Virus record (IMG/VR): IMGVR_UViG_3300024354_000017
Location: 1-64,000 of that record
Source: a virus
Strand: one strand, 5' to 3'
DNA length: 64,000 bases
Part shown: piece after piece, positions 1 through 64,000 of the stretch
How the letters are laid out: each line of letters opens with the position of its first letter
How positions within the stretch are numbered: position 1 is the stretch's first letter
The notes under the pieces: generated by a model
Database searches by the model: none
What the model was told of the DNA's origin: nothing
Seen by the model: only the letters and a program-made list of their open reading frames with translations
Translations under genes and position numbers: made by a program

Positions 1-481
1 TATAGTTGTCGGTGGTTTGTAATTCAAGGGACGGATTAAACAAAACCAGTATTTGTTCTAACAATTGCAATTTTTGATCAGTACTCGAAGTCCATATATC
101 TGCTTTCATTGTTAATTTAAATGGTGTAGGCATTAGACGTTCTACTGTATAATTACCGCCTTGTGTATTTTGATATTCTCTAGTCCCACCTGCATCTGTA
201 AATCTTCGTTCTCTAATATGAACTTTACTAACAAACGTAGGGTCAGATAACCTTGTAGTATCCATTTCTAACCCTGTAATATAACAGGCAATCTTTGGAA
301 CTGAAGGCATTTTGTTTTCGCTATTTTCTTTAATTATATTTGCTACTTGTCTACTCATATCCCCGTACATTACAGGTACAGTTTGTTGAGTTCCATCGCC
401 AGCTTGCCATTTAAATCCAATAAACACACGCATAAACTGTGTTACATAGCGTCTTATTTGCCCGTCGTAAAAGTAATCCAT
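1..481 (-). CDS. T4-like virion structural protein, C-terminus beyond window
   Basis: An open frame runs from this ATG to the window edge, giving 160 codons without a stop, so the gene is partial only because the window ends. The protein begins MDYFYDGQIRRYVTQFMRVF and continues with a region rich in YGDMSR and NSENKMPSVP-like segments. I recognise this pattern from conserved virion structural proteins of cyanophage-type T4-like phages, probably in the baseplate or tail. Exact position in the particle is not known to me. Its ATG overlaps the TAA of the upstream co-directional structural gene, which indicates translational coupling. Confidence 0.75.
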   Translation of the reverse strand, partial: MDYFYDGQIRRYVTQFMRVFIGFKWQAGDGTQQTVPVMYGDMSRQVANIIKENSENKMPSVPKIACYITGLEMDTTRLSDPTFVSKVHIRERRFTDAGGTREYQNTQGGNYTVERLMPTPFKLTMKADIWTSSTDQKLQLLEQILVLFNPSLELQTTDNY

Positions 482-1875
482 TATTCGTCCGCCTGTGGTC
501 TAAGAGCCTTAGATAGGCTTTGTTTCTGTTTGATTGTATGTCCATCAATATTTGCAACTGATGTATTGTTAATAAACGATGTTTTTTGTGTTTGTCTAAC
601 ATCCTTACCTTCAAACAATGCACTGGTAACAACATCACTAGCACCTAGGTTATCCATAGTCATACGAACGTTGTCTTCAAATTTCATCCAGCGTGTTCCG
701 TTAAATCTAAACAATCTGTTAGGAAGATAATCTGTTCTAAGATGAAACTGACCTTCAACTGGATTGTACGGGAAAGAATAGCCTACAGAGACTGGAGCAC
801 CATTAGGTGCTATACCATCTTTAGTTAGATATCCTACATAACCTTTTCCATCTACAGACGGATAAGTTGAAGCAGCGTTAACGGCAGATACTTCATTGCC
901 CTCAGCGTCTAATATAGGATTTCCATTTTTATCCGTTACAATATCAGTGTCGGCAGAATATTGATTAATTTGATCAGAGTCTACTGTAATCAAAGAAGCA
1001 GTACCGTCGTCCGATCTTTGAAGAGTCCAAAATTTAGAAGTGTCGTACCCACTTTTTGGAGCATCGGCTTCAGCTTGATTAAGGATAGCTTGAGTAATCT
1101 CCATTTCTTTATTGTATGTACTCATTAAATCTCTTAACGTACCTGCTATTTGATAATATTCAGTATTAGGAGGATCAATACCAGTAACTTCTTTTATTAC
1201 TTCATACTTTACACCGTCCGGGCCAGTAATAATATCTCCAGGATAATAAGTAATCGATGAATTGTAATTACCTTTATCAGCGTCGCTGTTGGCTATTCCG
1301 TCAAGGATCTGTTTATATTCTTGACTATTAACTAGTGGTTTACATTTTGCACGATATAAATGGGGATACCAAGTTACTGAAAATCCTTCTGCTGCGCGAT
1401 TAACTTCTTCAACAACATAAAATCTTTTCAATGCAAAACTTAGATCATTAAGAGCATATTCATCTTTTAAATGAGGCAGCTCTATAACATCTCCTGCAAT
1501 AATTTTTCTGCCAAGTTTTTCTACTGTATCGTTGATATGAAATGTAATAAAAATTGTATCGTTTTGCAAGAAGAGCCCGAATTGACTTAGATTAAAGTCA
1601 ATGTCTTGCATATTATAAACACCTCGCAATACATAAACATCTGGGTCATATTTTCGATCGCGATTTTCTAAAAATAACATATCCTGTATTTGAAAAGGAT
1701 TATCAGAGTCGTAAGCAGGAGTGCTAGGAGTGTTTCCTTGGACAGAAATATCTGGTCCTAGGTACCTGTGTACACATACATCTGTACCCCCAACCTGGAA
1801 CATTTCCCATACGGTTTTATCGATGAATTTATAGTCGTTGCCCTTTTGCGGGCGATATAACGAAAGTCTTGGCAT
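481..1875 (-). CDS. T4-like virion structural protein (MPRLSLYRP family)
   Basis: A 464-residue protein with an N-terminus MPRLSLYRPQKGNDYKFID, followed by FQVGGTDVCVHRYLGP and YDPDVYVLRGVYNMQDIDF. I recognise these blocks from a conserved virion structural protein of T4-like cyanophages and pelagiphages, likely tail or baseplate. The frame is open up to position 1935, but I chose the ATG at 1875. It gives the N-terminus typical of the family and lies just behind a late-type box at 1883-1890. Upstream starts would overlap the divergent gene. The middle part (about residues 130-230) is the most conserved; the C-terminal part with FRFNGTRWMKFEDNVRMT probably mediates assembly contacts (inference). 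Confidence 0.75.
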   Translation of the reverse strand: MPRLSLYRPQKGNDYKFIDKTVWEMFQVGGTDVCVHRYLGPDISVQGNTPSTPAYDSDNPFQIQDMLFLENRDRKYDPDVYVLRGVYNMQDIDFNLSQFGLFLQNDTIFITFHINDTVEKLGRKIIAGDVIELPHLKDEYALNDLSFALKRFYVVEEVNRAAEGFSVTWYPHLYRAKCKPLVNSQEYKQILDGIANSDADKGNYNSSITYYPGDIITGPDGVKYEVIKEVTGIDPPNTEYYQIAGTLRDLMSTYNKEMEITQAILNQAEADAPKSGYDTSKFWTLQRSDDGTASLITVDSDQINQYSADTDIVTDKNGNPILDAEGNEVSAVNAASTYPSVDGKGYVGYLTKDGIAPNGAPVSVGYSFPYNPVEGQFHLRTDYLPNRLFRFNGTRWMKFEDNVRMTMDNLGASDVVTSALFEGKDVRQTQKTSFINNTSVANIDGHTIKQKQSLSKALRPQADE

Positions 1876-1882
1876 AGTCATA

Positions 1883-1890
1883 TATTTACC
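1883..1890 (-). promoter_or_regulatory. late-type promoter box (GGTAAATA)
   Basis: The minus strand reads GGTAAATA seven bases before the ATG at 1875. It matches the core of the T4 late box (TATAAATA) and stands back to back with the + strand box at 1896-1903, only 5 bp away. Confidence 0.5.
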
Positions 1891-1895
1891 GCTAC

Positions 1896-1903
1896 GATAA
1901 ATA
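1896..1903 (+). promoter_or_regulatory. late promoter box (GATAAATA), 5 nt from ATG
   Basis: GATAAATA followed by five bases and then the ATG at 1909. With the T4 late-promoter geometry the transcript would start on the A of the start codon. Confidence 0.65.
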
Positions 1904-1908
1904 GTATT

Positions 1909-2667
1909 ATGAGTACAAACGACGAATCCCGCCAAAGCGTTTATAATTATTGCCGCACTATGCTAGGTGACGGTATGATTGATGTTGAGTTAGATCCAAC
2001 TCACTACGAAACAGCTCTAAATAGAGCCCTTGCAGTTTTTAGGCAAAGAAGCGATAATGCTGTAGAGGAATCTTACGTGTTTTTAACACTGGTACAAGAT
2101 CAAAACGAATATATTTTACCAAAAGAAATACAACAAGTCCGTCAAATTTTTAGACGAAGTGTTGGATCAAGGACTGGTAACGGCACGGGCGGAACAGTTT
2201 TTGAACCATTCAATTTAGCATACACAAACACATATTTGTTAAGCTCTACAAATATGGGAGGATTGCTAACATATGAATTATTTGCACAGTATCAAGAATT
2301 AGTTGGTAAAATGTTTGGTAGTTTTATTAACTTTACTTGGCATCCACAGAGTCACAAACTCATTATTCAGCAAAGACCACGAGGCGAAGAAAGTGTAATG
2401 CTTATGGTTTATAACAGTAAACCTGACTTTGCTATTATCGACGATATCTATTCAGGACAATGGGTTAAGGATTATGCACTGGCAAACTGCAAGATGATGC
2501 TAGGTCAAGCCCGCGAGAAGTTTGCTCAAATCGCAGGCCCACAGGGCGGTTCTAGCCTAAACGGCGCAGCACTTAAAACTGAAGCTCAAGCCGAAATGGA
2601 CAAGCTCATTGATGATTTGATGAAACTTGTACCAGGCGGTATGGGCTATGGTTGGATTATAGGTTGA
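1909..2667 (+). CDS. T4-like virion structural / neck-type protein
   Basis: A 252-residue protein. Blocks such as CRTMLGDGMIDVELDPTHYE, VRQIFRRS, a PFNLAYTNTYLL stretch, FTWHPQSHKL and GQAREKFAQIAGPQGGSSLN are typical of a structural protein conserved among T4-like phages of marine bacteria. It is probably part of the neck or tail and acts in late virion assembly. No catalytic motif is visible. It is divergent from the structural gene at 481-1875 and uses its own late box. No Shine-Dalgarno sequence precedes the ATG. Confidence 0.7.
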   Translation: MSTNDESRQSVYNYCRTMLGDGMIDVELDPTHYETALNRALAVFRQRSDNAVEESYVFLTLVQDQNEYILPKEIQQVRQIFRRSVGSRTGNGTGGTVFEPFNLAYTNTYLLSSTNMGGLLTYELFAQYQELVGKMFGSFINFTWHPQSHKLIIQQRPRGEESVMLMVYNSKPDFAIIDDIYSGQWVKDYALANCKMMLGQAREKFAQIAGPQGGSSLNGAALKTEAQAEMDKLIDDLMKLVPGGMGYGWIIG

Positions 2668-2692
2668 CCTTAATATTTTAGTATAGTATAAT
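2664..2692 (+). promoter_or_regulatory. sigma70-type promoter for the nucleotide kinase
   Basis: TTGACC, a 17-base spacer, then TATAAT. The -35 box begins inside the last codons of the upstream structural gene. It would give the kinase early expression independent of the late genes around it. Confidence 0.75.
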
Positions 2693-2712
2693 AGTCTTAA
2701 TTGGAGGCTATT

Positions 2713-3399
2713 ATGATTATAGGTATTTGTGGGTTTATCGGGTCAGGCAAGGATACAATTGCTGACTATCTAGTTAATTTTCACGAGTTTAGAAGAGAGT
2801 CTTTTGCTAATACACTAAAAGACGCAGTAAGTTCTGTGTTTGGCTGGGACAGGACGATGCTAGAAGGGCGAACTAAAGAAGCCCGGGAGTGGCGCGAACA
2901 AGTCGATCCGTGGTGGGCAGAACGTTTAGATATGCCCACGCTCACACCTCGTTGGGTTCTACAGTATTGGGGCACAGAAGTATGCCGCAAAGGCTTCCAC
3001 GATGACATTTGGATTGCTAGCCTAGAAAATAAACTTCGTAATTCCAAAGACAATGTTGTTATTTCAGATTGCCGGTTTCCTAATGAAATTGAAAGCATCC
3101 GTAAAGCTGGTGGACAGATTGTATGGGTACAGCGAGGAGAGTTACCGGATTGGTACGATGTAGCAGTGGCCGCAAATCAAGGACATAATTGGGCTGTTCA
3201 AGAATTAAAGATGCGAAAAATTCACGCTAGTGAAACTGCTTGGGTAGGAACTGAATTTGATCACGTCGTAGATAATAACAGCACTATCGATAATCTGTAT
3301 CAACAGGCAAGATCAATAGTCAGCGACCAAGTCCCCTTGACGCCAAGTGATGCCCTCCTTGTGAAGCACCTGAGCACAATTGGCACAGATTGTTTTTAA
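2713..3399 (+). CDS. 1: deoxynucleoside monophosphate kinase (T4 gp1-like)
   Basis: Phosphorylates dNMPs to dNDPs to feed phage DNA synthesis in the cytoplasm. The N-terminus MIIGICGFIGSGKDTIADYL holds the P-loop (about residues 7-15), and the block VVISDCRFPNEIESIRKAGG is typical of this kinase family. The ATG was chosen because GGAG lies 6 bases upstream; an in-frame TTG at 2701 has no such support. The last about 25 residues run on beyond the usual family end and overlap the 3' end of the antisense HNH-like gene, so the tail may be a late addition. Confidence 0.88.
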   Translation: MIIGICGFIGSGKDTIADYLVNFHEFRRESFANTLKDAVSSVFGWDRTMLEGRTKEAREWREQVDPWWAERLDMPTLTPRWVLQYWGTEVCRKGFHDDIWIASLENKLRNSKDNVVISDCRFPNEIESIRKAGGQIVWVQRGELPDWYDVAVAANQGHNWAVQELKMRKIHASETAWVGTEFDHVVDNNSTIDNLYQQARSIVSDQVPLTPSDALLVKHLSTIGTDCF

Positions 3400-3651
3400 G
3401 TTACTAGGGCGGCAGTTGTCTAAATTGCCGTCTATGTGAAATACCCTAAATACCTCCATGTGCGGGCTACGATGTCCGCACTTTTCACATTGTGACTTTA
3501 TTTTATAACCAGAACGTTTCCAACGTGGTATATGTGCCTTAGGTCCGTGAGCTAGACACGCTTCGCAGAGCGTTCTATAATAAGGTTTTTTACCTTTATA
3601 ATAATTTAATGCTCTAGGCCGTTCATTACAGGCCTTACAAAGTGGTCTCAT
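3313..3651 (-). CDS. HNH-like zinc-binding endonuclease candidate
   Basis: A 112-residue protein with three paired-cysteine groups: CKACNERPR near residue 5, CEKC near 55 and CANC near 90. The segment FHIDGNLDNCRPSNLKTIC resembles the HNH core (H-x-D-G, N-x-x-N-L). Such proteins in phages are often homing or free-standing nucleases. It sits alone on the minus strand between the kinase and the tail sheath gene and overlaps the kinase 3' end by 87 bases. The catalytic histidine arrangement is only partly canonical, so nuclease activity is an inference. Confidence 0.6.
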   Translation of the reverse strand: MRPLCKACNERPRALNYYKGKKPYYRTLCEACLAHGPKAHIPRWKRSGYKIKSQCEKCGHRSPHMEVFRVFHIDGNLDNCRPSNLKTICANCAQVLHKEGITWRQGDLVADY

Positions 3652-3656
3652 ATCAA

Positions 3657-3664
3657 TATTTACA
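3657..3664 (-). promoter_or_regulatory. late-type box (TGTAAATA), 5 nt from ATG
   Basis: The minus strand reads TGTAAATA, then TTGAT, then the ATG of the HNH-like gene. The spacing equals that of the other late boxes in the window. Confidence 0.5.
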
Positions 3665-3716
3665 CCTTTTCTTCCCCTTTTTCAGGTTGTATAACTACCC
3701 ATTTTTATAATAGTAC

Positions 3717-3724
3717 GCTAAATA
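3717..3724 (+). promoter_or_regulatory. late-type box (GCTAAATA) for tail sheath
   Basis: GCTAAATA lies 32 bases before the sheath ATG. Unlike most boxes here, it leaves a normal leader that includes CAGGAG as the ribosome site. Confidence 0.45.
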
Positions 3725-3756
3725 TTATGAGCAACTATTACCAGGAGAAATAGGGA

Positions 3757-6700
3757 ATGGCAACATTACAATCACCGGGCGTAGCGGTTACAGTTATCGA
3801 CGAGAGTTTTTATACACCAGCAGAACCTGGTACTACTCCTCTTATCGTAGTAGCTACAGCGCAAGATAAAGCAAACGGATCGGGAACAGGTACCGCGTCC
3901 GCAACAACAAAAGCCAATGCTGGTAAGGCATTTAAATTAACCAGTCAGAGAGATCTAACAGATTTCTTCGGTGTTCCTTTCTTTGAACAGACAGCGAGTT
4001 CGACTCCTGTACACGGTTCAGAAAGAAACGAATACGGATTATTAGCAGCATATAGTTTATTGGGTGTTAGCAACGCGGCATTTATCGTTCGTGCTGATAT
4101 TAACTTAGACGAACTAGAGGCTCAAGTAGACGCCCCGGGAGCGAACCCAACAAACGGTCAATGGTGGATTGACACTCAAGCAACAACTTGGGGTATTCAA
4201 GAATGGAATGGATCTGCACCAACAGTAGTTGGCGGGCAGAAATTTACAAACAAAGTTCCATTAGTATTAACCGACGCAGATACAGCAAAAATTTCTAACA
4301 ATGCTCCAAAAACATCAGTTGGTGCAATTGGTGACTACGCTGTAGTTTTCCAAACCGTTACAGGTGATGGATCATTTGGTGCAAACGAAGAGTTTGCAAG
4401 AGTTTACTTTAAATCAGCTGGTGCTCCAGCTTCGACTGGCGGAGTTGACGCTGTTGATGCAGGTCAGTGGGTACTAGTAGGTTCTACAGACTGGAAAGCA
4501 AGTTGGCCAGTAGCATCTGGTTCAGCATATTCAGGTTCGATAAGTGGTAACTTATATGTTAACAACAGTTTAATTGCTGGCGGAACAGTAGCTACTATTG
4601 CTTCAAACATTAATGCAGCAGCAATTACTGGTGTAAGTGCTCAAGCAATTAACAACAGATTGTACATTTATTCTAACGGCACATCAGCTGCTGACGGTGA
4701 TGCAGGCGATTCAACTGGTGCTGACGGTGCAGTTAAATTAGAAAATGGTACAGCAAACTGGAGCACATTGGGTATCACAGCTGGTACTTATTTGAGCCCA
4801 GCATTACAACAAACTCCACATACTTCTGTTCCAGCATTTAAGATTTCTGACAACGTTGGCACAGTCGGCGGAAACCCAACTGGTTCTGTATGGATTAAAA
4901 CAACTGAACCAAACAACGGCGCTCGTTGGAGAGTTAAGCGTTGGAGCGCAGGAACACTTTCTTGGGCATCATACGAAGCTCCAATCCACACATCAACTGG
5001 TGCAGCAAACTATTATCTAGATCGTAGTGGCGGTGGTGCAAATATTTCCAAAGATTCTTTATTTGTACAATCAAATGCTACAGAAGCTGCTGGATTTGAT
5101 GCAACTCCAGAAACTGCTGAATTTAGAGTATGGAAAAGAAACGTTTCTGCAAATGCTGTAACAAGCATTACATCAGCAGTTATTAAAGACAGCACACTAG
5201 CTGCCGGCCCATACAGTTTTGATCTAGCAGAATCATTAAAAGGACAAGCAACTTTAGACACAGCAGTTACAATTAATTTCTCAGCAGCTGGCAACAGCGA
5301 AGATGCTGATGCAATTGCAACAGCAATTAACGCAGCAGGATTTACCAACATTGTAGCTTCTGTAACAACAGTAAGTTCAACCTCAGCTAAGTTGGTTATT
5401 TCACACAAACTAGGCGGAGATTTCAGTCTAACAGACGGAACAGGTAGCCCAATTGGTGGATTGTTTACACCTTATAGTATCAACACATTATCTGGAACTG
5501 AAAACTTATATGAAGCTCAATCAGCCGCAGGATATGATTATCTAGCTTCTGGTTGGATGCCATTGGCAGCAAGCAATCCAAGATTTGCAGCAAGCGGTGA
5601 TGCTCCATTAAATGAGCCACAAGATGGACAAATGTGGTACAACCCTAACTTCTCAGAAGTTGACGTTATGGTACACAATGGCGCAACTTGGGTTGGTTAT
5701 AGACACGCTTCTGCTCAGTACGCAGAAAGCGCGACATCAACAAGAATTGGTTATGCTCCACTAGTTTCAGCTAGCAATCCATATCAAGCAGGCAGCACAC
5801 AAACAGGTGACCTATGGATCAGCACAGCCGATATGGAAAACTTCCCAACTATCTACAGATTTAATAATAATCTAACTGATATTGCGGATGTTTCTCAACG
5901 TTGGGAATTAGTTGATAAAACTGATCAAACAACAGAAGAGGGTATCTTGTTTGCTGATGCACGTTGGAACACAACAGGCACAACAAATGCAATGTCTACT
6001 ATCGAAGACCTATTGCAGAATAACTTCTTAGATCCAGACGCTCCAGATCCAGCACTATATCCAAAAGGTATGTTGCTATGGAATCTACGCAGAAGCGGCG
6101 GAAACGTTAAGAAATATATGAACGGTTACATTGATACAGCTAGCGATAACCCAAGAACAAGTACAGCTACCCTAGCAGGTAGTGCATTTGTAAGCGGTTC
6201 TGGTTTGTCAATGGAAGCGTATTGGACAGATCGTTGGGTGACAGCATCTGGTAATAACGAAGACGGTTCTGGTACATTTGGTCGTCACGCACAACGTAAG
6301 GTTGTTACACAAGCTCTTAAGAGTGTTGTTGATACAAGCAGCGAAATCCGTGATACAGAACGTCGCAACTTTAACTTGATTGCTTGCCCAGGATATCCTG
6401 AGCTAATGAGCAACCTAGTTAACTTAAACATTGACCGTGGAATTACAGCTTTTGTAATTGGTGACACACCATTGCGTTTAGCAGCAGATGCAACAAGCCT
6501 AACAACTTGGGGTACTAACGCTAACCTAGTAACAGACAACGGTGATGATGGTATTGTTACATATGACGAATATCTAGCAACTTACTATCCAAACGGTTAC
6601 ACAACAGACCTAAGCGGTGCAGGCGCAGTTGTTCCAGCATCACATATGATGTTGAAAACAATCGCACTAAGTGACAACGTAAGTTATCCTTGGTTTGCTC

Positions 6701-7215
6701 CAGCAGGTACAAGACGCGGTGGTATTACTAACGCAACAGCAGTTGGTTATATTGACGCAATGACAGGTGAATTCCAGACCGTAGCTCTAAACGAAGGTCA
6801 ACGTGATACACTATATGATCTAAAGATTAACCCAATTCCATTCTTTAATGGTGTAGGTTTAGTTGCATATGGTCAAAAGACTCGTGCAAGAAATGCTTCT
6901 GCATTAGACAGAATCAACGTAGCACGTTTAGTTGTATACCTACGCAGCCAGTTGAACAAACTAGCTCGTCCATACATTTTTGAACCAAATGACAAGATCA
7001 CACGTGATGAGATCAAACAGGCAGCAGAAAGTTTGTTATTAGAGTTGGTAGGTTTGAGAGCAATTTATGACTTCGCAGTTGTTTGTGATGAAAGCAACAA
7101 CACTCCTAGCAGAATCGATCGTAATGAACTATATGTTGACATTGCAATTGAACCAGTTAAGGCTGTTGAATTCATTTACATCCCATTACGTGTCAAGAAC
7201 ACAGGAGAGATTTAA
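3757..7215 (+). CDS. 18: tail sheath protein gp18, greatly enlarged
   Basis: Forms the contractile sheath. The N-terminus (LQSPGVAVTVIDESFYTPAE) and the C-terminal 370 residues (with ACPGYPELMSNLVNL and LYDLKINPIPFFNGVGLVAY) match the T4 sheath fold. At 1152 residues it is far longer than T4 gp18 (659). The extra length lies between about residues 130 and 740 and contains recurring tryptophan turns: GQWWIDT near 136, GSVWIKT near 376, DGQMWYN near 624 and TGDLWIS near 685, each followed by a second W- or F-rich strand. These look like repeated small beta domains on the outer sheath surface (inference). Followed directly by the tail tube gene. Confidence 0.92.
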   Translation: MATLQSPGVAVTVIDESFYTPAEPGTTPLIVVATAQDKANGSGTGTASATTKANAGKAFKLTSQRDLTDFFGVPFFEQTASSTPVHGSERNEYGLLAAYSLLGVSNAAFIVRADINLDELEAQVDAPGANPTNGQWWIDTQATTWGIQEWNGSAPTVVGGQKFTNKVPLVLTDADTAKISNNAPKTSVGAIGDYAVVFQTVTGDGSFGANEEFARVYFKSAGAPASTGGVDAVDAGQWVLVGSTDWKASWPVASGSAYSGSISGNLYVNNSLIAGGTVATIASNINAAAITGVSAQAINNRLYIYSNGTSAADGDAGDSTGADGAVKLENGTANWSTLGITAGTYLSPALQQTPHTSVPAFKISDNVGTVGGNPTGSVWIKTTEPNNGARWRVKRWSAGTLSWASYEAPIHTSTGAANYYLDRSGGGANISKDSLFVQSNATEAAGFDATPETAEFRVWKRNVSANAVTSITSAVIKDSTLAAGPYSFDLAESLKGQATLDTAVTINFSAAGNSEDADAIATAINAAGFTNIVASVTTVSSTSAKLVISHKLGGDFSLTDGTGSPIGGLFTPYSINTLSGTENLYEAQSAAGYDYLASGWMPLAASNPRFAASGDAPLNEPQDGQMWYNPNFSEVDVMVHNGATWVGYRHASAQYAESATSTRIGYAPLVSASNPYQAGSTQTGDLWISTADMENFPTIYRFNNNLTDIADVSQRWELVDKTDQTTEEGILFADARWNTTGTTNAMSTIEDLLQNNFLDPDAPDPALYPKGMLLWNLRRSGGNVKKYMNGYIDTASDNPRTSTATLAGSAFVSGSGLSMEAYWTDRWVTASGNNEDGSGTFGRHAQRKVVTQALKSVVDTSSEIRDTERRNFNLIACPGYPELMSNLVNLNIDRGITAFVIGDTPLRLAADATSLTTWGTNANLVTDNGDDGIVTYDEYLATYYPNGYTTDLSGAGAVVPASHMMLKTIALSDNVSYPWFAPAGTRRGGITNATAVGYIDAMTGEFQTVALNEGQRDTLYDLKINPIPFFNGVGLVAYGQKTRARNASALDRINVARLVVYLRSQLNKLARPYIFEPNDKITRDEIKQAAESLLLELVGLRAIYDFAVVCDESNNTPSRIDRNELYVDIAIEPVKAVEFIYIPLRVKNTGEI

Positions 7216-7217
7216 AA

Positions 7218-7865
7218 ATGTCAATTACATCACTAAACAATTTTGGTATTCCAACAACTAATCAGGCAGGAAGCACTCAGGTGCTTCTAATGCCTAAGTT
7301 GAAATATCGATTCCGTGTTACATTGCTAGGATTTGGTGTTGCAGCAGCAACTGAATTGACAAAGCAAGTTCAAGACGTTACTAGACCAAAAGTTTCATTT
7401 GAAGAAATGACACTAGACATCTATAACTCAAAGGTGAAACTTGCAGGCAAGCATACATTAGAAAACGTAACATTAACATTACGTGATGATGCTAGCGGTC
7501 AAGTTCAGAAATTAGTTGGTCAACAAATCCAGAAACAATATGACTTTATGGAACAGGCATCCGCTCGTTCAGGTATTGACTATAAATTTACAACACGTAT
7601 CGAAGTGTTAGATGGTGGTAATGGTACATTAACTCCAGAAACATTAGAAACTTTTGAAATGTATGGTTGCTTCCTACAAAACGTAGACTACGGCGATGCT
7701 AACTACTCTACTAACGAACATATGACAGTTGCTTTAACAATTGCCTACGATAACTTAGTACAGTTTGCAGCAGGTGCAGCAGCAACAAGCCCAATCGGTG
7801 GTATTGGTGCAGCAGTAGGACGTACAATTGGAAACGCTGTAACAGGCGCAACAGGCGGCGCTTAA
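7218..7865 (+). CDS. 19: tail tube protein gp19
   Basis: The inner tail tube subunit through which DNA passes. The 215-residue protein has the gp19-type pattern: KYRFRVTLLGFG, a VQDVTRPKVSFEEMTLDIYN strand pair and a late NYSTNEHMTVALTIAYDNLV segment. It is two bases behind the sheath stop codon with GGAGAG upstream, so sheath and tube are co-transcribed. The C-terminus is glycine- and alanine-rich. A strong terminator follows. Confidence 0.92.
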   Translation: MSITSLNNFGIPTTNQAGSTQVLLMPKLKYRFRVTLLGFGVAAATELTKQVQDVTRPKVSFEEMTLDIYNSKVKLAGKHTLENVTLTLRDDASGQVQKLVGQQIQKQYDFMEQASARSGIDYKFTTRIEVLDGGNGTLTPETLETFEMYGCFLQNVDYGDANYSTNEHMTVALTIAYDNLVQFAAGAAATSPIGGIGAAVGRTIGNAVTGATGGA

Positions 7866-7884
7866 TTAACGTTAGTTCAAAAAG

Positions 7885-7909
7885 AGCTCGGTTAAACCGG
7901 GCTTTTTTT
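7885..7909 (+). terminator. factor-independent terminator after gp18-gp19
   Basis: An 8-bp stem (AGCTCGGT with ACCGGGCT, one G-U pair), 3-base loop and a following run of T. Confidence 0.85.
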
Positions 7910-7913
7910 GTGG

Positions 7914-7921
7914 CATAAATA
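7914..7921 (+). promoter_or_regulatory. late promoter box (CATAAATA), 5 nt from ATG
   Basis: CATAAATA, five bases, then the ATG at 7927. It immediately follows the terminator of the preceding unit. Confidence 0.65.
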
Positions 7922-7926
7922 TTAAT

Positions 7927-9003
7927 ATGGCCAACTACTTTACTAGATTCCTTACCGGTGTATCTGAAGGATTATTAAATCCCAAAGGACAACAAGCCAA
8001 TTGGCAACACGCCACACGACTATTCATTGATAATTCTTTTAGATTATCACCCAAGACTAAATTTTTATACTATGTTAGATTTGATTTAAACAAACATACA
8101 ATTAGGTCTCCTGGATGGTCAAATGAAAATTCTCAAGAAGTTGGGATGTTGGTAAAGTCTTGCGATTTACCAAAATTTAATTTTGATTCTATTGTTAAAA
8201 ATCAATATAATAGAAAAAAACTTGTATACAAAGGCATTAACTACGAGCCAATTAATATATCCTTACACGACGACAGTGACGGAGTAGTTAATGCGTTATG
8301 GGCAATATACTATGGCTATTATATTGCTGATAGATTGAATCCTAATGCAGCATATTCAGCTACACATCTTCGACCTGCAAACACTAATTTAGATCTATTC
8401 CGATACGGTTTAGATAACGATGTATCCGATCCATTTTTTAATTCAGTGAGTATATACACAATGAGTCGACGACGATTCATCGGATATACACTAGTGAATC
8501 CAAGAATCAAATCTTGGCAACACGGTGCTATGGACTATTCTGCATCAGAATTTAATGAAAGTCAAATGACATTAGAATACGAAGCTGTAAAATATTCAGC
8601 AGGAACTGTGTCATACAATAATCCTAAAGGTTTTGCAAATCTTCATTACGATACAACACCAAGTCCTATCTCAGTTGCCGGCGGAGGCGTGGCCACACTA
8701 ACAGGTGAAGGCGGTGTACTAGACGGACTAGAATCAGTGTTCGGTGCAGTAGGTGACGGAACAGCATTTGATAGTTGGGGTGGATTTATGAGTACTGCTA
8801 TCAAAGCAGTTAACACATACAAAAATGTTAAACAATTATCTACAGCACAATTAAAATCTGAAGCAATTAATATTCTAAGTAATCCTGGAAATATTTCATC
8901 AGCAGTATCCACAGTTGGAGGTGTTGTTGGCGCAATATTTCCAAAGAGTGCATCAACAGAAAATACAACTACTGCATCACAAAGAAATCTAACAGGAAAT
9001 TAA
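7927..9003 (+). CDS. tail-tube-like protein (gp48/gp54-type tube cap or initiator)
   Basis: A 358-residue protein whose first half resembles gp19: VKSCDLPKFNFDSIVKNQYN followed by INISLHDDSD corresponds to the gp19 strand pair. In T4, gp48 and gp54 have tube-like domains and nucleate tube assembly on the baseplate. The size and position suggest such a role, but I cannot tell gp48 from gp54. The C-terminal 120 residues are low in charge, rich in glycine, alanine and serine, and include VYSVFGAVGD-like helices. No ribosome site is visible; the late box sets the start. Confidence 0.65.
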   Translation: MANYFTRFLTGVSEGLLNPKGQQANWQHATRLFIDNSFRLSPKTKFLYYVRFDLNKHTIRSPGWSNENSQEVGMLVKSCDLPKFNFDSIVKNQYNRKKLVYKGINYEPINISLHDDSDGVVNALWAIYYGYYIADRLNPNAAYSATHLRPANTNLDLFRYGLDNDVSDPFFNSVSIYTMSRRRFIGYTLVNPRIKSWQHGAMDYSASEFNESQMTLEYEAVKYSAGTVSYNNPKGFANLHYDTTPSPISVAGGGVATLTGEGGVLDGLESVFGAVGDGTAFDSWGGFMSTAIKAVNTYKNVKQLSTAQLKSEAINILSNPGNISSAVSTVGGVVGAIFPKSASTENTTTASQRNLTGN

Positions 9004-9004
9004 T

Positions 9005-9370
9005 ATGGCAACAAATTTACCCAGTCAAGTTGTAGAAGATAGTGCTGCCGGAACAAAACTATTTTTTGAAAGATATGGCGAAGCTCCGATGGAATTTTCG
9101 TCAATGGAAATTGACCTAGCACATTCATTTTTTCAATCTGCGGGATTTTCAAAAGATGCTGCCGATGTAGTTGCAATGACTTTGTTAAGGCAGGCCAAAA
9201 TAGATTCGATTCCTGTGGGTCAATTATTAGATACTTTAAAAAATTTTAATTATTTAGAATTAAATCAAATAGTAGGTGAAGTTTTAAACAACAATCGAGT
9301 ACCAACTTCTATACTAGGATTTAGAACAACTGACGTCAAACCTATTCAGATAAGAAACATAGCAGCATAA
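9005..9370 (+). CDS. conserved T4-like phage protein of unknown function
   Basis: A 121-residue protein with AGTKLFFERYGEAPMEFSSM, AMTLLRQAKIDSIPVGQLLD and LNNNRVPTSILGFRT. I recognise it as a family conserved next to the head completion gene in marine T4-like phages. It is mainly helical and has no catalytic motif. The stop codon shares a base with the ATG of gp4, so the pair is probably translationally coupled and expressed late, perhaps in virion assembly. Confidence 0.7.
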   Translation: MATNLPSQVVEDSAAGTKLFFERYGEAPMEFSSMEIDLAHSFFQSAGFSKDAADVVAMTLLRQAKIDSIPVGQLLDTLKNFNYLELNQIVGEVLNNNRVPTSILGFRTTDVKPIQIRNIAA

Positions 9371-9810
9371 TGGCAAAATTTGCACAGGGAAGATTTGAAA
9401 TGAAAAATCCTGACAAGTATGTTGGGAAAAAAACTCCTTTGGCACGTAGTAGTTGGGAATTTGTTTTTATGCGAATGCTTGACGAACATCCTGGCGTACA
9501 AAATTGGGCCAGTGAAAGTATACAAATACCTTATAGAGATCCCTTAACAGGAAAAAGCACAATCTATGTCCCAGACTTCTTTATTGTCTATGTTGACAAG
9601 AATGGCAGTAAACACGCCGAAGTAGTAGAAGTTAAACCTAGCAATCATACTATTTTAGAAAAAGTTGGCAAGAGCTTGTACAACCAAGAACAGTATGTTA
9701 AGAATATGGCCAAATGGGAAGCAGCAAATAAATGGTGCAAACAACAGGGTGTTAGATTTCGAGTAGTTAGTGAAAATGATATTTTTCACCAAGGCGGCAA
9801 ACGGAAATAA
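9370..9810 (+). CDS. 4: head completion protein gp4
   Basis: Acts after DNA packaging to finish the head so that it can join a tail. The 146-residue protein has the gp4 pattern LARSSWEFVFMRMLDEHPGV, then YVPDFFIVY and VVEVKP, a TnsA/nuclease-like core (D of PDF, E and K of EVK). Length is close to T4 gp4 (150). In a late gene run with the terminase genes. Confidence 0.88.
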   Translation: MAKFAQGRFEMKNPDKYVGKKTPLARSSWEFVFMRMLDEHPGVQNWASESIQIPYRDPLTGKSTIYVPDFFIVYVDKNGSKHAEVVEVKPSNHTILEKVGKSLYNQEQYVKNMAKWEAANKWCKQQGVRFRVVSENDIFHQGGKRK

Positions 9811-9817
9811 GTAAAGT

Positions 9818-10300
9818 ATGACCAAGAAACTTGAAGAACTCTTTAACTTAGATTCAGCTGAGGCTGTAAAGGCTGCTGAAGATACTACTCCTGTTCCAAC
9901 CCACGAGCAGGTTAAAAGTTTAGATGATAGTTATGCTGAAGTAGCTAAAATTACCAGCACGTTGCCGCAGATACAAGAATTAGAAAATCTAGACGAAAAC
10001 GAGCTAGATAACCTAGCTAAAAAAGCAGAGCAGGCCTACGACGATCTTATGGATTTAGGTATGAACGTAGAAGTACGTTATGCTAGTCGTATTTTTGAAG
10101 TAGCTAGTTCTATGATGGGCAACGCTATTACTGCTAAAACTAACAAAATTGAAAAGAAATTAAAAGCTGTTGACCTACAACTTAAAAAATTAAAAATTGA
10201 TAACGATGCGGGTAACGATCCAAACGATGTTATCAACGGCCAAGGGTATGTGATCACAGACCGCAATGAGCTACTGAAAAAATTAGGCGGAAAAGCATAA
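9818..10300 (+). CDS. 16: terminase small subunit gp16
   Basis: Recognises DNA for packaging and stimulates the large subunit. The 160-residue protein is almost entirely helical, with a central region (about residues 60-135, DDLMDLGMNVEVRYASRIFE, then IEKKLKAVDLQLKKLK) that matches T4 gp16 coiled-coil architecture. Location between gp4 and gp17 supports the call, although three small genes separate it from gp17. Confidence 0.78.
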   Translation: MTKKLEELFNLDSAEAVKAAEDTTPVPTHEQVKSLDDSYAEVAKITSTLPQIQELENLDENELDNLAKKAEQAYDDLMDLGMNVEVRYASRIFEVASSMMGNAITAKTNKIEKKLKAVDLQLKKLKIDNDAGNDPNDVINGQGYVITDRNELLKKLGGKA

Positions 10301-10303
10301 ATA
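10296..10303 (+). promoter_or_regulatory. late promoter box (CATAAATA), 5 nt from ATG
   Basis: CATAAATA overlaps the stop codon of gp16; five bases later comes the ATG at 10309. Confidence 0.65.
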
Positions 10304-10308
10304 CTACT

Positions 10309-10857
10309 ATGAAAACTTTTAAAGAATATCTTGCCGAAAGCAAAAAGAGCTACCCTTTTAGATTAAAGGTAGCAGGCGAATTGCCTGAAAATTTTGTTAA
10401 AGAACTCAAAGATTGCATCGGAAAAGCAAATCCAGCAATCATTGAAAAATCTAAAACACCTATTCAAGCAACTCCACTAGATTTTCCGGAACTAAGCAAT
10501 GTTGAAGTTCACACATTTGAAGTAGTATGCGAATATCCAATTACTGCTCCTGAGCTTGCAGAACACGTAAAATACTTTGTTCCAGAATCTAATTTTAGAG
10601 TCAGAAACGGTGGTGATGCAGGCGAAGTAGAACACAATACAGCGGATATGGAACCAAGTGGTGAATCAGTATTAGCAGAGCCTTACAACGATAAGGTAAA
10701 GCACAAAGACTACTTCGGCGATGATTTTAATAAAAGTTTCTTGAAAGATTTAGCAAAGGCCGCCAAGGAACGCAAAAAAGACGGTGTGCAGACAGAATAC
10801 AAGCTGCCTAAGGCCAAACAAGACAAAGCAGGCGTTAAGAGCGCCTTAGGGAGTTAA
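10309..10857 (+). CDS. conserved protein with capsid-targeting-like N-terminus
   Basis: A 182-residue protein starting MKTFKEYLAES. This resembles the T4 capsid targeting sequence at the start of internal head proteins (for example MKTYQEFIAE). The middle has two alpha-beta units (FRLKVAGELPENFVKEL and VEVHTFEVVCEYPITAPELA) that look like a small ferredoxin-like domain. The tail is charged and lysine-rich. I recognise similar proteins in marine T4-like phages without known function. It may be an internal head protein (inference). Confidence 0.65.
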   Translation: MKTFKEYLAESKKSYPFRLKVAGELPENFVKELKDCIGKANPAIIEKSKTPIQATPLDFPELSNVEVHTFEVVCEYPITAPELAEHVKYFVPESNFRVRNGGDAGEVEHNTADMEPSGESVLAEPYNDKVKHKDYFGDDFNKSFLKDLAKAAKERKKDGVQTEYKLPKAKQDKAGVKSALGS

Positions 10858-10858
10858 T

Positions 10859-11506
10859 ATGAATTTTAATGATTTAATGGCAAGAATGAGAGAGCTTGAT
10901 CAACCAGCAGTTGAGGCAGCTCCAGTTGTAACAGACGAGTGTGGAGAAATGCCTCCTAGCCCAATGGGCAATATGGGTAAACCAGATGCTCCTCCTCCAA
11001 GTATGAGCGTTAACTTAAATGCACAAGGTTTAGATAATATTGAAGAACTATTATCTTTAATCAAGGCAGTTAACCCAGGTATGGATAAGCCTGCTGCTCC
11101 AATGGGCGGTATGCCACACATTGAAATTGAACCAATGGACAAGCCAGAAGGCGGTATGCCTAAGCTAGGCGGTCTAGGCGATCTAGACAAAGGCCCATTG
11201 AAAATGCTTCCTGATATGGATGCTGACAACGATGAAAAAGTAGGCGGCGAAGAAGGTCCTGAAGAAAAAGGCGAAGAAGATAAAGAAGACGAAGCATTTG
11301 GAAATTCAGTTCCAGGTTCTGAGCCAGAAGTTAAAGATGTTAGCGCAGCTATTCCGGACGGTAATGATTTAAACAAACCTAAACAAATGGTTAAACACAG
11401 CTATCGTCAAGGCGACAATCCAATGGCCATGGAAGGCGAAGAATTACGTGCTTCTATTAGAGCAGAATTACTGCGTAGATTAGAAGAAGCTAAAGGAGCG
11501 AAATAA
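10859..11506 (+). CDS. acidic proline/methionine-rich protein, possible prohead core component
   Basis: A 215-residue protein of low complexity. The first third is rich in proline, methionine and glycine, the middle (about residues 120-150) is a run of glutamate and lysine, and the end (ASIRAELLRRLEEAKGAK) is a charged helix. Acidic, disordered proteins with a terminal helix occur among T4-type prohead core proteins, and the gene lies among packaging genes. The role is an inference. Its end overlaps the start of the next gene. Confidence 0.6.
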   Translation: MNFNDLMARMRELDQPAVEAAPVVTDECGEMPPSPMGNMGKPDAPPPSMSVNLNAQGLDNIEELLSLIKAVNPGMDKPAAPMGGMPHIEIEPMDKPEGGMPKLGGLGDLDKGPLKMLPDMDADNDEKVGGEEGPEEKGEEDKEDEAFGNSVPGSEPEVKDVSAAIPDGNDLNKPKQMVKHSYRQGDNPMAMEGEELRASIRAELLRRLEEAKGAK

Positions 11507-11955
11507 TGGCAGATTTATACGGCGACGCATTAGGTGGCGGTTTAACAGGTAACGTCGACAGTAATGCAAGAAAATTATTAGGTGACGGCGCATCAGGCGT
11601 TGGACCATATACTAGTTTTGGTACTCCAAAATTACAAGCAATTAAAGTTGTTTCTGCAACAATTGACTTTACAACAACTCCCGCAGCAGCTAACAGTAAT
11701 TTAGCTAAAGCAGTTTTTGCCCTACAGTCTTTATCTGAAATTTATTATGTTGGTAAACCAACAGCATCTGGTGCTAACCAATTTGTTGCATTAGTTAATA
11801 TTAACAAAACAGATGCAGGAAATGGATATGCAGCATCGGGAAGCGCAGACGGTTCTTACGAAAACCTAGAAGATGTCATCGGTGCAGCGTTAGGTGTTGC
11901 CGAAAACGACATCACAATTACAGACGTAGCGTTAACTGGTTTAACATTCGCTTAA
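11506..11955 (+). CDS. unknown late protein, probable virion component
   Basis: A 149-residue protein rich in alanine, glycine and threonine. It has alternating strands (LQAIKVVSATIDFTTTPAA, SLSEIYYVGKP, QFVALVNINKT) and no charged catalytic motif. The composition is typical of a virion surface or decoration protein, but I do not recognise the family. One-base overlap with the gene before it and a strong terminator after it place it at the end of a late unit. Confidence 0.55.
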   Translation: MADLYGDALGGGLTGNVDSNARKLLGDGASGVGPYTSFGTPKLQAIKVVSATIDFTTTPAAANSNLAKAVFALQSLSEIYYVGKPTASGANQFVALVNINKTDAGNGYAASGSADGSYENLEDVIGAALGVAENDITITDVALTGLTFA

Positions 11956-11970
11956 TTGTATAAACACTCA

Positions 11971-11997
11971 AATAGGGCCTCCGGGCCCTATTTTTTT
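11971..11997 (+). terminator. factor-independent terminator before gp17
   Basis: ATAGGGCC pairs with GGCCCTAT across a 4-base loop, followed by seven T. Confidence 0.9.
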
Positions 11998-11998
11998 C

Positions 11999-12006
11999 AT
12001 TAAATA
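11999..12006 (+). promoter_or_regulatory. late-type box (ATTAAATA), 5 nt from gp17 ATG
   Basis: ATTAAATA then five bases then ATG. The second base pair deviates from NATAAATA, but the spacing is that of the other late boxes. Confidence 0.5.
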
Positions 12007-12011
12007 ATAGT

Positions 12012-13598
12012 ATGGCAAAATCATTAGACGGTAATTTAGTTAAGAAAGCTCACGCTCAAACCAGGTATACACTTGAGGAAGTAGAACATCTTGAAAAGTG
12101 TATGGATCCTGTAAACGGGCCGTTGTACTTTGCTAGAAACTTTATTAAAATTCAACACCCGGTTAGAGGTAGCATACCTTTTGAACCTTATGAATATCAG
12201 GTTAGACTAATACAGGCCTATCACGAAAACAAGCAATGTATTGCAATGTTACCGCGTCAGATGGGTAAAACAACCTGTGCAGTTGCTTACCTGCTGTGGT
12301 ACACAATGTTTGTTCCAGACTGCCAAGTTCTTATTGCCGCACACAAATATGAAGGTGCTAAAGACATTATGGATCGTTACCGTTTTGGTTACGAAAACTT
12401 ACCTGACTTTATTCGTGCTGGTGTTTATTCATACAATAGAAACACAATCGAATACGATAACGGAGCACGTATTCAAGCTACCACAACAACAGAAAACACC
12501 GGTCGTGGTAAGTCTTTATCATTAATATACTGTGACGAGTTTGCATTTGTTCAACCACCTGAAAAGGCCAAAGAGTTTTGGACTGCCCTATCTCCTACAT
12601 TGGCTACAGGTGGTAAAGCACTGATTACATCAACACCAAACTCGGACGAAGATCAGTTTGCTCTTATCTGGACTGAAGCTAATAAACGTTTTGACGAGTA
12701 CGGCAACGAGACAAAATTAGGACCTAACGGATTCTTTCCATTCTTTGCTCACTGGCGTGAAAACCCGTTACGCGACGATGCCTGGGCCTCTGTCGAACGT
12801 GCTAAAATTGGTGAAGAACGTTTCCGCCGAGAGTTTGAATGTGAGTTCTTGATCTTCGACGAAACACTAATCAATTCAGTTAAACTTGCAGCATTAGAGG
12901 GAATTGATCCAACTATGACCATGGGTCAAACACGTTGGTATAAAGATATAGATTCTAGATGCACATATCTTGTTGCTCTAGATCCTAGTCTAGGTACAGG
13001 CGGTGACTACGGTGCTATACAGGTTTTTGAAATGCCCTCAATGACTCAGGTAGCGGAATGGCATCATAATACTACTCCAGTACAGCAACAGGTCAAACAT
13101 ATGCGTGAAATATTGAAATACATTCAATCACGCGGAGAAGAAAAAGGCGGTGTTCCGCAAATTTATTATTCTGTTGAAAATAATTCTCTAGGTGAAGCCG
13201 CTCTTATTGTTATTAACGACATAGGAGAAGAAAACTTTCCTGGTTTATTCTTAAGTGAGCCTATACGTAAAGGACACGTTCGTAAATTCCGTAAAGGATT
13301 TAATACTACACATCGCAGTAAAGTTACTGCTTGTTCTCAGTTTAAAAATTTACTAGAAACTAATAAGATGACAATTACATCTAAACCGCTGATTTCTGAG
13401 TTAAAAACGTATGTTGCCAGCGGACTTGGTTTTAAGGCCAAAACAGGAGAACACGACGACCTAGTGAGCTCTACGTTACTGATCATACGTATGGCAGACG
13501 TACTAGCAGATTGGGATCCTACAGTTTACGAAAAAATGACTGAAAAAATTACAGAGGAATCTATGCCGCTGCCTATCTTTGTAAGCAGCGGGTTTTGA
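12012..13598 (+). CDS. 17: terminase large subunit gp17
   Basis: The packaging motor ATPase and headful nuclease. Walker A is PRQMGKT (about residues 81-87) and Walker B with catalytic glutamate is LIYCDEF (about 171-177). The RNase H-like nuclease domain begins near LVALDPSLGTGGDY (about residue 320). STPNSDEDQF matches the coupling motif. At 528 residues it is shorter than T4 gp17 (610), typical of marine relatives. A late box for the next gene is built into its last codons. Confidence 0.95.
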   Translation: MAKSLDGNLVKKAHAQTRYTLEEVEHLEKCMDPVNGPLYFARNFIKIQHPVRGSIPFEPYEYQVRLIQAYHENKQCIAMLPRQMGKTTCAVAYLLWYTMFVPDCQVLIAAHKYEGAKDIMDRYRFGYENLPDFIRAGVYSYNRNTIEYDNGARIQATTTTENTGRGKSLSLIYCDEFAFVQPPEKAKEFWTALSPTLATGGKALITSTPNSDEDQFALIWTEANKRFDEYGNETKLGPNGFFPFFAHWRENPLRDDAWASVERAKIGEERFRREFECEFLIFDETLINSVKLAALEGIDPTMTMGQTRWYKDIDSRCTYLVALDPSLGTGGDYGAIQVFEMPSMTQVAEWHHNTTPVQQQVKHMREILKYIQSRGEEKGGVPQIYYSVENNSLGEAALIVINDIGEENFPGLFLSEPIRKGHVRKFRKGFNTTHRSKVTACSQFKNLLETNKMTITSKPLISELKTYVASGLGFKAKTGEHDDLVSSTLLIIRMADVLADWDPTVYEKMTEKITEESMPLPIFVSSGF

Positions 13599-13604
13599 TA
13601 AATA
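13597..13604 (+). promoter_or_regulatory. late promoter box (GATAAATA), 5 nt from ATG
   Basis: GATAAATA overlaps the TGA of gp17; after five bases comes the ATG at 13610. Confidence 0.65.
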
Positions 13605-13609
13605 TAACT

Positions 13610-15364
13610 ATGGACGCAAGAAACAATATCGCTACAGATTTATTCTATAAAATTAGAAGCCGTTTTAAGAACCTAAAATTAGGTGCTGAAACAGGCCAAA
13701 TTACCATCAATCCTGAAGAAGCTAGATTCTTTGATTTTGATTATATGGAAGGTCAAACACCGATGGGTCACGTTAGTGTTAGCCTAGCAGAACCAAATTC
13801 TATGAAGGTATACTTCAGTCACGGAATTGCCGAAGGTATGGATGATCATCAGAAAGGTAATTGGTATAAGTTTTTGCGAGAATTACGTGAATTTGCTAAA
13901 CGCAGACTATTAGCATTTGACACAAGAGATATTGCTAAGGATAATTTAGATCGTAGAGATTATGAATTTTTAGCTGCAAATGCGCAACCTAAGCAAACAC
14001 AACCAAACACAATACAGAAACCAGTCGGAGAAAGCATTATGGCAGAAAGCTCAATGTACGGTAGCAGATTAATGAGTTACCAGAATTTAATGGATACTAA
14101 ATTGATTATCAAACATAGTCAAGCAGTAATGGATGATCAACAACCTGGCGCACGAACAAGACACATTGCAGCACTTTTTGTAGAAAATCAAGACGGTGAA
14201 AGATTTAAATATCCTTTCATCCACCTAGCTGGTGCTCGTGCTATGCAACGCCACGTGGCCAACGGTGGTGTACCCTATGACGACATTGGTAAAAGTATTA
14301 TTCAAATGAGTGAAGAAATTGCTCAATTAAAGAGCTTTGGTGGTTATGTTGTTCGTAACGATCTAATGAATTCAGAAACAAATTCAGTGGTTGAACGTTC
14401 TACACAATACCTAAATAGCCTACGCGAGCAAATTAAGGCCCTAGCAAAACAAAGTCACTACGAAGCATATAGAGAAAATTTCCAGGCATATGACAGCGAA
14501 GAAGTACCGCAGGATGTAGTTGAAGATTTCAAAGAAAAATTTACAGTACGATCATTTAAAGAAGACATTGCATCAGTATTTCCGGTCTTATATAGACTAA
14601 TGAAAGAAGGAAACACTATAGGCTACGACGACATAGTCGCTTTAACACAAGAAGATATGCAAGAAGACATCGAAGTTGAGCAGACACAAGATGATCCATT
14701 TGCCAAGTTTGAAAACTGGGTAATGGGTCTTGGAGAAGAGTCTGCTATAACTTCTGAAGATCCAGAAGAACAACAATCAGCCTTACAAAAATTACAAGAA
14801 TTAGTTGGACAAGAATTTCCTGCAGGTACAGATGGCACAAACGCAATTGAAAGTTTAAAAGGCCTAATTGAAGATCCAGAATTATACAAACGAATTAAGG
14901 CAACAGCGGCGGAAGATGCAAATGCAGACGTCCGCCCTCAAATCCAAGGTTGGTTAGAATTAAATGCACCAGAGGCACTAGAGTCATTAGACTTTGGCGA
15001 TATGGGAGCAGCCGCAGCTGAAGAACCAGCAGCAGCAGAAGTTCCTGCAGAAGAACCGGCAGAAGTTCCAGCAGCAGCACCTGCAGAAGAACCACAAATG
15101 GCCAGCGATGATCCAGAAGAAAGACACGAGGGCAAGATGGGCGTTAAAGAATTAGCTGAATTCATTCATTCATTTTACGACCAAGAATCAGGTACATTCC
15201 CCAAAGGCCCAGAAGGTGTTTGCACAATGGTAGGCAAGAAGTTTGGTGAGCAGGCAGAGCAGGTTGCTCGCAAATTTGTTGAAAGAATGGCTCCTGAGCA
15301 GACTACAGAACAAAATCCTGAATTGGCTGAACTAGCAAGAGTCAGAGAACTAGCAGGCCTGTAA
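13610..15364 (+). CDS. large conserved T4-like phage protein of unknown function
   Basis: A 584-residue protein. I chose the ATG behind the late box over an in-frame TTG at 13595 that would overlap gp17. The first 400 residues are structured: TDLFYKIRSRFKNLKLG, then RARTRHIAALFVENQDGERF-like strands near residue 180 and a helical region. From about 470 it has an alanine/glutamate/proline linker (EEPAAAEVPAEEPAEVPAAA) and then a conserved C-terminal helical domain. I recognise homologues in marine T4-like phages but no function. It is probably made late and may be an internal or scaffold protein (inference). Confidence 0.65.
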   Translation: MDARNNIATDLFYKIRSRFKNLKLGAETGQITINPEEARFFDFDYMEGQTPMGHVSVSLAEPNSMKVYFSHGIAEGMDDHQKGNWYKFLRELREFAKRRLLAFDTRDIAKDNLDRRDYEFLAANAQPKQTQPNTIQKPVGESIMAESSMYGSRLMSYQNLMDTKLIIKHSQAVMDDQQPGARTRHIAALFVENQDGERFKYPFIHLAGARAMQRHVANGGVPYDDIGKSIIQMSEEIAQLKSFGGYVVRNDLMNSETNSVVERSTQYLNSLREQIKALAKQSHYEAYRENFQAYDSEEVPQDVVEDFKEKFTVRSFKEDIASVFPVLYRLMKEGNTIGYDDIVALTQEDMQEDIEVEQTQDDPFAKFENWVMGLGEESAITSEDPEEQQSALQKLQELVGQEFPAGTDGTNAIESLKGLIEDPELYKRIKATAAEDANADVRPQIQGWLELNAPEALESLDFGDMGAAAAEEPAAAEVPAEEPAEVPAAAPAEEPQMASDDPEERHEGKMGVKELAEFIHSFYDQESGTFPKGPEGVCTMVGKKFGEQAEQVARKFVERMAPEQTTEQNPELAELARVRELAGL

Positions 15365-15378
15365 TAGAAGGATAATCA

Positions 15379-16794
15379 ATGAACGGTATTTTAGGAACTT
15401 GGACCTTACTTCCAAATATTAATCAGGCAATTTACACAAATGCCTACGATACTCCTAGTGTCGTTATTATCAATTTGTGTAATAGAGGAAGCACCATAGC
15501 CAACGTAAGAGTTGCTATTAGCACAAGTGCAACCTCACCAGCCGCCGGTGAATTTATTGTTTATGACCAACCAATAGATCCAAAAACTACTTTAGAAAAA
15601 CAAAGTATAATGGTATCACCTGGCAAAAGCGTGGTCGTTAGATCGTCATCTAGTGATGTAAATGCTGTTATCTATGGAGTTACAAATAGAACCACTGCAC
15701 CCCCAGGGATAGCAACAAACTACGGAACTGCACCTATGTGGGTAACGAACCCTACATTGCCTACATTTTATGCAGCGGATTCTTCTACGTCTATTCAATT
15801 AAGTGCTACTGACAGCGAAGGAGAAGCAGTTACTTATGCAGTGACTTCTGGATCTTTGCCAACAGGAACTAGTTTATCGTCATCTGGATTAATCACAGGC
15901 ACACCAACGGCCACAGGATATTCTTTTGGATTACCAGATACAAATAGTACTGTTCAGATAACTGCAACTGATTCTAGAAGCAACGGAACTCCTCAAACTT
16001 TTAATATTGTTAAACGTTGGGCAGACGGTTCATCACAGGCGCTGGCAGCAACCAACGCACAAACAATTTATAATCTTAGTGCTACTTATCAAGGTGCTGG
16101 TGCATCTAATTGGTACTGGATTAAAGGCAACACCACAGATACTAGCCAGGCAAGAAGAATGTACTGTAGTATGAACGGTGCAGGCTATATGCTTTGGTAT
16201 CATTACAGAGATCCTATGAGTGGTAGCTTAACCATTTCAGATCCAGGCAACTCTGGTACAACCTATACATTAACCAGCACAACAGCTATGTTTATGTATG
16301 CATTACCGGCTGCGATTGTTAATAACGTAACGTACCTATATTTAAATTCAGATAATGATGCTAGCTATACAACTCCAGCATTTGCTAATTTTAAATATGC
16401 AGTTGGATTAAATTCTGAATTACGAGCATGGTTAAGAGCAACCAAAGATCGAGGTAATTATTGGGGAGTTGATCTCAACCTTGTAAACAATATACGTACT
16501 CAAAATGATGTAAACTATCCAAACTATAGATTCGGTACACTAATTGGCGAAATGCAGTACGGACACAATAACGGTGGCTCAGACGAAGTAGACGGATACA
16601 CATTTAGAAATAGTTATAATACCGGAGGATTTAAGTGGACATCTTCTAGCGATATTTGGAACTACGCTGGATGGGGACCAATCGATGCTTCAAGCCCAAC
16701 TAGCGTAAACACAGGTTGGGGTTCTACAGGTCTTGACGAAGGTACATGGGGCGGTACTAACCGACAATATCACTTATATGCCTGGATAAAATAA
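15379..16794 (+). CDS. putative virion adhesin with Ig-like domain
   Basis: A 471-residue protein. Residues 1-110 form a beta-rich N-terminal domain (VIINLCNRGSTIANVRVAIS). Next comes a putative Ig/cadherin-like domain of the He_PIG type (YAVTSGSLPTGTSLSSSGLI followed by GTPTATG, near 155-180). The C-terminal about 260 residues are rich in tyrosine, tryptophan, glycine and asparagine. Such modular proteins are tail-fibre or host-recognition adhesins. AGAAGGA precedes the ATG. It ends the structural block and is followed by a terminator. Assignment to receptor binding is an inference. Confidence 0.6.
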   Translation: MNGILGTWTLLPNINQAIYTNAYDTPSVVIINLCNRGSTIANVRVAISTSATSPAAGEFIVYDQPIDPKTTLEKQSIMVSPGKSVVVRSSSSDVNAVIYGVTNRTTAPPGIATNYGTAPMWVTNPTLPTFYAADSSTSIQLSATDSEGEAVTYAVTSGSLPTGTSLSSSGLITGTPTATGYSFGLPDTNSTVQITATDSRSNGTPQTFNIVKRWADGSSQALAATNAQTIYNLSATYQGAGASNWYWIKGNTTDTSQARRMYCSMNGAGYMLWYHYRDPMSGSLTISDPGNSGTTYTLTSTTAMFMYALPAAIVNNVTYLYLNSDNDASYTTPAFANFKYAVGLNSELRAWLRATKDRGNYWGVDLNLVNNIRTQNDVNYPNYRFGTLIGEMQYGHNNGGSDEVDGYTFRNSYNTGGFKWTSSSDIWNYAGWGPIDASSPTSVNTGWGSTGLDEGTWGGTNRQYHLYAWIK

Positions 16795-16800
16795 TAATTC

Positions 16801-16829
16801 AAAAAAGGCTCTTAGGAGCCTTTTTTTTT
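16801..16829 (+). terminator. factor-independent terminator after adhesin gene
   Basis: GGCTC and GAGCC stem extended by A-T pairs, ending in nine T. Confidence 0.9.
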
Positions 16830-16924
16830 GGATAAAATATTTGTCAACTTTTTTGTATGCTAGAACGTTAATATAATACACAGGGAAGGTTTTTCTGTGT
16901 TTAACCTAAAAAAAGGAAATTACT

Positions 16925-17098
16925 ATGAAACTAGTAGCAACTTTAGTAGCATCATTATTTGCAGTATCCGCTTTCGCTGCTGATGCACCTAAGAAAGAAG
17001 AAAAGAAAGCAGAAGCCAAACCAGCTGCATCTGCGCCAGCACCTGCTGCTAAGGAAGCTCCAAAAGCTCCTGCTAAGAAAGAAGAAGCTAAGAAGTAA
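16925..17098 (+). CDS. small exported Ala/Lys/Pro/Glu-rich protein
   Basis: A 57-residue protein. MKLVATLVASLFAVSAFA is a textbook Sec signal peptide with cleavage after AFA. The mature 39 residues consist almost only of A, K, E and P (ADAPKKEEKKAEAKPAASAP), with no fold. Very similar small exported proteins occur in Betaproteobacteria, so host origin is likely (inference from memory). AAAGGAAA lies upstream, and the leader can form a CACAG/CTGTG hairpin. Function unknown; possible periplasmic buffer or envelope protein. Confidence 0.75.
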   Translation: MKLVATLVASLFAVSAFAADAPKKEEKKAEAKPAASAPAPAAKEAPKAPAKKEEAKK

Positions 17099-17106
17099 TT
17101 TTAATT

Positions 17107-17137
17107 GCCCCTTGTCAACGAAAGTTGGCACTGGGGC
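17107..17137 (+). other. RNA hairpin with GAAA tetraloop
   Basis: Outer stem GCCCC/GGGGC and inner stem TGTCAAC/GTTGGCA, closed by a GNRA loop (GAAA). No U-run follows. It lies between two genes for exported proteins and may be a processing or stability element; a TATAAT-like box follows at 17143. Confidence 0.5.
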
Positions 17138-17163
17138 GTTATTATAATATCAAGGAGGGTTTT

Positions 17164-17460
17164 ATGAAAAAACTCTTAATTGCAGGTTTAATTGGTTTAT
17201 CTGCTTTTGGTGCGCAAGCAGGTCCATACCACGGACATCATGGTGGACACCATATGCATCATAGGGGTAGTTGGAATTGGGTAGTTCCAGCTGTTGTTGG
17301 AGGTGCTGTAGTATATGCCGCAACTCGCCCTGTAGTTGTTCAACAACCGCCAACGGTTATTCAACAACCGCCCGTTTATACGCAACAACAAGTATGTGGT
17401 CCTTGGACTGAAATACGCAATCCAGACGGTAGCGTGACAATTACAAGGACTTGTCAATAA
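17164..17460 (+). CDS. small exported histidine-rich protein
   Basis: A 98-residue protein. MKKLLIAGLIGLSAFGAQA is a Sec signal peptide. The mature start GPYHGHHGGHHMHHRGSWNW carries nine histidines and could bind metal. A hydrophobic glycine-containing segment (VVPAVVGGAVVYAAT) follows, then proline/glutamine repeats and a C-terminal domain with two cysteines (CGPWTEIRNPDGSVTITRTC). The ATG is fixed by AAGGAGGG. It resembles host periplasmic proteins of Betaproteobacteria. Function unknown; envelope localisation is likely. Confidence 0.75.
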   Translation: MKKLLIAGLIGLSAFGAQAGPYHGHHGGHHMHHRGSWNWVVPAVVGGAVVYAATRPVVVQQPPTVIQQPPVYTQQQVCGPWTEIRNPDGSVTITRTCQ

Positions 17461-17478
17461 TGTTAATGAGGACTAGAA

Positions 17479-17877
17479 ATGAAAAGGTTAGCAGTGATTC
17501 TTACTGCGATGATTACAATTGGGATAAGCCAAGTAAGTATGGCTCAGAAAAACCTCTTTGGGAATCATACCATTACAGAATCGTCAGCGAAGACTGCGAC
17601 CAAAAAAGGACCAGTCCTTGTAAAATCCCTAAGATTACCCAAGAATAAAATTTTTACAGGTAATCCTCATAAAATTACTTTATTTGCAGACGATAAAGAA
17701 TATGATATTATAGAAGTTGACGATATTATTACATCTTATCGTCGACGCGATCTTCAAAGAATTCAAACAGACCCAACACCAGATGATCCGGACGGGTTAA
17801 TTACTGAAGAAATACGGTGGAAACTATTTTTAGCAAGAACAGCGGCTATGATTCGTTATCACCAAATCCACTCATAG
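17479..17877 (+). CDS. exported protein of unknown function
   Basis: A 132-residue protein. MKRLAVILTAMITIGISQVSMA is a signal peptide with cleavage probably after SMA. The mature part includes ITLFADDKEYDIIEVDDIIT and a charged C-terminal helix. I do not recognise the family. It is third in a row of exported proteins and ends inside its terminator hairpin, so the three form one unit. Confidence 0.65.
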   Translation: MKRLAVILTAMITIGISQVSMAQKNLFGNHTITESSAKTATKKGPVLVKSLRLPKNKIFTGNPHKITLFADDKEYDIIEVDDIITSYRRRDLQRIQTDPTPDDPDGLITEEIRWKLFLARTAAMIRYHQIHS

Positions 17878-17891
17878 AGTGGATTTTTTTT
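17866..17891 (+). terminator. factor-independent terminator of the exported-protein unit
   Basis: Perfect 8-bp stem ATCCACTC/GAGTGGAT with an ATA loop, followed by a T run. The stop codon of the upstream gene lies in the loop. Confidence 0.9.
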
Positions 17892-17916
17892 GGTGAAATA
17901 AAATCTTAAAAACCCT

Positions 17917-17945
17917 TTGACTTTGCTAAATAAAAAGCGCATAAT
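17917..17945 (+). promoter_or_regulatory. sigma70-type promoter of gp32
   Basis: TTGACT, a 17-base spacer, CATAAT. It follows directly on the terminator before it. Confidence 0.75.
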
Positions 17946-17950
17946 AGTTG

Positions 17951-17990
17951 TTATGCGATAGGCATAAAGTCATTTACATTAAAGGCATAA
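17951..17990 (+). promoter_or_regulatory. gp32 leader with alternative pairing next to ribosome site
   Basis: TTATGC at the start can pair with GCATAA at 17962-17967 (local hairpin) or with an identical GCATAA at 17985-17990, which abuts the GGAGG ribosome site. In T4 the gp32 mRNA is autoregulated through a leader pseudoknot, so this may be an analogous switch (inference). Confidence 0.4.
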
Positions 17991-18002
17991 GGAGGCTATA
18001 AA

Positions 18003-19013
18003 ATGGCAACATTAGCAGAAATTCGTGCAAAACTTCAAGAAGCACAAGGCAAGTCCACAGGACAATCAACAGGCGGCGGCGATAACGCAATTTACCCACA
18101 CTGGAATATGCAGGAAGGTAAAGAAGCCGTAGTACGTTTTCTACCAGACGGTAACCCAAACAACACTTTCTTTTGGGTAGAGCGTGCAATGATCAAACTC
18201 CCATTTGCAGGTATTAAAGGTGAAACAGATTCACGTCCAGTTCAAGTACAGGTTCCCTGTGTTGAAATGTACAACGATGGTTCAGTTTGTCCTATTCTAT
18301 CTGAAGTGCGTGGTTGGTTTAAAGACAAATCACTAGAAGAAATGGGTCGTAAATATTGGAAGAAGCGTTCATACATTTTCCAAGGCTTTGTAGTTGAAGA
18401 TGCACTCAAAGAAGATAATACACCAGACAATCCGATTCGTAGATTCATTATCGGTCCTCAGATTTTCCAAACTATTAAATCTGCTCTTATGGACCCTGAG
18501 TTGGAAGAATTGCCAACTGACTACCTCCGTGGTGTAGATTTCCGTATTGCTAAAACCAGCAAAGGCGGATTTGCTGACTACTCTACTTCAAAGTGGAGCC
18601 GTCGTGAACGTTCAATTTCTGATGCAGATAAGGCAGCGATTGAACAATTTGGTTTGTTTAATCTATCAGACTTCCTACCTAAGAAGCCGACAGACGTTGA
18701 ACTCAAGGTTATGAAAGAAATGTTTGAAGCGTCAGTTGACGGTGAAGCATATGATATGGACCGTTGGGGACAATACTTCAAACCAGCAGGTATGGGTCAA
18801 GCAACTGGTGATCCTAACAAAGCAGCCGCTCCGGCAGCTCGCGTTAGCGCACCTGCTCCTCAAACATCTAGTGAAGAAGATCTTCCTTGGGAAGATTCTG
18901 CTCCTGCAGAAGCACCTGCTCCAAAGGCAGCACCTGCTCCAGCAGCCGGCGGTGAAAACGCATCACGTGCTCAAGACATCTTGGCAATGATTCGTAATCG
19001 TCAAAAGCAATAA
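18003..19013 (+). CDS. 32: single-stranded DNA binding protein gp32
   Basis: Coats ssDNA during replication, recombination and repair. N-terminal MATLAEIRAKLQEAQG (cooperativity region), a core with YPHWNMQEGKEAVVRFLPDG and RYWKKRSYIFQGFV-like elements, and an acidic alanine/proline tail ending in a helix. The T4 zinc site (H, C, C, C) is reduced to two cysteines (CVEMYNDGSVC), as in marine relatives. The ribosome site is GGAGG. It lies just ahead of uvsX, as expected for a recombination module. Confidence 0.93.
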   Translation: MATLAEIRAKLQEAQGKSTGQSTGGGDNAIYPHWNMQEGKEAVVRFLPDGNPNNTFFWVERAMIKLPFAGIKGETDSRPVQVQVPCVEMYNDGSVCPILSEVRGWFKDKSLEEMGRKYWKKRSYIFQGFVVEDALKEDNTPDNPIRRFIIGPQIFQTIKSALMDPELEELPTDYLRGVDFRIAKTSKGGFADYSTSKWSRRERSISDADKAAIEQFGLFNLSDFLPKKPTDVELKVMKEMFEASVDGEAYDMDRWGQYFKPAGMGQATGDPNKAAAPAARVSAPAPQTSSEEDLPWEDSAPAEAPAPKAAPAPAAGGENASRAQDILAMIRNRQKQ

Positions 19014-19020
19014 TCAACAC

Positions 19021-19057
19021 GGCTCGGGCCACTGTGACTTAGTCATACGCCCGGGCT
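19021..19057 (+). other. RNA hairpin between gp32 and the next gene
   Basis: GCTCGGGC pairs with GCCCGGGC (one G-U), with a small inner stem TGAC/GTCA. There is no following U-run, so it may be a weak terminator or a stabiliser of the gp32 message. Confidence 0.5.
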
Positions 19058-19081
19058 CTCTTCACTATTTAGGAGATAATA

Positions 19082-19270
19082 ATGAAACTAGACAAACTAA
19101 CAAAAGTAAATGAGTCAATTACTATCAATCGTTACGACAACGGTTGGATGGTTGAAATTGGCGGCAGAAATAAAAAAGAAGATTGGGCAAATACCAAGAC
19201 CCTTTGCAACACAGAAGAAGAAGTAATCACTCTAATTAAAGAGTGGAATAAACTACCATTGGATCAATAA
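19082..19270 (+). CDS. small conserved protein upstream of uvsX
   Basis: A 62-residue acidic/basic protein (MKLDKLTKVNESITINRYDN then GWMVEIGGRNKKEDW). It has a short strand pair and a C-terminal helix. I recognise small proteins of this kind before uvsX in T4-like marine phages. TAGGAGA precedes the ATG. Function unknown. Confidence 0.65.
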   Translation: MKLDKLTKVNESITINRYDNGWMVEIGGRNKKEDWANTKTLCNTEEEVITLIKEWNKLPLDQ

Positions 19271-19272
19271 TT

Positions 19273-20349
19273 ATGGCAAAAGCATTTGATATTTCTAAAT
19301 TTAGAAAGTCAATTACTAAGTCTATTGACGGTCTTAGTATTGGCTTTAACGACCCTACTGATTGGGTCAGCACAGGCAATTTTGCCTTAAACTATTTGAT
19401 CAGCGGCGATTTCCATAAAGGGGTTCCGTTGGGAAAAGTGACTGTATTTGCCGGTGAATCAGGTGCAGGTAAATCATATATCTGTTCCGGTAACCTTATC
19501 AAGGCAGCACAGGCACAGGGAATTTATCCTATCTTGATCGATACAGAAAATGCTCTTGACGAAGATTGGCTCAAGGCATTAGGCGTCGATACTTCAGAAG
19601 ATAAGTTGCTAAAACTTAATATGGCAATGATCGATGATGTAGCAAAGACCATTACAGAATTTGTTGCTGAATATAAAACAATGCCAGAGGATACTCGTCC
19701 TAAAGTATTGTTTATCCTTGACTCTTTAGGTATGTTGCTTACTCCAACAGATGTTAATCAGTTTGAAGCAGGTGATTTGAAAGGCGATATGGGTCGTAAG
19801 CCTAAGGCATTGACAGCACTTGTTCGTAACTGTGTTAATATGTTTGGATCACTTAACATTGGCCTGGTTGCAACTAATCACACATACGCTTCACAAGATA
19901 TGTTTGATCCAGATGACAAGATTTCAGGTGGTCAGGGCTTTATCTACGCTAGCTCTATTGTAGTTGCTATGCGTAAGTTAAAGTTAAAAGAAGATGAAGA
20001 TGGTAACAAGATTTCAGAAGTTAAGGGTATTCGTGCCGCTTGTAAGATTATGAAAACTCGTTATGCTAAACCATTTGAAAGTGTACAAGTGAAGATTCCT
20101 TATGAAACAGGTATGAATCCATATAGTGGACTGGTAGATCTGGCAGAAGAAAAAGGTCTTCTAAAGAAAGAAGGTAACAGTCTTGTTTACACAACTAAAG
20201 ATGGTGAAATCATCAAACAGTTCCGCAAAGCCTGGGAAAGAAATGAAAATGGTGGCTTAGATGCTATTATGTCTGACATTTCAAAACATGGTGAAAATTC
20301 CGTTTCTGAGATAACTACTAATGTCGAACCTGAAACGGAGAGCGTATAA
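19273..20349 (+). CDS. uvsX: RecA-like recombinase UvsX
   Basis: Catalyses strand invasion for recombination-dependent replication. Walker A AGESGAGKS (about residues 60-68), Walker B VLFILDSLGML (near 150) and a loop region GDMGRKPKALTALVR. At 358 residues it is close to T4 UvsX (391). It overlaps the next small gene by one base and is two genes before uvsY. Confidence 0.95.
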   Translation: MAKAFDISKFRKSITKSIDGLSIGFNDPTDWVSTGNFALNYLISGDFHKGVPLGKVTVFAGESGAGKSYICSGNLIKAAQAQGIYPILIDTENALDEDWLKALGVDTSEDKLLKLNMAMIDDVAKTITEFVAEYKTMPEDTRPKVLFILDSLGMLLTPTDVNQFEAGDLKGDMGRKPKALTALVRNCVNMFGSLNIGLVATNHTYASQDMFDPDDKISGGQGFIYASSIVVAMRKLKLKEDEDGNKISEVKGIRAACKIMKTRYAKPFESVQVKIPYETGMNPYSGLVDLAEEKGLLKKEGNSLVYTTKDGEIIKQFRKAWERNENGGLDAIMSDISKHGENSVSEITTNVEPETESV

Positions 20350-20594
20350 TGAAAGAAGACTTAATTGCAGATCTTTGGTCTGTTGTTGTTGAGGTAATTC
20401 CAGAAAAACAACGTGCCAATGTGGCAGCAGACTTTGTCAACACTTTAATGGACTATGGTATTAAAGAATCAACTTTAGATAGTCTATTAGGGGTTGACCC
20501 TTACCTAGATAATGCTATAGAATATGTTATCGATGGTGAGGAGATTGAAAGTGATGAGGAAGAAAATTACGGTTACGATGACGACGAGGAATAA
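20349..20594 (+). CDS. small acidic protein between uvsX and uvsY
   Basis: An 81-residue protein. The first 55 residues are helical (RANVAADFVNTLMDYGIKES) and the C-terminus is a run of Glu/Asp (ESDEEENYGYDDDEE). Homologues sit between these genes in marine T4-like phages. The tail could mimic DNA or contact gp32-type proteins (inference). Translationally coupled to uvsX. Confidence 0.65.
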   Translation: MKEDLIADLWSVVVEVIPEKQRANVAADFVNTLMDYGIKESTLDSLLGVDPYLDNAIEYVIDGEEIESDEEENYGYDDDEE

Positions 20595-21050
20595 ATGAAT
20601 TGGTATGATCGAGTTTCAAAGGATATTTCAAATATTCCAGATGCTGTGGCTTATTATGAAGCCCAATTAACTGAGGCAAAACAAGATGCCCGTATAGCGG
20701 GGAACATCGAGAAAGCGTCTGCGCAGATGCCCGGCATTGTTGAAAATCGATTTAATCAACTTCAAGAAATTGAAGCAATTTTAGAATACCTAAACATTGA
20801 ACTTCGTCGGCTTCGTAGTCAACATTTTCGTAAGTATCTTGAAAACTATCAACGTAGCCTCTCCTCTAGAGATTGTGAAAAATTTGTAGAGGGCGAGGCC
20901 GACGTTGTAGACTTTGAAAAAATTATCAATGACTTTGCCCTACTTAGAAATAAGTGGTTGGGTATTATCAAAGCATTAGATCAAAAACAATGGCATCTAA
21001 GCAACATTGTTAAACTACGTGTAGCTGGTTTAGAAGACGCTACTCTTTAA
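20595..21050 (+). CDS. uvsY: recombination mediator UvsY
   Basis: Loads UvsX onto gp32-coated ssDNA. The 151-residue protein is all helical, with LQEIEAILEYLNIELRRLRS and LLRNKWLGIIKALDQKQWHL matching the T4 UvsY core. Length is close to T4 UvsY (137). It starts right after the stop of the acidic gene and converges with the sugar island. Confidence 0.9.
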   Translation: MNWYDRVSKDISNIPDAVAYYEAQLTEAKQDARIAGNIEKASAQMPGIVENRFNQLQEIEAILEYLNIELRRLRSQHFRKYLENYQRSLSSRDCEKFVEGEADVVDFEKIINDFALLRNKWLGIIKALDQKQWHLSNIVKLRVAGLEDATL

Positions 21051-21841
21051 AACCTCATACCAGGAAATACAGTTTTCTTAACCTGGTTATTATCGTGATC
21101 CATAGTTTTAAATAAATCAAATGGTAGATCTAATTGTTTGCATAGGTCTGCCATTGCTTTTGTGTCTTTAGGCAAACACATTCCTCCATACCCTCGCATT
21201 TCTGGTCCGCAGCTAAGATAATCAGGACTTGATGTTTTTCTTAATAAAAAAGTTTCTAATACTTTGTCGTAGTCTGAATTTAGTTTATCACAGACTTCGT
21301 ACATAACGTTTGCAAATACTACTCGCAAAGCATTAAAAGTGTTTGAATAATACTTTAATATCTCTGCTTCAGTGGGCGTCATTCTAACTGTATTCTTAGG
21401 AAGCCAAGAATGTGCTTCACAGACCTTGTGCCAGGACCTGTCTGTATAACATCCTACTGCTAGTACATCGTGATTTCTTACAAAATCTTCTAGGGCAGAT
21501 CGTTCTCTTAAAAATTCAGGAACAAAGCAAATATCTTTATCATTATATTTTTCAATTATAGATTGTGTGGTTCCTGGCACCGATGTTGATTTAAGAGCGA
21601 TCACACCCTGATATTTTAAATTTTTTAAATTAGATATTGTTTGATGCACAATTGACAAATCGCATTCGCCATTTTCACCCGACGGTGTTGGCACACAAAC
21701 AAATACAATTTCAGTATCCAATACACTATCGATAGTTGTATTAAATTTAGGATCGTGTTTAGTTACATCGTGTCCTAACATCTTAAATCCTTCACCAACA
21801 GCACTACCTACTGCTCCCCAACCAATAATTCCTATTTTCAT
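21047..21841 (-). CDS. nucleotide-sugar 6-dehydrogenase, short form
   Basis: Probably oxidises a UDP-sugar (UDP-glucose type) to the uronic acid with NAD. N-terminal Rossmann motif GWGAVG (residues 7-12), PTPSGENGECD and the catalytic cysteine in GGMCLPKDT (C222). At 264 residues it lacks most of the C-terminal UDP-binding domain of usual enzymes (about 390-450). Such compact forms occur in phages. It is coupled by a 4-base overlap to the epimerase upstream and overlaps uvsY by 4 bases at the 3' end. Confidence 0.82.
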   Translation of the reverse strand: MKIGIIGWGAVGSAVGEGFKMLGHDVTKHDPKFNTTIDSVLDTEIVFVCVPTPSGENGECDLSIVHQTISNLKNLKYQGVIALKSTSVPGTTQSIIEKYNDKDICFVPEFLRERSALEDFVRNHDVLAVGCYTDRSWHKVCEAHSWLPKNTVRMTPTEAEILKYYSNTFNALRVVFANVMYEVCDKLNSDYDKVLETFLLRKTSSPDYLSCGPEMRGYGGMCLPKDTKAMADLCKQLDLPFDLFKTMDHDNNQVKKTVFPGMRF

Positions 21842-22695
21842 ATTAAGCTCTCAACAGTTTTCTTTAATCCGTCTTTCAATGATGTATATTCTGTAAATCC
21901 GGTTAATTTTTTCATCAGGGTAGTATCGGGGCAACGTCTTTTTGCACTACCTTTTGGACCTGGAAGTATTTCTAATTTCTCCGGATCTACTCCCATTATG
22001 TCTAAAATAATTCTTGCTACTTCAGCAATTTCATTTTCTTCTTGTCTGCCTACGTTAACTATATAATTTTTATTATTTGTCACTAGTCTATGAGTTATTT
22101 CAACAGCATCGTCGATATAACAAAAACTTCTTGTATCATTGCCTTTGATATAATACTCACCTTTGGCAACACGTTCAACAAATTCGCTGATGAAATGATC
22201 TACCTGACCAGGACCGTAGATATTAAAGTATCTAATAATTAACCAATCTAATCCAGAATTAGCAACTAAGTTTTCTCCTAGTGCTTTTGGTAAACTATAG
22301 CTCCAGCGAGGATTGATCACATCTTCAAACATCACAGGAACTGATTCATCAGTGGGAACTGGATATAGTCCTTTATCAATAGCACCATTAAAAATTTCAC
22401 AAGTGCTTGTAAAAACAAATTTAGTATCTGTACCTTTATATCTATTAATTAAATTAAATGTTGGTAAAGTATTATTAAATGCAACTTCAGTTGGTTTTTC
22501 GTAGAACAGTTTGGTTCCATTGGTCGCGGCCATATGAACAACGACATCACAATTTGGAGAAGAATTTGTTATGTCTGGTAAACAAAGGTCTTGGCCTTCT
22601 CTTTTATCAAATACTACGGTTTCGTGTTTATCTTTAATTAAATTATAATAATGGCTACCAATAAATCCTCTATGGCCTGTAAGTAATATTTTCAT
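21838..22695 (-). CDS. NAD-dependent sugar epimerase/dehydratase
   Basis: Extended SDR family enzyme acting on a nucleotide sugar. GHRGFIG (7-13) binds NAD; TSTCE near 96-100 and Y133-x3-K137 (YSLPK) form the active site. 285 residues is typical. Paired with the dehydrogenase, it suggests a small nucleotide-sugar pathway, for example UDP-glucuronate to a decarboxylated or epimerised sugar. The substrate cannot be told from sequence alone. Confidence 0.88.
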   Translation of the reverse strand: MKILLTGHRGFIGSHYYNLIKDKHETVVFDKREGQDLCLPDITNSSPNCDVVVHMAATNGTKLFYEKPTEVAFNNTLPTFNLINRYKGTDTKFVFTSTCEIFNGAIDKGLYPVPTDESVPVMFEDVINPRWSYSLPKALGENLVANSGLDWLIIRYFNIYGPGQVDHFISEFVERVAKGEYYIKGNDTRSFCYIDDAVEITHRLVTNNKNYIVNVGRQEENEIAEVARIILDIMGVDPEKLEILPGPKGSAKRRCPDTTLMKKLTGFTEYTSLKDGLKKTVESLI

Positions 22696-22700
22696 AGAAA

Positions 22701-22708
22701 TATTTATC
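22701..22708 (-). promoter_or_regulatory. late promoter box (GATAAATA), 5 nt from ATG
   Basis: Minus-strand GATAAATA, then TTTCT, then the epimerase ATG. Confidence 0.65.
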
Positions 22709-22743
22709 GACTAAATATGAGCAGTTAATAGAATTGGACTACA

Positions 22744-23484
22744 ATGCGATCTTTTAGAGTAGTGACTACACAACATAAACCTTACTATGACCTTATCGGT
22801 AAGGAATGTATTCAATCCTTTTTGAAATATTGGCCTAAAGAGGTTTCAATCGAATTATGGGCAGAAAATTTTGAACCCGACATAACAGACCCTAGATTAA
22901 TAATTAAAGATTTTAATAAAATAAATCCTAGATTTGAAAACTTTAAACAATTAATGTTTTCGTCAACAACAAATGACAAAGTATTATCTAAGAAAACATT
23001 TTGGCTAAAAGGACACGTAGTTTTAACAGCTCTTGAAACTTTTGATTCCGATGTGTTTATATGGTTAGACAGTGATGTAATAACTCATAATTATGTTACC
23101 ATTGAATATTTGAATTCTTTAATTCCAGAAGACACATTAGCTGTTGATGTTCCTGCAGGAGGAAAAGGTCGTGATAAAGAAGCAGAAACAGGATTTTTTG
23201 GATTAAATCTAAAAATGAAAGAATCAAAATCTGTTATCGATTACTATAGAGAATATCATACAACACTAAAAATGTTAGATACACCTAGATATATGGAAAC
23301 ATCCGTATGGTGGTCGGCTATAAAAAATTCAGGTGCAAAAGCTAATCATTTAAAAACATCTAAGGATCATTTGATGCCGTTTATGTATACTGAATTAGCT
23401 CAATATATGCGTCATTGGGTAGCACAAAAAAATAAGGCTAATTATTCTAAAGGCAGCAGAGAAAAAACTCAGGAAGAACAATGA
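22744..23484 (+). CDS. glycosyltransferase, paralogue family A
   Basis: A GT-A-like glycosyltransferase of 246 residues. FRVVTTQHKPYYDLIGKECI opens the fold and FIWLDSDVITH holds the DxD-type metal/nucleotide site (residues 109-111). It shares layout with the genes at 26318, 27927 and 28652 (start V-T/S-T-x, then W-P, then I/V-W-x-D-x-D). Donor and acceptor unknown. Overlaps the FkbM-like gene by 4 bases. Confidence 0.75.
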   Translation: MRSFRVVTTQHKPYYDLIGKECIQSFLKYWPKEVSIELWAENFEPDITDPRLIIKDFNKINPRFENFKQLMFSSTTNDKVLSKKTFWLKGHVVLTALETFDSDVFIWLDSDVITHNYVTIEYLNSLIPEDTLAVDVPAGGKGRDKEAETGFFGLNLKMKESKSVIDYYREYHTTLKMLDTPRYMETSVWWSAIKNSGAKANHLKTSKDHLMPFMYTELAQYMRHWVAQKNKANYSKGSREKTQEEQ

Positions 23485-24059
23485 AATCAACAGCCCAAGC
23501 ATATCAAGATTTATTCGTATATTCTTTATTCGGTAATAATGGAACATACATTGAAGTTGGTGCTCATAAACCAATAAAAAACAGTAACACTTATAATTTA
23601 GAAGTAACGTGCGGCTGGAAAGGATTTGGCATAGAATTCAATGATTCTTTAAAAGAGTTTTGGGAAAAATCTCCTGAAAGAAAAAATAAAATTTATTGGG
23701 AAGATGCATTGACATTTAATTACATCAATGCATTAACAGAAAATCTTTTACCAACACACATAAATTATTTGTCTTGTGATATAGAACCTCCAGAAAATAC
23801 ATTTAATGCTCTTAAGAATATTGTTGGTCAAGGAATTACTTTTGATATAATTACATTTGAACACGATTTATATAATTCAACAGTTGACTATAATTTAATT
23901 GCTACTGAGTTTTTATTAAACAACGGGTATAAAGTAGCAGTTACCGATGTATATTATAAAAAAGAAGAAAATTTATTCGAAACATGGTTTTTAAAAGACA
24001 ACATAGAATTTAAAACTTGTTCGTTTAATGAATGGAAAGAAAGAACAAATTTGTTATGA
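23481..24059 (+). CDS. FkbM-family methyltransferase
   Basis: Probable SAM-dependent O-methyltransferase of sugar residues. AYQDLFVYSLFGNNGTYIEV followed by GAHKPIKNSNTYNLE and GWKGFGIEFN is the FkbM signature. Later LSCDIEPPENTF and FDIITFEHD supply active-site positions. 192 residues. Its frame overlaps the glycosyltransferase before it and the nucleotidyltransferase after it, so it is part of one operon. Confidence 0.82.
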   Translation: MKSTAQAYQDLFVYSLFGNNGTYIEVGAHKPIKNSNTYNLEVTCGWKGFGIEFNDSLKEFWEKSPERKNKIYWEDALTFNYINALTENLLPTHINYLSCDIEPPENTFNALKNIVGQGITFDIITFEHDLYNSTVDYNLIATEFLLNNGYKVAVTDVYYKKEENLFETWFLKDNIEFKTCSFNEWKERTNLL

Positions 24060-24817
24060 AAAAAATTGTTTTAATTACCGGAGGCTTTGATCCTCTACAT
24101 TCTGGTCATATTGCTTATTTTAAAGCAGCAAAGGCATTGGGTGATATTTTAGTTGTAGGCGTAAATTCTGACGCTTGGCTAACACGCAAAAAAGGTGCTC
24201 CTTTTATGCCTTATATGGAACGTGCATCAATTGTACGGAATATAGTTGGTGTAGATTTTGTTATAGACTTTAATGACAGTGACGGTAGTGCTAAACACGC
24301 CATACAAATGGTGCGTCAAAGTTATCCTCAAGAACGTATTATTTTTGCCAACGGTGGAGATAGAACCAAAGAAAATATTCCCGAAATGGACATCAAAGAC
24401 GACAACCTAGAATTTGTGTTTGGTGTTGGCGGAGAAGATAAAAAGAATTCTAGTTCTTGGATTTTACAGGAATGGAAAGCACCTAAGACTGAACGTCAAT
24501 GGGGTTACTATCGTGTTCTGCACGAAGTTCCTGGAATGAAAGTTAAGGAACTAACAGTTAATCCAGGTTGCAAATTATCAATGCAAAGACATAAGTATCG
24601 TTCAGAATATTGGATAGTGAGTGAAGGTAGAGCCGATGTTAACAAAATGATGGACAGCGGTTACTCGTTGCCGACTGCTAGATTAGAATTGCACGACGAA
24701 GAAGATATTCCAGTCGGACAATGGCACCAATTAACAAACCCTTACGATGTGCCTTGTAGAATTGTAGAAATTCAATACGGTGAGCGTTGCGAAGAAGAGG
24801 ACATAGAAAGAAAATGA
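24056..24817 (+). CDS. cytidylyltransferase-like domain fused to mannose-6-phosphate isomerase-type cupin
   Basis: A 253-residue two-domain protein. Residues 1-135 are a nucleotidyltransferase of the RfaE/TagD superfamily (GGFDPLHSGHIAYF at 9-22, with the HxGH motif SGH). Residues about 150-253 are a type II phosphomannose isomerase-like cupin: KLSMQRHKYRSEYWIVSEG, VGQWHQLTNPYDVP and IVEIQYGERCEEEDIER. The pair suggests activation of a sugar phosphate plus isomerisation or binding. The ATG overlaps the previous stop, which rules out the longer frame. Confidence 0.82.
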   Translation: MKKIVLITGGFDPLHSGHIAYFKAAKALGDILVVGVNSDAWLTRKKGAPFMPYMERASIVRNIVGVDFVIDFNDSDGSAKHAIQMVRQSYPQERIIFANGGDRTKENIPEMDIKDDNLEFVFGVGGEDKKNSSSWILQEWKAPKTERQWGYYRVLHEVPGMKVKELTVNPGCKLSMQRHKYRSEYWIVSEGRADVNKMMDSGYSLPTARLELHDEEDIPVGQWHQLTNPYDVPCRIVEIQYGERCEEEDIERK

Positions 24818-25494
24818 TTAGAATATTCATTGGGTACGATCCTCGTGAAGCCGTGGCGTTTCACGTGTGTTCGAACAGTATTATTAGACAGGCTAGTTGC
24901 CCTGTTAGTATTACTCCCCTGGCGTTGAATACATTCAATGAGTACAAAGAAACACACAGCGATGGTAGTAATCAATTTATCTACTCTAGATTCTTAACAC
25001 CTGCCCTATCGGACTTTATGGGCTGGGCTATATTTGTCGACGGCGATATGATTTTAAGAGATGATATTTTAAAATTATGGAATCTAAGAGACGAGTCAAA
25101 GGCAGTAATGGTAGTCAAACACGACTATAAAACTAAGATGACAGAAAAATATCTAGGCAGTAAGAACGAAGACTATCCTAGAAAAAATTGGTCTAGTGTT
25201 ATCTTATGGAATTGCAGCCATCCTAAAAATAGAATCTTAACACCTAACTTCATTGAAAAATCTACAGGTGCACAGCTACATAGATTTACTTGGTTAGAAG
25301 ACAATGACATTGGCGAATTGCCTAAAGAATGGAACTGGCTGGATGTCGAATATGATTATAACCCAGATGCAAAATTAGTTCATTATACGTTAGGTACACC
25401 TTGCTTCCACGAATTTGCACATCAAGGAAGTTTTTCAGGCGAATGGCATCTTGAAAGAATTTATGCAGATTGGTGTCAACAAAGGAATCTATGA
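24814..25494 (+). CDS. glycosyltransferase, GT8-like
   Basis: A 226-residue GT-A enzyme starting MIRIFIGYDPREAVAFHVCS. FVDGDMIL (DxD at residues 76-78) is the metal site, and a later HYTLGTPCFHE carries conserved histidines. I recognise similar proteins in T4-like cyanophages. ATGA overlap with the preceding gene fixes the start. Confidence 0.8.
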   Translation: MIRIFIGYDPREAVAFHVCSNSIIRQASCPVSITPLALNTFNEYKETHSDGSNQFIYSRFLTPALSDFMGWAIFVDGDMILRDDILKLWNLRDESKAVMVVKHDYKTKMTEKYLGSKNEDYPRKNWSSVILWNCSHPKNRILTPNFIEKSTGAQLHRFTWLEDNDIGELPKEWNWLDVEYDYNPDAKLVHYTLGTPCFHEFAHQGSFSGEWHLERIYADWCQQRNL

Positions 25495-26321
25495 ACAATT
25501 GGTTATTTTTAAGCAAAGACGGCCAGGACGAATATATTAATATGTTTGCTATCGGCACCGGAGGAAGAGTGGTGTCGACTGAAGATTTTATCTTTGAAGA
25601 TTCCGAAGATCCTATTGTGATGAGAGGAATATTAAAAAAGAAAATAATTCAACAATGCTGGCGTGAACAACGAGATTTTTATTTTATTGACACTGGATAT
25701 TTAGGAAATCAAAAAAGTCCTGTAAATCCAATGGGTTGGAAATACTATCATAGAATTGTAAAAAACGATTTGCAATACGAAGGAGATATAATTCCTAGAC
25801 CTAATGATAGATTTAAACAGTTAGCTATTCCGATTAGCGATTGGAAAAAAGGCGGAAGAAAAGTTTTAATTGCTGCACCCGATGAAAAACCTATGAGGTT
25901 CTACGGATTAGATCGAGAACAATGGTTGGAAGAAACTATAGAAACAATTAAGAAATATACCGATAGACCGATTGTTGTTAGGGATAGAGTTAAGAGTAGA
26001 TTAGATCGTGTAATTCATAATACACTAAAAGAAGCTCTCGATGACGATGTTCATTGCCTAGTTACTTTTAATAGTAATTCTGCAACTGAGTCAGTCCTAC
26101 ACGGAATACCAGCATTTATACTTGCTCCAAGCCATGCGGCTAGTCCAGTAACATTAAGAGACTTAAGCAAGATTGAAAATCCGTATTATGCAGACAAGGA
26201 TAAAGTTTATGCTTGGGCTTGTCATCTAGCATATCTGCAATATCATAACAACGAACTTAGAGATGGTTCTGCAAAAAAGATGTTAGAAGAAACATATGAG
26301 TTAATAAAGGAACATAGATGA
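25491..26321 (+). CDS. capsule-polysaccharide-type transferase-like protein, paralogue family B
   Basis: A 276-residue protein. The core RPIVVRDRVK, then LVTFNSNSATESVLHGIPAF and LRDLSKIENPYY, recurs in the genes at 26998 and 29897 and resembles the C-terminal half of KpsS/KpsC-type or GT-B transferases (SxSxxxEA-like loop). A direct enzymatic assignment is not possible. Start set by ATGA overlap with the preceding glycosyltransferase. Confidence 0.65.
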   Translation: MNNWLFLSKDGQDEYINMFAIGTGGRVVSTEDFIFEDSEDPIVMRGILKKKIIQQCWREQRDFYFIDTGYLGNQKSPVNPMGWKYYHRIVKNDLQYEGDIIPRPNDRFKQLAIPISDWKKGGRKVLIAAPDEKPMRFYGLDREQWLEETIETIKKYTDRPIVVRDRVKSRLDRVIHNTLKEALDDDVHCLVTFNSNSATESVLHGIPAFILAPSHAASPVTLRDLSKIENPYYADKDKVYAWACHLAYLQYHNNELRDGSAKKMLEETYELIKEHR

Positions 26322-27001
26322 ACTTAAATTTTATTACCAGTCTTTCTAAAGAATATTGGGAAGGAACAGGAAAATTTTGTCTAAAGACTTGGAAAAATTT
26401 TCCAGGCACAGTGACAGTTTATATCGATCAACAAGAAGGTGACATAGCCTGGATCAATGAACTACCATCATCCTTTGTTAAAAAATTAGTTCGTGTTCCT
26501 AATCTAAATTTAGAAGATAGAGATTCTACAAAAATTAGAAAATTCTGGGGTAAAGCCTGCGCCCAGATATCTGCAATGAGAGAACGAGGTAAAGATGAAA
26601 GAATAGTTTGGATAGATGCTGACGTTGAACAAACAGCATCCACTTTACCAGAATCTATTTTTTCTTTTAGTTTTATGGAACCAATTGCAATGTTAAACTC
26701 CGGTGACGGCGAAGACTGTTGGGAATCCGGCATAGTTGTTTTTAATCAAACTGCCGATAAGATCGATTTGGTTGTTAGAAAATATGAAAATATGTATCTA
26801 AATCAAGATAACTTGTTTAGTCTATGGAAACCTTACGATGCACAGGCATTAGGTGCTGTGGCAATGGAAAGAGGATTTTTAAATTTATGCAAGAAAAAAT
26901 GTCCTAATGCAGAAGCATTAGCTAATAGTCACTTTGCTCCATATTTTAAACATTGGATTAATAAAGATAATAAAAAATTATTAATTGAAAAGAATAAATG
27001 A
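26318..27001 (+). CDS. glycosyltransferase, paralogue family A
   Basis: A 227-residue GT-A-type protein with VWIDADVE (DxD-type at 100-102), the N-terminal strand NLNFITSLSKEYWEGTGKF and a late FAPYFKHWI segment. Related to the genes at 22744, 27927 and 28652. Overlaps its neighbours by four bases on each side. Confidence 0.72.
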   Translation: MNLNFITSLSKEYWEGTGKFCLKTWKNFPGTVTVYIDQQEGDIAWINELPSSFVKKLVRVPNLNLEDRDSTKIRKFWGKACAQISAMRERGKDERIVWIDADVEQTASTLPESIFSFSFMEPIAMLNSGDGEDCWESGIVVFNQTADKIDLVVRKYENMYLNQDNLFSLWKPYDAQALGAVAMERGFLNLCKKKCPNAEALANSHFAPYFKHWINKDNKKLLIEKNK

Positions 27002-27930
27002 CAACAGTAGCGGTATACCACGGTTCTGTACCAAACAAAAAGAGCCAAGAAAAAATTGATCTTTTAAGATACTTCTCTGAAGGTGCTAGAAGAACAGGAT
27101 CAATAGTCTACGACTATCTTGATCACTCTTATCGACCATCGGATGTGGCCATTATACAAGGTTGGGTCGCTCCCGGTCGGCCAACTGGTAAGCATTTACT
27201 CTTAAGAAATACTGTTATTCAACAACAACTTAAAAATAAAAGACACGTAATAGGTGTTGACAGCAATTTATTTCTTTATAAAAATAAAGAAAATCCTTTG
27301 CATTATCTCAGATACAGTTTTGATGGAATATTTCCTAATACAGGAATTTATTGTGATACGGAAATTGATCCATTTCGATGGAAAAAAATTAGTCATAATT
27401 TAAAAATTCAACCTAAAGAGTGGAGAACTAACGGAGACCATATTTTGTTGTTGCTACAAAGAAACGGCGGATGGAGTATGGGAAATCTTGATGTACAAGA
27501 CTGGGCTAACGATGTTATAGCTCAGGTAAGACAATATTCCGATCGACACATAATTATACGACCACATCCTGGAGATAAAGATGCTATAAATTATCTTAAT
27601 CCTAGACTAGGTAGATGTAAAATTAAATTTTCTAAAAGAATCACTCTTAGCTATAATAAAAATTTAGAAGATGATTTAGTAGATTGTTGGGCAGCAATTA
27701 ATTATAATTCAAGTCCTGCTGTAGGAGCAGCGATTGAAGGTGTTCCTATTTTTGTAATGGATCCTGCCCGTAGTCAGTGCGCAGAAATTGCTAATACTGA
27801 TTTATCTCAAATTGAAAATCCACAAATGCCCTATAGAGACAGATGGCTTGAACGATTAGCCATGTTTCATTGGAATTTTGACGAACTAAGATCCGGCGAA
27901 TGCTGGAGCCATATGAAAAAATTTATATGA
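26998..27930 (+). CDS. capsule-polysaccharide-type transferase-like protein, paralogue family B
   Basis: A 310-residue protein. RHIIIRPHPGDKDAI is the sugar-nucleotide-site-like motif; AINYNSSPAVGAAIEGVPIF and LSQIENPQMPYRDRW mark the family shared with 25491 and 29897. N-terminal half VAVYHGSVPNKK forms a first Rossmann-like domain. Likely GT-B transferase; acceptor unknown. Confidence 0.68.
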   Translation: MTTVAVYHGSVPNKKSQEKIDLLRYFSEGARRTGSIVYDYLDHSYRPSDVAIIQGWVAPGRPTGKHLLLRNTVIQQQLKNKRHVIGVDSNLFLYKNKENPLHYLRYSFDGIFPNTGIYCDTEIDPFRWKKISHNLKIQPKEWRTNGDHILLLLQRNGGWSMGNLDVQDWANDVIAQVRQYSDRHIIIRPHPGDKDAINYLNPRLGRCKIKFSKRITLSYNKNLEDDLVDCWAAINYNSSPAVGAAIEGVPIFVMDPARSQCAEIANTDLSQIENPQMPYRDRWLERLAMFHWNFDELRSGECWSHMKKFI

Positions 27931-28676
27931 AAAAGATTTCTGTTATTACAAGTTTTAACGAAAAATATTATGAGTTAATTGGCAAATATTGTGTTGCTAC
28001 ATTTTTAAAAAATTGGCCAACTGACATTAATTTAACCTGTTACGTGGAAGAAATGTCATTAACTCCCGATCCACGTATTATACAAATTCCTTTTACAGAA
28101 CTTCCTGTTGAATATTTTGATTTGCAAAAAACAAAATTTAAACAAAGAGTAAAAACTTTTTCTAAAAAAGGTTATTCTGTAATTCACGCTATGGAAAACA
28201 TAGATTGCGATCTATTAATATGGATTGATTCTGATGTATTAACACATACAGCGGTTCCTAGAGAATTTTTAGAAAATTTATGTTCGTCTAAAGATCTAAC
28301 TACGTTTATGGGTGTATGGCACGAAGCAAATGACAAAGAATATTTCAGTTGTGAATCAAGTTTTTTTGTTGTAAACAAAACTCATCAAAATTTTTCATTA
28401 TTTTCAAAGAGATATCGTGAATATTATGATAATCGATTAACTGAGAATTTAAGAAGATTCTATGACGGTGAAGTCCTTGGAGCAACTATTAAAGATTTAG
28501 AAAAATTAGGAGGTATGAATGAAATTAATCCTAACTTTCACAAAACTCCGATGCCAAGAACCATACTAAAAGATTATTTTACTCATTTTAAGGCAGGACT
28601 AAAAGAAGATGATGACCTTGATACGAGTATTGAAGAATTAATTGGCAATATTCAAACTGTTCCAGTTTGCCAATAA
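27927..28676 (+). CDS. glycosyltransferase, paralogue family A
   Basis: A 249-residue GT-A-type protein. ISVITSFNEKYYELIGKYCV at the start is close to the 22744 protein, and LIWIDSDVLTH carries the DxD-type site (101-103). The start overlaps the stop before it. The last 25 bases overlap the convergent gene. Confidence 0.75.
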   Translation: MKKISVITSFNEKYYELIGKYCVATFLKNWPTDINLTCYVEEMSLTPDPRIIQIPFTELPVEYFDLQKTKFKQRVKTFSKKGYSVIHAMENIDCDLLIWIDSDVLTHTAVPREFLENLCSSKDLTTFMGVWHEANDKEYFSCESSFFVVNKTHQNFSLFSKRYREYYDNRLTENLRRFYDGEVLGATIKDLEKLGGMNEINPNFHKTPMPRTILKDYFTHFKAGLKEDDDLDTSIEELIGNIQTVPVCQ

Positions 28677-29467
28677 CTTTCTTTTCTTCTAACCTTTAGA
28701 TCTTGAGGCTTACTACGGCCTAGATCTTTTCTACCGCCTTTCAAATGGTCAAGATATGCTCCCCATTCACTGTTAATCAGCGGATGACCTTCTCCAGTGA
28801 TAAGATGGCTGCTCCAATCTAATTCATTTAAGGTTGAATTTCGTCGTACGACATCAAATACAAAACTATCATGCCATTCTTCTAAGGTAAAAATTCCTAA
28901 TTCTGCACAATCGTACATCCATTGAAATTTTTCTAAGAATTTTTGAACAGCAGGTGAACGCAAATTCATTGCGTAAAGGCCACATTCACTAAATTTTCCT
29001 TTTCTTCCAAGAAAACACAAATCTTTGTCTGCCGGAATTAGACGTTGAATTGTTTCCATGGTAATTGGACTATGACAAATGGTATCTGCGTCCATCCAAA
29101 CTAAAATATCTGCGTCAGTTTCCTTAGCACAGTGAAAAATTGCATAGACTTTGTGGGCAAATCTAACAGCATCCCATTTAAAACCTTTGCCAGCATCTTT
29201 TCTTCGACTTCGAATAGGATCTGCTGATACATCGCCGTTAGCCTTGGGAACATTTTTCCACTTTTCTTTAAATTTCATAAGCTCTTCAACTTCTTCAAGG
29301 CGTTTTAATGTCACGTGATTGTGATTTCGTATTGCAGGATTACAAAGTTCTGGATAAATGTGAAGGGTGACCTCTTCTGGCCACTTTTCACAAAAACTAT
29401 CTATCATTTTTTGGCCGTATTTTGCACGACCCGCATCATTAAAAGTTGTTACCACTGCATATTTCAT
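28652..29467 (-). CDS. glycosyltransferase, paralogue family A
   Basis: A 271-residue GT-A-type protein on the opposite strand to its relatives. YAVVTTFNDAGRAKYGQKMI and ILVWMDADTICHSP (DxD at 126-128) are family marks. The C-terminus is basic (GGRKDLGRSKPQDLKVRRK). Start chosen at ATGA overlap with the upstream gene. Confidence 0.75.
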   Translation of the reverse strand: MKYAVVTTFNDAGRAKYGQKMIDSFCEKWPEEVTLHIYPELCNPAIRNHNHVTLKRLEEVEELMKFKEKWKNVPKANGDVSADPIRSRRKDAGKGFKWDAVRFAHKVYAIFHCAKETDADILVWMDADTICHSPITMETIQRLIPADKDLCFLGRKGKFSECGLYAMNLRSPAVQKFLEKFQWMYDCAELGIFTLEEWHDSFVFDVVRRNSTLNELDWSSHLITGEGHPLINSEWGAYLDHLKGGRKDLGRSKPQDLKVRRKESYWQTGTV

Positions 29468-29862
29468 TTTCTTTTTTCCCAAACGTGAAATTTTTTATCA
29501 ACCGAGGTGCATACCCAGCCTGTATTGTATAGAGCCTTCATTGTTTTTTTGTCTACTATAGAATTTCCTTCGACTATTACAACAGATTTAAATCTTGTCC
29601 AAAAATTATTCAATTTTTCCAGCCTATCTATTTTATCTAGGTTAAAGTATATGGCCTTTATTTCATATAATGTTTCAATATAGTCAAAATTTTCTCTATA
29701 AATTAATTTTTTTGATTTTAAAGATCTATCTTCTGCTTCTATTATAAAAGTTGTGTTATGTAAAGACACTATGTCCTGCAACATTCCAAAACCGTCACCA
29801 ATTACCAAAGCATTTTCTGCTCTGCCAATAATTTTTTTGATCTTTTTTTCAAACGAGGCCAT
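29464..29862 (-). CDS. small Rossmann-like protein in sugar island
   Basis: A 132-residue protein. ENALVIGDGFGMLQDIV looks like a truncated SAM- or nucleotide-binding motif, followed by FIIEAEDRS and VVIVEGNSIV strands. It could be a reduced methyltransferase-like domain. No firm family. Coupled to the downstream glycosyltransferase. Confidence 0.55.
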   Translation of the reverse strand: MASFEKKIKKIIGRAENALVIGDGFGMLQDIVSLHNTTFIIEAEDRSLKSKKLIYRENFDYIETLYEIKAIYFNLDKIDRLEKLNNFWTRFKSVVIVEGNSIVDKKTMKALYNTGWVCTSVDKKFHVWEKRK

Positions 29863-29882
29863 AAATTAATTAAATACTCTGA

Positions 29883-29890
29883 TATTTATT
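29883..29890 (-). promoter_or_regulatory. late-type box (AATAAATA) upstream of 29862 gene
   Basis: Minus-strand AATAAATA 20 bases before the ATG, leaving a short A/T-rich leader. Confidence 0.4.
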
Positions 29891-29896
29891 ACTCCT

Positions 29897-30721
29897 ATGC
29901 GCTTCAAACTTTATCGTGAATACGGTGCCTTAAACAGCGCACCAATTTTTAATGCAGTCGAACAAGGACTGCGTTCACTTGGCCACGAAATTGTTAATAA
30001 AGACGAAGACATACCGGTAATTTGGTCAGTTTTATGGTCAGGCAGGATGAAAAACAATCAAGCCATATATCATAATGCTATAAAAAATAAAAAATCTGTT
30101 TTAATTATAGAAGTTGGAAATTTAAAAAGGAACGAGACCTGGAGAATTTCTTTAAACCATATAAACGGATTAGGCGTTTTTAATAATCTTACAAATTTAG
30201 ACTCCTCGAGACCAGGAAAATTAGGTATAGAATTAAAATCTCCTCCTAACAAAACAAGAGGAGAGATACTAGTGGCTTGCCAACATCAAGAAAGTCTTCA
30301 ATGGGAAGGTATGCCAACTATGGCAGAATGGTGTAAGGATACGATTTCTAAAATTAGACGGCACTCACAGCGCAGGATTATAGTTAGACCACATCCAAGG
30401 TCTCCATTTCCGTTTAGTGTGCCTAATGTAATATTAGAGAGGCCTAGACATATTCCAAACACCTATGATAATTTTGATATTTTTTACAACTATCATTGCG
30501 TGATTAATTATAATGCAGGACCGTCTGTTCAAGCTCCTATAAATGGGATTCCCGTGCTCTGTGATTCTTCTAGCCTAGCTGGCGAATTAAGCATTAAATG
30601 GGAAAATCTTGAAAATCCCACATTGCCAGATAGAGAAGAATGGTTTCTCAAACTCTGCCATACCGAATGGACTGTTGACGAAATAAGTCAAGGTATTCCT
30701 TTGGCAAGATTGTTCGGTTGA
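29897..30721 (+). CDS. capsule-polysaccharide-type transferase-like protein, paralogue family B
   Basis: A 274-residue protein. RRIIVRPHPRSPFPF, VINYNAGPSVQAPINGIPVL and WENLENPTLPDREEW align with the proteins at 25491 and 26998. The N-terminal half differs more. A GT-B-type role is likely. No clear ribosome site; an ATTAAATA at 29869-29876 may be its late box. Confidence 0.68.
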   Translation: MRFKLYREYGALNSAPIFNAVEQGLRSLGHEIVNKDEDIPVIWSVLWSGRMKNNQAIYHNAIKNKKSVLIIEVGNLKRNETWRISLNHINGLGVFNNLTNLDSSRPGKLGIELKSPPNKTRGEILVACQHQESLQWEGMPTMAEWCKDTISKIRRHSQRRIIVRPHPRSPFPFSVPNVILERPRHIPNTYDNFDIFYNYHCVINYNAGPSVQAPINGIPVLCDSSSLAGELSIKWENLENPTLPDREEWFLKLCHTEWTVDEISQGIPLARLFG

Positions 30722-30746
30722 CTTTCATATCTGCCTGTTATATAAT
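30718..30746 (+). promoter_or_regulatory. sigma70-type promoter upstream of uvsW unit
   Basis: TTGACT, 17 bases, TATAAT. The -35 box overlaps the stop of the transferase gene. Confidence 0.75.
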
Positions 30747-30752
30747 AATTAA

Positions 30753-31940
30753 ATGTTAAGCTCTGTGTATGCCGAAGACATTTTTCTTCGTTTTTATACT
30801 CTTGTTCAATCTGGTCAACTACACGTTCAGCACCAGGACTTCTCGCCTATTCTTAGTTTTCACGAGAAAATTTCCAATGACAGCGAACTAACAAAAAATC
30901 AAGCTAACTACATTTTAAAAATATTAGAAAAATACAAAAATGTATCGGCATTATTGGGTTTTGATTACAAAGACGCATTGTTAACAGCGCAATGGCAAAG
31001 ACCTTTTAGAGTACTAGATCTTACAAAAAAAATCTATGTAGAAAACAAAGATGGATCTTTAGAAATTTGTCTAAAATTTCCATATCAATTGAAAAAAGAG
31101 TTTGACGATGAAATAAATGTTAACTTGCCTAATTCAACTAGAGTCAGTCATTGGGATCAAGAAGACAAAGTTCGACGTTTAAAATTTTACGAATACAACT
31201 TGATCAGTCTATATGAATTTGCTAATAAACACAACTTTGTAATTGACGACAGTTTTATGAGTGTGTTGTCAGATGTTGAAGAAATATGGCAAAATTCAGA
31301 CAACATTATTCCCTGTTCGGAAATAATTAATTCAAAAGTTGAATTAGTAAATGCTGATCCAGAAACCGAAGAATGGTGGTCAAATACTCGCACCGAATCA
31401 TTAAACAATGATTTATTACTGGCTAAGAGTATGGGATTTCCATTGAAAAAAAATCCGGTAAGTTTAGTAGAAAAAATAGCATCTTCGTCTGAAAATTTAT
31501 TCTGGATTAAAAATGTTCAAGATTTCTTTAACATTAGCACTACCGTTAAAGGCAGAGTCTGTATAATTTTAGATAGAACATCTGACACACTAAAATGGTT
31601 ACAAGAATTTGTAAAAGCAGCTGATCAAAATAGTGTTCCTAGAGAAGAAATTAAGGTATGTTTTAGAGATACTAAAGATTCAAAGACCGGTCTTAATGAC
31701 TGGATTAAACTAGCAGGTGTTGGCGGCAAAGTGGATACTGGAAAATTTTTAATATTTGAATCTAAGCCAGCTAAATGGTTGTTTAAAGATAACCTTGATG
31801 TTAAAATGTTAGTAACAAATAACATTTATCCGCCAACAAGTGTTATTACAAAAGATTGGTTTGATTCTCATCCTTGTGTAATTTATCTAGGTGCAGCAAA
31901 ACCAAGCACTCATAAAGGAAGAAAGATTGTCGAATTGTAA
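30753..31940 (+). CDS. conserved protein upstream of uvsW, unknown function
   Basis: A 395-residue protein, mostly helical in the first 270 residues (EKISNDSELTKNQANYILKI). A Rossmann-like end carries RVCIILDRTSDTLKWLQEF and then KFLIFESKPAKWLF. Homologues precede uvsW in marine T4-like phages, to my recollection. The start lies 7 bases behind the promoter -10 box. Perhaps a partner of UvsW (inference). Confidence 0.6.
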   Translation: MLSSVYAEDIFLRFYTLVQSGQLHVQHQDFSPILSFHEKISNDSELTKNQANYILKILEKYKNVSALLGFDYKDALLTAQWQRPFRVLDLTKKIYVENKDGSLEICLKFPYQLKKEFDDEINVNLPNSTRVSHWDQEDKVRRLKFYEYNLISLYEFANKHNFVIDDSFMSVLSDVEEIWQNSDNIIPCSEIINSKVELVNADPETEEWWSNTRTESLNNDLLLAKSMGFPLKKNPVSLVEKIASSSENLFWIKNVQDFFNISTTVKGRVCIILDRTSDTLKWLQEFVKAADQNSVPREEIKVCFRDTKDSKTGLNDWIKLAGVGGKVDTGKFLIFESKPAKWLFKDNLDVKMLVTNNIYPPTSVITKDWFDSHPCVIYLGAAKPSTHKGRKIVEL

Positions 31941-33381
31941 ACTTACAATTAGAGATGAAGTTAACATTAAAGTCGATGGACTTAGTGTTGAAACACGAAG
32001 AAAAATTGTCAACAAATTAAAATTTGACCTTCCCTATGCAAGGCATATGCCAGCCTACAAACTAGGTCGCTGGGACGGAACTAAAACATATTTTAGCATT
32101 GGTGGCAACGGTTATCTTGCACACTTAGATGTTATTCTTCCTATAATAGATGAAGCAGGATACGACATTGAAGTTGAAGATTTAAGATCTTCTCATGATT
32201 TTAAATTCGATCCAGTAACTGAAAACTATTGGGCAGACAAAGGAAAAACTTGGCCTAAAGGTCATCCTGCCGAAGGACAGCCAATTGTTTTACGTGATTA
32301 TCAATATGACGTTGTTAATAAATTTTTAGAAAATCCACAAGCTCTACAGGAGGTAGCAACAGGTGCCGGCAAGACAATTACTACTGCGACGTTATCGCAT
32401 CTTTGTGAACCGTATGGCCGTACGATGGTTATTGTTCCGAACAAATCGCTTGTTGTCCAAACTGAAGAAGACTACAAAAATTTAGGATTAGATGTAGGAG
32501 TTTATTTTGGTGATAGAAAAGAACTTAACAGAACGCACACTATCTGTACTTGGCAAAGTCTTAACGTCTTGGATAAAAAGAGTTATGACGAAGAGAGTCT
32601 TTCGTTAGCAGAGTTTTGTGAAGGAGTAGTAGCAATCATTGTTGACGAAGTCCATCAGGCTAAGGCAGATGTATTAACAAAACTTCTTACACAAAACTTT
32701 AGAAATTGTGCCATTCGTTGGGGATTAACTGGAACTGTCCCTAAGGAAAATTGGGAATTTCAAGGTATCCTTGCTAGCATTGGTCCAGTTATTAATAACG
32801 TATCTGCACACGATCTACAACAAAAAGGAGTGTTGGCAAATCTTAATATTAATATTGTTCAAACTAACGATGTTGAGGTGTTTAGAAGTTATCAAGAAGA
32901 GTATACTTGGTTAGTAACTGATCCAAAAAGATTAACTTGGATAGCAAATAAAATTAAAGAATTAAGTCAATCAGGCAACACCCTAGTCCTCATCAATCGC
33001 ATTGATACTGGAAATAAACTAATGGAGCAATTGCCAGATGCGGTGTTTATCAACGGTAGCGTTAAGTTAGATGATCGAAAGGAAGAATACGATGAAGTAC
33101 GGACTAGCAATGAAAAGATTATTGTGGCGACTTATGGTGTGGCCGCTGTGGGTATTAATATCCCTAGGATTTTTAATTTGGTTCTTTTGGAACCCGGAAA
33201 GAGCTTTGTTAGGGTTATACAATCTATTGGGCGAGGTATTAGAAAAGCAGAAGACAAAGACCACGTTGAAATCTGGGATATAACTAGTACCTGCAAATAT
33301 GCAAAACGACATTTAACAGAACGTAAAAAATACTATAAGGAGGCGAAATACCCCTTTACAATTATTAAGGTGAATACATGA
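31927..33381 (+). CDS. uvsW: DNA/RNA helicase UvsW
   Basis: Superfamily 2 helicase that unwinds R-loops and branched DNA and switches origin to recombination replication. Walker A ATGAGKT (about residues 145-151), DEVH (about 240) and motif VI QSIGRGIRKAED (about 432) are present. I chose TTG with AAGGAAG upstream; the frame is open to a GTG at 31891, but that would overlap the previous gene by 50 bases. T4 UvsW starts at the equivalent place. 484 residues, close to T4 (587 with extra domain) and marine forms. Confidence 0.92.
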   Translation: MSNCKLTIRDEVNIKVDGLSVETRRKIVNKLKFDLPYARHMPAYKLGRWDGTKTYFSIGGNGYLAHLDVILPIIDEAGYDIEVEDLRSSHDFKFDPVTENYWADKGKTWPKGHPAEGQPIVLRDYQYDVVNKFLENPQALQEVATGAGKTITTATLSHLCEPYGRTMVIVPNKSLVVQTEEDYKNLGLDVGVYFGDRKELNRTHTICTWQSLNVLDKKSYDEESLSLAEFCEGVVAIIVDEVHQAKADVLTKLLTQNFRNCAIRWGLTGTVPKENWEFQGILASIGPVINNVSAHDLQQKGVLANLNINIVQTNDVEVFRSYQEEYTWLVTDPKRLTWIANKIKELSQSGNTLVLINRIDTGNKLMEQLPDAVFINGSVKLDDRKEEYDEVRTSNEKIIVATYGVAAVGINIPRIFNLVLLEPGKSFVRVIQSIGRGIRKAEDKDHVEIWDITSTCKYAKRHLTERKKYYKEAKYPFTIIKVNT

Positions 33382-33884
33382 AAATTTTAACATTAAACAA
33401 TCAGGCATTTGATTTAAATGACCTGCCCGACGAAGTAGATGAAGACACTAGGTTTAGTGTATTAGATAACAGTAATCCGCAAGAACCTGATTTCTTTTTT
33501 ATGCCGTTGATATTCTTAGAATCATTTAACAGTCCTGCTATTTTATTGAATATAGGAGGACACGAAATTCAAATGCCGTTGGATTGGTGTATGGTAGTAG
33601 GAGATAAAGATTGCGGTATGGATCCCGAAGTTCTTCCGTTAACAAGTATTAATGAACGAGGATTTGACGCATTAGTATTCAATCCTATTAAAGGGTTTAG
33701 AGCAGAATTTATGCCAATTGAAATTGTTAATATCTTTCAAGATGTTCGATGGTATTTTCCAAAAATGAAAAACGGACAGTTATTAACAGTTCCGTTAACT
33801 GACGGTGTTAATCCTCCTTGTGTATATTTTGTAAAAGAAGTTAGCCGTCAAAGTGAAGTGTTACAACTACATAAGTTATTATGA
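33378..33884 (+). CDS. conserved T4-like phage protein, unknown function
   Basis: A 168-residue protein: FFFMPLIFLESFNSPAILLN, GHEIQMPLDWCMVVGD and DVRWYFPKMKNGQLLTVPL. I recognise the DWCMVVGD family from marine T4-like phages near uvsW. No function known. 4-base overlap on both sides. Confidence 0.62.
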   Translation: MKILTLNNQAFDLNDLPDEVDEDTRFSVLDNSNPQEPDFFFMPLIFLESFNSPAILLNIGGHEIQMPLDWCMVVGDKDCGMDPEVLPLTSINERGFDALVFNPIKGFRAEFMPIEIVNIFQDVRWYFPKMKNGQLLTVPLTDGVNPPCVYFVKEVSRQSEVLQLHKLL

Positions 33885-34099
33885 TGTGGGACGACGAGGC
33901 GTTTAAGCGGAGATGTATTGGCTGGGTTGATAAGTTTGTTATAATCCCTCGCAAGTGTCACTACACAAGTAAATATTTGTGGTTGAAACGTGCTTATCTT
34001 GGCACAGCAATGATAACAGGTCCGGGTGAACCTGTATTTGAATATAGATGGTGTGATAAAGATCAATATCTATTTCTTAAAATTAAAGGTATCGTATGA
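33881..34099 (+). CDS. small conserved protein, unknown function
   Basis: A 72-residue protein rich in aromatic and basic residues (CHYTSKYLWLKRAYLGTAMI, then YRWCDKDQYLFLKI). It is likely a compact beta domain. Coupled to both neighbours by 4-base overlaps, so it belongs to the uvsW operon. Confidence 0.6.
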   Translation: MMWDDEAFKRRCIGWVDKFVIIPRKCHYTSKYLWLKRAYLGTAMITGPGEPVFEYRWCDKDQYLFLKIKGIV

Positions 34100-34449
34100 A
34101 AGCTGGAAAAGTTTGGGGTGTTACAGAATTATTAGAAGCCAACGGTGTATTAGAGTTTCATCGCATTGAAGCCAAAGCAGGCGGAGTCTGTTCTAAACAT
34201 AAACACAAATATAAGTGGAACGGATTCTTTGTTGAAAAAGGAAAGATGATTATTCGTGTATGGAAGAATAATTATGATCTAGTAGATGAAACGCTATTAG
34301 AGGCTGGACAATATACTAAAGTTGCTCCTGGCGAATATCATCAGTTTGAAGCAATTGAAGACTGTGTTGCTTTTGAATTATATTGGGCAGAATTTGATCA
34401 CGACGACATTGAAAGAGAAACTGTGGGGTACAATAATGGGATCGCTTAA
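34096..34449 (+). CDS. cupin-fold protein
   Basis: A single-domain cupin of 117 residues. CSKHKHKYKWNGFFVEKGKM contains the first His pair and glutamate; GEYHQFEAIEDCVAFELYW the second. Similar to cupins of T4-like cyanophages and to the cupin part of the 24056 protein. It may bind a metal and a sugar or small ligand; function not established. Confidence 0.75.
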   Translation: MKAGKVWGVTELLEANGVLEFHRIEAKAGGVCSKHKHKYKWNGFFVEKGKMIIRVWKNNYDLVDETLLEAGQYTKVAPGEYHQFEAIEDCVAFELYWAEFDHDDIERETVGYNNGIA

Positions 34450-34732
34450 ACCAGGAGCAGAATATATCTATGAGCGCCAAGGCGGCACAGTTTATGCACG
34501 TGAGTTTGGTTCAGACCCGTCAACAAGAGTTGCCATAGGTTGGGATTATGAGCAGGAAACTAATCCGGCAAGGGTCAGAGGATTAGATCAAAAAACAGGA
34601 AAAGCCGAACTCGACGATCATAATGAATGGATTAAGATCAGGTTAGCCGGAAAAAAGAATCCTACTTTACAAGAGGCTATTGATCGTGTTAAAATAATAT
34701 ATCATTTGAGTAAAGACGATGGGCAAAAATAA
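34436..34732 (+). CDS. small conserved protein, unknown function
   Basis: A 98-residue protein: LKPGAEYIYERQGGTVYARE, VAIGWDYEQ and EWIKIRLAGKKNPTLQEAID. I recognise the YERxxGxxYAREFG family from T4-like phages. The start was set by ATG inside the cupin 3' end; the longer frame in this register lacks support. Overlaps gp62 by 14 bases. Confidence 0.65.
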   Translation: MGSLKPGAEYIYERQGGTVYAREFGSDPSTRVAIGWDYEQETNPARVRGLDQKTGKAELDDHNEWIKIRLAGKKNPTLQEAIDRVKIIYHLSKDDGQK

Positions 34733-35198
34733 ACACGTAGACCTTTTTAAAGATATGATTCCTGCTGTGGATATGGGCTTAAAAGAGCTTTGGGATGCCG
34801 CCACTGAAGAAGGTCGTAAAGAGATCAAAGGCGACCTGTGGAATCTTAATCGCTATATTAGTAATGTAAAAAGTAACAATTCAGAGTTACAAGAACATTA
34901 CCTAATGACAGTGAATGAATTTTACAATAAGAATTGGGCAGACATTAGTAAGCATCCAAAACTGCAATGGCTTACTCTCGCAATGTGCAGCCATGAAAGT
35001 AAGAAAACACAATTCCACGAGTGGTTACCGTTAAAACGTGAAAAGAATAAGAAAGAAGAATTTTTAGCAGAACTATTTCCTAATATGAAGAGAGCAGACA
35101 TTGAAACACTTGCAGCCATTACCTCAGACAAAGAAATCAAACAATATTGCGAGTCTCTTGGTTGGGATAAAAAAGAAGTCAATGGAATTAAATTATAA
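34719..35198 (+). CDS. 62: clamp loader small subunit gp62
   Basis: Partners gp44 to load the sliding clamp at the replication fork. The 159-residue protein has DLFKDMIPAVDMGLKELWDA, EFYNKNWADISKHPKLQWLT and AMCSHESKKTQFHEWLPLKR, matching marine gp62. gp44 is not in this window. The 3' end overlaps the zinc-finger gene. Confidence 0.82.
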   Translation: MGKNKHVDLFKDMIPAVDMGLKELWDAATEEGRKEIKGDLWNLNRYISNVKSNNSELQEHYLMTVNEFYNKNWADISKHPKLQWLTLAMCSHESKKTQFHEWLPLKREKNKKEEFLAELFPNMKRADIETLAAITSDKEIKQYCESLGWDKKEVNGIKL

Positions 35199-35865
35199 AT
35201 GTGAATATTGCGGTAAGTTATTTGCCAAAGAAAAAACTTTGGTAGTTCATATTTGCGAACAAAAACGTCGACATCTTAGCAAAAATGAGAAGCACGTTCA
35301 GATGGGTCTAATGACCTATCAAAAATTCTACGAGATCGCACAAAAAGGGAAAAGTCAAAAATCATTTGACGAATTTGCATCTAGCCCGTACTACACCGCT
35401 TTTATCAAGTTTGGTAGTTTTATGGTTAATACTGCACCAATACATCCAGACAAATTTATTGAATTTGTAATCAAGAGCGGCGTGAAACTTGATCACTGGT
35501 GTAGAGACGAACTCTACGAAACATATGTAAAAGAATTAATTAAAATAGAACCAGCAGACGGAGCCATACAGCGTACAATACAGACTATGATGGACTGGGG
35601 TGAGAAAAACAATTCGTCTTGGGAACATTATTTTGCCTACGTGAATCTTAATCGTGCAACTCACGATATTAAAGAAGGATTGATTAGTCCTTGGGTAATT
35701 TTAAATACTAAAGAAGGCAAAACAATGCTTCAAAAAATGAACGACGAACAATTAGAAATCGTTGGACAATATATCGATCCTCAGTTTTGGATGCGTAGAT
35801 TTAAGTCATTGCCAGCAGACACAGAACTAGTAAAAGATGTTATTAAAGAGGCAAAAATATTATGA
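35182..35865 (+). CDS. conserved protein with N-terminal zinc finger
   Basis: A 227-residue protein. YKCEYCGKLFAKEKTLVVHI followed by CEQKRRH is a C2H2-like finger at residues 4-30. The rest is helical with YYTAFIKFGSFMVNTAPIHP and SPWVILNTKEGK. Conserved in T4-like marine phages next to gp62; perhaps a DNA-binding replication or transcription protein (inference). The ATG lies inside the end of gp62. Confidence 0.68.
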   Translation: MELNYKCEYCGKLFAKEKTLVVHICEQKRRHLSKNEKHVQMGLMTYQKFYEIAQKGKSQKSFDEFASSPYYTAFIKFGSFMVNTAPIHPDKFIEFVIKSGVKLDHWCRDELYETYVKELIKIEPADGAIQRTIQTMMDWGEKNNSSWEHYFAYVNLNRATHDIKEGLISPWVILNTKEGKTMLQKMNDEQLEIVGQYIDPQFWMRRFKSLPADTELVKDVIKEAKIL

Positions 35866-36050
35866 AAGACAATGAAGAATATATTTCAAGAGATGATCTT
35901 GATATTGAAGTTATGAGCACCTCTGATGAAGAGCCCTGCGTTTATGTTAAATTTTCAAATTTTGCAGACGCTGAAGATGCAGAAGAATATGCAGATTTTT
36001 TAGCAGAAACATTACCTCTATTGTTATTTGAAACTACTAGGATGCAATAA
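35862..36050 (+). CDS. small acidic protein
   Basis: A 62-residue, very acidic protein (MKDNEEYISRDDLDIEVMST, then a helix DAEDAEEYADFLAE). Coupled by ATGA to the zinc-finger gene. Family not recognised. Confidence 0.55.
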   Translation: MKDNEEYISRDDLDIEVMSTSDEEPCVYVKFSNFADAEDAEEYADFLAETLPLLLFETTRMQ

Positions 36051-36051
36051 T

Positions 36052-36630
36052 ATGCCTGATATCGATATTGACTTTGTTGATAGAGACAATGCCTTAAAAC
36101 ACTTTAAACACGTTAAGGCAAGTCGTATTGACGACGGAAAATTAGTCAAGCACAATACGGGCGTGTATATGCACGAAGTACCTATGAGTTCCCTCGAAGC
36201 AGTATGTGCGGTACCTTACGACAAAGCAGAAGAACAGGGTTATTTTAAAATTGACTTTTTGAATGTAGGTTTATACAAAGGTGTTCGAGACGAAGAACAT
36301 CTTGTACAATTAATGAACACGGAGCCACTATGGGATCTTCTAGAGCAAGACGATTTCGTCAACTTACTCTTTCACGTAAACGGGCATGGTTCTATATTAA
36401 GGCAAATGAAGCCGACGAGTGTGGAACAACTGGCGGCCATTCTAGCAATGATACGCCCAGCGAAACGTTATCTGATTGGCAAAGATTGGACTACGGTGAT
36501 GACGGAAGTTTGGACGAAACCGGAGAATGACGAATACTATTTTAAAAAATCACACGCTACAGCGTATGCGGTAGCTATTGTGGTTCAGATGAATTTAATC
36601 TGCGAAGGTATTAGTTACGGATTTAGTTAA
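36052..36630 (+). CDS. minimal DnaE (Pol III alpha)-like polypeptide
   Basis: A 192-residue protein that starts MPDIDIDFVDRDNALKHF. This is the PDxDxDF motif of bacterial Pol III alpha (catalytic D401 and D403 of E. coli). GYFKIDFLNVGLYKGVRD matches the second segment with D555 (here D68). MIRPAKRYLIGK and KKSHATAY (165-172) match later palm/thumb segments (FNKSHSAAYAL in DnaE). PHP, fingers and tail domains are gone. Homologues exist in T4-like cyanophages as unnamed proteins. A polymerase activity is unproven; it could be a relic with a regulatory role. Confidence 0.75.
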   Translation: MPDIDIDFVDRDNALKHFKHVKASRIDDGKLVKHNTGVYMHEVPMSSLEAVCAVPYDKAEEQGYFKIDFLNVGLYKGVRDEEHLVQLMNTEPLWDLLEQDDFVNLLFHVNGHGSILRQMKPTSVEQLAAILAMIRPAKRYLIGKDWTTVMTEVWTKPENDEYYFKKSHATAYAVAIVVQMNLICEGISYGFS

Positions 36631-36998
36631 GAACTTTTTCTGACCAAAGTAATAGATTTTCTTTTAATTCTTTTAACAATGATATCATTTAAACTGGTAC
36701 AGGGTCCAAGAATTATTTTAACATCTTTTGTACTAAAGTTTTTAATGACATATTTGAATACAGCAATTTCTTTAAGTAAGAAAATGTTAATAGGAATCTG
36801 CCTATTAGATTCCCACCACCAGGCTTCGCCCAGTTCTAGAAATCGTTGTTTTTCTGTTTCTGTACGTATTGCAGAGTAGTCGTAAAAGCTAGTTACTTGT
36901 GCATCCTGGTTGATAATGATTCCTACGTACTCTTGATTAACGTGGGTTATAACGCTGATGAACGGAAAGTTTTCTTGTAAGTTAGTTGTTATTCTCAT
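36627..36998 (-). CDS. conserved T4-like phage protein, unknown function
   Basis: A 123-residue protein: NFPFISVITHVNQEYVGIII, FLELGEAWWWESNRQIPINI and a basic end KRIKRKSITLVRK. I recognise the GExWWWESNRxIPINI family from marine T4-like phages. It lies antisense between two + strand units. Function unknown. Confidence 0.65.
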   Translation of the reverse strand: MRITTNLQENFPFISVITHVNQEYVGIIINQDAQVTSFYDYSAIRTETEKQRFLELGEAWWWESNRQIPINIFLLKEIAVFKYVIKNFSTKDVKIILGPCTSLNDIIVKRIKRKSITLVRKSS

Positions 36999-37000
36999 TC

Positions 37001-37008
37001 GATAAATA
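37001..37008 (+). promoter_or_regulatory. late promoter box (GATAAATA)
   Basis: GATAAATA 18 bases before the ATG, leaving a short leader with AAAGG. Confidence 0.6.
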
Positions 37009-37026
37009 TGCTAAAGGTCCGTAAAA

Positions 37027-38106
37027 ATGCAATTTAATCCAGTTTATTTATACACAAATAAGTTAGACGTATTTACAAGTCCCTCGGACGCTTGGTCATC
37101 AGAGAGGTATCGTAAAGTGTACAATCGCAATTTAAAAATATATCGTGGTGTTGATAATCGCATTGACATCCAAGTTCGTAATCCCGATCAAAAAGCCAGT
37201 AACATAACTGGTTCTACTTTGGTATTTAATCTAATTTCTAAAGTGACAAAAGATTTAGTATTACAGAAAGATTTTGACACAATGGATTTATCTACAGGAA
37301 AAGTAACAGTAATTTTAACTGACAACGAATTGTTAAACGTTGATAACGGATTCTACGAATATAGTATTGTTAAAGAAATTAGAGAAACAGTTGATTCAAC
37401 AGATTACCGAGTAACTTCTAAGATGCCATTGTATGTTGACAGTCAATACGGACCAACTGGGGTTTTAGAAATCCTAGGTGATGTTTATGGAACTGTAGAA
37501 AGCAGTAAGATAATCAATACCTTTAATTACGTCAATCCATTTACACAAGGAGATACTACTCCTGCTTGGTTTGAAAGCGAAATTATAGATGCAAGACCGA
37601 AAATAAAAACAGGAAATGCCCTACACACATTTCAATTTTACTCTACTAACTACGACGGATCAGTAATCATACAAGGAAGTCTAGACGATCAAGGAGCATC
37701 GCCTAGGCACGATAAATGGGTCAATATCGATTCTGTAGATCTAACTGTTGAAAGCTATAAAAACATAATTGGTAATTGGAGTTGGTTTAGAATTAAACAT
37801 ATTCCTTCGAGGTCATCTAACACAGCTCAATTTGTTATTAGCCAAACAATGTTATTGAATTATCAGGCATCTGTTTACAGCCCAGGTCAAGGATACCAAA
37901 TTGGAGACACAATTACTATACCAGGAAATCAATTAGGCGGTGAACTAGGTACTAATGATCTAGTTATTACAGTCACAGGCGTAAGTCCCGGTGGTGCAAT
38001 TGTATCTATAGATTGGACAGGTCTTTCTTATAACGGCGTCAAAACTTTTGTTCTTTCTGGCACAACTTCCGGCATTGGAAGTCTTGACAAAGTTCTCTAT
38101 AGATAA
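37027..38106 (+). CDS. virion structural protein
   Basis: A 359-residue, beta-rich protein. Its first about 130 residues (KIYRGVDNRIDIQVRNPDQK, then STGKVTVILTDNELL) resemble the N-terminal domain of phage baseplate or receptor-binding proteins of the BppU type. Later QFYSTNYDGSVIIQGSLDDQ and a C-terminal domain with GYQIGDTITIPGNQLGG. The family is known from marine T4-like phages as a structural protein. Own late box supports this. Confidence 0.7.
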   Translation: MQFNPVYLYTNKLDVFTSPSDAWSSERYRKVYNRNLKIYRGVDNRIDIQVRNPDQKASNITGSTLVFNLISKVTKDLVLQKDFDTMDLSTGKVTVILTDNELLNVDNGFYEYSIVKEIRETVDSTDYRVTSKMPLYVDSQYGPTGVLEILGDVYGTVESSKIINTFNYVNPFTQGDTTPAWFESEIIDARPKIKTGNALHTFQFYSTNYDGSVIIQGSLDDQGASPRHDKWVNIDSVDLTVESYKNIIGNWSWFRIKHIPSRSSNTAQFVISQTMLLNYQASVYSPGQGYQIGDTITIPGNQLGGELGTNDLVITVTGVSPGGAIVSIDWTGLSYNGVKTFVLSGTTSGIGSLDKVLYR

Positions 38107-38118
38107 TATACTATATCT

Positions 38119-39168
38119 ATGACACTAGTCGTAGATAAATTTCGAACGTTACTTCCTCCGCGAGCCAAACACTCGCCGTCTGGTTGGACATCGTTTAACG
38201 CCCCTTGTTGCCAGCATCGTGGCCATAGTCCCGATACTCGCAAACGTGGTGGTATTAGGTTTGACGGAAATAGTGTAGTTTATAATTGCTTTAACTGCAA
38301 GTTTTCTACAGGCTGGCAACCAGGGGCACCCTTTGGTGAAAAAATGAAAACACTGGCGCGATGGATGGGCGCCAGTGAAGACCTTATAAAAGATCTAGTG
38401 TTTGAAGCTCTTAAAACAGAAGGTCCCGATTATCACGAATATCATTCAGAAGATAACACCCCAATAAATTTTACAGATAAAGCATTACCAGAAGGTGCGA
38501 TGCCTTTGGCAGAATGGGGGAATTTAATAGAAGGCGAAGTTGAAGAACAGATTGGTGAAGACTATTCAAACGTATTAAGATATCTAATCAGCAGAGGATA
38601 TAACAATCCATTTGAATATGATTTTTATTGGAGCCCGGCTCCTGGATATATTGATAGAGTTATTGTTCCTTTTAGATGGGAAGGAAGAATAGTAGGAAAT
38701 ACAGCTAGAAAAGTTAGAGACGGAAAACCAAAATATCTTTCAGATCAACATCCACATTTTGTATTCAACTTTGACCGTCAAAAAGAAAATCAGAAGTATA
38801 TATTTGTCTGCGAAGGTCCATTTGATGCATTGGCAATAGACGGTGTTGCTCTTCTTACTAACGATATAGCTGAACAACAATCTAGGATAATTAATAGTCT
38901 AGGTGCTGAAGTTATTGTAATTCCGGATCAAGATCAAGCAGGACTAGTATTATTTGACAGAGCTGCCGAATTAAATTGGTCAGTGGCTATGCCTAACTGG
39001 GACGACGATGTAAAAGACGTTGCAGATGCTGTAAAATCCTACGGAAAATTATTTGTTATTGTTGATGCAATAAAGACAGCACAAAAAGGATCGATTAAAA
39101 TTAATATGGCTAAGAAGCAACAAGAACACAAATTGGAGAGACTCGAATATGCTAAAGAAAATACTTAA
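38119..39168 (+). CDS. 61: DNA primase gp61
   Basis: Makes RNA primers for lagging-strand synthesis with gp41. CCQHRGH (about residue 30) and CFNCKFSTGW (about 57) form the zinc-binding domain. Toprim: FVCEGPFDALAIDGV (about 230) and VIPDQDQAG (about 272). 349 residues, T4 gp61 has 342. In the same + strand block as gp41. Confidence 0.92.
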   Translation: MTLVVDKFRTLLPPRAKHSPSGWTSFNAPCCQHRGHSPDTRKRGGIRFDGNSVVYNCFNCKFSTGWQPGAPFGEKMKTLARWMGASEDLIKDLVFEALKTEGPDYHEYHSEDNTPINFTDKALPEGAMPLAEWGNLIEGEVEEQIGEDYSNVLRYLISRGYNNPFEYDFYWSPAPGYIDRVIVPFRWEGRIVGNTARKVRDGKPKYLSDQHPHFVFNFDRQKENQKYIFVCEGPFDALAIDGVALLTNDIAEQQSRIINSLGAEVIVIPDQDQAGLVLFDRAAELNWSVAMPNWDDDVKDVADAVKSYGKLFVIVDAIKTAQKGSIKINMAKKQQEHKLERLEYAKENT

Positions 39169-39265
39169 TATCATTTTATATCCCTACAGAAAATATCAAG
39201 AACATCAAAGATTTAAAAAACGGATCGCTGAATTAAGAAAACGGGATCCTTTCATTTACAAATGA
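39149..39265 (+). CDS. 38-residue conserved protein downstream of gp61
   Basis: MLKKILNIILYPYRKYQEHQ starts an amphipathic helix, continuing with RFKKRIAELRKRDPFIYK. I recognise this tiny protein from T4-like cyanophages in the same position. It overlaps the end of gp61 by 20 bases and the next start by 4 bases. Possibly membrane-associated; function unknown. Confidence 0.75.
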   Translation: MLKKILNIILYPYRKYQEHQRFKKRIAELRKRDPFIYK

Positions 39266-40206
39266 TAAGCTGGGGAATAAACGCACTTAATCACGGCTCT
39301 AGTCTTGCCGTGTTTAAAGACGGAAAATTTATTTCAAATACCTTTGATAAGACTGACACGTTAGATACTAAGACTATTACAACTGCTCTACATCACGGAG
39401 CACCTTCGGATATATTTTGGTACGAAAGGCCTTGGATTAAAAAAGCAAGACAGGCCTATGCAGGTCAATGGCATAGAGTCTTTGATTTTCAAGCAATACC
39501 TAGTGCCTATATTAGAAGTATACGTGCTAATTATGCAAAGATGCATTATACTCCGCATCACGCAAGTCACGCTGCCGCTGGTTACTATACCAGTCCATTT
39601 AACCATTGTGCCATTGTTGTGCTTGATGCGATTGGCGAATGGGAATGCGCTACAATATGGGAAGGTAAACACGGCGAAATGAAAAAAGTATGGAGTAAGA
39701 CATATCCTAACAGTTTAGGATTATTTTATTCCGCTTTCACTGAGTTAATAGGGCATACTCCTATTCAAGATGAATTTCTTTTACAAAAAGATGCAGAACT
39801 AGGCGATCCTAACAAATATTATTTTGATGTAAAAGAATATATGGGCAGCGTTATTAATGCGCATCAAAATATGCATCAAGGCATTTGGAATTGGCCGTAT
39901 GAAATTACCAATGAAGACAAGGTACACATTGCCGCTGCCGTTCAGGAAGTGTTTGAAGAACAAATTGATATGGTAATGAAAATTGCCAAAGATTTAACAG
40001 GAGCCGATTGTCTAGTATATATGGGTGGCTGTGCTATGAATAGTCGAGCAAACAAAAAGGTAGTAGAACCAAAATTTAATTACATTTGGTCATTGCCGCA
40101 ACCTGGCGATCCTAGTAGCAGTATTGGCGCTGTACTGTATCACACTAAGCAAAGAGTTTGGGATGCAAACCTTGGGGTTGTAAAACATATCGAGATTCGT
40201 GTATAA
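39262..40206 (+). CDS. carbamoyltransferase, N-terminal (Kae1-like) domain only
   Basis: NodU/CmcH-family protein that would form or transfer a carbamoyl group. WGINALNHGSSLAVFKDGKF, the metal-site histidines in HHASHAAAGYYTS (near 93-105) and YMGGCAMNSRANKKVVE (near 253) are typical. Full enzymes have about 570 residues. At 314 residues the C-terminal domain is missing. Known in cyanophages; substrate unknown, perhaps a sugar or base modification. Confidence 0.8.
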   Translation: MISWGINALNHGSSLAVFKDGKFISNTFDKTDTLDTKTITTALHHGAPSDIFWYERPWIKKARQAYAGQWHRVFDFQAIPSAYIRSIRANYAKMHYTPHHASHAAAGYYTSPFNHCAIVVLDAIGEWECATIWEGKHGEMKKVWSKTYPNSLGLFYSAFTELIGHTPIQDEFLLQKDAELGDPNKYYFDVKEYMGSVINAHQNMHQGIWNWPYEITNEDKVHIAAAVQEVFEEQIDMVMKIAKDLTGADCLVYMGGCAMNSRANKKVVEPKFNYIWSLPQPGDPSSSIGAVLYHTKQRVWDANLGVVKHIEIRV

Positions 40207-40213
40207 TAGTATT

Positions 40214-40831
40214 ATGTTGAGTACAGAAAAAAAATTTACTAGCGGAAATCAATGGATCATCGATTCGGAATATCCTAACTATAAAAATTTGTATAAATTT
40301 TTATTGCCTAGTAACGAGCAAGAATATAGTTCCGAGACATCGGCGCATTTTGCAAAACAATATCCATTGTGGAGAGATCCTAATCTTTCTGACGAATACT
40401 ATTCACATAAAAAATTCAATAACGATAATTCTTCAATACCTTGGCAGCAAGAACTCGACAACATTACAAAATGGACTCAGGCAAAATTAATAGAGCATCA
40501 TATCATTAAACAAATCACGCCTGTAATATCTTGGTGGATGGACTATGAGCCAGGTGGCTGGCAGGCGATGCATACGCATAGTGTAAATTGTATTACACAG
40601 GTAATTTATATGGATGAGCCCAATATTAATGAAAGTACTGCGGCAAAGGATTATACGCCTGGATCAATGTATGCGTTAATGACAGATGGAAAACCAGTAT
40701 ATATTCCATTTGTTGGATTTCCTGGTAGAAGTATTTTAATGACAGGAGATGTATTTCACGGAGTATATCCTGTTAAGACCACACCAAGAAGATCAATTAT
40801 TATAGATTACATTTACAACAAAAATGATTAA
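40214..40831 (+). CDS. 2OG-Fe(II) oxygenase-like protein
   Basis: A 205-residue jelly-roll protein. GGWQAMHTHSVNCITQVIYM gives the first metal His pair (about 120-122), and GRSILMTGDVFHGVYPV followed by RRSIIIDY the distal His and the 2OG-binding Arg. I chose ATG at 40214; the GTG at 40199 would overlap a TATAAT box (40202-40207). Substrate unknown. One of three related folds in the window (see 45184 and 45828). Confidence 0.7.
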   Translation: MLSTEKKFTSGNQWIIDSEYPNYKNLYKFLLPSNEQEYSSETSAHFAKQYPLWRDPNLSDEYYSHKKFNNDNSSIPWQQELDNITKWTQAKLIEHHIIKQITPVISWWMDYEPGGWQAMHTHSVNCITQVIYMDEPNINESTAAKDYTPGSMYALMTDGKPVYIPFVGFPGRSILMTGDVFHGVYPVKTTPRRSIIIDYIYNKND

Positions 40832-42263
40832 AGACTACGGATACGAACTACAAAAATTATATCTTGAGCTAATGCTAGCAGACGCAGAAGTGTTTGTACG
40901 TTGCCAAGGTATTTTTGATCACACACTTTTTGACAGAAAATTACAAGATGCAGCAGAGTTTATTAATCTCTATGCAAAAGAATATTCTGTTATGCCTGAC
41001 TACGAAATGGTTAATGCATCGTGTAGATCAGATCTTAAAAAGCCAGAAGATATCAAAGAAGGTCACAACGATTGGCTAATGGACGAGTTTGAAAACTTTA
41101 CTCGCCATAAGGCATTAGAACGTGCAATTATTAATTCTGCAGATTTACTTGAAAAGAAAGACTACGGTCAAGTAGAATCTATGATTAAAGAAGCAGTACA
41201 AATTTCTTTAACTAAAGATCTAGGCACTGATTATTTTGAAGATCCTAGACAGCGATTAATGCGTATCAAAGACAAGAATGGTCAAATTAGCACAGGCTGG
41301 CCTACTCTTGATCGTAGACTATTTGGAGGAATGAATCGTGGAGAACTTAACATTTTTGCTGGTGGATCAGGTGCAGGTAAATCCCTCTTTCTTGCTAACC
41401 TTGGCGTGAATTGGTGTCTACAAGGACTTAATGTTTTATATCTAACATTAGAACTTTCAGAAGACCTAGTAGCTATGCGTATTGATGCAATGACTACTGG
41501 TATTTCAACAAAAGAGATTTTTAAAGATCTAGAAAACGTTGAAATGAAAGTTCGTGTTATTGGTAAGAAGGCTGGTAAACTACAAATCAAATATATGCCT
41601 AGTGGCAAGACTGCCAATGACCTTAGAGCATATATGAAAGAGTTTGAAATCAAAACAGGTGCTAAGATTGATGTATTACTAGTAGATTACTTAGACTTGT
41701 TAATGCCAGCAAGTCGTAAGATTTCAGCAGAAAACTTGTTTATTAAAGACAAGTATGTTTCTGAAGAATTACGCAACCTAGCAATGGAAAAACAATGTAT
41801 TCTAGTTACTGCGGCACAGTTGAACCGTGGTGCTGTTGAAGAAGTTGAATTTGACCACAGTCATATTTCAGGCGGTCTTTCTAAGATTCAAACAGCAGAT
41901 AACGTGTTTGGTATCTTTACGTCACGTGCTATGCGTGAGCGTGGACGTTATCAAATACAATTAATGAAAACTCGTTCTAGTTCAGGTGTAGGACAAAAGG
42001 TAGATCTAGAGTTTAATCTAGAAACGCTTAAGATTAGCGATTTGCCCGAAGATGAACAAGAGTCGCATAACGGAGCAAATAGAGGCACAAGCAGTATCAT
42101 TGACAGCATTAAACGTAAAACAGAAATTAATAAAGTAGATCCAGAAACAGGCGAAATAGATCCAACCCAAGGCGCTAGCATAGGCAAAGTTCGAGCAAAT
42201 GTAGGTTCGTCAAAACTACGTGAAATCTTGAACAGTATGGGTGGTGATGATGAAGACATCTAA
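40824..42263 (+). CDS. 41: replicative DNA helicase gp41
   Basis: DnaB-type hexameric helicase at the fork. Walker A FAGGSGAGKSLFLAN (about residues 178-192), Walker B VLLVDYLDLL and QLNRGAVEEVEFDHSHISGG (DnaB motif H4). 479 residues, T4 gp41 has 475. Overlaps the oxygenase gene by 8 bases; primase gp61 lies upstream. Confidence 0.95.
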   Translation: MIKDYGYELQKLYLELMLADAEVFVRCQGIFDHTLFDRKLQDAAEFINLYAKEYSVMPDYEMVNASCRSDLKKPEDIKEGHNDWLMDEFENFTRHKALERAIINSADLLEKKDYGQVESMIKEAVQISLTKDLGTDYFEDPRQRLMRIKDKNGQISTGWPTLDRRLFGGMNRGELNIFAGGSGAGKSLFLANLGVNWCLQGLNVLYLTLELSEDLVAMRIDAMTTGISTKEIFKDLENVEMKVRVIGKKAGKLQIKYMPSGKTANDLRAYMKEFEIKTGAKIDVLLVDYLDLLMPASRKISAENLFIKDKYVSEELRNLAMEKQCILVTAAQLNRGAVEEVEFDHSHISGGLSKIQTADNVFGIFTSRAMRERGRYQIQLMKTRSSSGVGQKVDLEFNLETLKISDLPEDEQESHNGANRGTSSIIDSIKRKTEINKVDPETGEIDPTQGASIGKVRANVGSSKLREILNSMGGDDEDI

Positions 42264-42486
42264 GGTAGAGCTGTTAAAGTGGTTACCACACGAGGGCGAA
42301 TATATTGAAATCGATTGGCCTAAAGTACACCGTACGATTGGTGTAGATCATACTAAATGGTTGTTAAATCAAAATCATACTAATTGTCAGGTTGTGCTTG
42401 AAAGAAACGATATGTATTGTCGTTTAATAGCAGAATTCTACGATGAACGCACCTTAGCTACTTACTATCTAATGTGGGCTAAATAA
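42250..42486 (+). CDS. small conserved protein after gp41
   Basis: A 78-residue protein (KVELLKWLPHEGEYIEIDWP, then NCQVVLERNDMYCRLIAEFY). Several starts are possible (GTG 42241, ATG 42247 or 42250); none has a strong ribosome site, and I chose the last one. It overlaps the 3' end of gp41. Function unknown. Confidence 0.55.
   Translation: MKTSKVELLKWLPHEGEYIEIDWPKVHRTIGVDHTKWLLNQNHTNCQVVLERNDMYCRLIAEFYDERTLATYYLMWAK
42478..42485 (+). promoter_or_regulatory. late-type box (GCTAAATA), 5 nt from ATG
   Basis: GCTAAATA is built into the last codons of the gene before it; then ATGAT and the ATG at 42491. Confidence 0.5.
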
Positions 42487-42490
42487 TGAT

Positions 42491-42871
42491 ATGCGAGCCA
42501 AAGAATTTATTAACGAAGCTAGAGAAGGCAGTATCCAAGACGATGTTGCTGATGCACTACCATCAACCTTTTCTATTCCATCATTACAGAACCAAGATCC
42601 GTACAAACAATACAGATTTGGTATGGCCCTAGCTAGAGCAGGTGGAAGTAAGCCTGCAGATCGAGACCAGTTTTCCCCTAACACTCCTTGGGGCGAAAAC
42701 GCTATTGTTGTAGCATATGACAACGAAAGCGAAAAAATGGTCAAGCAGGCAGCAAAAGAAGTTCACGCAGGTGCCGTTAAACTAATTAGCACTCCAAAAT
42801 CAACCGAAGCTAAAGATGTTAATATAACAAGTTCTGTAGCAAAGCCAAAACGTAACAAATACGGAGTTTAA
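42491..42871 (+). CDS. conserved protein with capsid-targeting-like N-terminus
   Basis: A 126-residue protein starting MRAKEFINEAREGS, close to the T4 capsid targeting sequence pattern. The middle has PYKQYRFGMALARAGGSKPA and TPWGENAIVVAYDNESE, a pattern I recall from marine T4-like phages. It may be packaged in the head (inference). Late box upstream supports a virion role. Confidence 0.62.
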   Translation: MRAKEFINEAREGSIQDDVADALPSTFSIPSLQNQDPYKQYRFGMALARAGGSKPADRDQFSPNTPWGENAIVVAYDNESEKMVKQAAKEVHAGAVKLISTPKSTEAKDVNITSSVAKPKRNKYGV

Positions 42872-42872
42872 T

Positions 42873-43586
42873 ATGCGTTTACGTGAATTAGATGAATCTT
42901 CAGATTTTGTTACCGTAAACTCAAAACTAAACCCTAAAATTTGGGCAAGTGACAAACTCAATCCAGAAGTTAGAAATAAATTAATTGAAATTGCACACGC
43001 CTTTGAAGAATTTGTAGGCATTGATCTAGAAGTAGAAGATTACACAATCACCGGATCTAATGCTAATTATACTTGGACACAGTATTCAGATCTAGATTTA
43101 CACATTATCATCCCAGGCACAGCAACAGACGAACAACGTGAATTATTTTCCGCTAAAAAGGCACTTTGGGCAGAACAACACGACATCACTATCAAAGGCT
43201 TGCCCGTAGAATGCTACGTACAAGGCGCAGATGAACCACATCACTCAACAGGCGTTTTTTCTCTGTTAGATGATAAGTGGCTCGTAGAGCCCAAGAAGGT
43301 AAAACCTCAAGTAGACGATGCTGCAATTGAAGCCAAAAAAGATGCAATACTGCGTCAGATCGAACACGCATTATTGAGCAAGGATATCGATAAGTTACGC
43401 ACAGTAAAAGATAAAGTTACACAGATGCGCAAGAGCGGATTGGAACGTGCGGGCGAGTGGTCAGTAGAAAATCTTGTATTCAAAATACTTCGTAACCTTG
43501 GACTTATCGACGAGCTCACTGACAAAATTAGAGAATTGGAAGATCAAGAACTTTCTCTAGAACAGGCTATACAACCGCTTGACTAA
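42873..43586 (+). CDS. polymerase-beta-type nucleotidyltransferase domain protein
   Basis: A 237-residue protein. TITGSNANYTWTQYSDLDLH (residues 59-77) holds the GS and DxD motif of nucleotidyltransferases, and a third acidic position may be in GLPVECYVQG. The C-terminal half is helical. The start MRLRELDESSDF is a capsid-targeting-like sequence, like the gene before it. It could be an enzyme injected with the DNA, as Alt is in T4 (inference). Confidence 0.7.
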   Translation: MRLRELDESSDFVTVNSKLNPKIWASDKLNPEVRNKLIEIAHAFEEFVGIDLEVEDYTITGSNANYTWTQYSDLDLHIIIPGTATDEQRELFSAKKALWAEQHDITIKGLPVECYVQGADEPHHSTGVFSLLDDKWLVEPKKVKPQVDDAAIEAKKDAILRQIEHALLSKDIDKLRTVKDKVTQMRKSGLERAGEWSVENLVFKILRNLGLIDELTDKIRELEDQELSLEQAIQPLD

Positions 43587-43606
43587 TGACATTTTTTGTC
43601 TTATAA

Positions 43607-43614
43607 TATAAATA
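43607..43614 (+). promoter_or_regulatory. late promoter box (TATAAATA)
   Basis: A perfect T4 late box, 21 bases before the ATG at 43636. Confidence 0.65.
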
Positions 43615-43635
43615 CGCATATTATGGGGCACAAAA

Positions 43636-44073
43636 ATGTTACACATCATCCAAGACTTATCAGATAATCTACTTAATTTAATCAAAGACGATCCTGTTCG
43701 TCCTGAAATTCCCGTTGAACAAAGAGTTAATCAAAACTCAAAAATCTTTGTTCTTCGCGACGAAACCACACAAGAACCTCTGGCAGTGACCTGCGTAAAG
43801 TTCTTAGAAAAAATTCCTAGTTCTGTGAACGATCTAGCCGAAGCTGCAATTAACACAAATACCGCAGTATTCTATACTATTTGGTCATATGCTGCTGGTG
43901 CAGGCCGTACTCTAATCGAACAGGCTCAAGAGCACATTAAAAAGGAACACCCTGAAGTGGAAACCTATGTTACTCTAAGTCCTAAGACAGAAATGGCCAA
44001 GAGATTTCACTTGAAAAACGGTGCTGAGATTCATAGAGAAAACGAAGATAGTGTAAACTACCTATACCACTAA
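43636..44073 (+). CDS. GNAT acetyltransferase-like protein
   Basis: A 145-residue protein. AVFYTIWSYAAGAGRTLIEQ resembles the acetyl-CoA loop region, and YVTLSPKTEMAKRFHLKNGA matches the GNAT C-terminal strand-helix. The classic Q/RxxGxG/A loop is altered to AGAGRT. Similar unnamed proteins occur in T4-like cyanophages. Substrate unknown. Converges with the SGNH-like gene (4-base overlap). Confidence 0.62.
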   Translation: MLHIIQDLSDNLLNLIKDDPVRPEIPVEQRVNQNSKIFVLRDETTQEPLAVTCVKFLEKIPSSVNDLAEAAINTNTAVFYTIWSYAAGAGRTLIEQAQEHIKKEHPEVETYVTLSPKTEMAKRFHLKNGAEIHRENEDSVNYLYH

Positions 44074-44993
44074 CCAGCGTGGTATCCTCTAGACTGCATA
44101 ACTTTTTCTACCCCAGACCGCTTTTTCCAAGGCAGGTTCCATTTTGAAGTCTGTATTTCTTTGATAAAGAATTCTACGGCCTGGGGATTCAATTCACCTT
44201 CGACAAGATCCTGGTCAGACAGCCAATCTGGACCAATCAGCTCTGTATGAAATCCTGAGGTAAGATCCAAGGGTTGACCTTTGACCAAGGTGTCTAGAAT
44301 CTTTTTAACTAGGACATCGTGATTGCACAGGCACATATGATTGTATCTACAGTCTCCGCCCTGGAAATATCCCGAGTGTCCTTGGTCCAGCATTTCATCT
44401 AGTTTTTTCTTATCCTTGTATTCGCCCCATTGAATAAAAGATAAATTTCCCTGAGCAAACAACAGATGTTCATATTGATCGCAGCCAACTAGGTCCATAT
44501 CAAAGCCCGGAATAACTAGAGCACGATTTAGACCTCTTCTGGCAATTTCGTAGGCAATGAGTCCTAGGCGCGATCGCATTGCTAGACTATCAATGTGTGG
44601 TCTTTGTATGTGCTTGATAAACAGTTCAATGGCCTTGGCCTGTTCTGAAGATATGTGTTGATCAAGATCCATGATATTCCAGTTACTGATCGTAGGTTCA
44701 TCTTCAAAGTACCAAAATCTTGCTGGACTGGTTAGAATAAAGATCACAATGTCATTGGGATCTATTAAATGAACAACTTTTAGGAATTCATTTAGGGCCC
44801 AGTCCTGTGCAGAACCTACCAATGAATTATTGCGTAACTGTATTACTTCACCTAGCTCAGTGGCCAAGGCGTGACTCAGTTGACGTGTCCATACGCGAAT
44901 AGGATCGCGATCGGGCCACAGCGCAGACCAGCTATCACCAAATATCCATAGTCTGCGAGGATCTTTTTTAGCTTCTGGGTGTGTATGATTCAA
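44070..44993 (-). CDS. SGNH/GDSL hydrolase-like protein
   Basis: A 307-residue protein. LWIFGDSWSALW carries the GDS nucleophile serine near its start, NSLVGSAQDWALNEF the second block, and NHMCLCNHDVLVKK a candidate catalytic Asp/His end. Esterase or lipase-type activity on glycans or lipids is likely but unproven. The frame is open to a TTG at 45065; I chose the TTG at 44993 with GGAAGG upstream because it overlaps the previous gene by only 26 bases. Confidence 0.65.
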   Translation of the reverse strand: MNHTHPEAKKDPRRLWIFGDSWSALWPDRDPIRVWTRQLSHALATELGEVIQLRNNSLVGSAQDWALNEFLKVVHLIDPNDIVIFILTSPARFWYFEDEPTISNWNIMDLDQHISSEQAKAIELFIKHIQRPHIDSLAMRSRLGLIAYEIARRGLNRALVIPGFDMDLVGCDQYEHLLFAQGNLSFIQWGEYKDKKKLDEMLDQGHSGYFQGGDCRYNHMCLCNHDVLVKKILDTLVKGQPLDLTSGFHTELIGPDWLSDQDLVEGELNPQAVEFFIKEIQTSKWNLPWKKRSGVEKVMQSRGYHAG

Positions 44994-45159
44994 CTTCTGC
45001 CTTCCATTGATCCAGCGTTCGCTGCTCTTGTTGAACAGCAAAATCTTGGGCCAATCTCCAGGCAAGGTCTTCGTTGGTGATTAGACGGCCGTCGATCTGC
45101 TGTCTTTCTATTCTAATGCGTGTTTTTAAATTTCGGGCCATTACTCTATATGCTATCAC
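44968..45159 (-). CDS. small basic/acidic protein, GTG start
   Basis: A 63-residue helical protein (YRVMARNLKTRIRIERQQID, then LAWRLAQDFAVQQEQRTLDQ). AGGAG lies 7 bases before the GTG. A TATAAATA box upstream (45181-45188) makes it the first gene of a late unit with the SGNH-like gene. Function unknown. Confidence 0.6.
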   Translation of the reverse strand: MIAYRVMARNLKTRIRIERQQIDGRLITNEDLAWRLAQDFAVQQEQRTLDQWKAEVESYTPRS

Positions 45160-45180
45160 GGGTCGTCTCCTGTAATAGTA

Positions 45181-45188
45181 TATTTATA
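45181..45188 (-). promoter_or_regulatory. late promoter box (TATAAATA)
   Basis: Minus-strand TATAAATA; 21 bases lie between it and the GTG start at 45159. It overlaps the last codons of the oxygenase gene. Confidence 0.6.
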
Positions 45189-45771
45189 CCCTTGTGGTTG
45201 TGTAATTGAAGATCACACAGATACGCTGTTGATGTTCTTGAGGACGTCCAGTCCAGCGCCAGTGTGTGCCGTCAAAGTCGTACCAAGTACCACCACGGGG
45301 TTCTAGACGATGCACAATGTTCTCCAAATTCTGGGGTAATTCCCAGTCCTGCATCCAAGAACGTTCACGAAGAATGTCTGTGGTGCCGTCGGAATCCATG
45401 GGGAAATAAATGCCAGTTTGATGTGGGCCTGTGATGTCAATGTGCGGTTGGCTATTGCCACGATCTCCGGGTAGAGAATTAACTACTCTTATTTTAAAAA
45501 TTCTACTTAGGTTTTTGCCCTGATGATCCAAGGCTCGGAATAGGATCATTTGACAGATGTCCATTAGTTCTTCGTTGATCACGGTGTCGTTGTCATAGAC
45601 CACATTGGTATATTGGTGCCAGTCGTATCTGCGAATATCTCGGGCCATTTCTGGAGGAAAAAATCCCCAATTAGTCAATGGGTTGCCGATGCGTTCAGCT
45701 AGCCAGCCCCGGACCTGACCCTCAAAAAGGTCATCAATTTGAGTCAGTTTAGGCAACAGTTCTTCAGTCAT
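45184..45771 (-). CDS. 2OG-Fe(II) oxygenase-like protein
   Basis: A 195-residue jelly-roll protein. NSQPHIDITGPH gives HxD (H110, D112), GIYFPMDSDGTT follows, and GTHWRWTGRPQEHQQRICVI supplies the distal His and the Arg for 2-oxoglutarate. Typical of phage dioxygenases with unknown substrate. AAGGAG lies upstream of the ATG. Divergent from the related gene at 45828. Confidence 0.72.
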   Translation of the reverse strand: MTEELLPKLTQIDDLFEGQVRGWLAERIGNPLTNWGFFPPEMARDIRRYDWHQYTNVVYDNDTVINEELMDICQMILFRALDHQGKNLSRIFKIRVVNSLPGDRGNSQPHIDITGPHQTGIYFPMDSDGTTDILRERSWMQDWELPQNLENIVHRLEPRGGTWYDFDGTHWRWTGRPQEHQQRICVIFNYTTTRV

Positions 45772-45814
45772 AGTATCTCCTTGTCACATACTTATCCCAT
45801 AAACTGGTCAGTGA

Positions 45815-45822
45815 ATTAAATA
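45815..45822 (+). promoter_or_regulatory. late-type box (ATTAAATA), 5 nt from ATG
   Basis: ATTAAATA, TTGAT, ATG: the same geometry and variant box as the terminase gp17 promoter. Confidence 0.5.
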
Positions 45823-45827
45823 TTGAT

Positions 45828-46451
45828 ATGCAGACCCTAGGCTTATTTTCCGAACCCGTGACTCGCCAACAGATTTGGCCCGGAACCTGGCAACAGCAGC
45901 TTGATCAGATTCCCTGTGAATATCAGACCAATCACTGTTACTCCCTGTCCCAGAGAGTTTTGGACACAGTTCCAGATCTACACCAAATAATTGAACAAAG
46001 GGTTCAACAGTGGGCTGAACAGGTTCTGGGCATCACGGATACACTCTACATCACAGAAAGTTGGATCAATGTCTATAATACCGGCGACTCCATACATCAG
46101 CACAGCCACCCTAATTCCATAGTGTCGGGAACTTGGTATTGGTCAACACCCGAAACAGAGATTAGATTTCACAAACAGGGCTTAAACTCATCTACACACT
46201 GGACTATGAAACTGGATCAAAGGCCCACAGCCTGGTCACAGACAGAAGTCATACTGCCCGTAGAACAAGGTGATCTACTCCTATGGCCCAGTTATCTACA
46301 GCACTCAACCACAGCACACACCAGCGAAGAACCAAGAAAAACTCTGAGCTTTAATGCAATGCCTAGATCTTGGGGAAGTAATTTCTATAGAGTCGGCGAA
46401 GCCGCAGCGCAAATTCCTGAGCGCGAAGCGCAGCAGCGCAAGATTTTTTAG
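45828..46451 (+). CDS. 2OG-Fe(II) oxygenase-like protein
   Basis: A 207-residue protein of the putative 2OG-Fe(II) oxygenase family. SIHQHSHPNSIVSGTWYWS holds the metal histidines (about 90-94), LLLWPSYLQHSTTAH the distal His, and EEPRKTLSFNAMP the Arg. The last 20 residues (GEAAAQIPEREAQQRKIF) are encoded by a GC-rich repeat-like stretch that does not fit the fold. Confidence 0.75.
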   Translation: MQTLGLFSEPVTRQQIWPGTWQQQLDQIPCEYQTNHCYSLSQRVLDTVPDLHQIIEQRVQQWAEQVLGITDTLYITESWINVYNTGDSIHQHSHPNSIVSGTWYWSTPETEIRFHKQGLNSSTHWTMKLDQRPTAWSQTEVILPVEQGDLLLWPSYLQHSTTAHTSEEPRKTLSFNAMPRSWGSNFYRVGEAAAQIPEREAQQRKIF

Positions 46452-46452
46452 A

Positions 46453-46483
46453 AGAATTATCTGCGCATATATCCGCAGAAGCC
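46453..46483. other. convergent intergenic hairpin
   Basis: CTGCG and CGCAG can pair across a short AT-rich loop between two convergent genes. It may act as a bidirectional stop, but there is no strong T-run. Confidence 0.35.
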
Positions 46484-46747
46484 CTATCTACAAGAGAATT
46501 TAGTCAGTAAATCTTGATCAAAGTCTTCGAACAGAGTGCGCATTATACGCGAGTGTTCAGGATACTGTAGAAGCCATTGTGTGGCCAATTTTGGCACTCC
46601 AAAAAGCAGCCAGTAGTCTGTGGGAATAGCAGAGTTATAGGCATCAGTGTGAGCATAACTACGAGGCCAATAGTGTACTGAGTCGCGCCAAGAATTAAGT
46701 AAGGTAATCTGCGACTGGCGAAATGGCTCTAGGTACACAAGTAGCAT
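46484..46747 (-). CDS. unknown small protein
   Basis: An 87-residue protein rich in aromatic residues (LLVYLEPFRQSQITLLNSWR, then HYWPRSYAHTD). No ribosome site is clear. It is last in a row of four co-directional minus genes. Family not recognised. Confidence 0.45.
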   Translation of the reverse strand: MLLVYLEPFRQSQITLLNSWRDSVHYWPRSYAHTDAYNSAIPTDYWLLFGVPKLATQWLLQYPEHSRIMRTLFEDFDQDLLTKFSCR

Positions 46748-46809
46748 TACACTAGTATTTACATCAAACCCTTATATCTATGTGAGATCCCAAGGGCAGT
46801 TTGCGTCGT

Positions 46810-47010
46810 TTAAGCCACTGATGTTGATGAGTTATGAATCTGTGCATTGGCGAGACTGAACTTGTGTATAACAGGATCTATGACAAACTCTAGAGTCTGC
46901 TTATGAGCTAGAATGGGATCCGGTTTAAATGACAGATCTAGAGTGGATACATACTGCGCCGTAAACTCAAAGGTTCGGCGCCAATCGGGGTGGGGACTAA
47001 ATGTCTGCAT
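46810..47010 (-). CDS. unknown small protein
   Basis: A 66-residue protein (MQTFSPHPDWRRTFEFTAQY). Starts four bases behind the stop of the gene before it, which suggests coupling. No motif recognised. Confidence 0.45.
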   Translation of the reverse strand: MQTFSPHPDWRRTFEFTAQYVSTLDLSFKPDPILAHKQTLEFVIDPVIHKFSLANAQIHNSSTSVA

Positions 47011-47013
47011 ACA

Positions 47014-47199
47014 CTATATATCATCTAGAACACGAAACACTGAAGTAAACCGTAGTAAAAACTCAGTTAATATAGGACTGGAATCAATCCATACACGAGT
47101 ACGATTTAAGTGGATTTCGTGACGGAGACTGTGTTGCTCTATAAAAGCAAAGAATTCTCTAAGCTGGGGATCAGAGTTTAGGAGTGCGTACTGTGGCAT
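47014..47199 (-). CDS. unknown small protein
   Basis: A 61-residue protein (EFFAFIEQHSLRHEIHLNRT). Overlaps the end of the methyltransferase gene by 22 bases. Likely helical. Family not recognised. Confidence 0.45.
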   Translation of the reverse strand: MPQYALLNSDPQLREFFAFIEQHSLRHEIHLNRTRVWIDSSPILTEFLLRFTSVFRVLDDI

Positions 47200-47678
47200 A
47201 TAACTAGATTGTTAGTAACAGAGCCAAGAGTAAAGTACTGACTAAGCTGACTTAGCCACCATTCTAGGGGTTCTTGTATAAGATGAAGATTTTGTCCGTT
47301 AGGGAATGAACTACGTGCAGGCACTGACGATATGTTAACATAGGCTACTTTTAGAGTCAAAGACTGTAGATGTGCCAAGACTGAGTGAATACACTGAGGT
47401 TCTATGTGCTCTAAGACATCTACGCAGACTACGAGATCTCTAGGTTGTGGCAGAGTAGAATAAGCTGGGATTCCGGGATCATAGTTATCCACAGGGACTA
47501 GATCGCCGATTTTTTTACTGAGCAGAGCTTGTCCACAGCCGTAGTCCAAGATGTGCGCACAGGAGTATTGATGATAAAGCTCTAAGATATGTTCAGAGTA
47601 ACGATGACCAACATCGCCCCAGGGTCTGCGCAGATGTTCTTGAACCAGCATCTGTTGATATTTGGGTGTATAAAGCAT
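47178..47678 (-). CDS. SAM-dependent methyltransferase
   Basis: Class I methyltransferase of 166 residues. HILDYGCGQALLSKKI (about 42-57) is motif I; DLVVCVDVLEHIEP (about 80-93) motif II/post II. Small-molecule or sugar methylation is more likely than DNA methylation, as no target domain or NPPF motif is visible. First gene of a minus-strand row. Confidence 0.78.
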   Translation of the reverse strand: MLYTPKYQQMLVQEHLRRPWGDVGHRYSEHILELYHQYSCAHILDYGCGQALLSKKIGDLVPVDNYDPGIPAYSTLPQPRDLVVCVDVLEHIEPQCIHSVLAHLQSLTLKVAYVNISSVPARSSFPNGQNLHLIQEPLEWWLSQLSQYFTLGSVTNNLVICHSTHS

Positions 47679-47840
47679 AGACTAGTATATACTAAGAAAA
47701 GGGTTTTAGAGGTCAAAAATTTGGCCGCGCAAAAAATTTGGGTGGAGTACTTTTCATTTCAGGGTGGTGATTTTAGACCCCATACCGCTAGTAAAACTAC
47801 TACTATAGTATACACACTATACCGGCCACCCCCCACCACC
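47679..47840. other. intergenic region without gene
   Basis: I see no gene here. It contains two copies of AAAAAATTTGG-like sequence around a GC-rich GGCCGCGC core and a string of TAGTAT/TATAC steps; it may hold promoter or late signals. Confidence 0.3.
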
Positions 47841-48041
47841 TCAGCACCGGTCGGTCATCTCCGGTGTCCTCAGTTCAGGTCTAACCTGACCTCCACAGCG
47901 TCGAAGAGCCTCGCCAGGTTGATTGGGAATCTGATCAAACTTCTGATGATAGGGCCGTGACCAAGCTGCGTCTCTACGATCGTAGGCTGTACAGGCAGCT
48001 AGATTAGCTAGAGCTAAGGCTACGAATAAGCGCACGAACAT
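47841..48041 (-). CDS. small lipoprotein
   Basis: A 66-residue protein. MFVRLFVALALANLAAC is a lipoprotein signal with the lipobox LAAC. The mature part is short, proline-containing and basic. It might be an outer-membrane spanin subunit or a superinfection-exclusion lipoprotein; no inner partner is evident. Its start overlaps the preceding gene by 38 bases. Confidence 0.6.
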   Translation of the reverse strand: MFVRLFVALALANLAACTAYDRRDAAWSRPYHQKFDQIPNQPGEALRRCGGQVRPELRTPEMTDRC

Positions 48042-48231
48042 CTTCAGTGATCTCCATATGTTGATCCATCACAGCAGCGATCATTAGATCGTGTATGACT
48101 ACAGCATCCTTTTGATATGCGGGGGGCAGGTTCCGTATAAGCCGCTCAACATCTGCTTGCGATTCACAGCTCCAGATCATGTCTGCGATCTGATGTTGTT
48201 GACGATTAAGTCCGTGTAGTTCTATAGTCAT
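48004..48231 (-). CDS. conserved small helical protein
   Basis: A 75-residue protein (MTIELHGLNRQQHQIADMIW, then VERLIRNLPPAYQKDAVVIH). I recall similar proteins in T4-like cyanophages. ATGA overlap with the membrane protein gene. No catalytic motif. Confidence 0.6.
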   Translation of the reverse strand: MTIELHGLNRQQHQIADMIWSCESQADVERLIRNLPPAYQKDAVVIHDLMIAAVMDQHMEITEDVRALIRSLSSS

Positions 48232-48410
48232 TGCTGAGCCCTCTGGATCATAAGTGTACCTGCATACATTGCACCTAGTCCAGTTACTGCAACAGCTAGG
48301 GCCTGTAGCAGCTCTGTGTTGGTGATGCTATTCTCTACACCACCTGTGCCCAACATAGTGATCACAAGTCCTACTATGACGACAAACATTCCCTGACCTT
48401 CTGTAACCAT
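48228..48410 (-). CDS. small membrane protein, two helices
   Basis: A 60-residue protein with two hydrophobic segments (MFVVIVGLVITMLGT and LLQALAVAVTGLGAMYAG). Likely inner-membrane. AGGAGC precedes the ATG and the promoter at 48443-48471 drives it. Function unknown. Confidence 0.6.
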   Translation of the reverse strand: MVTEGQGMFVVIVGLVITMLGTGGVENSITNTELLQALAVAVTGLGAMYAGTLMIQRAQQ

Positions 48411-48442
48411 TTTCAGCTCCTAGTTGTTTAGTGTATGTGTAT

Positions 48443-48471
48443 ATTATACGATCGAACTGGCCGTTTGTCAA
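48443..48471 (-). promoter_or_regulatory. early sigma70 promoter
   Basis: TTGACA, 17 bases, TATAAT on the minus strand, followed by AGGAGC before the ATG at 48410. Confidence 0.85.
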
Positions 48472-48476
48472 CCAAT

Positions 48477-48713
48477 TTAGGCCACTTCTTTGAACACACG
48501 ATAGCCACGGCCCTGAAGCACACGGATCGCGGCCTGTACTTCTTGATAGTTCTTTTCTTCCCAATCCAACATCTCTTTGGCGCCTTTGATGGTGTCTTCA
48601 TCGCAGGTGTTACCTGTGGCAAAGTGACGGTAGAAGTAGTAGCGGCCTTCGTCACCCTCGACTGCCTGGATAGAGCCGATGTTCTTGTAGAGTTGAACTT
48701 CGTTGTGTTTCAT
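48477..48713 (-). CDS. small early protein, unknown function
   Basis: A 78-residue charged protein (EGDEGRYYFYRHFATGNTCD, ending in RVLQGRGYRVFKEVA). One promoter and one gene in this unit. Family not recognised. Confidence 0.6.
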   Translation of the reverse strand: MKHNEVQLYKNIGSIQAVEGDEGRYYFYRHFATGNTCDEDTIKGAKEMLDWEEKNYQEVQAAIRVLQGRGYRVFKEVA

Positions 48714-48742
48714 TTGCGCTCCCTATTTGTTAATATGCGTGT

Positions 48743-48771
48743 ATTATACGATCTTTTGGAAGACCTGTCAA
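48743..48771 (-). promoter_or_regulatory. early sigma70 promoter
   Basis: TTGACA, 17 bases, TATAAT on the minus strand for the gene at 48713. It overlaps the 3' end of the gene upstream. Confidence 0.85.
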
Positions 48772-49028
48772 CCTCTAGGGTTATTGCGCACAAACTGCCA
48801 CATCTTAAACGCTTCCCCACGCAGACCCATTAGAATCCCTTCGTAGTCTGCATAGGAGCAGCAGGCCCAAAGACTCTGAGGACGATAGGTGTAGCTGCCT
48901 GAGCCATCGCCCCAATCATACTCGCGTTCTGTGTTGTGCTGTGTGACGATCCTTTTCGCAGTTGCAGCCAGCTTGTAATACTTCTGCATATGACCCGAAC
49001 GCTGATCGTAGACTACCCAACCTGACAC
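48768..49028 (-). CDS. small early protein, GTG start
   Basis: An 86-residue protein (SGWVVYDQRSGHMQKYYKLA, then ECEYDWGDGSGSYTYR-type segment). GGAGG lies 5 bases before the GTG. Two cysteines sit close together (WACCSYADYEG). Family not recognised. Confidence 0.58.
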   Translation of the reverse strand: MSGWVVYDQRSGHMQKYYKLAATAKRIVTQHNTEREYDWGDGSGSYTYRPQSLWACCSYADYEGILMGLRGEAFKMWQFVRNNPRG

Positions 49029-49029
49029 A

Positions 49030-49143
49030 TCAACCTCCGAAGACTATGGTTCCCGCAGCAGCGGCCGTGATTAAGATGGCCTGAGCAATGCCAAAGTGGA
49101 ACAGAGCCCAGGTAACTGCAATCCATCCGATGAGTTTGATCAT
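49030..49143 (-). CDS. 37-residue membrane protein
   Basis: MIKLIGWIAVTWALFHFGIA followed by QAILITAAAAGTIVFGG: one or two membrane helices. AGGAGCGAAC precedes the ATG, the standard early ribosome site here, and the promoter at 49171 lies just upstream. Confidence 0.65.
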   Translation of the reverse strand: MIKLIGWIAVTWALFHFGIAQAILITAAAAGTIVFGG

Positions 49144-49170
49144 TGTTCGCTCCTTTGTTTCAGTGTTTAT

Positions 49171-49199
49171 AGTATAGGATCTTTAGCCCAAACTGTCAA
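49171..49199 (-). promoter_or_regulatory. early sigma70 promoter
   Basis: TTGACA, 17 bases, TATACT on the minus strand, for the 37-residue membrane protein and the gene after it. Confidence 0.8.
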
Positions 49200-49420
49200 C
49201 CAAAATAGTGGAATAACCCTGCGGCGCATACGGATATGCCCGCTAGGTTAACGATCATCTGTGGCTTATTTGCCACACGGTAGCTCCAAGCAAAATAGCA
49301 CAGGCCACCGCAGAGTCCCAAGACGATCTGCAGAGGATGCAGAGTGTGGAAGAAGTTCATAACCACATACATTCCTAAGAGGAATGCAGTACCGGACCAT
49401 TGGAGTAAGTTGTTTATCAT
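49196..49420 (-). CDS. small membrane protein, leaderless early gene
   Basis: A 74-residue protein with three hydrophobic segments (LLQWSGTAFLLGMYVVMNFF, LQIVLGLCGGLCYFAWS, MIVNLAGISVCAAGLFHYF). The ATG lies six bases behind the -10 box TAAAAT, so transcription would start on it; no ribosome site exists. Function unknown, perhaps an envelope modifier. Confidence 0.62.
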   Translation of the reverse strand: MINNLLQWSGTAFLLGMYVVMNFFHTLHPLQIVLGLCGGLCYFAWSYRVANKPQMIVNLAGISVCAAGLFHYFG

Positions 49421-49426
49421 ATGTGT

Positions 49427-49455
49427 ATTTTAACAGCCTTTTACCAATCTGTCAA
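49427..49455 (-). promoter_or_regulatory. early sigma70 promoter with start codon at +1
   Basis: TTGACA, 17 bases, TAAAAT, then six bases and ATG. The start codon coincides with the predicted transcript start. Confidence 0.7.
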
Positions 49456-49460
49456 CCATA

Positions 49461-49772
49461 TTAGCCCAGGTGTTTGCAGGCACCTCTAAATGTAAATCCT
49501 GGACAGGTACAGGTTTTCTCTGCGTCGTTGACTGTGTAAGTTTTGCCGTTTGAGCCTTGGACTGTGCGTGTGTCATTTGATGCCTTTACTTTGAATGGGT
49601 TTGGTGTTACGGTTTGGAACTTCCGGCCTCGCTTGTCGAAGCCTTTGATTCCTGACTTGAAATAGAATGGCGTAGTTTCCCCTTGCTTGATATAGGCAAC
49701 CAGCGTTGTGCCATCGAGTAGGTAAGTGTGGGCAGGAAACTGCCCCCCAGTGGTTTCCTGTAGGGCTTCCAT
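49461..49772 (-). CDS. small SWIM-type zinc-binding protein
   Basis: A 103-residue protein. The C-terminus YTVNDAEKTCTCPGFTFRGA with CKHLG is a SWIM motif (CxC, then CxH). The N-terminal part (LLDGTTLVAYIKQGETTPFY) is beta-rich. SWIM domains bind DNA or proteins. Overlaps the gene before it by one base. Confidence 0.7.
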   Translation of the reverse strand: MEALQETTGGQFPAHTYLLDGTTLVAYIKQGETTPFYFKSGIKGFDKRGRKFQTVTPNPFKVKASNDTRTVQGSNGKTYTVNDAEKTCTCPGFTFRGACKHLG

Positions 49773-49954
49773 TACGCTGCCTCTTCAGTGTTCTCTTGTA
49801 TAAAGTCCAGCACGTCATCCGCTGAGTTTTCAATTTGTGTGTGGATGTAGTAGCATTCGTCGCTGGCGCCCATTGCTGACTGTACCAATGCGTCTGCTTC
49901 CTGCAGTAGTTCCACAGCCCTGAGCAGTTGCTGGTTTTGCTTGTTTGTTAACAT
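49772..49954 (-). CDS. small early helical protein
   Basis: A 60-residue acidic helical protein (RAVELLQEADALVQSAMGAS). First gene behind the promoter at 49980, with GGAGCGA before the ATG. Family not recognised. Confidence 0.58.
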   Translation of the reverse strand: MLTNKQNQQLLRAVELLQEADALVQSAMGASDECYYIHTQIENSADDVLDFIQENTEEAA

Positions 49955-49979
49955 CTTCGCTCCTTGTTAGTATGTGTAT

Positions 49980-50008
49980 ATTGTATGCCCAAACAGCCAA
50001 TCTGTCAA
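49980..50008 (-). promoter_or_regulatory. early sigma70 promoter
   Basis: TTGACA, 17 bases, TACAAT. It drives the 49954 gene and the SWIM gene. Confidence 0.8.
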
Positions 50009-50026
50009 CCAATTTGTAATAACCCT

Positions 50027-50419
50027 TTAGCTTGTAGGGCTATCCTTGATCATATACTCATTGCCTTCCACTACGGTACAGCGAACATTGCGCAGTGACT
50101 CAGCCATACGATTGATGAGTTCTTCACGTGAAGTGCCTTGGCCTAGGAACCGATCGTTGTCCTTGCGGAAAGCATAGAGCATTTCACCGTGCTTTTCCAC
50201 CTTGATTTCGATGTGATCTAACTCAGGTTCATCATGCTCAGGTTCAGGGATAGTGAGGCCATTGGCACGAGCCACACGAATCAAATCCTGATTCTTCACG
50301 CCCAACTCCTTGAGGATCATGGAGAAAGCAGTGAGATGAATGCGGGTCGCAGCCCTGTTACCTAGGAACCAACCCAGGGCAAAGAATATAGCTAGTGTGA
50401 TCCAATCAATAAGTTCCAT
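50027..50419 (-). CDS. membrane-anchored early protein
   Basis: A 130-residue protein. WITLAIFFALGWFLG near residue 6-20 is a membrane anchor; the rest is cytoplasmic with IKVEKHGEMLYAFRKDNDRF. Behind promoter 50439. I recall similar anchored proteins in T4-like cyanophages. Function unknown. Confidence 0.65.
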   Translation of the reverse strand: MELIDWITLAIFFALGWFLGNRAATRIHLTAFSMILKELGVKNQDLIRVARANGLTIPEPEHDEPELDHIEIKVEKHGEMLYAFRKDNDRFLGQGTSREELINRMAESLRNVRCTVVEGNEYMIKDSPTS

Positions 50420-50438
50420 CGCGCTCTCCTATTGTTTA

Positions 50439-50467
50439 ATTATATATTCAAAAACGCCAGTTGTCAA
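50439..50467 (-). promoter_or_regulatory. early sigma70 promoter
   Basis: TTGACA, 17 bases, TATAAT for the gene at 50419. It directly follows a terminator. Confidence 0.85.
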
Positions 50468-50469
50468 CC

Positions 50470-50504
50470 AAAAAAAACCCTACTGTACGTGTATACAGTA
50501 GGGT
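50470..50504 (-). terminator. factor-independent terminator
   Basis: ACCCTACTGTA pairs with TACAGTAGGGT around a short loop, followed on the minus strand by a U-run. Ends the 50538-50849 gene. Confidence 0.92.
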
Positions 50505-50520
50505 GTTAAGACCGCCGATA

Positions 50521-50536
50521 CCGGGAGCGAATCGGG
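50521..50536. repeat. repeat copy CCGGGAGCGAATCGG
   Basis: A 15-base sequence found identically at 56668-56682. Both copies sit between the stop codon and the terminator of a minus-strand gene. Confidence 0.7.
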
Positions 50537-50537
50537 T

Positions 50538-50849
50538 TTATTCGGCGATAGCTTCTGTCTTCGCGACAGTAGTCTTACTTACCTTGGCAGCTGTGGCCAA
50601 AGGGTTCTTCTTGACAATGTAAGCAACAGCAGCTTCTACAGCAGCATTGCCCTTGCCAAAGCCAGTTTCGACCATATAGGCACCAATCTCAGCCTTGGTC
50701 ATTTCACGTGGAAGATCCACGAGGTTGATGTCAGTGTGACCATTCTTGGCAAGGATCTTGATGCGCATCACGTCATTAGCGAAACGAACCTTGGTCTTAC
50801 CTGCTTGAGTGGAAACACCAGCAACCGCAAACTTCTTATCTGTAGCCAT
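50538..50849 (-). CDS. alanine/lysine-rich early protein
   Basis: A 103-residue protein (MATDKKFAVAGVSTQAGKTK, then IKILAKNGHTDINLVDLPRE). The first part may be a small beta-fold; the C-terminus is Ala/Lys/Thr-rich and could bind nucleic acid, in the manner of histone-like tails (inference). It has its own promoter, a leader with a weak hairpin (ATACC/GGTAT then U6), and a strong terminator: a highly expressed unit. Confidence 0.62.
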   Translation of the reverse strand: MATDKKFAVAGVSTQAGKTKVRFANDVMRIKILAKNGHTDINLVDLPREMTKAEIGAYMVETGFGKGNAAVEAAVAYIVKKNPLATAAKVSKTTVAKTEAIAE

Positions 50850-50903
50850 TTAAATTACCTCTTTCTGTGTGTGTTAAAAAATATACCTTTTTGGTATGTT
50901 ATA

Positions 50904-50932
50904 AATGTAGCATCAAGTGCCACTTCTGTCAA
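50904..50932 (-). promoter_or_regulatory. early sigma70 promoter
   Basis: TTGACA, 17 bases, TACATT. The -35 box lies in the last codons of the gene at 50913-51119. Confidence 0.75.
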
Positions 50933-51119
50933 CCATTCGGTTGTCCAATTTAGACACTCGAATGGTCACAGACTCTTTCTCGTCTAGGGCGGCGATAAAC
51001 TCGTCGTCATAGACCAGATCCTGAAAGGCCAAATCGAGCATTTCCTCGACCCGGACCTCGTCCGCTGTGCCTGAACCTCCACAGATGACTTCTAATCGAT
51101 AGTTAAAGGTTCTCGACAT
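50913..51119 (-). CDS. small early protein
   Basis: A 68-residue protein (YRLEVICGGSGTADEVRVEE, then ALDEKESVTIRVSKLDNR) with an alternating strand-helix pattern. Overlaps the gene before it by 17 bases. Function unknown. Confidence 0.55.
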   Translation of the reverse strand: MSRTFNYRLEVICGGSGTADEVRVEEMLDLAFQDLVYDDEFIAALDEKESVTIRVSKLDNRMVDRSGT

Positions 51120-51417
51120 TTTCCCAAAATTCCTTGCGTAACATAAACATCGTGTAGGCTTCCTTGCTCAGATACAGCGATGATTTCTCTGCATCCCAGG
51201 CCCAAACCGGCTGATGTCCATCGAAGTAAGTGGGCCGGGCGCAGAACAATTCTCCTGAAGGACCAAACTGTTGCCACAGCCAGTTGCGAGCTCGAACCCA
51301 TTGTGCAATTCGAGTCTGCTTCTGGCCATGTGGCTGATAGCCTGTGAACTCGACTCTATGACTGAAGCGATCGTGCCCGTCATAGCGTCGGTCCATTTTG
51401 ACCACAGTCATTGTCAT
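51103..51417 (-). CDS. early protein, unknown function
   Basis: A 104-residue protein rich in tryptophan and aromatic residues (ARNWLWQQFGPSGELFCARP, then PVWAWDAEKSSLYLSKEAYT). ATGA overlap with the YubB-like gene, so both share a promoter. Family not recognised. Confidence 0.58.
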   Translation of the reverse strand: MTMTVVKMDRRYDGHDRFSHRVEFTGYQPHGQKQTRIAQWVRARNWLWQQFGPSGELFCARPTYFDGHQPVWAWDAEKSSLYLSKEAYTMFMLRKEFWENVENL

Positions 51418-52037
51418 AGAGACTTCAACTCCAGGTTCTTGTCAACACCATCTTTGATCCACTCTGTGAGTTCTTCTTCTTCCTCTTCCTGGAACTCACG
51501 GATAGCCTCAGCGATGCAGAACGCTTCGTCTAGTTCTGGGTAATCCCGTTCGATCTCATCAGCAGTCATGCCTTCGAGGCTAAAGTCCTCGCAGTTGCCG
51601 TCCTCATATACACCAGCAAAAGCCATACCTGATTCATAGAACTGTGCAGAAACTCGGAAGCCTAGTTGCTCTAACTTCTGATAAGCATTCACGGGTGGAG
51701 ACCATGCTGAATCAAAGGTAGTGAACAGCGTCTTACCATCAGGGTGAATATCAGTCTGTCCATCGCCACCTACATCCCATTTGGTTCCCCACTCGCCGAC
51801 GCAGTAGTCATACCAGTTGCTGTAGCCAAACTTTTCAACATTGGACTTCATCTGTGCTTCCAATGCGGCCTGCTTGTCTCCGTCCCCGTAGGAACCAGCC
51901 ATGGTTTCTGTGAGTTCTTTGGGCACAGGAATGAACTCCTGCAGGAACTCTCCACGATCCAGTGCTTCTTTGGCACGAGTAATCATTGCTGGATCATCGT
52001 GCTCAAGGGTCAATGTGTTGTTGCACCAATTTGGCAT
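51414..52037 (-). CDS. YubB ferredoxin-like domain protein
   Basis: A 207-residue protein starting MPNWCNNTLTLEHDDPAMI, the mark of the YubB/DUF1281 family. WDVGGDGQTDIHPDG and FTTFDSAWSPPVNAY agree with it. Acidic C-terminus (EEEEEELTEWIKDGV). Such proteins are common on plasmids and phages; role unknown. The longer frame upstream runs through the promoter and was rejected. Confidence 0.8.
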   Translation of the reverse strand: MPNWCNNTLTLEHDDPAMITRAKEALDRGEFLQEFIPVPKELTETMAGSYGDGDKQAALEAQMKSNVEKFGYSNWYDYCVGEWGTKWDVGGDGQTDIHPDGKTLFTTFDSAWSPPVNAYQKLEQLGFRVSAQFYESGMAFAGVYEDGNCEDFSLEGMTADEIERDYPELDEAFCIAEAIREFQEEEEEELTEWIKDGVDKNLELKSL

Positions 52038-52038
52038 A

Positions 52039-52236
52039 TCACGCTCCTTCTGTTTCAGTATTAGTATTATACAACCGATCTTCGATGTTGTCAACCAAAT
52101 TCTGTTCCAAAGTGTCAGCGGAGCGACTCAGAATCTGGGCCATAGTGCGTTCCACCTTAATCCTCTCTGGAAGGCTCATGGGTGTTTCCAAGGCCTTGAC
52201 GGCTCGTTGAATGTATTGAAATTCCGTAGGGGTCAT
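52039..52236 (-). CDS. small early helical protein
   Basis: A 65-residue protein (TPTEFQYIQRAVKALETPMS, then RIKVERTMAQILSRSADTLE). Start fixed by ATGA overlap with the upstream gene and AAGGA. The promoter of the next gene lies inside its 3' end. Function unknown. Confidence 0.55.
   Translation of the reverse strand: MTPTEFQYIQRAVKALETPMSLPERIKVERTMAQILSRSADTLEQNLVDNIEDRLYNTNTETEGA
52066..52094 (-). promoter_or_regulatory. early sigma70 promoter
   Basis: TTGACA, 17 bases, TATAAT for the YubB-like gene. Confidence 0.85.
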
Positions 52237-52481
52237 CGCCAATCCTTCTTGTTACCATCACGCTCGTTGTCGTTGTAGCCGGCCATGTATTCAGCCACTG
52301 AAGCCTCGTCGTTGACCGAGACTCGGGCGCCGGAATCGCCTCCCACTCCACCGTAGTGAGGATCACGTGCCCTACCGTAGTAGGAGTCTGCGGATCCACG
52401 ATCATACAAGCAACCATGGGTTCCACGCACGAACTGCCAACCCTTTAGGGCATTTACAACACGCTGTTTTTCTGTTATCAT
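52233..52481 (-). CDS. early protein, unknown function
   Basis: An 82-residue protein. N-terminus MITEKQRVVNALKGWQFVRG, then a glycine/tyrosine/arginine-rich middle (DRGSADSYYGRARDPHYGGV) that looks disordered. Behind promoter 52505 with AGGAGCGAACG. Family not recognised. Confidence 0.58.
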   Translation of the reverse strand: MITEKQRVVNALKGWQFVRGTHGCLYDRGSADSYYGRARDPHYGGVGGDSGARVSVNDEASVAEYMAGYNDNERDGNKKDWR

Positions 52482-52504
52482 CGTTCGCTCCTTATCATAG
52501 TTCT

Positions 52505-52533
52505 ATTGTATGATCAAGCAGCCAATTTGTCAA
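52505..52533 (-). promoter_or_regulatory. early sigma70 promoter
   Basis: TTGACA, 17 bases, TACAAT. It overlaps the 3' end of the 46-residue gene. Confidence 0.8.
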
Positions 52534-52654
52534 CCAATTTCAACTCAGGTTTTCCTACAACACGGCCGCCGTTGATTGTGGCGTACATTTCCGCTACAGC
52601 CCGAACGTAGAACTTCTGGGAGTTGCCATTGGGGTAAATCACGGTGTATTCCAT
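52514..52654 (-). CDS. 46-residue early protein
   Basis: MEYTVIYPNGNSQKFYVRAV then AEMYATINGGRVVGKPELKL: a compact beta-helix protein. AGGAGAGCGA precedes the ATG. The last 10 codons encode the next promoter. Function unknown. Confidence 0.6.
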   Translation of the reverse strand: MEYTVIYPNGNSQKFYVRAVAEMYATINGGRVVGKPELKLVDKLAA

Positions 52655-52676
52655 TCGCTCTCCTAACTATGTGTCA

Positions 52677-52705
52677 ATTATAGCAAGGATCAGCCAAAGT
52701 GTCAA
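52677..52705 (-). promoter_or_regulatory. early sigma70 promoter
   Basis: TTGACA, 17 bases, TATAAT for the 46-residue gene. Confidence 0.85.
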
Positions 52706-52968
52706 CCAGTTTTTTTAGCGATATGTGGATAACCTTTGAGTTTGGCGGGTTTCTTCTTGACCTTAAACTCTTTCTCAACATAGTATTTGAGCAGCTCTGT
52801 TTGGATCATTTTGACCAAATCCGAACCGTTAGATTCCGGGCAGATGAACCGAACCGGACAGTGACCCCAACTCATATGCTCTAGGAATTGGTTGTAGTAG
52901 CGTCTGTGCATCTTGTTCCTTGGATCAAAGGCTACAAGGGGGCGGGCGTAGTATTCTAATTTGCTCAC
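52702..52968 (-). CDS. small basic early protein, GTG start
   Basis: An 88-residue protein (YYARPLVAFDPRNKMHRRYY, then a lysine-rich EKEFKVKKKPAKLKGYPH). GTGA overlap with the gene before it. I recall this type in T4-like phages. Function unknown. Confidence 0.6.
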   Translation of the reverse strand: MSKLEYYARPLVAFDPRNKMHRRYYNQFLEHMSWGHCPVRFICPESNGSDLVKMIQTELLKYYVEKEFKVKKKPAKLKGYPHIAKKTG

Positions 52969-53141
52969 GAATTTACAGTCTCAAACGGATCGTAGGAATC
53001 GTCTGTGGTTAGCCCGTTACCGGCGATCCAATCATAGACCATCTCTGTGGGGCACTCCAACATGAGAGCAATCATCTTAGGCGAATGACCTTCGATATAC
53101 AGTTGCTCGATATCATAGGCAAGATCTGCGACTTTACTCAT
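52965..53141 (-). CDS. 58-residue helix-turn-helix-like protein
   Basis: MSKVADLAYDIEQLYIEGHS followed by PKMIALMLECPTEMVYDWIA: the spacing of helices (IEGHSPKMIALMLECPTEMVYDWI) resembles a small DNA-binding HTH of the sigma or terminase type. Overlaps both neighbours by four bases. Possible regulator. Confidence 0.58.
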   Translation of the reverse strand: MSKVADLAYDIEQLYIEGHSPKMIALMLECPTEMVYDWIAGNGLTTDDSYDPFETVNS

Positions 53142-53269
53142 TTAGCATTCTCCATAACTCCAGTTACAACCGTGTGGGTGGTATCAACAGCATTACCAAC
53201 GATGGTCTTAGTAACAGCAGGGTACAGGACAGCCAATGTTAAAAATACTCCTAACAAGAATTTAAGCAT
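53138..53269 (-). CDS. 43-residue membrane or exported protein
   Basis: MLKFLLGVFLTLAVLYPAV is a hydrophobic N-terminal segment, followed by TKTIVGNAVDTTHTVVTGVM. AGGAGTGATAAA precedes the ATG. First gene behind promoter 53302. Function unknown. Confidence 0.58.
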   Translation of the reverse strand: MLKFLLGVFLTLAVLYPAVTKTIVGNAVDTTHTVVTGVMENAK

Positions 53270-53301
53270 TTTATCACTCCTTACTTTGTTACGATATCTA
53301 T

Positions 53302-53330
53302 ATTATACAACCAATCTACCTATCTGTCAA
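53302..53330 (-). promoter_or_regulatory. early sigma70 promoter
   Basis: TTGACA, 17 bases, TATAAT for a three-gene unit (43-, 58- and 88-residue proteins). Confidence 0.85.
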
Positions 53331-53354
53331 GACCTAGATTCACGCACACACGTA

Positions 53355-53368
53355 GCAGCGGGGCCACT
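53355..53368. repeat. dispersed repeat GCAGCGGGGCCACT
   Basis: A copy of the 14-base repeat also found at 62119-62132 and 62319-62332, with shorter copies at 61893 and 62681. Confidence 0.65.
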
Positions 53369-53374
53369 TAGGAA

Positions 53375-53396
53375 GTTGTGGCTTTTTAGCCACAAC
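53375..53396 (-). terminator. perfect hairpin after VWA gene
   Basis: GTTGTGGCT pairs perfectly with AGCCACAAC across four bases. There is no U-run, so termination is likely but not certain. Confidence 0.5.
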
Positions 53397-53410
53397 CCCC
53401 GGCACTCCGG

Positions 53411-54616
53411 TTAGCCCGTTTCCTTTTCGTAGATAACAGTCTGACCAAAGGGTGCTTGAGCAGATGTGTTACCTTTAACGATAAAGATTGTGTCGCAGTA
53501 GTCCTCAGGACCCCAACTACCGCAGGGATAGCCGTCTGTGAACATAATGAACTTCTTAGGGCGAATGTCATTCTCTTCCATAAAGGTAAAGTTGACATCG
53601 AAGTCTGTGCCACCGCCACCTTGAGGTTCATACTCAACCAAGTCTTCAGCGTTGTCGTGGCTGATGCTTTGGTGATTGTAGATCTCTGTGTCAAAACACC
53701 ACAGGTTGATCTTGAAGTCCTCGTATTGATCCATAATGCCTTTGATCTCAGAAAGGAATACAGTTGCATCCTCTTCACCGATCGAACCCGACATATCGAT
53801 TGCAATAGCCACGTCAATGGTAGTTGCTTCTTTCATACCAGGAAGCACCGCACCTGAGTGTTGGCTCTTACGATTGTAGCGAGCGAATGAGTAGTCATTA
53901 CGCACAATAGATTGGATCTCTTGCTGAACCAATTGGCGCCAGTCCATTTTAGGCTCAGTCATAGTCTTGATCATACGCATAATGCCCGCAGGAGTCTTAC
54001 CTGCACCAGCGGCCGCGGCACTTTGGATCATAGCCTCTTTGATCTCTTGACGCAGTTTCTCAGCTTCTTCCTTACTGAGCGTAGGCTTCTCTTTGCCGTC
54101 TTTGGTCTTGTCGCCAGGGCTACCAGCACCTTCTTCTTCTTTAATGTGCTCGTCCAAAAGGTCACCCAATTGCTTCAGCAGTTGATCCATAGGGATCTTC
54201 TCTGCTTGTTCATACAATTGATCGTAGATTTCTTCCCAAGCCATACCACGATACTTGGGATCGTAGCAGATCTTAACCTCGGTGATCTTCTCACCGATGC
54301 GTTCGTCTACAAGGATTTGGTTTACGGCATAGTCCTGTGCGATGTTAGACAGCATACGATCACGTGAACCTACGCGACCAAAGTGATCAAAAACGCAGTG
54401 GCAGATCTCGTGTGCCAGCAGGAACTCTAACTTCTTAACAGACAGTTTGTTAATGAAGTCCTTGTTATACATAAAGTCACGGCCGTTAGTTGCCGCGGTA
54501 GGGCACCAGTCTGAAGCGTCCATCAAACGCATACGGGTGGCCATATTGCCGAAGAAGGGTGCTTTCAAAAGCAGGCCTACTCGTGCAGTAGTTAGTTTCT
54601 CAACGATTGGATCCAT
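53411..54616 (-). CDS. VWA-domain metallopeptidase-like protein
   Basis: A 401-residue protein of the VWA-like (DUF2201) type. HEICHCVFDH (69-78) is a zinc metallopeptidase motif, NIAQDYAVN (91-99) follows, a charged linker (150-190), and then a VWA domain with MIDAS DMSGSIG (274-280) and MFTDGYPCG (third MIDAS Asp). It works with the MoxR ATPase encoded just upstream, as in MoxR/VWA chaperone pairs. AAGGAGAGCGA ribosome site. Role in infection unknown. Confidence 0.85.
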   Translation of the reverse strand: MDPIVEKLTTARVGLLLKAPFFGNMATRMRLMDASDWCPTAATNGRDFMYNKDFINKLSVKKLEFLLAHEICHCVFDHFGRVGSRDRMLSNIAQDYAVNQILVDERIGEKITEVKICYDPKYRGMAWEEIYDQLYEQAEKIPMDQLLKQLGDLLDEHIKEEEGAGSPGDKTKDGKEKPTLSKEEAEKLRQEIKEAMIQSAAAAGAGKTPAGIMRMIKTMTEPKMDWRQLVQQEIQSIVRNDYSFARYNRKSQHSGAVLPGMKEATTIDVAIAIDMSGSIGEEDATVFLSEIKGIMDQYEDFKINLWCFDTEIYNHQSISHDNAEDLVEYEPQGGGGTDFDVNFTFMEENDIRPKKFIMFTDGYPCGSWGPEDYCDTIFIVKGNTSAQAPFGQTVIYEKETG

Positions 54617-54641
54617 AAGTCGCTCTCCTTAGTATGTATAT

Positions 54642-54670
54642 ATTATAGCACCGGAAATCCAATGCGTCAA
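54642..54670 (-). promoter_or_regulatory. early sigma70 promoter
   Basis: TTGACG, 17 bases, TATAAT for the VWA gene, just after the terminator of the MoxR gene. Confidence 0.8.
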
Positions 54671-54674
54671 CCGT

Positions 54675-54705
54675 AAAAAAAGGGTGTTGTATTTCTACAA
54701 CACCC
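54675..54705 (-). terminator. factor-independent terminator of MoxR gene
   Basis: GGGTGTTGTA pairs with TACAACACCC; on the minus strand a U-run of seven follows. Confidence 0.92.
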
Positions 54706-54722
54706 CCGCAATGGGCGAGGTC

Positions 54723-55808
54723 TTAATTCTCCATTGCTGAAAGAACATACTTGCCGAAACGCTTGTGGAACTCGTCGAACGACTTCATCTTAGTAGCGTC
54801 CAGGGGCAGGTCGTAGTTAGTAAGAGCAGTCTTTGCACCCATAACAACCAACTCTGTTGGGAAGTTAGCCATCATATAGGCAAAGAAGTTATCTGCCATA
54901 CCGTCCCAGTCCTTGACCTTCTTCTCAGCACGGTCTTTCAACTCGTAGCAGAGTGAAACAGTCAACGAATACATCGCAGACACTTCTTTGATCTGCAGGT
55001 CCTTGACCTTGCCATCCAAAATGTCTTCTGCCTTAGGCAGTTTGCCTGCGATCTTACGGTGAGCCATAAACTTATTGCTCAGACCGTCACCAACGGCACC
55101 CGCAATCAGGGTAGCCAAAGTCTCGTTGTCAACATCGTCGTCGCTGAGCAGGTCAGAAACGAACATCCAAGAACGAGGAGTAGCAAATGACTTGCTAGGG
55201 CTCTTAGGATCGAAGTCATACAGGTCTTGCTTGGCAAAGCCTACATAACCTACGACATCTGGATGCACCTTGTTCAAGGTAGCCCAGTCTTGCCAGTCAT
55301 CAAAGTCCACTTTCATTTCCAAGTGAACGAAACGGTTAGCCAGCGGAGCAGGCATACGGTAGGTAACACCACGGTCACCTTCACGGTTACCAGCGGCGAC
55401 TACGTCAACACCCTTAGGCAGTTCGTAGGTACCAACACGACGGTTCAGAATCAACTGATAGGCCGCGGCCTGAACAGCAGGAGGAGCAGAGTTCAATTCA
55501 TCCAAGAAGATGATTGCCTTGCTATCTGGGTCCACAGGCAGTTCTGCAGGAGGAGCCCAAGTCATTTTGCCTTGATCGGCATTGTAATAAGGAATACCCT
55601 TGATGTCGGTGGGCTCCCAAAGTGCTAGGCGGACGTCGATGACCTCACGACCTGCGTCTTCACCGATCTGCTTGACGAGATCGGATTTACCAATGCCTGG
55701 AGGACCCCACAGGAACACTGGACGGCGAACATTGACCGCCTTACGAATTGCCTTCTTGGCGTTTTTAGGACCAACTTGGCGAACGGAAACATCTACTTGC
55801 TTTGACAT
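54723..55808 (-). CDS. MoxR-type AAA+ ATPase
   Basis: A 361-residue AAA+ protein. Walker A WGPPGIGKSD (34-43), Walker B AIIFLDELNSAPP (97-109), arginine-finger region MPAPLANRF near 175. Typical MoxR length and order. Paired with the VWA metallopeptidase but under its own promoter. Probably remodels host or phage complexes (inference). Confidence 0.9.
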   Translation of the reverse strand: MSKQVDVSVRQVGPKNAKKAIRKAVNVRRPVFLWGPPGIGKSDLVKQIGEDAGREVIDVRLALWEPTDIKGIPYYNADQGKMTWAPPAELPVDPDSKAIIFLDELNSAPPAVQAAAYQLILNRRVGTYELPKGVDVVAAGNREGDRGVTYRMPAPLANRFVHLEMKVDFDDWQDWATLNKVHPDVVGYVGFAKQDLYDFDPKSPSKSFATPRSWMFVSDLLSDDDVDNETLATLIAGAVGDGLSNKFMAHRKIAGKLPKAEDILDGKVKDLQIKEVSAMYSLTVSLCYELKDRAEKKVKDWDGMADNFFAYMMANFPTELVVMGAKTALTNYDLPLDATKMKSFDEFHKRFGKYVLSAMEN

Positions 55809-55857
55809 AAGACCTCGCTTAAAAAACAGTTAAAACAATTACTCTCTCAGTATCATT

Positions 55858-55886
55858 ATTGTAGCACCAGGTGCCCAACCTGTCAA
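55858..55886 (-). promoter_or_regulatory. early sigma70 promoter
   Basis: TTGACA, 17 bases, TACAAT for the MoxR gene, with a roughly 45-base leader. Confidence 0.8.
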
Positions 55887-56524
55887 CTGATGATTTTCAC
55901 ATAATTTAGGGCTGTTGTTTTATCGCCACGATGCTGTTTGATCTTGGCCTTCACCCGCAGTTCACCTTCTACAGCACGTGAGAACCAAAAGTCCACAAAT
56001 GACTCACCTGCACGGGCGTAGATCTTGAACTTGTTGTATTCAGGATTGTAACGCGAACGTATTACAGTCAGAGAGATCACAACAGTATCCCCTACAGCGC
56101 CCGGGAGTTGCTCACTTTGGAACAGTTCTCGTTTCATCTCCGTCCGGGATTGCTCCATGCGAGCTGACTGGGGCAAGCAGCTGACAATGGCGAAGTCCAA
56201 CATATCACGGCCCGTGAACTCGTCCTTTTGGGCAATCTTGAGAGCAGTCTGCTCGAAGTCTGTGATCTTCCCAGTCAGCAGCTTCATGGTGAAGGTGTTG
56301 ATCTGTGCGCGATATTGCTGTCCCTGAGCGATCTCTTCTGCTGTAGGCTGCACATTGTCGCGGAGCCATTGCTTGACCAAGACCTTGTTTGGTTGCTTGA
56401 TCACGGTGTTGTAGTCTATCCCGTGGGTGGCAGTAGCAGCATAGACTGGCTCTTTGCAGTAGCCGCCATTTTGAACATCAGCCCTAACAGCCAGGCCCCA
56501 TACTTGATCTGCTGTGAATTGCAT
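55883..56524 (-). CDS. early protein, unknown function
   Basis: A 213-residue protein. MQFTADQVWGLAVRADVQNG, IAQKDEFTGRDMLDFAIVSC and FKIYARAGESFVDFWFSRAV are the clearest blocks. Mixed helical then beta-rich; no catalytic motif visible. I do not recognise it with certainty. Own promoter and GGAGCGAAG ribosome site. Confidence 0.62.
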   Translation of the reverse strand: MQFTADQVWGLAVRADVQNGGYCKEPVYAATATHGIDYNTVIKQPNKVLVKQWLRDNVQPTAEEIAQGQQYRAQINTFTMKLLTGKITDFEQTALKIAQKDEFTGRDMLDFAIVSCLPQSARMEQSRTEMKRELFQSEQLPGAVGDTVVISLTVIRSRYNPEYNKFKIYARAGESFVDFWFSRAVEGELRVKAKIKQHRGDKTTALNYVKIIS

Positions 56525-56551
56525 TCTTCGCTCCGTTGTCTAACTGTCTCT

Positions 56552-56580
56552 ATTATATAGCTGATCGCCCAAGTTGTCAA
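56552..56580 (-). promoter_or_regulatory. early sigma70 promoter
   Basis: TTGACA, 17 bases, TATAAT for the gene at 56524. Confidence 0.85.
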
Positions 56581-56630
56581 CCGGTTTGGAGAGTGCCGGC
56601 CGGTGTGGCATTTTTGCAACATCCAGCCAA

Positions 56631-56655
56631 AAGAAAAGCCGCTGTAGTAGCGGCT
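56631..56655 (-). terminator. factor-independent terminator of HTH gene
   Basis: AGCCGCT pairs with AGCGGCT, and the minus strand continues with UUUUCUUUU. Confidence 0.85.
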
Positions 56656-56667
56656 CAAAGAAAGTCC

Positions 56668-56682
56668 CCGGGAGCGAATCGG
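56668..56682. repeat. repeat copy CCGGGAGCGAATCGG
   Basis: Identical to the copy at 50521, again between stop codon and terminator of a minus-strand gene. Confidence 0.7.
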
Positions 56683-56705
56683 ATCGTTTACTTTAGGAGC
56701 GACTC

Positions 56706-56978
56706 TTAAAGAGTGATACCCATTGCGCGAGCTTTGTAGCCAAGTGCTACGATCTCACGGCTTGGTTGGCCCAACTCGTATTCGGTAACAGTCACACCGT
56801 TGCCAGCAACACGAGTGTTGGCATAAACAGCGTAACCATGCTGACGAATGCGGCTTGCTTCAGCAGCCAAGTTACCTACGCCGAAACGCTTAGTTGCTTC
56901 GGATTGGGTAAGTTTTGCACCATTGTAAAGTGCGTTGAAGACCTTGAAAGTCTTGGTGTCTTTAGAAATGCGTTTCAT
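56706..56978 (-). CDS. winged-helix-like small regulator
   Basis: A 90-residue protein. FKVFNALYNGAKLTQSEATK followed by RFGVGNLAAEASRIRQHGYA reads as a winged helix (HTH then wing VYANTRVAGNGVTVTEYEL). The gene's promoter carries an 8-bp inverted repeat around its -10 box, a good candidate operator. Perhaps autoregulated; has a strong terminator. I recall similar proteins in T4-like phages. Confidence 0.72.
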   Translation of the reverse strand: MKRISKDTKTFKVFNALYNGAKLTQSEATKRFGVGNLAAEASRIRQHGYAVYANTRVAGNGVTVTEYELGQPSREIVALGYKARAMGITL

Positions 56979-57020
56979 TTTGTTTCCTTTTAAGTTAATA
57001 TAGCTGATTACTTGTTCTTC

Positions 57021-57047
57021 AGCGTTCTTAAATATTAGCAGAACGCT
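57021..57047. promoter_or_regulatory. operator-like inverted repeat around -10 box
   Basis: AGCGTTCT, 11 bases, AGAACGCT: a perfect 8-bp inverted repeat centred on the TAATAT box of the winged-helix gene. Confidence 0.65.
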
Positions 57048-57060
57048 CTGGAAGAATCAA
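57032..57060 (-). promoter_or_regulatory. early promoter of winged-helix gene
   Basis: TTGATT, 17 bases, TAATAT. Weaker than the other early promoters and overlapped by an inverted repeat, so probably repressible. Confidence 0.65.
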
Positions 57061-57062
57061 CC

Positions 57063-57260
57063 TCAATCTTTCCTTTTTACGGATACATTCGCTCGAAAGA
57101 AAGTTCCTAGGATCACAACAGCAGCCCAAGTAGCCAAACCAAATTCAATAGCCAGGCTAGGGAACAGCGTGTTCAGTGACCAGATCACAAGCCACGGTCC
57201 AATCGCCAACAATACAACGATCAGCAAGAATGCCAATGCGATCTTAATTACGGTACTCAT
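57063..57260 (-). CDS. small membrane protein, two helices
   Basis: A 65-residue protein with LAFLLIVVLLAIGPWLVIWS and ATWAAVVILGTFF helices and a basic end. Widespread type in tailed phages; no function known. 4-base overlap with the gene before it. Confidence 0.68.
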   Translation of the reverse strand: MSTVIKIALAFLLIVVLLAIGPWLVIWSLNTLFPSLAIEFGLATWAAVVILGTFFRANVSVKRKD

Positions 57261-57487
57261 AGTAATTCTCCTATCTCTTCTGCTAGTTTAACAGACTCGA
57301 TTTCCTTTTGCAAGAGCTTTTCTGCTCGTTTTCCATTTACTGAAGTGCCACCCTGATATACTTTGTAGAAGTGGTCAGCACAGTAGCTCTTTCCAGTTAG
57401 ATTGGGCTTACCGCAGTAGTGAACAGAACCCTTGCGGGGGTCCTGTTCGGGCCCAATCCACTGACAGGTCAGCGGACGGTAATCCAT
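57257..57487 (-). CDS. small protein with GcrA-like zinc motif
   Basis: A 76-residue protein. CQWIGPEQDPRKGSVHYCGK and SYCADHFYKVYQ resemble the C-terminal part of alphaproteobacterial GcrA (CxW...CG...YCxxH). GcrA binds sigma70 RNA polymerase, so a role in host transcription is conceivable (inference). Coupled with its neighbours by 1- and 4-base overlaps. Confidence 0.6.
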   Translation of the reverse strand: MDYRPLTCQWIGPEQDPRKGSVHYCGKPNLTGKSYCADHFYKVYQGGTSVNGKRAEKLLQKEIESVKLAEEIGELL

Positions 57488-58593
57488 TATGCAATTCCTT
57501 TCATAACAGTGACCTTGGCCATATTCTGCCAGTTAGATGGGAAGCTCTTGCGCAGGTCTGCGACTTTGAGCACAGTACGCAGGCTCAGTTCACGCATAGT
57601 AGCGCGATTGTCGTCGATGAAGCTGACAACCTCATCTTTGGCAATGTCCTCCAGCTCGTAGCTATCCAACATACCATCCTTGACAATCTGCTTGATACGC
57701 AGTACCTTCTCGCGATCTGTGTCCATACGCAGATCAATATAGTGACAGCGTGACTCTAGGGCCGCCAAGTGCTCCTGCAGTTTCTTAGAGCGAACGTTCT
57801 CAAACTTCAAGTTAGTGATAAAGATAGCACCACCCTTGAACTCGAAACGATCTGGCACTCCTTCTGAACGAAGCAGACGGCTGTCAGTGTTCCACGAAAT
57901 GGTACGCTTCTTGCTAGAGTCCAAAGCGGCCTTAAGAATGTTAAGTGCAATGTCGTCCAAAAGAATTGAGTCACAGTCGTCGAACACAAGAATGTTCTTA
58001 GCGTCTGAGTATTTGTAGAGCTTAGTGTACAGACCAATGGCTGACATTGCGCCCTTGACGATCTCATATTTGGGCTTACGCTGACCCATCATATCAAACA
58101 GATCGTCTTTGGCAAGTACTTCTTCAACGCCAAAGGATTTGCCCACACCTGGAGGGCCTGTGACGATCATAGCACGTACATCACCATTCTTGACAGCTTT
58201 AGTCATATCTTTGAGGATGTCAAAGCGCAGACGAGTGCGTTCGATGATGTCCTCGTCGGACTCGTGTGCTACAGCAGTATCGGGCACCTTGATCTGAGTG
58301 AAATCGGTGACCTCTGCGCCTTTGGCACTCTTTGACTTTAAAGCAGTCAGCATTGATACCCCTTGTGGAATTTGTGTTGCTTGAACAGTACCTGCGACAG
58401 CATAGTCGCCCTGACGGCACTTGATTCGGATATTGCGCTCAGGGAAGCCCTCTACACTAGTACCATCAACAGTAACATAGCCGTCGCCGTTCTTAGACAC
58501 TTTGTAATCTTCTACAAGATTAAAAGTAAGTCCTGCAACGTTAACAGGTTGACCCTTGATGTTGTACCAGCCTTCAGTGAATGTAATCTGCAT
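57487..58593 (-). CDS. AAA+ ATPase
   Basis: A 368-residue protein. N-terminal about 110 residues are unique (beta-rich). Walker A VTGPPGVGKSFG (144-155), Walker B ILVFDDCDSIL (201-211), sensor 1 FITNLKFENVRS (near 255). I recall this type in T4-like phages. Possibly remodels host proteins or nucleic acids. First gene of a three-gene operon from promoter 58624. Confidence 0.85.
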   Translation of the reverse strand: MQITFTEGWYNIKGQPVNVAGLTFNLVEDYKVSKNGDGYVTVDGTSVEGFPERNIRIKCRQGDYAVAGTVQATQIPQGVSMLTALKSKSAKGAEVTDFTQIKVPDTAVAHESDEDIIERTRLRFDILKDMTKAVKNGDVRAMIVTGPPGVGKSFGVEEVLAKDDLFDMMGQRKPKYEIVKGAMSAIGLYTKLYKYSDAKNILVFDDCDSILLDDIALNILKAALDSSKKRTISWNTDSRLLRSEGVPDRFEFKGGAIFITNLKFENVRSKKLQEHLAALESRCHYIDLRMDTDREKVLRIKQIVKDGMLDSYELEDIAKDEVVSFIDDNRATMRELSLRTVLKVADLRKSFPSNWQNMAKVTVMKGIA

Positions 58594-58623
58594 CTTCGCT
58601 CCGTTTTGTTTAACTATGACTCT

Positions 58624-58652
58624 ATTGTACCATCAAACAGCCAACCTGTCAA
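58624..58652 (-). promoter_or_regulatory. early sigma70 promoter
   Basis: TTGACA, 17 bases, TACAAT for the AAA+ operon. Confidence 0.8.
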
Positions 58653-58668
58653 CCCCTAAAAATAACCC

Positions 58669-59109
58669 TTAGTCTTCTAGGGTTTCTGCTTCCATCAACA
58701 CAGCAGCGAGCAAGCGGTAGGGGCGTCCGTATTCGGAAACATACCACTGATCGTCCGAACGGAAGATATACTCGTATTCCTCGTACTGGTGATCCTTGAC
58801 GTAGGCTTCGTAGTTAGCGAAAACAGCAGCTTCAGTATCGCTCTCACCACGATCTCGACCGTAGGCACAGGTCCAGTTGTTGCGGTGATCTTCGTTGGTA
58901 TAGCGAGCATCGAAGTCGTGAGGCTCACCGATCTCAGGACGCAGCGAGCTGATCGATCCCAAGAGCATGAGTGCCAGGACCTTGGCACGATCTGTATAAT
59001 GTTCGCTGAGAATTTGACCGTTGTGATCAATGTAGCCGTCCCAGTGGCAGTAGATCTGCATTACGCGGCCGTCGGGTTGCTCCATTGCAATAGTGCTTCG
59101 TGTAGCCAT
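58669..59109 (-). CDS. conserved phage protein (MATRSTIA family)
   Basis: A 146-residue protein. MATRSTIAMEQPDGRVMQIY followed by CHWDGYIDHNGQIL is a pattern common in many phages and some bacteria. Function unknown. AGGAGCGAACA ribosome site; promoter with a palindromic spacer. Confidence 0.75.
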   Translation of the reverse strand: MATRSTIAMEQPDGRVMQIYCHWDGYIDHNGQILSEHYTDRAKVLALMLLGSISSLRPEIGEPHDFDARYTNEDHRNNWTCAYGRDRGESDTEAAVFANYEAYVKDHQYEEYEYIFRSDDQWYVSEYGRPYRLLAAVLMEAETLED

Positions 59110-59138
59110 TGTTCGCTCCTGTGTGTTGCTAAGCCTAT

Positions 59139-59167
59139 ATTATAACAGGGCCCGTAGGCCCTGTCAA
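59139..59167 (-). promoter_or_regulatory. early promoter with palindromic spacer
   Basis: TTGACA, 17 bases, TATAAT. The spacer is a perfect inverted repeat ACAGGGCC-TACG-GGCCCTGT that overlaps both boxes, so it may bind a regulator or form a cruciform. Confidence 0.8.
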
Positions 59168-59171
59168 CCCC

Positions 59172-59525
59172 TTAAATTGCTTCAAATGCCTTAAGGGCTT
59201 CTTGTGCGCTCTCGTCCAAATAGACAGCGTCCATAGCCCGTTGCTTCTCAGCGGCTACCAACTTGCGATATGCTTCCAGCTCTGCTTTCTTTGCTTCCAT
59301 AGCAGGCCACTCCACGTCCGTAGGGTTGAGGTAAGGACCCGTGTAGTCTACCTTGTCTGCTTTAAGGGTAATCTCGCCTGAGCGGATGCCCTCAAAGACC
59401 ATACCCCACGTAGGCTGTTCTGGACGGCCACTTGCGCCGTAAAGTTCTACAGCCTTAGCCTGCACCTTCTCTTGTGCTACTTCGTTAAGACGACGGACAA
59501 AATACTCACGTGCTTGCGCTTCCAT
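59172..59525 (-). CDS. early helical protein
   Basis: A 117-residue helical protein (EYFVRRLNEVAQEKVQAKAV, ending DESAQEALKAFEAI). The start was set by AGGAGCGAAACT; the longer frame runs through the promoter. Function unknown. Confidence 0.62.
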   Translation of the reverse strand: MEAQAREYFVRRLNEVAQEKVQAKAVELYGASGRPEQPTWGMVFEGIRSGEITLKADKVDYTGPYLNPTDVEWPAMEAKKAELEAYRKLVAAEKQRAMDAVYLDESAQEALKAFEAI

Positions 59526-59559
59526 AGTTTCGCTCCTTAGTTGCGTTGTTGAAGTGTTT

Positions 59560-59588
59560 ATTATACTGTCAAAAGCAGGGGCTGTCAA
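59560..59588 (-). promoter_or_regulatory. early promoter with flanking inverted repeat
   Basis: TTGACA, 17 bases, TATAAT. CAGGGG and CCCCTG flank the -35 box as an inverted repeat; TTGACAG itself recurs inside the spacer as direct repeat. Confidence 0.8.
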
Positions 59589-59600
59589 CCCCTGTTGTTT

Positions 59601-59945
59601 TTATGCAAACAAATTAAACTTTGCATCCCACGCACTAATAAACGCAGCGCCTACGTCTAAGCTAACGTAATTGTCGCCTTGCATCCCTTGCTCGCTATAG
59701 TCTATGTCTAAGTTGTTAAGACCCTGCAGCGCGAGGAAGTTGCGCAAGTCTGTCATAAATCCCTCGTCTGTGTAAATGAGACCGTCTGTGTCTACATCCC
59801 AAAACTTAGTGTTAAAGTATACACGCAGCTCGCCGAAGTCTTTTTCGTCGTTTACATATGCAAGTCGCATATCTGTAACGTGTACAGGCTTTGCAACGTT
59901 AGACCAGTAGCCGTCGCCGCTAGTGCTAAAAATTGTCTGTTTCAT
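59601..59945 (-). CDS. early protein, conserved among phages
   Basis: A 114-residue protein (FSTSGDGYWSNVAKPVHVTD, then DFGELRVYFNTKFWDVDTDG). The FGELRVYF block recurs in phage proteins known to me, without function. AGGAGCGCGAA precedes the ATG. Confidence 0.65.
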   Translation of the reverse strand: MKQTIFSTSGDGYWSNVAKPVHVTDMRLAYVNDEKDFGELRVYFNTKFWDVDTDGLIYTDEGFMTDLRNFLALQGLNNLDIDYSEQGMQGDNYVSLDVGAAFISAWDAKFNLFA

Positions 59946-59974
59946 TTCGCGCTCCTTTGTGTTACTAAGTCTCT

Positions 59975-60003
59975 ATTGTATGCTCACGCAGCCAATTTGT
60001 CAA
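59975..60003 (-). promoter_or_regulatory. early sigma70 promoter
   Basis: TTGACA, 17 bases, TACAAT, inside the 3' end of the gene at 59984-60352. Confidence 0.8.
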
Positions 60004-60352
60004 CCTCTACACGCAATAACCCTTCAATTAGCTCGGGTAATCGTTTCTTAGCTTCTTCCTCTGCTTGCCAGATCAGATCAGCAGCACAACCGTCCCTGAG
60101 AACCTCGCGAGCATCTTCGTAGAGGTAGCCACCGCAGATCGACGATCCCAGTTCCATGTCATTGAACATGACACGAGCCCTGAGCATAAACCAATCCAAA
60201 TCGCCCCGGTTAACCTTGCGCTCTAAGTCCTCTACATCACAGCAGGTATCATCAAAGAGATCGCGGATAGTGCAATCTTCCCAGGTCTTGTCCACGATCA
60301 CAGTGACCCCATTGTGCTGTTCGCGCAGCAGTTCGTCCCAGTAACGCATCAT
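59984..60352 (-). CDS. early acidic protein
   Basis: A 122-residue protein rich in Asp, Glu and Leu (EDCTIRDLFDDTCCDVEDLE; ending LIEGLLRVEVDKLAA). Three cysteines. ATGA overlap with the gene before it. Function unknown. Confidence 0.6.
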   Translation of the reverse strand: MMRYWDELLREQHNGVTVIVDKTWEDCTIRDLFDDTCCDVEDLERKVNRGDLDWFMLRARVMFNDMELGSSICGGYLYEDAREVLRDGCAADLIWQAEEEAKKRLPELIEGLLRVEVDKLAA

Positions 60353-60528
60353 GCAGTCTCCTTGATAGAATCAGCAACCAATTTGTGGCAGGTGTTCAGG
60401 GTCAGCATCATCACGTGTGCAGCCAGCGCAGCATCCTGGCCTGTGAACTGATTGATTATATCGTGCAGCTCGTTGAGATCTGCGGGAGTGTGCCAAATAT
60501 TGCTATGTGGAATCGGGTTAGTCATCAT
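60349..60528 (-). CDS. 59-residue early protein
   Basis: MMTNPIPHSNIWHTPADLNE then LHDIINQFTGQDAALAAHVM: a helical protein. AGGAGCGA directly precedes the ATG pair. First gene behind promoter 60555. Family not recognised. Confidence 0.6.
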   Translation of the reverse strand: MMTNPIPHSNIWHTPADLNELHDIINQFTGQDAALAAHVMMLTLNTCHKLVADSIKETA

Positions 60529-60554
60529 TCGCTCCTTAACGTTACAATACCTGT

Positions 60555-60583
60555 ATTATACTGCCGAACACCCAAGGTGTCAA
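60555..60583 (-). promoter_or_regulatory. early sigma70 promoter
   Basis: TTGACA, 17 bases, TATAAT for the 59- and 122-residue genes. Confidence 0.85.
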
Positions 60584-60912
60584 TCACCTCGAATGTCCGT
60601 GTTCAGTGTAGGGTTAACAGCTCTACGGATTTCTACTTCCCTACGGTGTGCAGCCGCTTTGCCGCGGATGACCTCATGTACAAGTACTTCAATCTCGTTC
60701 TTGTTCGCGAGCTTGCGCAGTTCTTGACACAAGAGCCAGTTCTTCGACTCTGTTTTGGCACGATAGAAGTGTTTCGCGGCACGTGCCAACACTGACTTAT
60801 TAATAGTTGACTCTGTCTTGGCAGTGACGCCAATGTAGTTTTGACCATTAACACGCAGTTCGTAGATGATGTGATTGCGATCTACACGCTTCTTTCGTTG
60901 TACAGTGGTCAT
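60580..60912 (-). CDS. GIY-YIG-like domain protein
   Basis: A 110-residue protein. HIIYELRVNGQNYIGVTAKT resembles the GIY-YIG start (here IYEL...YIG), and HRREVEIRRAVNPTLNTD carries the conserved glutamate and N-P/N ending. The usual catalytic arginine helix is altered (LARAAKHFYRAK). It may be an active or degenerate nuclease. The start was set by AGGAGCGAGCA. Confidence 0.68.
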   Translation of the reverse strand: MTTVQRKKRVDRNHIIYELRVNGQNYIGVTAKTESTINKSVLARAAKHFYRAKTESKNWLLCQELRKLANKNEIEVLVHEVIRGKAAAHRREVEIRRAVNPTLNTDIRGD

Positions 60913-60936
60913 TGCTCGCTCCTTCAACATATGTAT

Positions 60937-60965
60937 ATTGTACGATCGAACTGCCAAAATGTCAA
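60937..60965 (-). promoter_or_regulatory. early sigma70 promoter
   Basis: TTGACA, 17 bases, TACAAT for the GIY-YIG-like gene. Confidence 0.8.
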
Positions 60966-60997
60966 CCAATTTGTTAAAGACCCTAGAGGGCCTAGGG

Positions 60998-61126
60998 TTA
61001 TTTGACGTGATCCTCGATTAGCTGCGCGAGTGCAGCAATTGCGTCTTGCTGAGCTTCGTCGTCGAGATCCGTGTAGTGCTGTATACGTGCTAAAGCAGCG
61101 TAGAAGACGTGCTGTAGTTCTGTCAT
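60998..61126 (-). CDS. 42-residue early protein
   Basis: MTELQHVFYAALARIQHYTD then LDDEAQQDAIAALAQLIEDH: one or two helices, acidic. AAGGACAGCA precedes the ATG; promoter at 61149. A weak hairpin (CCCTAG/CTAGGG) follows its end. Function unknown. Confidence 0.58.
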   Translation of the reverse strand: MTELQHVFYAALARIQHYTDLDDEAQQDAIAALAQLIEDHVK

Positions 61127-61148
61127 TGCTGTCCTTGTTTAAATGCAT

Positions 61149-61177
61149 ATTATACAAGCAAACAGCATTTTGGACAA
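61149..61177 (-). promoter_or_regulatory. early sigma70 promoter
   Basis: TTGTCC, 17 bases, TATAAT, directly behind the tRNA terminator. Confidence 0.75.
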
Positions 61178-61213
61178 GAAAAAACCCTATAGTTTACTAG
61201 GCTATAGGGTTTC
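61178..61213 (-). terminator. factor-independent terminator after tRNA genes
   Basis: AACCCTATAG pairs with CTATAGGGTT; a U-run follows on the minus strand. Ends the tRNA transcript. Confidence 0.92.
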
Positions 61214-61259
61214 TCCCGTGCTGCTGCACTCTGCGCCAGTGACTAGATGGCTCGCAGCT

Positions 61260-61337
<78 letters not shown>

Positions 61338-61341
61338 TAAC

Positions 61342-61418
61342 TGGCCACGCATAAGGGATTCGAACCCCTGACCCACAGCTTAGAAGGCTGTTGCTCTATC
61401 CAACTGAGCTAATGCGTG
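61342..61418 (-). tRNA. tRNA-Arg (TCT)
   Basis: Acceptor CACGCAT/ATGCGTG, anticodon loop CTTCTAA, T loop TTCGAAT and encoded CCA. It reads AGA, a codon frequent in the low-GC late genes here. Confidence 0.95.
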
Positions 61419-61425
61419 ATTTAAA

Positions 61426-61510
61426 TGGTGCGACTGACCAGAATCGAACTGGTATGCATTGCTGCGAGGGATTTTAAGTCCCTTGTGTCTACCTATTTCA
61501 CCACAGTCGC
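61426..61510 (-). tRNA. tRNA-Leu (TAA)
   Basis: Acceptor GCGACTG/CAGTCGC, anticodon loop CTTAAAA, long variable arm (typical of Leu) and encoded CCA. It reads TTA, abundant in the phage genes of this window. Confidence 0.95.
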
Positions 61511-61526
61511 GACGTCTTACTAGTAG

Positions 61527-61790
61527 TTAATCTCGATTCTCTAAAGGTTGTGTTACTTCTGGATTGTACGCAGCAACCATCCTGTGCAGGGGTTCCATAC
61601 GCTGCTGCATAACGTGAGGCGCTGCTCGTTCAATTTGATCTAGATCCCACGATGAAGGATAGTGTCGTAAGATGCTGCGAGCTTCCTCACGAACTGCCTT
61701 GGGCACACGGGCATAATGCCCACCCGCTAGACGTTGAAGAAACTCTGCTGCGGTCTTAACACTACGATACCGCTCATCTGGAAGTGTCAT
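61527..61790 (-). CDS. early helical protein upstream of tRNAs
   Basis: An 87-residue basic protein (RYRSVKTAAEFLQRLAGGHY, then EARSILRHYPSSWDLDQIER). The start was set by TAGGAGC; the ATG at the transcript start (CATATG) lies behind no ribosome site. Same transcript as the tRNAs. Function unknown. Confidence 0.6.
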   Translation of the reverse strand: MTLPDERYRSVKTAAEFLQRLAGGHYARVPKAVREEARSILRHYPSSWDLDQIERAAPHVMQQRMEPLHRMVAAYNPEVTQPLENRD

Positions 61791-61835
61791 TGATTCTCTG
61801 CTCCTAGTTAGTGCTCGTTTCTTAAGCATATGTAT

Positions 61836-61864
61836 ATTATACGAGCAGAACCCCAACTTGTCAA
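61836..61864 (-). promoter_or_regulatory. early sigma70 promoter of gene and tRNAs
   Basis: TTGACA, 17 bases, TATAAT. It should express the 87-residue protein and the three tRNAs as one transcript. Confidence 0.85.
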
Positions 61865-61878
61865 CTCTTTTTGGCAAA

Positions 61879-62106
61879 TTAGTCAGTATTCTGCAGCGGG
61901 GCCTTCCCCAGTTTCCGTGCTGCACGTTCACGAATTGCTGCAAAGATCTTATAGTTGTGATTGTCCCGCCAGATCATCTCAGCTACGCAGCGTGCCAGAA
62001 AGCCCGTGGCCCAAATGAATGCCAGAGTCTTGTCTTGACTAGTATAGGGATTAACTCCCGCGATCTCACGCAGAACCCATTCAGCTATGTCTTTTGAGTC
62101 TTTCAT
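61879..62106 (-). CDS. small protein, unknown function
   Basis: A 75-residue protein (MKDSKDIAEWVLREIAGVNP, then a hydrophobic AFIWATGFLARCVAEMIW). Its last codons contain a shortened copy of the GCAGCGGGGCC repeat. No clear promoter upstream. Family not recognised. Confidence 0.5.
   Translation of the reverse strand: MKDSKDIAEWVLREIAGVNPYTSQDKTLAFIWATGFLARCVAEMIWRDNHNYKIFAAIRERAARKLGKAPLQNTD
61893..61905. repeat. short copy of GCAGCGGGGCC repeat
   Basis: GCAGCGGGGCCTT, part of the dispersed family, here in coding sequence. Confidence 0.5.
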
Positions 62107-62118
62107 TATGTTACCTAC

Positions 62119-62132
62119 GCAGCGGGGCCACT
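62119..62132. repeat. dispersed repeat GCAGCGGGGCCACT
   Basis: Complete copy, intergenic, just after the ATG region of the 75-residue gene and 200 bases from the next copy. Confidence 0.65.
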
Positions 62133-62277
62133 ATAAGCAGAGACTCAGGATAATGGCTAGACCACAGGCAAGCACTATACGAGCATGACGGCGCTCTAGC
62201 CAACTCTTACTGTATATAGATTCGTATATGAGTATGAGGACCAAGGGCAGAGTTGCACAGCATATATAGGTTAACAT
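62131..62277 (-). CDS. 48-residue membrane protein
   Basis: MLTYICCATLPLVLILIYES and a second helix VLACGLAIILSLCL flank a basic loop (KSWLERRHARI). AGGAG lies 7 bases before the ATG, so I prefer this start over one further upstream. Function unknown. Confidence 0.58.
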   Translation of the reverse strand: MLTYICCATLPLVLILIYESIYSKSWLERRHARIVLACGLAIILSLCL

Positions 62278-62318
62278 CAGATCGCTCCTGAGTATACAGT
62301 ATATATCTAGAATCACTC

Positions 62319-62332
62319 GCAGCGGGGCCACT
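62319..62332. repeat. dispersed repeat GCAGCGGGGCCACT
   Basis: Complete copy at the left edge of the non-coding region. Confidence 0.65.
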
Positions 62333-62680
62333 GTATATAGGTCGTTAGAACAGTCTAGAACGCTAGTTCTAGAGTGAATTCGTGTCTAGAAAACGGTCAA
62401 ACGGTTCGAACTAGGGAGATCTACTGTAAATTTTATAGTAGACTAAAAGTCTAGAACGGTGGTATGAGAGGCTATGCTCAAATGGTCACACAATTTCACA
62501 CTTTATCACACTTTCTACTACTTTTCTGCACCCTTTTCCAATCCCCACCAGGTCGCTAGACCTCTATACGCATCTTGGGGGTCAGTAAATCACACTTACT
62601 GAGCTTTTTCCAGCGTATATACGCACATTGAGCGTGCTCACGCTAGACTTATTATGCGTATACGTATATGTCACTATAGC

Positions 62681-62692
62681 GCAGCGGGGCCT
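62681..62692. repeat. short copy of GCAGCGGGGCC repeat
   Basis: GCAGCGGGGCCT at the right part of the non-coding region. Confidence 0.55.
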
Positions 62693-62765
62693 TTAATGAC
62701 TTAGTATATAGTAAACATAGTATACACATACTACCGCTATGCTCACTACCAGTGCTTGTGTTCGA

Positions 62766-63023
62766 TTATCCATTTGTAAATAACTCCTCACTCTCTATAG
62801 TATCTTCTACTATGCAGTAAGTTGCTTCTAGTATGTCTCCGTCTATGTTACGACACAACTCTACTTCCCAGTTATCAAACATATATACACGTTCAATACG
62901 AGTTATGAAACCCAGTCTATGATTACGCGATCTCTGTGCTATACGAGCACCAGCAAGAGTTCTGTACCATTTTAGGCGTCTCAGAGTATCTTTATGCACT
63001 AAGTAATAGACCGTTGTCTGCAT
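62766..63023 (-). CDS. small protein, unknown function
   Basis: An 85-residue protein (VYYLVHKDTLRRLKWYRTLA, then RIERVYMFDNWEVELCRNID). A basic first half and acidic end. A GTTAAATA box lies 5 bases before the ATG. Divergent from the + strand genes. Family not recognised. Confidence 0.55.
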   Translation of the reverse strand: MQTTVYYLVHKDTLRRLKWYRTLAGARIAQRSRNHRLGFITRIERVYMFDNWEVELCRNIDGDILEATYCIVEDTIESEELFTNG

Positions 63024-63028
63024 AGGGA

Positions 63029-63036
63029 TATTTAAC
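63029..63036 (-). promoter_or_regulatory. late-type box (GTTAAATA), 5 nt from ATG
   Basis: Minus-strand GTTAAATA, TCCCT, ATG: same spacing as the other boxes. Confidence 0.5.
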
Positions 63037-63042
63037 CAAGGT

Positions 63043-63249
63043 ATGCGAGATACTAGATTATTTTGTTATAGATTACGCTCTGACGTTGACTATGATTCGG
63101 AGATTGTTTGGGCATATGTACAGCGTTCGGGCGGCCATATTAGTATTAGAGCAGACTCCATAGACTTTTGGGTCTCGCCCTCTGCGGAACTATTCTTGAT
63201 CTGTGCGTGGCCTTTATTAGAGCGTAGGAGAAACGAAGACTATGTATAA
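63043..63249 (+). CDS. small protein, unknown function
   Basis: A 68-residue protein (YRLRSDVDYDSEIVWAYVQR, then ISIRADSIDFWVSPSAELFL), beta-rich. AAGG lies close before the ATG. Family not recognised. Confidence 0.5.
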   Translation: MRDTRLFCYRLRSDVDYDSEIVWAYVQRSGGHISIRADSIDFWVSPSAELFLICAWPLLERRRNEDYV

Positions 63250-63251
63250 AA

Positions 63252-63318
63252 AATCGCTGCCGGATTTTTGCTGCGCTGCTGCTTCGCAGCCAGTGAATTA
63301 TCCCAAGCTCGTTTGGGT
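63252..63318. other. intergenic GC-rich hairpin cluster
   Basis: GCTGCGCTGCTGCTTCGCAGC forms nested stems (GCTGC, GAA loop, GCAGC on the minus strand), preceded by an A-run; CCCAA/TTGGG forms a second stem. A related sequence ends the gene at 45828-46451. It may be a terminator or a repeated element. Confidence 0.4.
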
Positions 63319-63323
63319 AAATA
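63316..63323 (+). promoter_or_regulatory. late-type box (GGTAAATA)
   Basis: GGTAAATA seven bases before the ATG at 63331; the same box recurs four bases before the ATG at 63566. Confidence 0.4.
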
Positions 63324-63330
63324 TTAGACT

Positions 63331-63558
63331 ATGAATGAACTACGTTATTTTAAAATCATCGATGAATCAGTGATTCCTGACATAGAACTTTGGGTCGCAG
63401 ATCTCGCTAATAGATCTACACTGATACGAGCTTCGGACGGTGCCAGTGTGGTCATTGACATTGAGCCCTGGAGGACGATACCTTCGGAGCGAGATCGCAG
63501 TCTAGAGTTTGAACGTAGATTTGGCTCTGCGGTCTTGCGATCTGAGTTTCCTAGGTAA
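63331..63558 (+). CDS. small protein, unknown function
   Basis: A 75-residue protein (YFKIIDESVIPDIELWVADL, then SVVIDIEPWRTIPSERDR). Strand-helix pattern. No ribosome site; late-type box close upstream. Family not recognised. Confidence 0.5.
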   Translation: MNELRYFKIIDESVIPDIELWVADLANRSTLIRASDGASVVIDIEPWRTIPSERDRSLEFERRFGSAVLRSEFPR

Positions 63559-63565
63559 ATATCAT

Positions 63566-63943
63566 ATGCGCCTAATTATTCTCTCTGCGGTGTTTTGGTT
63601 ATCTGGTTGTGCCACTGTCACTCAGTGGATTCCTTCATTTTGGGATGCAAATCAAAGTCACTATATAGTTGAGGCTAGATTGAAGATCGAGCAGATCAAC
63701 TGTGAAGAACCACAGCGAGCACAGGTCCTACGAGTACAAGAGGATCTACGCAGATTTGAACTATATTCACAGTCTAAGGGTCGTCTACAAGCAGATGTTC
63801 TACGTGTGGTCCGGCCCATTAAAACACAGGTAGATGAGTGGGTAGAACGTGGCGAGGGCACTCGGGGCTACTGCACAGTTAAAAAGAAGCTATTGACTCA
63901 GGAAGCACAACGAGCTGCTGAAGTCGTACTAGGGAGATGGTAA
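63566..63943 (+). CDS. lipoprotein with helical domain
   Basis: A 125-residue protein. MRLIILSAVFWLSGC is a lipoprotein signal with lipobox LSGC. The mature part is helical and charged (QVLRVQEDLRRFELYSQSKG), with two further cysteines. It could be a spanin-like or exclusion lipoprotein. The ATG at the lipoprotein start was preferred over the longer frame at 63509. Overlaps the next ATG by one base. Confidence 0.65.
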   Translation: MRLIILSAVFWLSGCATVTQWIPSFWDANQSHYIVEARLKIEQINCEEPQRAQVLRVQEDLRRFELYSQSKGRLQADVLRVVRPIKTQVDEWVERGEGTRGYCTVKKKLLTQEAQRAAEVVLGRW

Positions 63944-64000
63944 TGAAAGAACAGTTACAGTACGTGATAGAAAACGCACCTAGTTGGGCTAGTGAACGTG
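63943..64000 (+). CDS. partial gene at window end
   Basis: An open frame starts MKEQLQYVIENAPSWASER and runs off the window. AGGGAGATGG lies upstream, and the stop of the lipoprotein overlaps the ATG. Too short to assign. Confidence 0.55.
   Translation, partial: MKEQLQYVIENAPSWASER

What the first reader, a model, noticed from the sequence alone, without database searches (positions are those of the whole stretch)
1896..63036. Late promoter boxes at a fixed 5 nt from the start codon: predicted leaderless late mRNAs
At ten genes on both strands a box ending in TAAATA lies exactly 5 nt before ATG: starts 1909, 3651(-), 7927, 10309, 12012, 13610, 22695(-), 42491, 45828 and 63023(-). Seen: identical spacing and absence of a Shine-Dalgarno sequence. 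Known: in T4 late promoters TATAAATA covers about -13 to -6. Together this puts the A of ATG at +1, so these messages would be leaderless. Box variants (GATAAATA, CATAAATA, ATTAAATA, GCTAAATA, TGTAAATA, GTTAAATA) suggest TAAATA is the core. A systematic leaderless late programme would be unusual for a T4-like phage.
Basis: partly seen in the sequence, partly recalled or inferred. Interest (0 to 1): 0.75.

Follow-up and report, generated by a model that had tools for sequence, protein, structure and literature searches.

The report
Huge phages' leaderless late messages
In this uncultured jumbo phage and many of its relatives, promoters of a set of genes sit so close to the gene that the RNA should begin exactly at the start codon with no ribosome-binding leader, a conserved arrangement that phage T4 does not use.

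Summary
All ten TAAATA-N5-ATG sites are where stated, each opening a frame of 85-584 codons. In the window 11 of 40 TAAATA have ATG at exactly 5 nt, against 0.7 per offset expected; an unbiased hexamer-by-offset scan ranks TAAATA at -11 first. In 74 related loci 293 of 705 TAAATA have ATG at +5, and 196 of 251 terminase genes examined keep a box 4-7 nt before ATG, down to about 50% identity. It recurs in cultured pelagimyophage HTVC008M (12 of 14 sites are annotated starts). T4, two cyanophages, PA5oct and RaK2-like phages are not clearly enriched. Several orthologue sets keep the box, others keep Shine-Dalgarno starts. Relatives encode a gp55-type late sigma factor; T4 boxes lie at -13 to -6, so the A of ATG is the predicted +1. 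The -1 base is a pyrimidine in 82 of 90 non-redundant sites, versus 44 of 96 leadered boxes. The programme is mixed: sheath and many other genes keep leaders. No 5' end has been mapped. This is a new variant of known parts: T4-type late promoters and leaderless initiation.

The parts
1898..1911 (+). TAAATA-N5-ATG, predicted leaderless start of head-tail adaptor Ad2-like gene (1909-2667)
   Evidence: PHROG 211 E 4e-35; 11 of 11 orthologues N5
3649..3662 (-). TAAATA-N5-ATG, start of small HNH endonuclease-like gene (3313-3651)
   Evidence: PHROG 2255 E 3e-7; 29 of 32 orthologues N5, 3 N4
7916..7929 (+). TAAATA-N5-ATG, start of tail tube-like gene (7927-9003); hairpin plus T-run just upstream
   Evidence: PHROG 4542 E 7e-14; 64 of 67 orthologues N4-6, 3 SD; hairpin seen by eye, not listed by the scan
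9808..9820 (+). variant TAAGTA-N4-ATG at gene 9818-10300; overlaps the upstream stop codon, less certain
   Evidence: 118 of 153 orthologues N4-6
10298..10311 (+). TAAATA-N5-ATG, start of virion structural-like gene (10309-10857)
   Evidence: PHROG 14802 E 2e-4; 72 of 136 orthologues N4-6, 47 SD; 18 of 19 at 60% identity or more
11970..11997 (+). intrinsic terminator-like hairpin and T-tract abutting the terminase promoter
   Evidence: 10-pair stem in the terminator scan; by eye beside the box in nearly all of 79 close relatives
12001..12014 (+). TAAATA-N5-ATG, start of terminase large subunit gene (12012-13598)
   Evidence: PHROG 36964 E 2e-113; 60 of 79 close relatives N5; 200 of 236 N4-6; 196 of 251 N4-7
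13599..13612 (+). TAAATA-N5-ATG, start of virion structural-like gene (13610-15364)
   Evidence: PHROG 13484 E 3e-16; 130 of 165 orthologues N4-6
22693..22706 (-). TAAATA-N5-ATG, start of nucleotide-sugar epimerase-like gene (21838-22695)
   Evidence: PHROG 540 E 8e-49; 3 of 8 orthologues N5 (the 3 at 80% identity or more), the other 5 SD
42480..42493 (+). TAAATA-N5-ATG, start of unknown gene (42491-42871)
   Evidence: no PHROG; 0 of 14 orthologues carry the box
45817..45830 (+). TAAATA-N5-ATG, start of 2OG-Fe(II) oxygenase-like gene (45828-46451)
   Evidence: PHROG 81 E 3e-34; no orthologue found in the loci then held
63021..63034 (-). TAAATA-N5-ATG, start of unknown gene (62766-63023)
   Evidence: no PHROG; no orthologue found in the loci then held
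3719..3759 (+). contrast: TAAATA box followed by a Shine-Dalgarno leader before the tail sheath gene (3757-7215)
   Evidence: PHROG 10581 E 7e-219; 34 of 38 sheath orthologues SD

Best explanation
These are T4-type late promoters fused to start codons. A phage late sigma factor of the gp55 family (shown in relatives; not found in this 83-kb fragment) is taken to recognise NNTAAATA at -13 to -6 on host RNA polymerase (inferred from T4). Transcription then starts at the first A of ATG, helped by a pyrimidine at -1 (inferred from composition). The message has no leader and no Shine-Dalgarno, so its first gene would be translated by 5'-AUG-dependent initiation, probably by 70S ribosomes (inferred from what is known of leaderless mRNAs). 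Other genes, and other late-type boxes such as that of tail sheath, use Shine-Dalgarno starts. The arrangement is old and kept by selection in a large uncultured jumbo-phage clade; cultured PA5oct, nested in that clade on a quick terminase tree, has a Shine-Dalgarno before its terminase.
For: Ten sites confirmed. k=5 excess: window P 8e-11, G1 3e-6, G2 1e-10, HTVC008M 1e-5. 293 of 705 TAAATA at k=5 in 74 related loci; 98 of 781 and 188 of 955 in deeper relatives. Box before ATG in 196 of 251 terminases, with varying spacer letters. Orthologue sets: Ad2 11 of 11, HNH 32 of 32, tail tube 64 of 67, terminase 200 of 236 with box; SSB 198 of 200, gene 10859 70 of 70, second tail tube 91 of 94 with Shine-Dalgarno. 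Pyrimidine at -1 in 82 of 90, versus 44 of 96 at leadered boxes, P 1e-11. Codons 2-7 change most at the third position, clearly in 4 of 7 genes with data. gp55 relative in 10 of 10 records searched; PHROG 12791 'sigma factor for late transcription', E 2e-78 and 2e-80, in 2 of 2 tested. T4 box at -13 to -6 (PMC1524935). In T4, 24 of 32 TATAAATA have a Shine-Dalgarno-preceded start downstream, 19 of those 24 at 17-29 nt. 12 of 14 N5 sites in HTVC008M are starts chosen by that record's annotators.
Against: No transcript 5' end was available; late timing rests on gene function and analogy. In G1 the raw N5 count (14) does not exceed every dinucleotide shuffle (mean 7.3, maximum 16). Leadered boxes are as numerous as leaderless ones in the non-redundant set (96 and 90), and they do not show the strong -1 T, so +1 is not well fixed from them. 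Of the ten window genes, 42491 has the box in 0 of 14 orthologues, 45828 and 63023 had none found, the epimerase 3 of 8, and 10309 only 72 of 136 (47 SD). Lack of both box and recognised Shine-Dalgarno is common in some neighbours (gene 9370: 117 of 150; gene 9005: 41 of 71), so absence of a Shine-Dalgarno alone is weak evidence. Third-position excess is weak in Ad2, HNH and 10309. T4 itself has a marginal excess at k=5 (10 against 5.4, P 0.05). gp45 was not found with the T4 query; gp33 was not tested.
Confidence: 0.85

Rival explanations
1. The boxes are promoters, but the true +1 lies a few bases upstream or inside the ATG; messages have a very short leader, or lack the ATG and are translated from a downstream start.
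For: Spacing varies from 4 to 6 in relatives; in the stretches read of G016, k=4 outnumbers k=5 (17 against 10, of 34 TAAATA).
Against: Codons 2-7 evolve as coding sequence, clearly in 4 of 7 genes. -1 is a pyrimidine in 82 of 90 N5 sites. A leader of 1-2 nt would still hold no Shine-Dalgarno.
Confidence: 0.1
2. The genes are translated mainly from read-through transcripts begun upstream, by coupling or 70S scanning, and the TAAATA boxes are minor internal promoters.
For: 13610 and 10309 lie 11 and 8 nt after the previous stop. Neighbours 9005 and 9370 often have neither box nor recognised Shine-Dalgarno, so SD-less translation inside operons seems to occur here.
Against: The terminase promoter abuts a terminator-like hairpin, seen by eye in nearly all of 79 close relatives. 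Read-through does not explain a box conserved at fixed distance from the ATG.
Confidence: 0.08
3. TAAATA before ATG is a composition or translational-enhancer effect (AT-rich, unstructured start region), not a promoter.
For: The window is 40% GC and TAAATA is all A and T.
Against: Reversed-pattern controls total 20 against 131 over ten large relatives; other A+T hexamers peak near this place only where they overlap TAAATA itself. A 59% GC relative has 40 sites against 0 in the reversed control. The box resembles the T4 late promoter and relatives carry a late sigma factor.
Confidence: 0.03

Closest known systems
T4 late promoter (TATAAATA; gp55, gp33, gp45)
   Same: Core TAAATA; no -35 signal in the profile of 90 sites; gp55-type factor in relatives; virion genes, both strands.
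   Different: T4 has 17-29 nt and a Shine-Dalgarno between box and start in 19 of 24 cases; here 5 nt and none. The first two box bases are degenerate here.
TA-led leaderless genes of bacteria, above all Deinococcus-Thermus and Actinobacteria (PMC12340547: outline and introduction read; PMC3160421: passages read)
   Same: A -10-like box directly before the ORF, taken to give leaderless mRNA.
   Different: There a sigma-70-like -10 (TANNNT) on cell genes; here a late-sigma type box on phage genes.
Leaderless phage transcripts already in print
   Same: PMC3160421 says leaderless initiation was found in phage lambda (passage; the gene, cI, is recalled). PMC5312081 remarks that phage transcripts are 'often leaderless' (passage).
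   Different: The same passage of PMC5312081 reports leaders of 26-491 nt in jumbo phage AR9. Neither passage concerns T4-type late promoters.
Cultured PA5oct and Sinorhizobium phage Phosso (closest cultured terminases, 55% and 52%)
   Same: Related terminase and structural genes; weak gp55 match (E 0.003 and 0.0015).
   Different: N5 counts near control, 15 v 12 and 3 v 2. PA5oct has boxes with Shine-Dalgarno leaders, for example before sheath, but one annotated structural gene, EST35_0222, starts at N5.
Pelagibacter phage HTVC008M and Xanthomonas phage XacN1
   Same: N5 14 v 4 and 11 v 1; 12 of 14 HTVC008M sites and 3 of the 4 XacN1 sites in 125-165 kb are annotated starts.
   Different: Distant on the terminase tree; terminase itself lacks the box in both.

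Membership tests
T4-type (gp55-dependent) late promoter | TATAAATA-like box without a -35 element | tested here: met
   Profile of 90 non-redundant N5 sites: TAAATA fixed because sites were chosen by it, A 0.50 at -12, T only 0.16 at -13, no signal near -35. The core matches; full TATAAATA is uncommon.
T4-type (gp55-dependent) late promoter | late sigma factor gp55 encoded by the phage | tested here: met
   10 of 10 records searched, of which 4 are close relatives; PHROG 12791 and 234 in 2 of 2. No match in the 83-kb fragment itself, which is partial.
T4-type (gp55-dependent) late promoter | co-activator gp33 and sliding clamp gp45 | tested here: inconclusive
   T4 gp45 found only T4 among 10 records, not even PA5oct; gp33 not searched.
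T4-type (gp55-dependent) late promoter | transcription start 6 nt past the box | not testable with these tools
   Position taken from PMC1524935; no 5' ends for this clade.
leaderless mRNA | 5' end of the RNA at the AUG | not testable with these tools
   Only predicted from the box position.
leaderless mRNA | no Shine-Dalgarno between promoter and start codon | tested here: met
   Five bases lie between box and ATG at all ten sites.
leaderless mRNA | the ATG next to the box is the start actually used | tested here: inconclusive
   Third-position excess in codons 2-7 clear in 4 of 7 genes, weak in 3; 12 of 14 sites annotated as starts in HTVC008M.
leaderless mRNA | AUG preferred over GUG or UUG | not tested
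   The patterns required ATG; GTG and TTG at N5 were not counted.

The most novel reading that the evidence does not exclude
In a large clade of huge phages, late infection shifts a set of genes from Shine-Dalgarno (30S) initiation to 5'-AUG (70S) initiation: the late sigma factor fixes +1 on the start codon, and phage-made ribosome parts such as bS21 aid the shift, freeing these mRNAs from host and phage controls that act on Shine-Dalgarno leaders.
Probability: 0.15. Interest if true: 0.9.

Novelty: new variant of a known kind. Interest (0 to 1): 0.72.

Why it matters
It predicts a set of leaderless phage mRNAs from sequence alone across many uncultured huge phages, gives a way to call their late promoters and true start codons, and offers an explanation for why authors of a pelagimyophage survey could not predict late promoters in that group (PMC7029224, passages read; the link is my inference). 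It would make a role of leaderless translation testable in a lytic programme.

Tried and rejected
Rejected: the 11th match at 3447 as a gene start (16 codons). A phage initiator tRNA as an aid: ARAGORN gave 98 tRNAs in the loci then held, 9 with anticodon CAT, none with the GGG-CCC anticodon stem of initiators, and the window's own CAT tRNA lacks it too (the hallmark is recalled). bS21 as the cause: in 11 of 17 records, among them PA5oct and Phosso, which are not N5-enriched, and not in G003 and G004, which are (18 v 3 and 16 v 3). T4 gp45 search: uninformative. Host from genome contigs: 2 relatives, in a betaproteobacterial and a Pelagibacter MAG, perhaps binned phage contigs, so no host is claimed. 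Rfam on the window: only three tRNAs. Near-identity search of phage records with window 1-20000: no match; the rest of the window was not searched that way.

Counts to read with care. Contigs overlap in origin: the 293 of 705, the 131 v 20 over ten large records and the 619 N5 sites include near-identical stretches; 90 of the 619 are non-redundant by N-terminus. Six loci identical to this virus in terminase were dropped before the 74. The 251 terminases include this one and 11 cultured phages fetched for contrast. The orthologue test looked for TAA[AG]TA 4-6 nt before any ATG, GTG or TTG within 15 codons of the aligned start, so it is generous; the leadered sets are its control (2 of 94, 0 of 200, 0 of 70 with box). 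The leadered-box class surely holds some chance boxes, one of them inside a gene at 2018. The 20-kb stretches of G014 and G016 were chosen because they hold N5 sites, so 37 of 100 and 10 of 34 are not whole-genome rates; whole-record counts are 40 v 0 and 27 v 0. XacN1's 11 sites include two pairs that look like terminal-repeat copies. Not clearly enriched: Vibrio 2.275.O 3 v 3, CM1 8 v 5, RaK2 5 v 17, Munch 8 v 11, XaC1 2 v 11, Aeh1 1 v 2, P-SSM2 6 v 6, PhiW-14 0 v 0, uncultured G012 5 v 3, G013 5 v 2, G015 30 v 20. In one search: T4 10 v 5, Syn9 3 v 3, PA5oct 15 v 12, Phosso 3 v 2, Atu_ph07 15 v 9, CBB 4 v 10. One search's PA5oct position table is shifted by one base because the pattern held an extra letter; only its sequences were used. 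For HTVC008M 197 of 198 CDS starts were typed in (the one at base 1 was left out). TAAGTA at N5 in this record: 1, with 1 in the control.

Literature: ten searches, judged by the titles and abstract openings listed, showed no paper on leaderless T4-type late promoters. The library lacks most subscription papers; the PA5oct omics study (recalled) did not appear in the listings and a phiKZ transcription paper was not held. The review PMC7598289 holds none of the words leaderless, untranslated, UTR or leader; PMC7824862 has no 'leaderless'.


Full report
What is there. The window is part of an 83,279-base uncultured virus record. The best-scoring cultured terminase relatives are PA5oct-like phages (55% identity), Phosso (52%), Atu_ph07 (48%) and CBB and its kin (44%). 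All ten reported TAAATA-N5-ATG sites exist at the stated coordinates. Eight of the ten proteins match PHROG families (head-tail adaptor, HNH nuclease, tail tube, terminase, two virion proteins, sugar epimerase, 2OG oxygenase); two match none.

Is it chance? In the window 11 of 40 TAAATA have ATG exactly 5 nt on, against a mean of 0.71 over other offsets (P 8e-11). For the whole record it is 11 of 50 (P 1e-9), for the related record G001 14 of 145 (P 3e-6), for 280,000 of 280,019 bases of G002 20 of 158 (P 1e-10). Against 100 dinucleotide shuffles this record (mean 2.0, maximum 7) and G002 (mean 5.9, maximum 12) stand clear, but G001 does not exceed every shuffle (14; mean 7.3, maximum 16). A scan of all hexamers at all offsets before ORF starts, which does not assume the motif, ranks TAAATA at -11 first in this record, in G002, in the stretches of G014 and in HTVC008M; in G001 it is eighth, behind mostly Shine-Dalgarno words, and in T4 and PA5oct it is not among the top eight, which Shine-Dalgarno-like words lead.

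Relatives. In 74 close relatives (terminase 83-90% identical; six loci identical to this virus left out) 293 of 705 TAAATA have ATG at +5, 26 at +4, 5 at +6; elsewhere counts are 0-21 except 36 at +18 and 52 at +31, which may be repeated orthologous loci. In relatives found with the PA5oct and Phosso terminases the peak stays at +5 (98 of 781; 188 of 955); TAAGTA also peaks at +5 in the first set (52 of 435), less clearly in the second (38 of 672). At the terminase gene 60 of 79 close relatives have N5, 16 N4, 1 N6 and 2 no box; -1 is T in 77 of 79; by eye a hairpin with T-tract stands directly upstream in nearly all. Of 251 terminases, 196 have the box 4-7 nt before ATG, 8 a Shine-Dalgarno, 40 neither, 7 could not be judged. 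On a quick tree of 74 representatives the box is clustered (11 changes, shuffled mean 24.4; 40 of 73 judged have it), and PA5oct, with a Shine-Dalgarno, lies inside a 55-row group of which 39 have the box, so its state may be derived.

Gene by gene. Orthologues with a box 4-6 nt before the start: Ad2 11 of 11, HNH 32 of 32, tail tube 64 of 67, gene 9818 118 of 153, virion protein 10309 72 of 136 (47 SD), terminase 200 of 236, virion protein 13610 130 of 165. Orthologues with Shine-Dalgarno: SSB 198 of 200, second tail tube 91 of 94 (2 with box), gene 10859 70 of 70, gene 11506 17 of 17, gene 15379 8 of 8, sheath 34 of 38. Not fitting either class: gene 9370 (117 of 150 neither, 22 SD, 10 box) and gene 9005 (41 of 71 neither, 30 SD). 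Against conservation: 42491 has the box in 0 of 14, the epimerase in 3 of 8, and no orthologue was found for 45828 and 63023. So the box-ATG state is conserved for a subset of genes, mostly virion genes, and the Shine-Dalgarno genes serve as a false-positive control.

Where does transcription start? PMC1524935 (passages read) gives TATAAATA at -13 to -6 in T4, which puts the A of these ATGs at +1. In T4, 24 of 32 TATAAATA are followed by a Shine-Dalgarno-preceded start, 19 of them 17-29 nt on. At 90 non-redundant N5 sites -1 is T or C in 82; at 96 leadered TAAATA boxes of the same set it is T or C in 44 (P 1e-11). My reading is that a purine at -1 would let transcription begin one base early and spoil the 5' AUG; a review reports that distance between 5' end and start codon lowers leaderless translation in some species (PMC9031893, passages read). 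That the ATG is a real start is supported by changes in codons 2-7 falling mostly on third positions: clear for tail tube, gene 9818, terminase and virion 13610; same direction but weak for Ad2, HNH and 10309; no data for the epimerase.

Machinery. A T4 gp55 query matched 10 of 10 records at E 0.01 or better: four close relatives at 3e-7 to 3e-6, Atu_ph07 at 2e-6, Phosso, PA5oct and CBB only at 0.001-0.007, T4 and Syn9 strongly. The proteins of G001 and G002 match PHROG 12791, sigma factor for late transcription, at 2e-78 and 2e-80. The 83-kb fragment showed no match to them. gp45 was not detectable with the T4 sequence, even in PA5oct.

Spread. Against the reversed pattern: ten large close-relative records 131 v 20 in sum, each above its control (5 v 1 to 20 v 2); G014 40 v 0, G016 27 v 0, G011 17 v 5, G015 30 v 20, G012 5 v 3, G013 5 v 2; cultured XacN1 11 v 1 and HTVC008M 14 v 4; eight other cultured phages not clearly enriched, nor T4, Syn9, PA5oct, Phosso, Atu_ph07 and CBB. 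In HTVC008M 12 of the 14 sites are starts chosen by that record's annotators, support from a cultured T4-like phage of another lineage. Authors of a pelagimyophage survey report that prediction of middle and late promoters was unsuccessful in that group (PMC7029224, passages read); promoters abutting the ATG could explain part of it, which is my inference.

Mechanism and limits. Shown by sequence: a conserved late-type box at fixed distance from the ATG, no room for a Shine-Dalgarno between them, a late sigma factor in relatives. Inferred: the exact +1, late timing, 5'-AUG (70S) initiation. What it is good for is open: compact terminator-promoter-start junctions, or late mRNAs that need no Shine-Dalgarno pairing. 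Phage-encoded bS21, which touches the helix formed by the mRNA and the anti-Shine-Dalgarno (PMC9723584, passages read), is in 11 of 17 records but does not track the trait, and no initiator-like tRNA was found.

Verdict. A published remark that phage transcripts are often leaderless (PMC5312081, passage read) lowers the surprise; a conserved set tied to a late sigma factor keeps it high.

Noticed in passing
window 61260-61510 (-): Three tRNA genes (Met-CAT, Arg-TCT, Leu-TAA); the CAT tRNA is not initiator-like, and G002 carries an identical one.
   Followed up: partly
G001 record (loci L095, L098); G002 (L104): G001 carries 28 tRNA genes in one 20-kb stretch and a tmRNA-like call; G002 has a tmRNA-like call with a long tag.
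   Followed up: no
MK797984 EST35_0222 (L082 36974-36987): Cultured PA5oct has one annotated structural gene that starts exactly at TAAATA-N5-ATG, perhaps a remnant of the leaderless mode.
   Followed up: partly
G016 record (L345-L348): In the 80 kb read of this 500-kb phage, spacing 4 outnumbers spacing 5 (17 against 10, of 34 TAAATA), hinting at a shifted start or a different sigma factor.
   Followed up: no
loci L212-L214 (Phosso-like): Terminase starts with neither box nor Shine-Dalgarno, closely after a GC-rich hairpin; how they are expressed is unclear.
   Followed up: no
window 22701-22717: Two late-type boxes on opposite strands lie 5 nt apart between divergent genes (22695- and 22744+).
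   Followed up: no
window 9005-9810: Genes 9005 and 9370, between leaderless genes, often have neither box nor recognised Shine-Dalgarno in relatives (41 of 71; 117 of 150).
   Followed up: no
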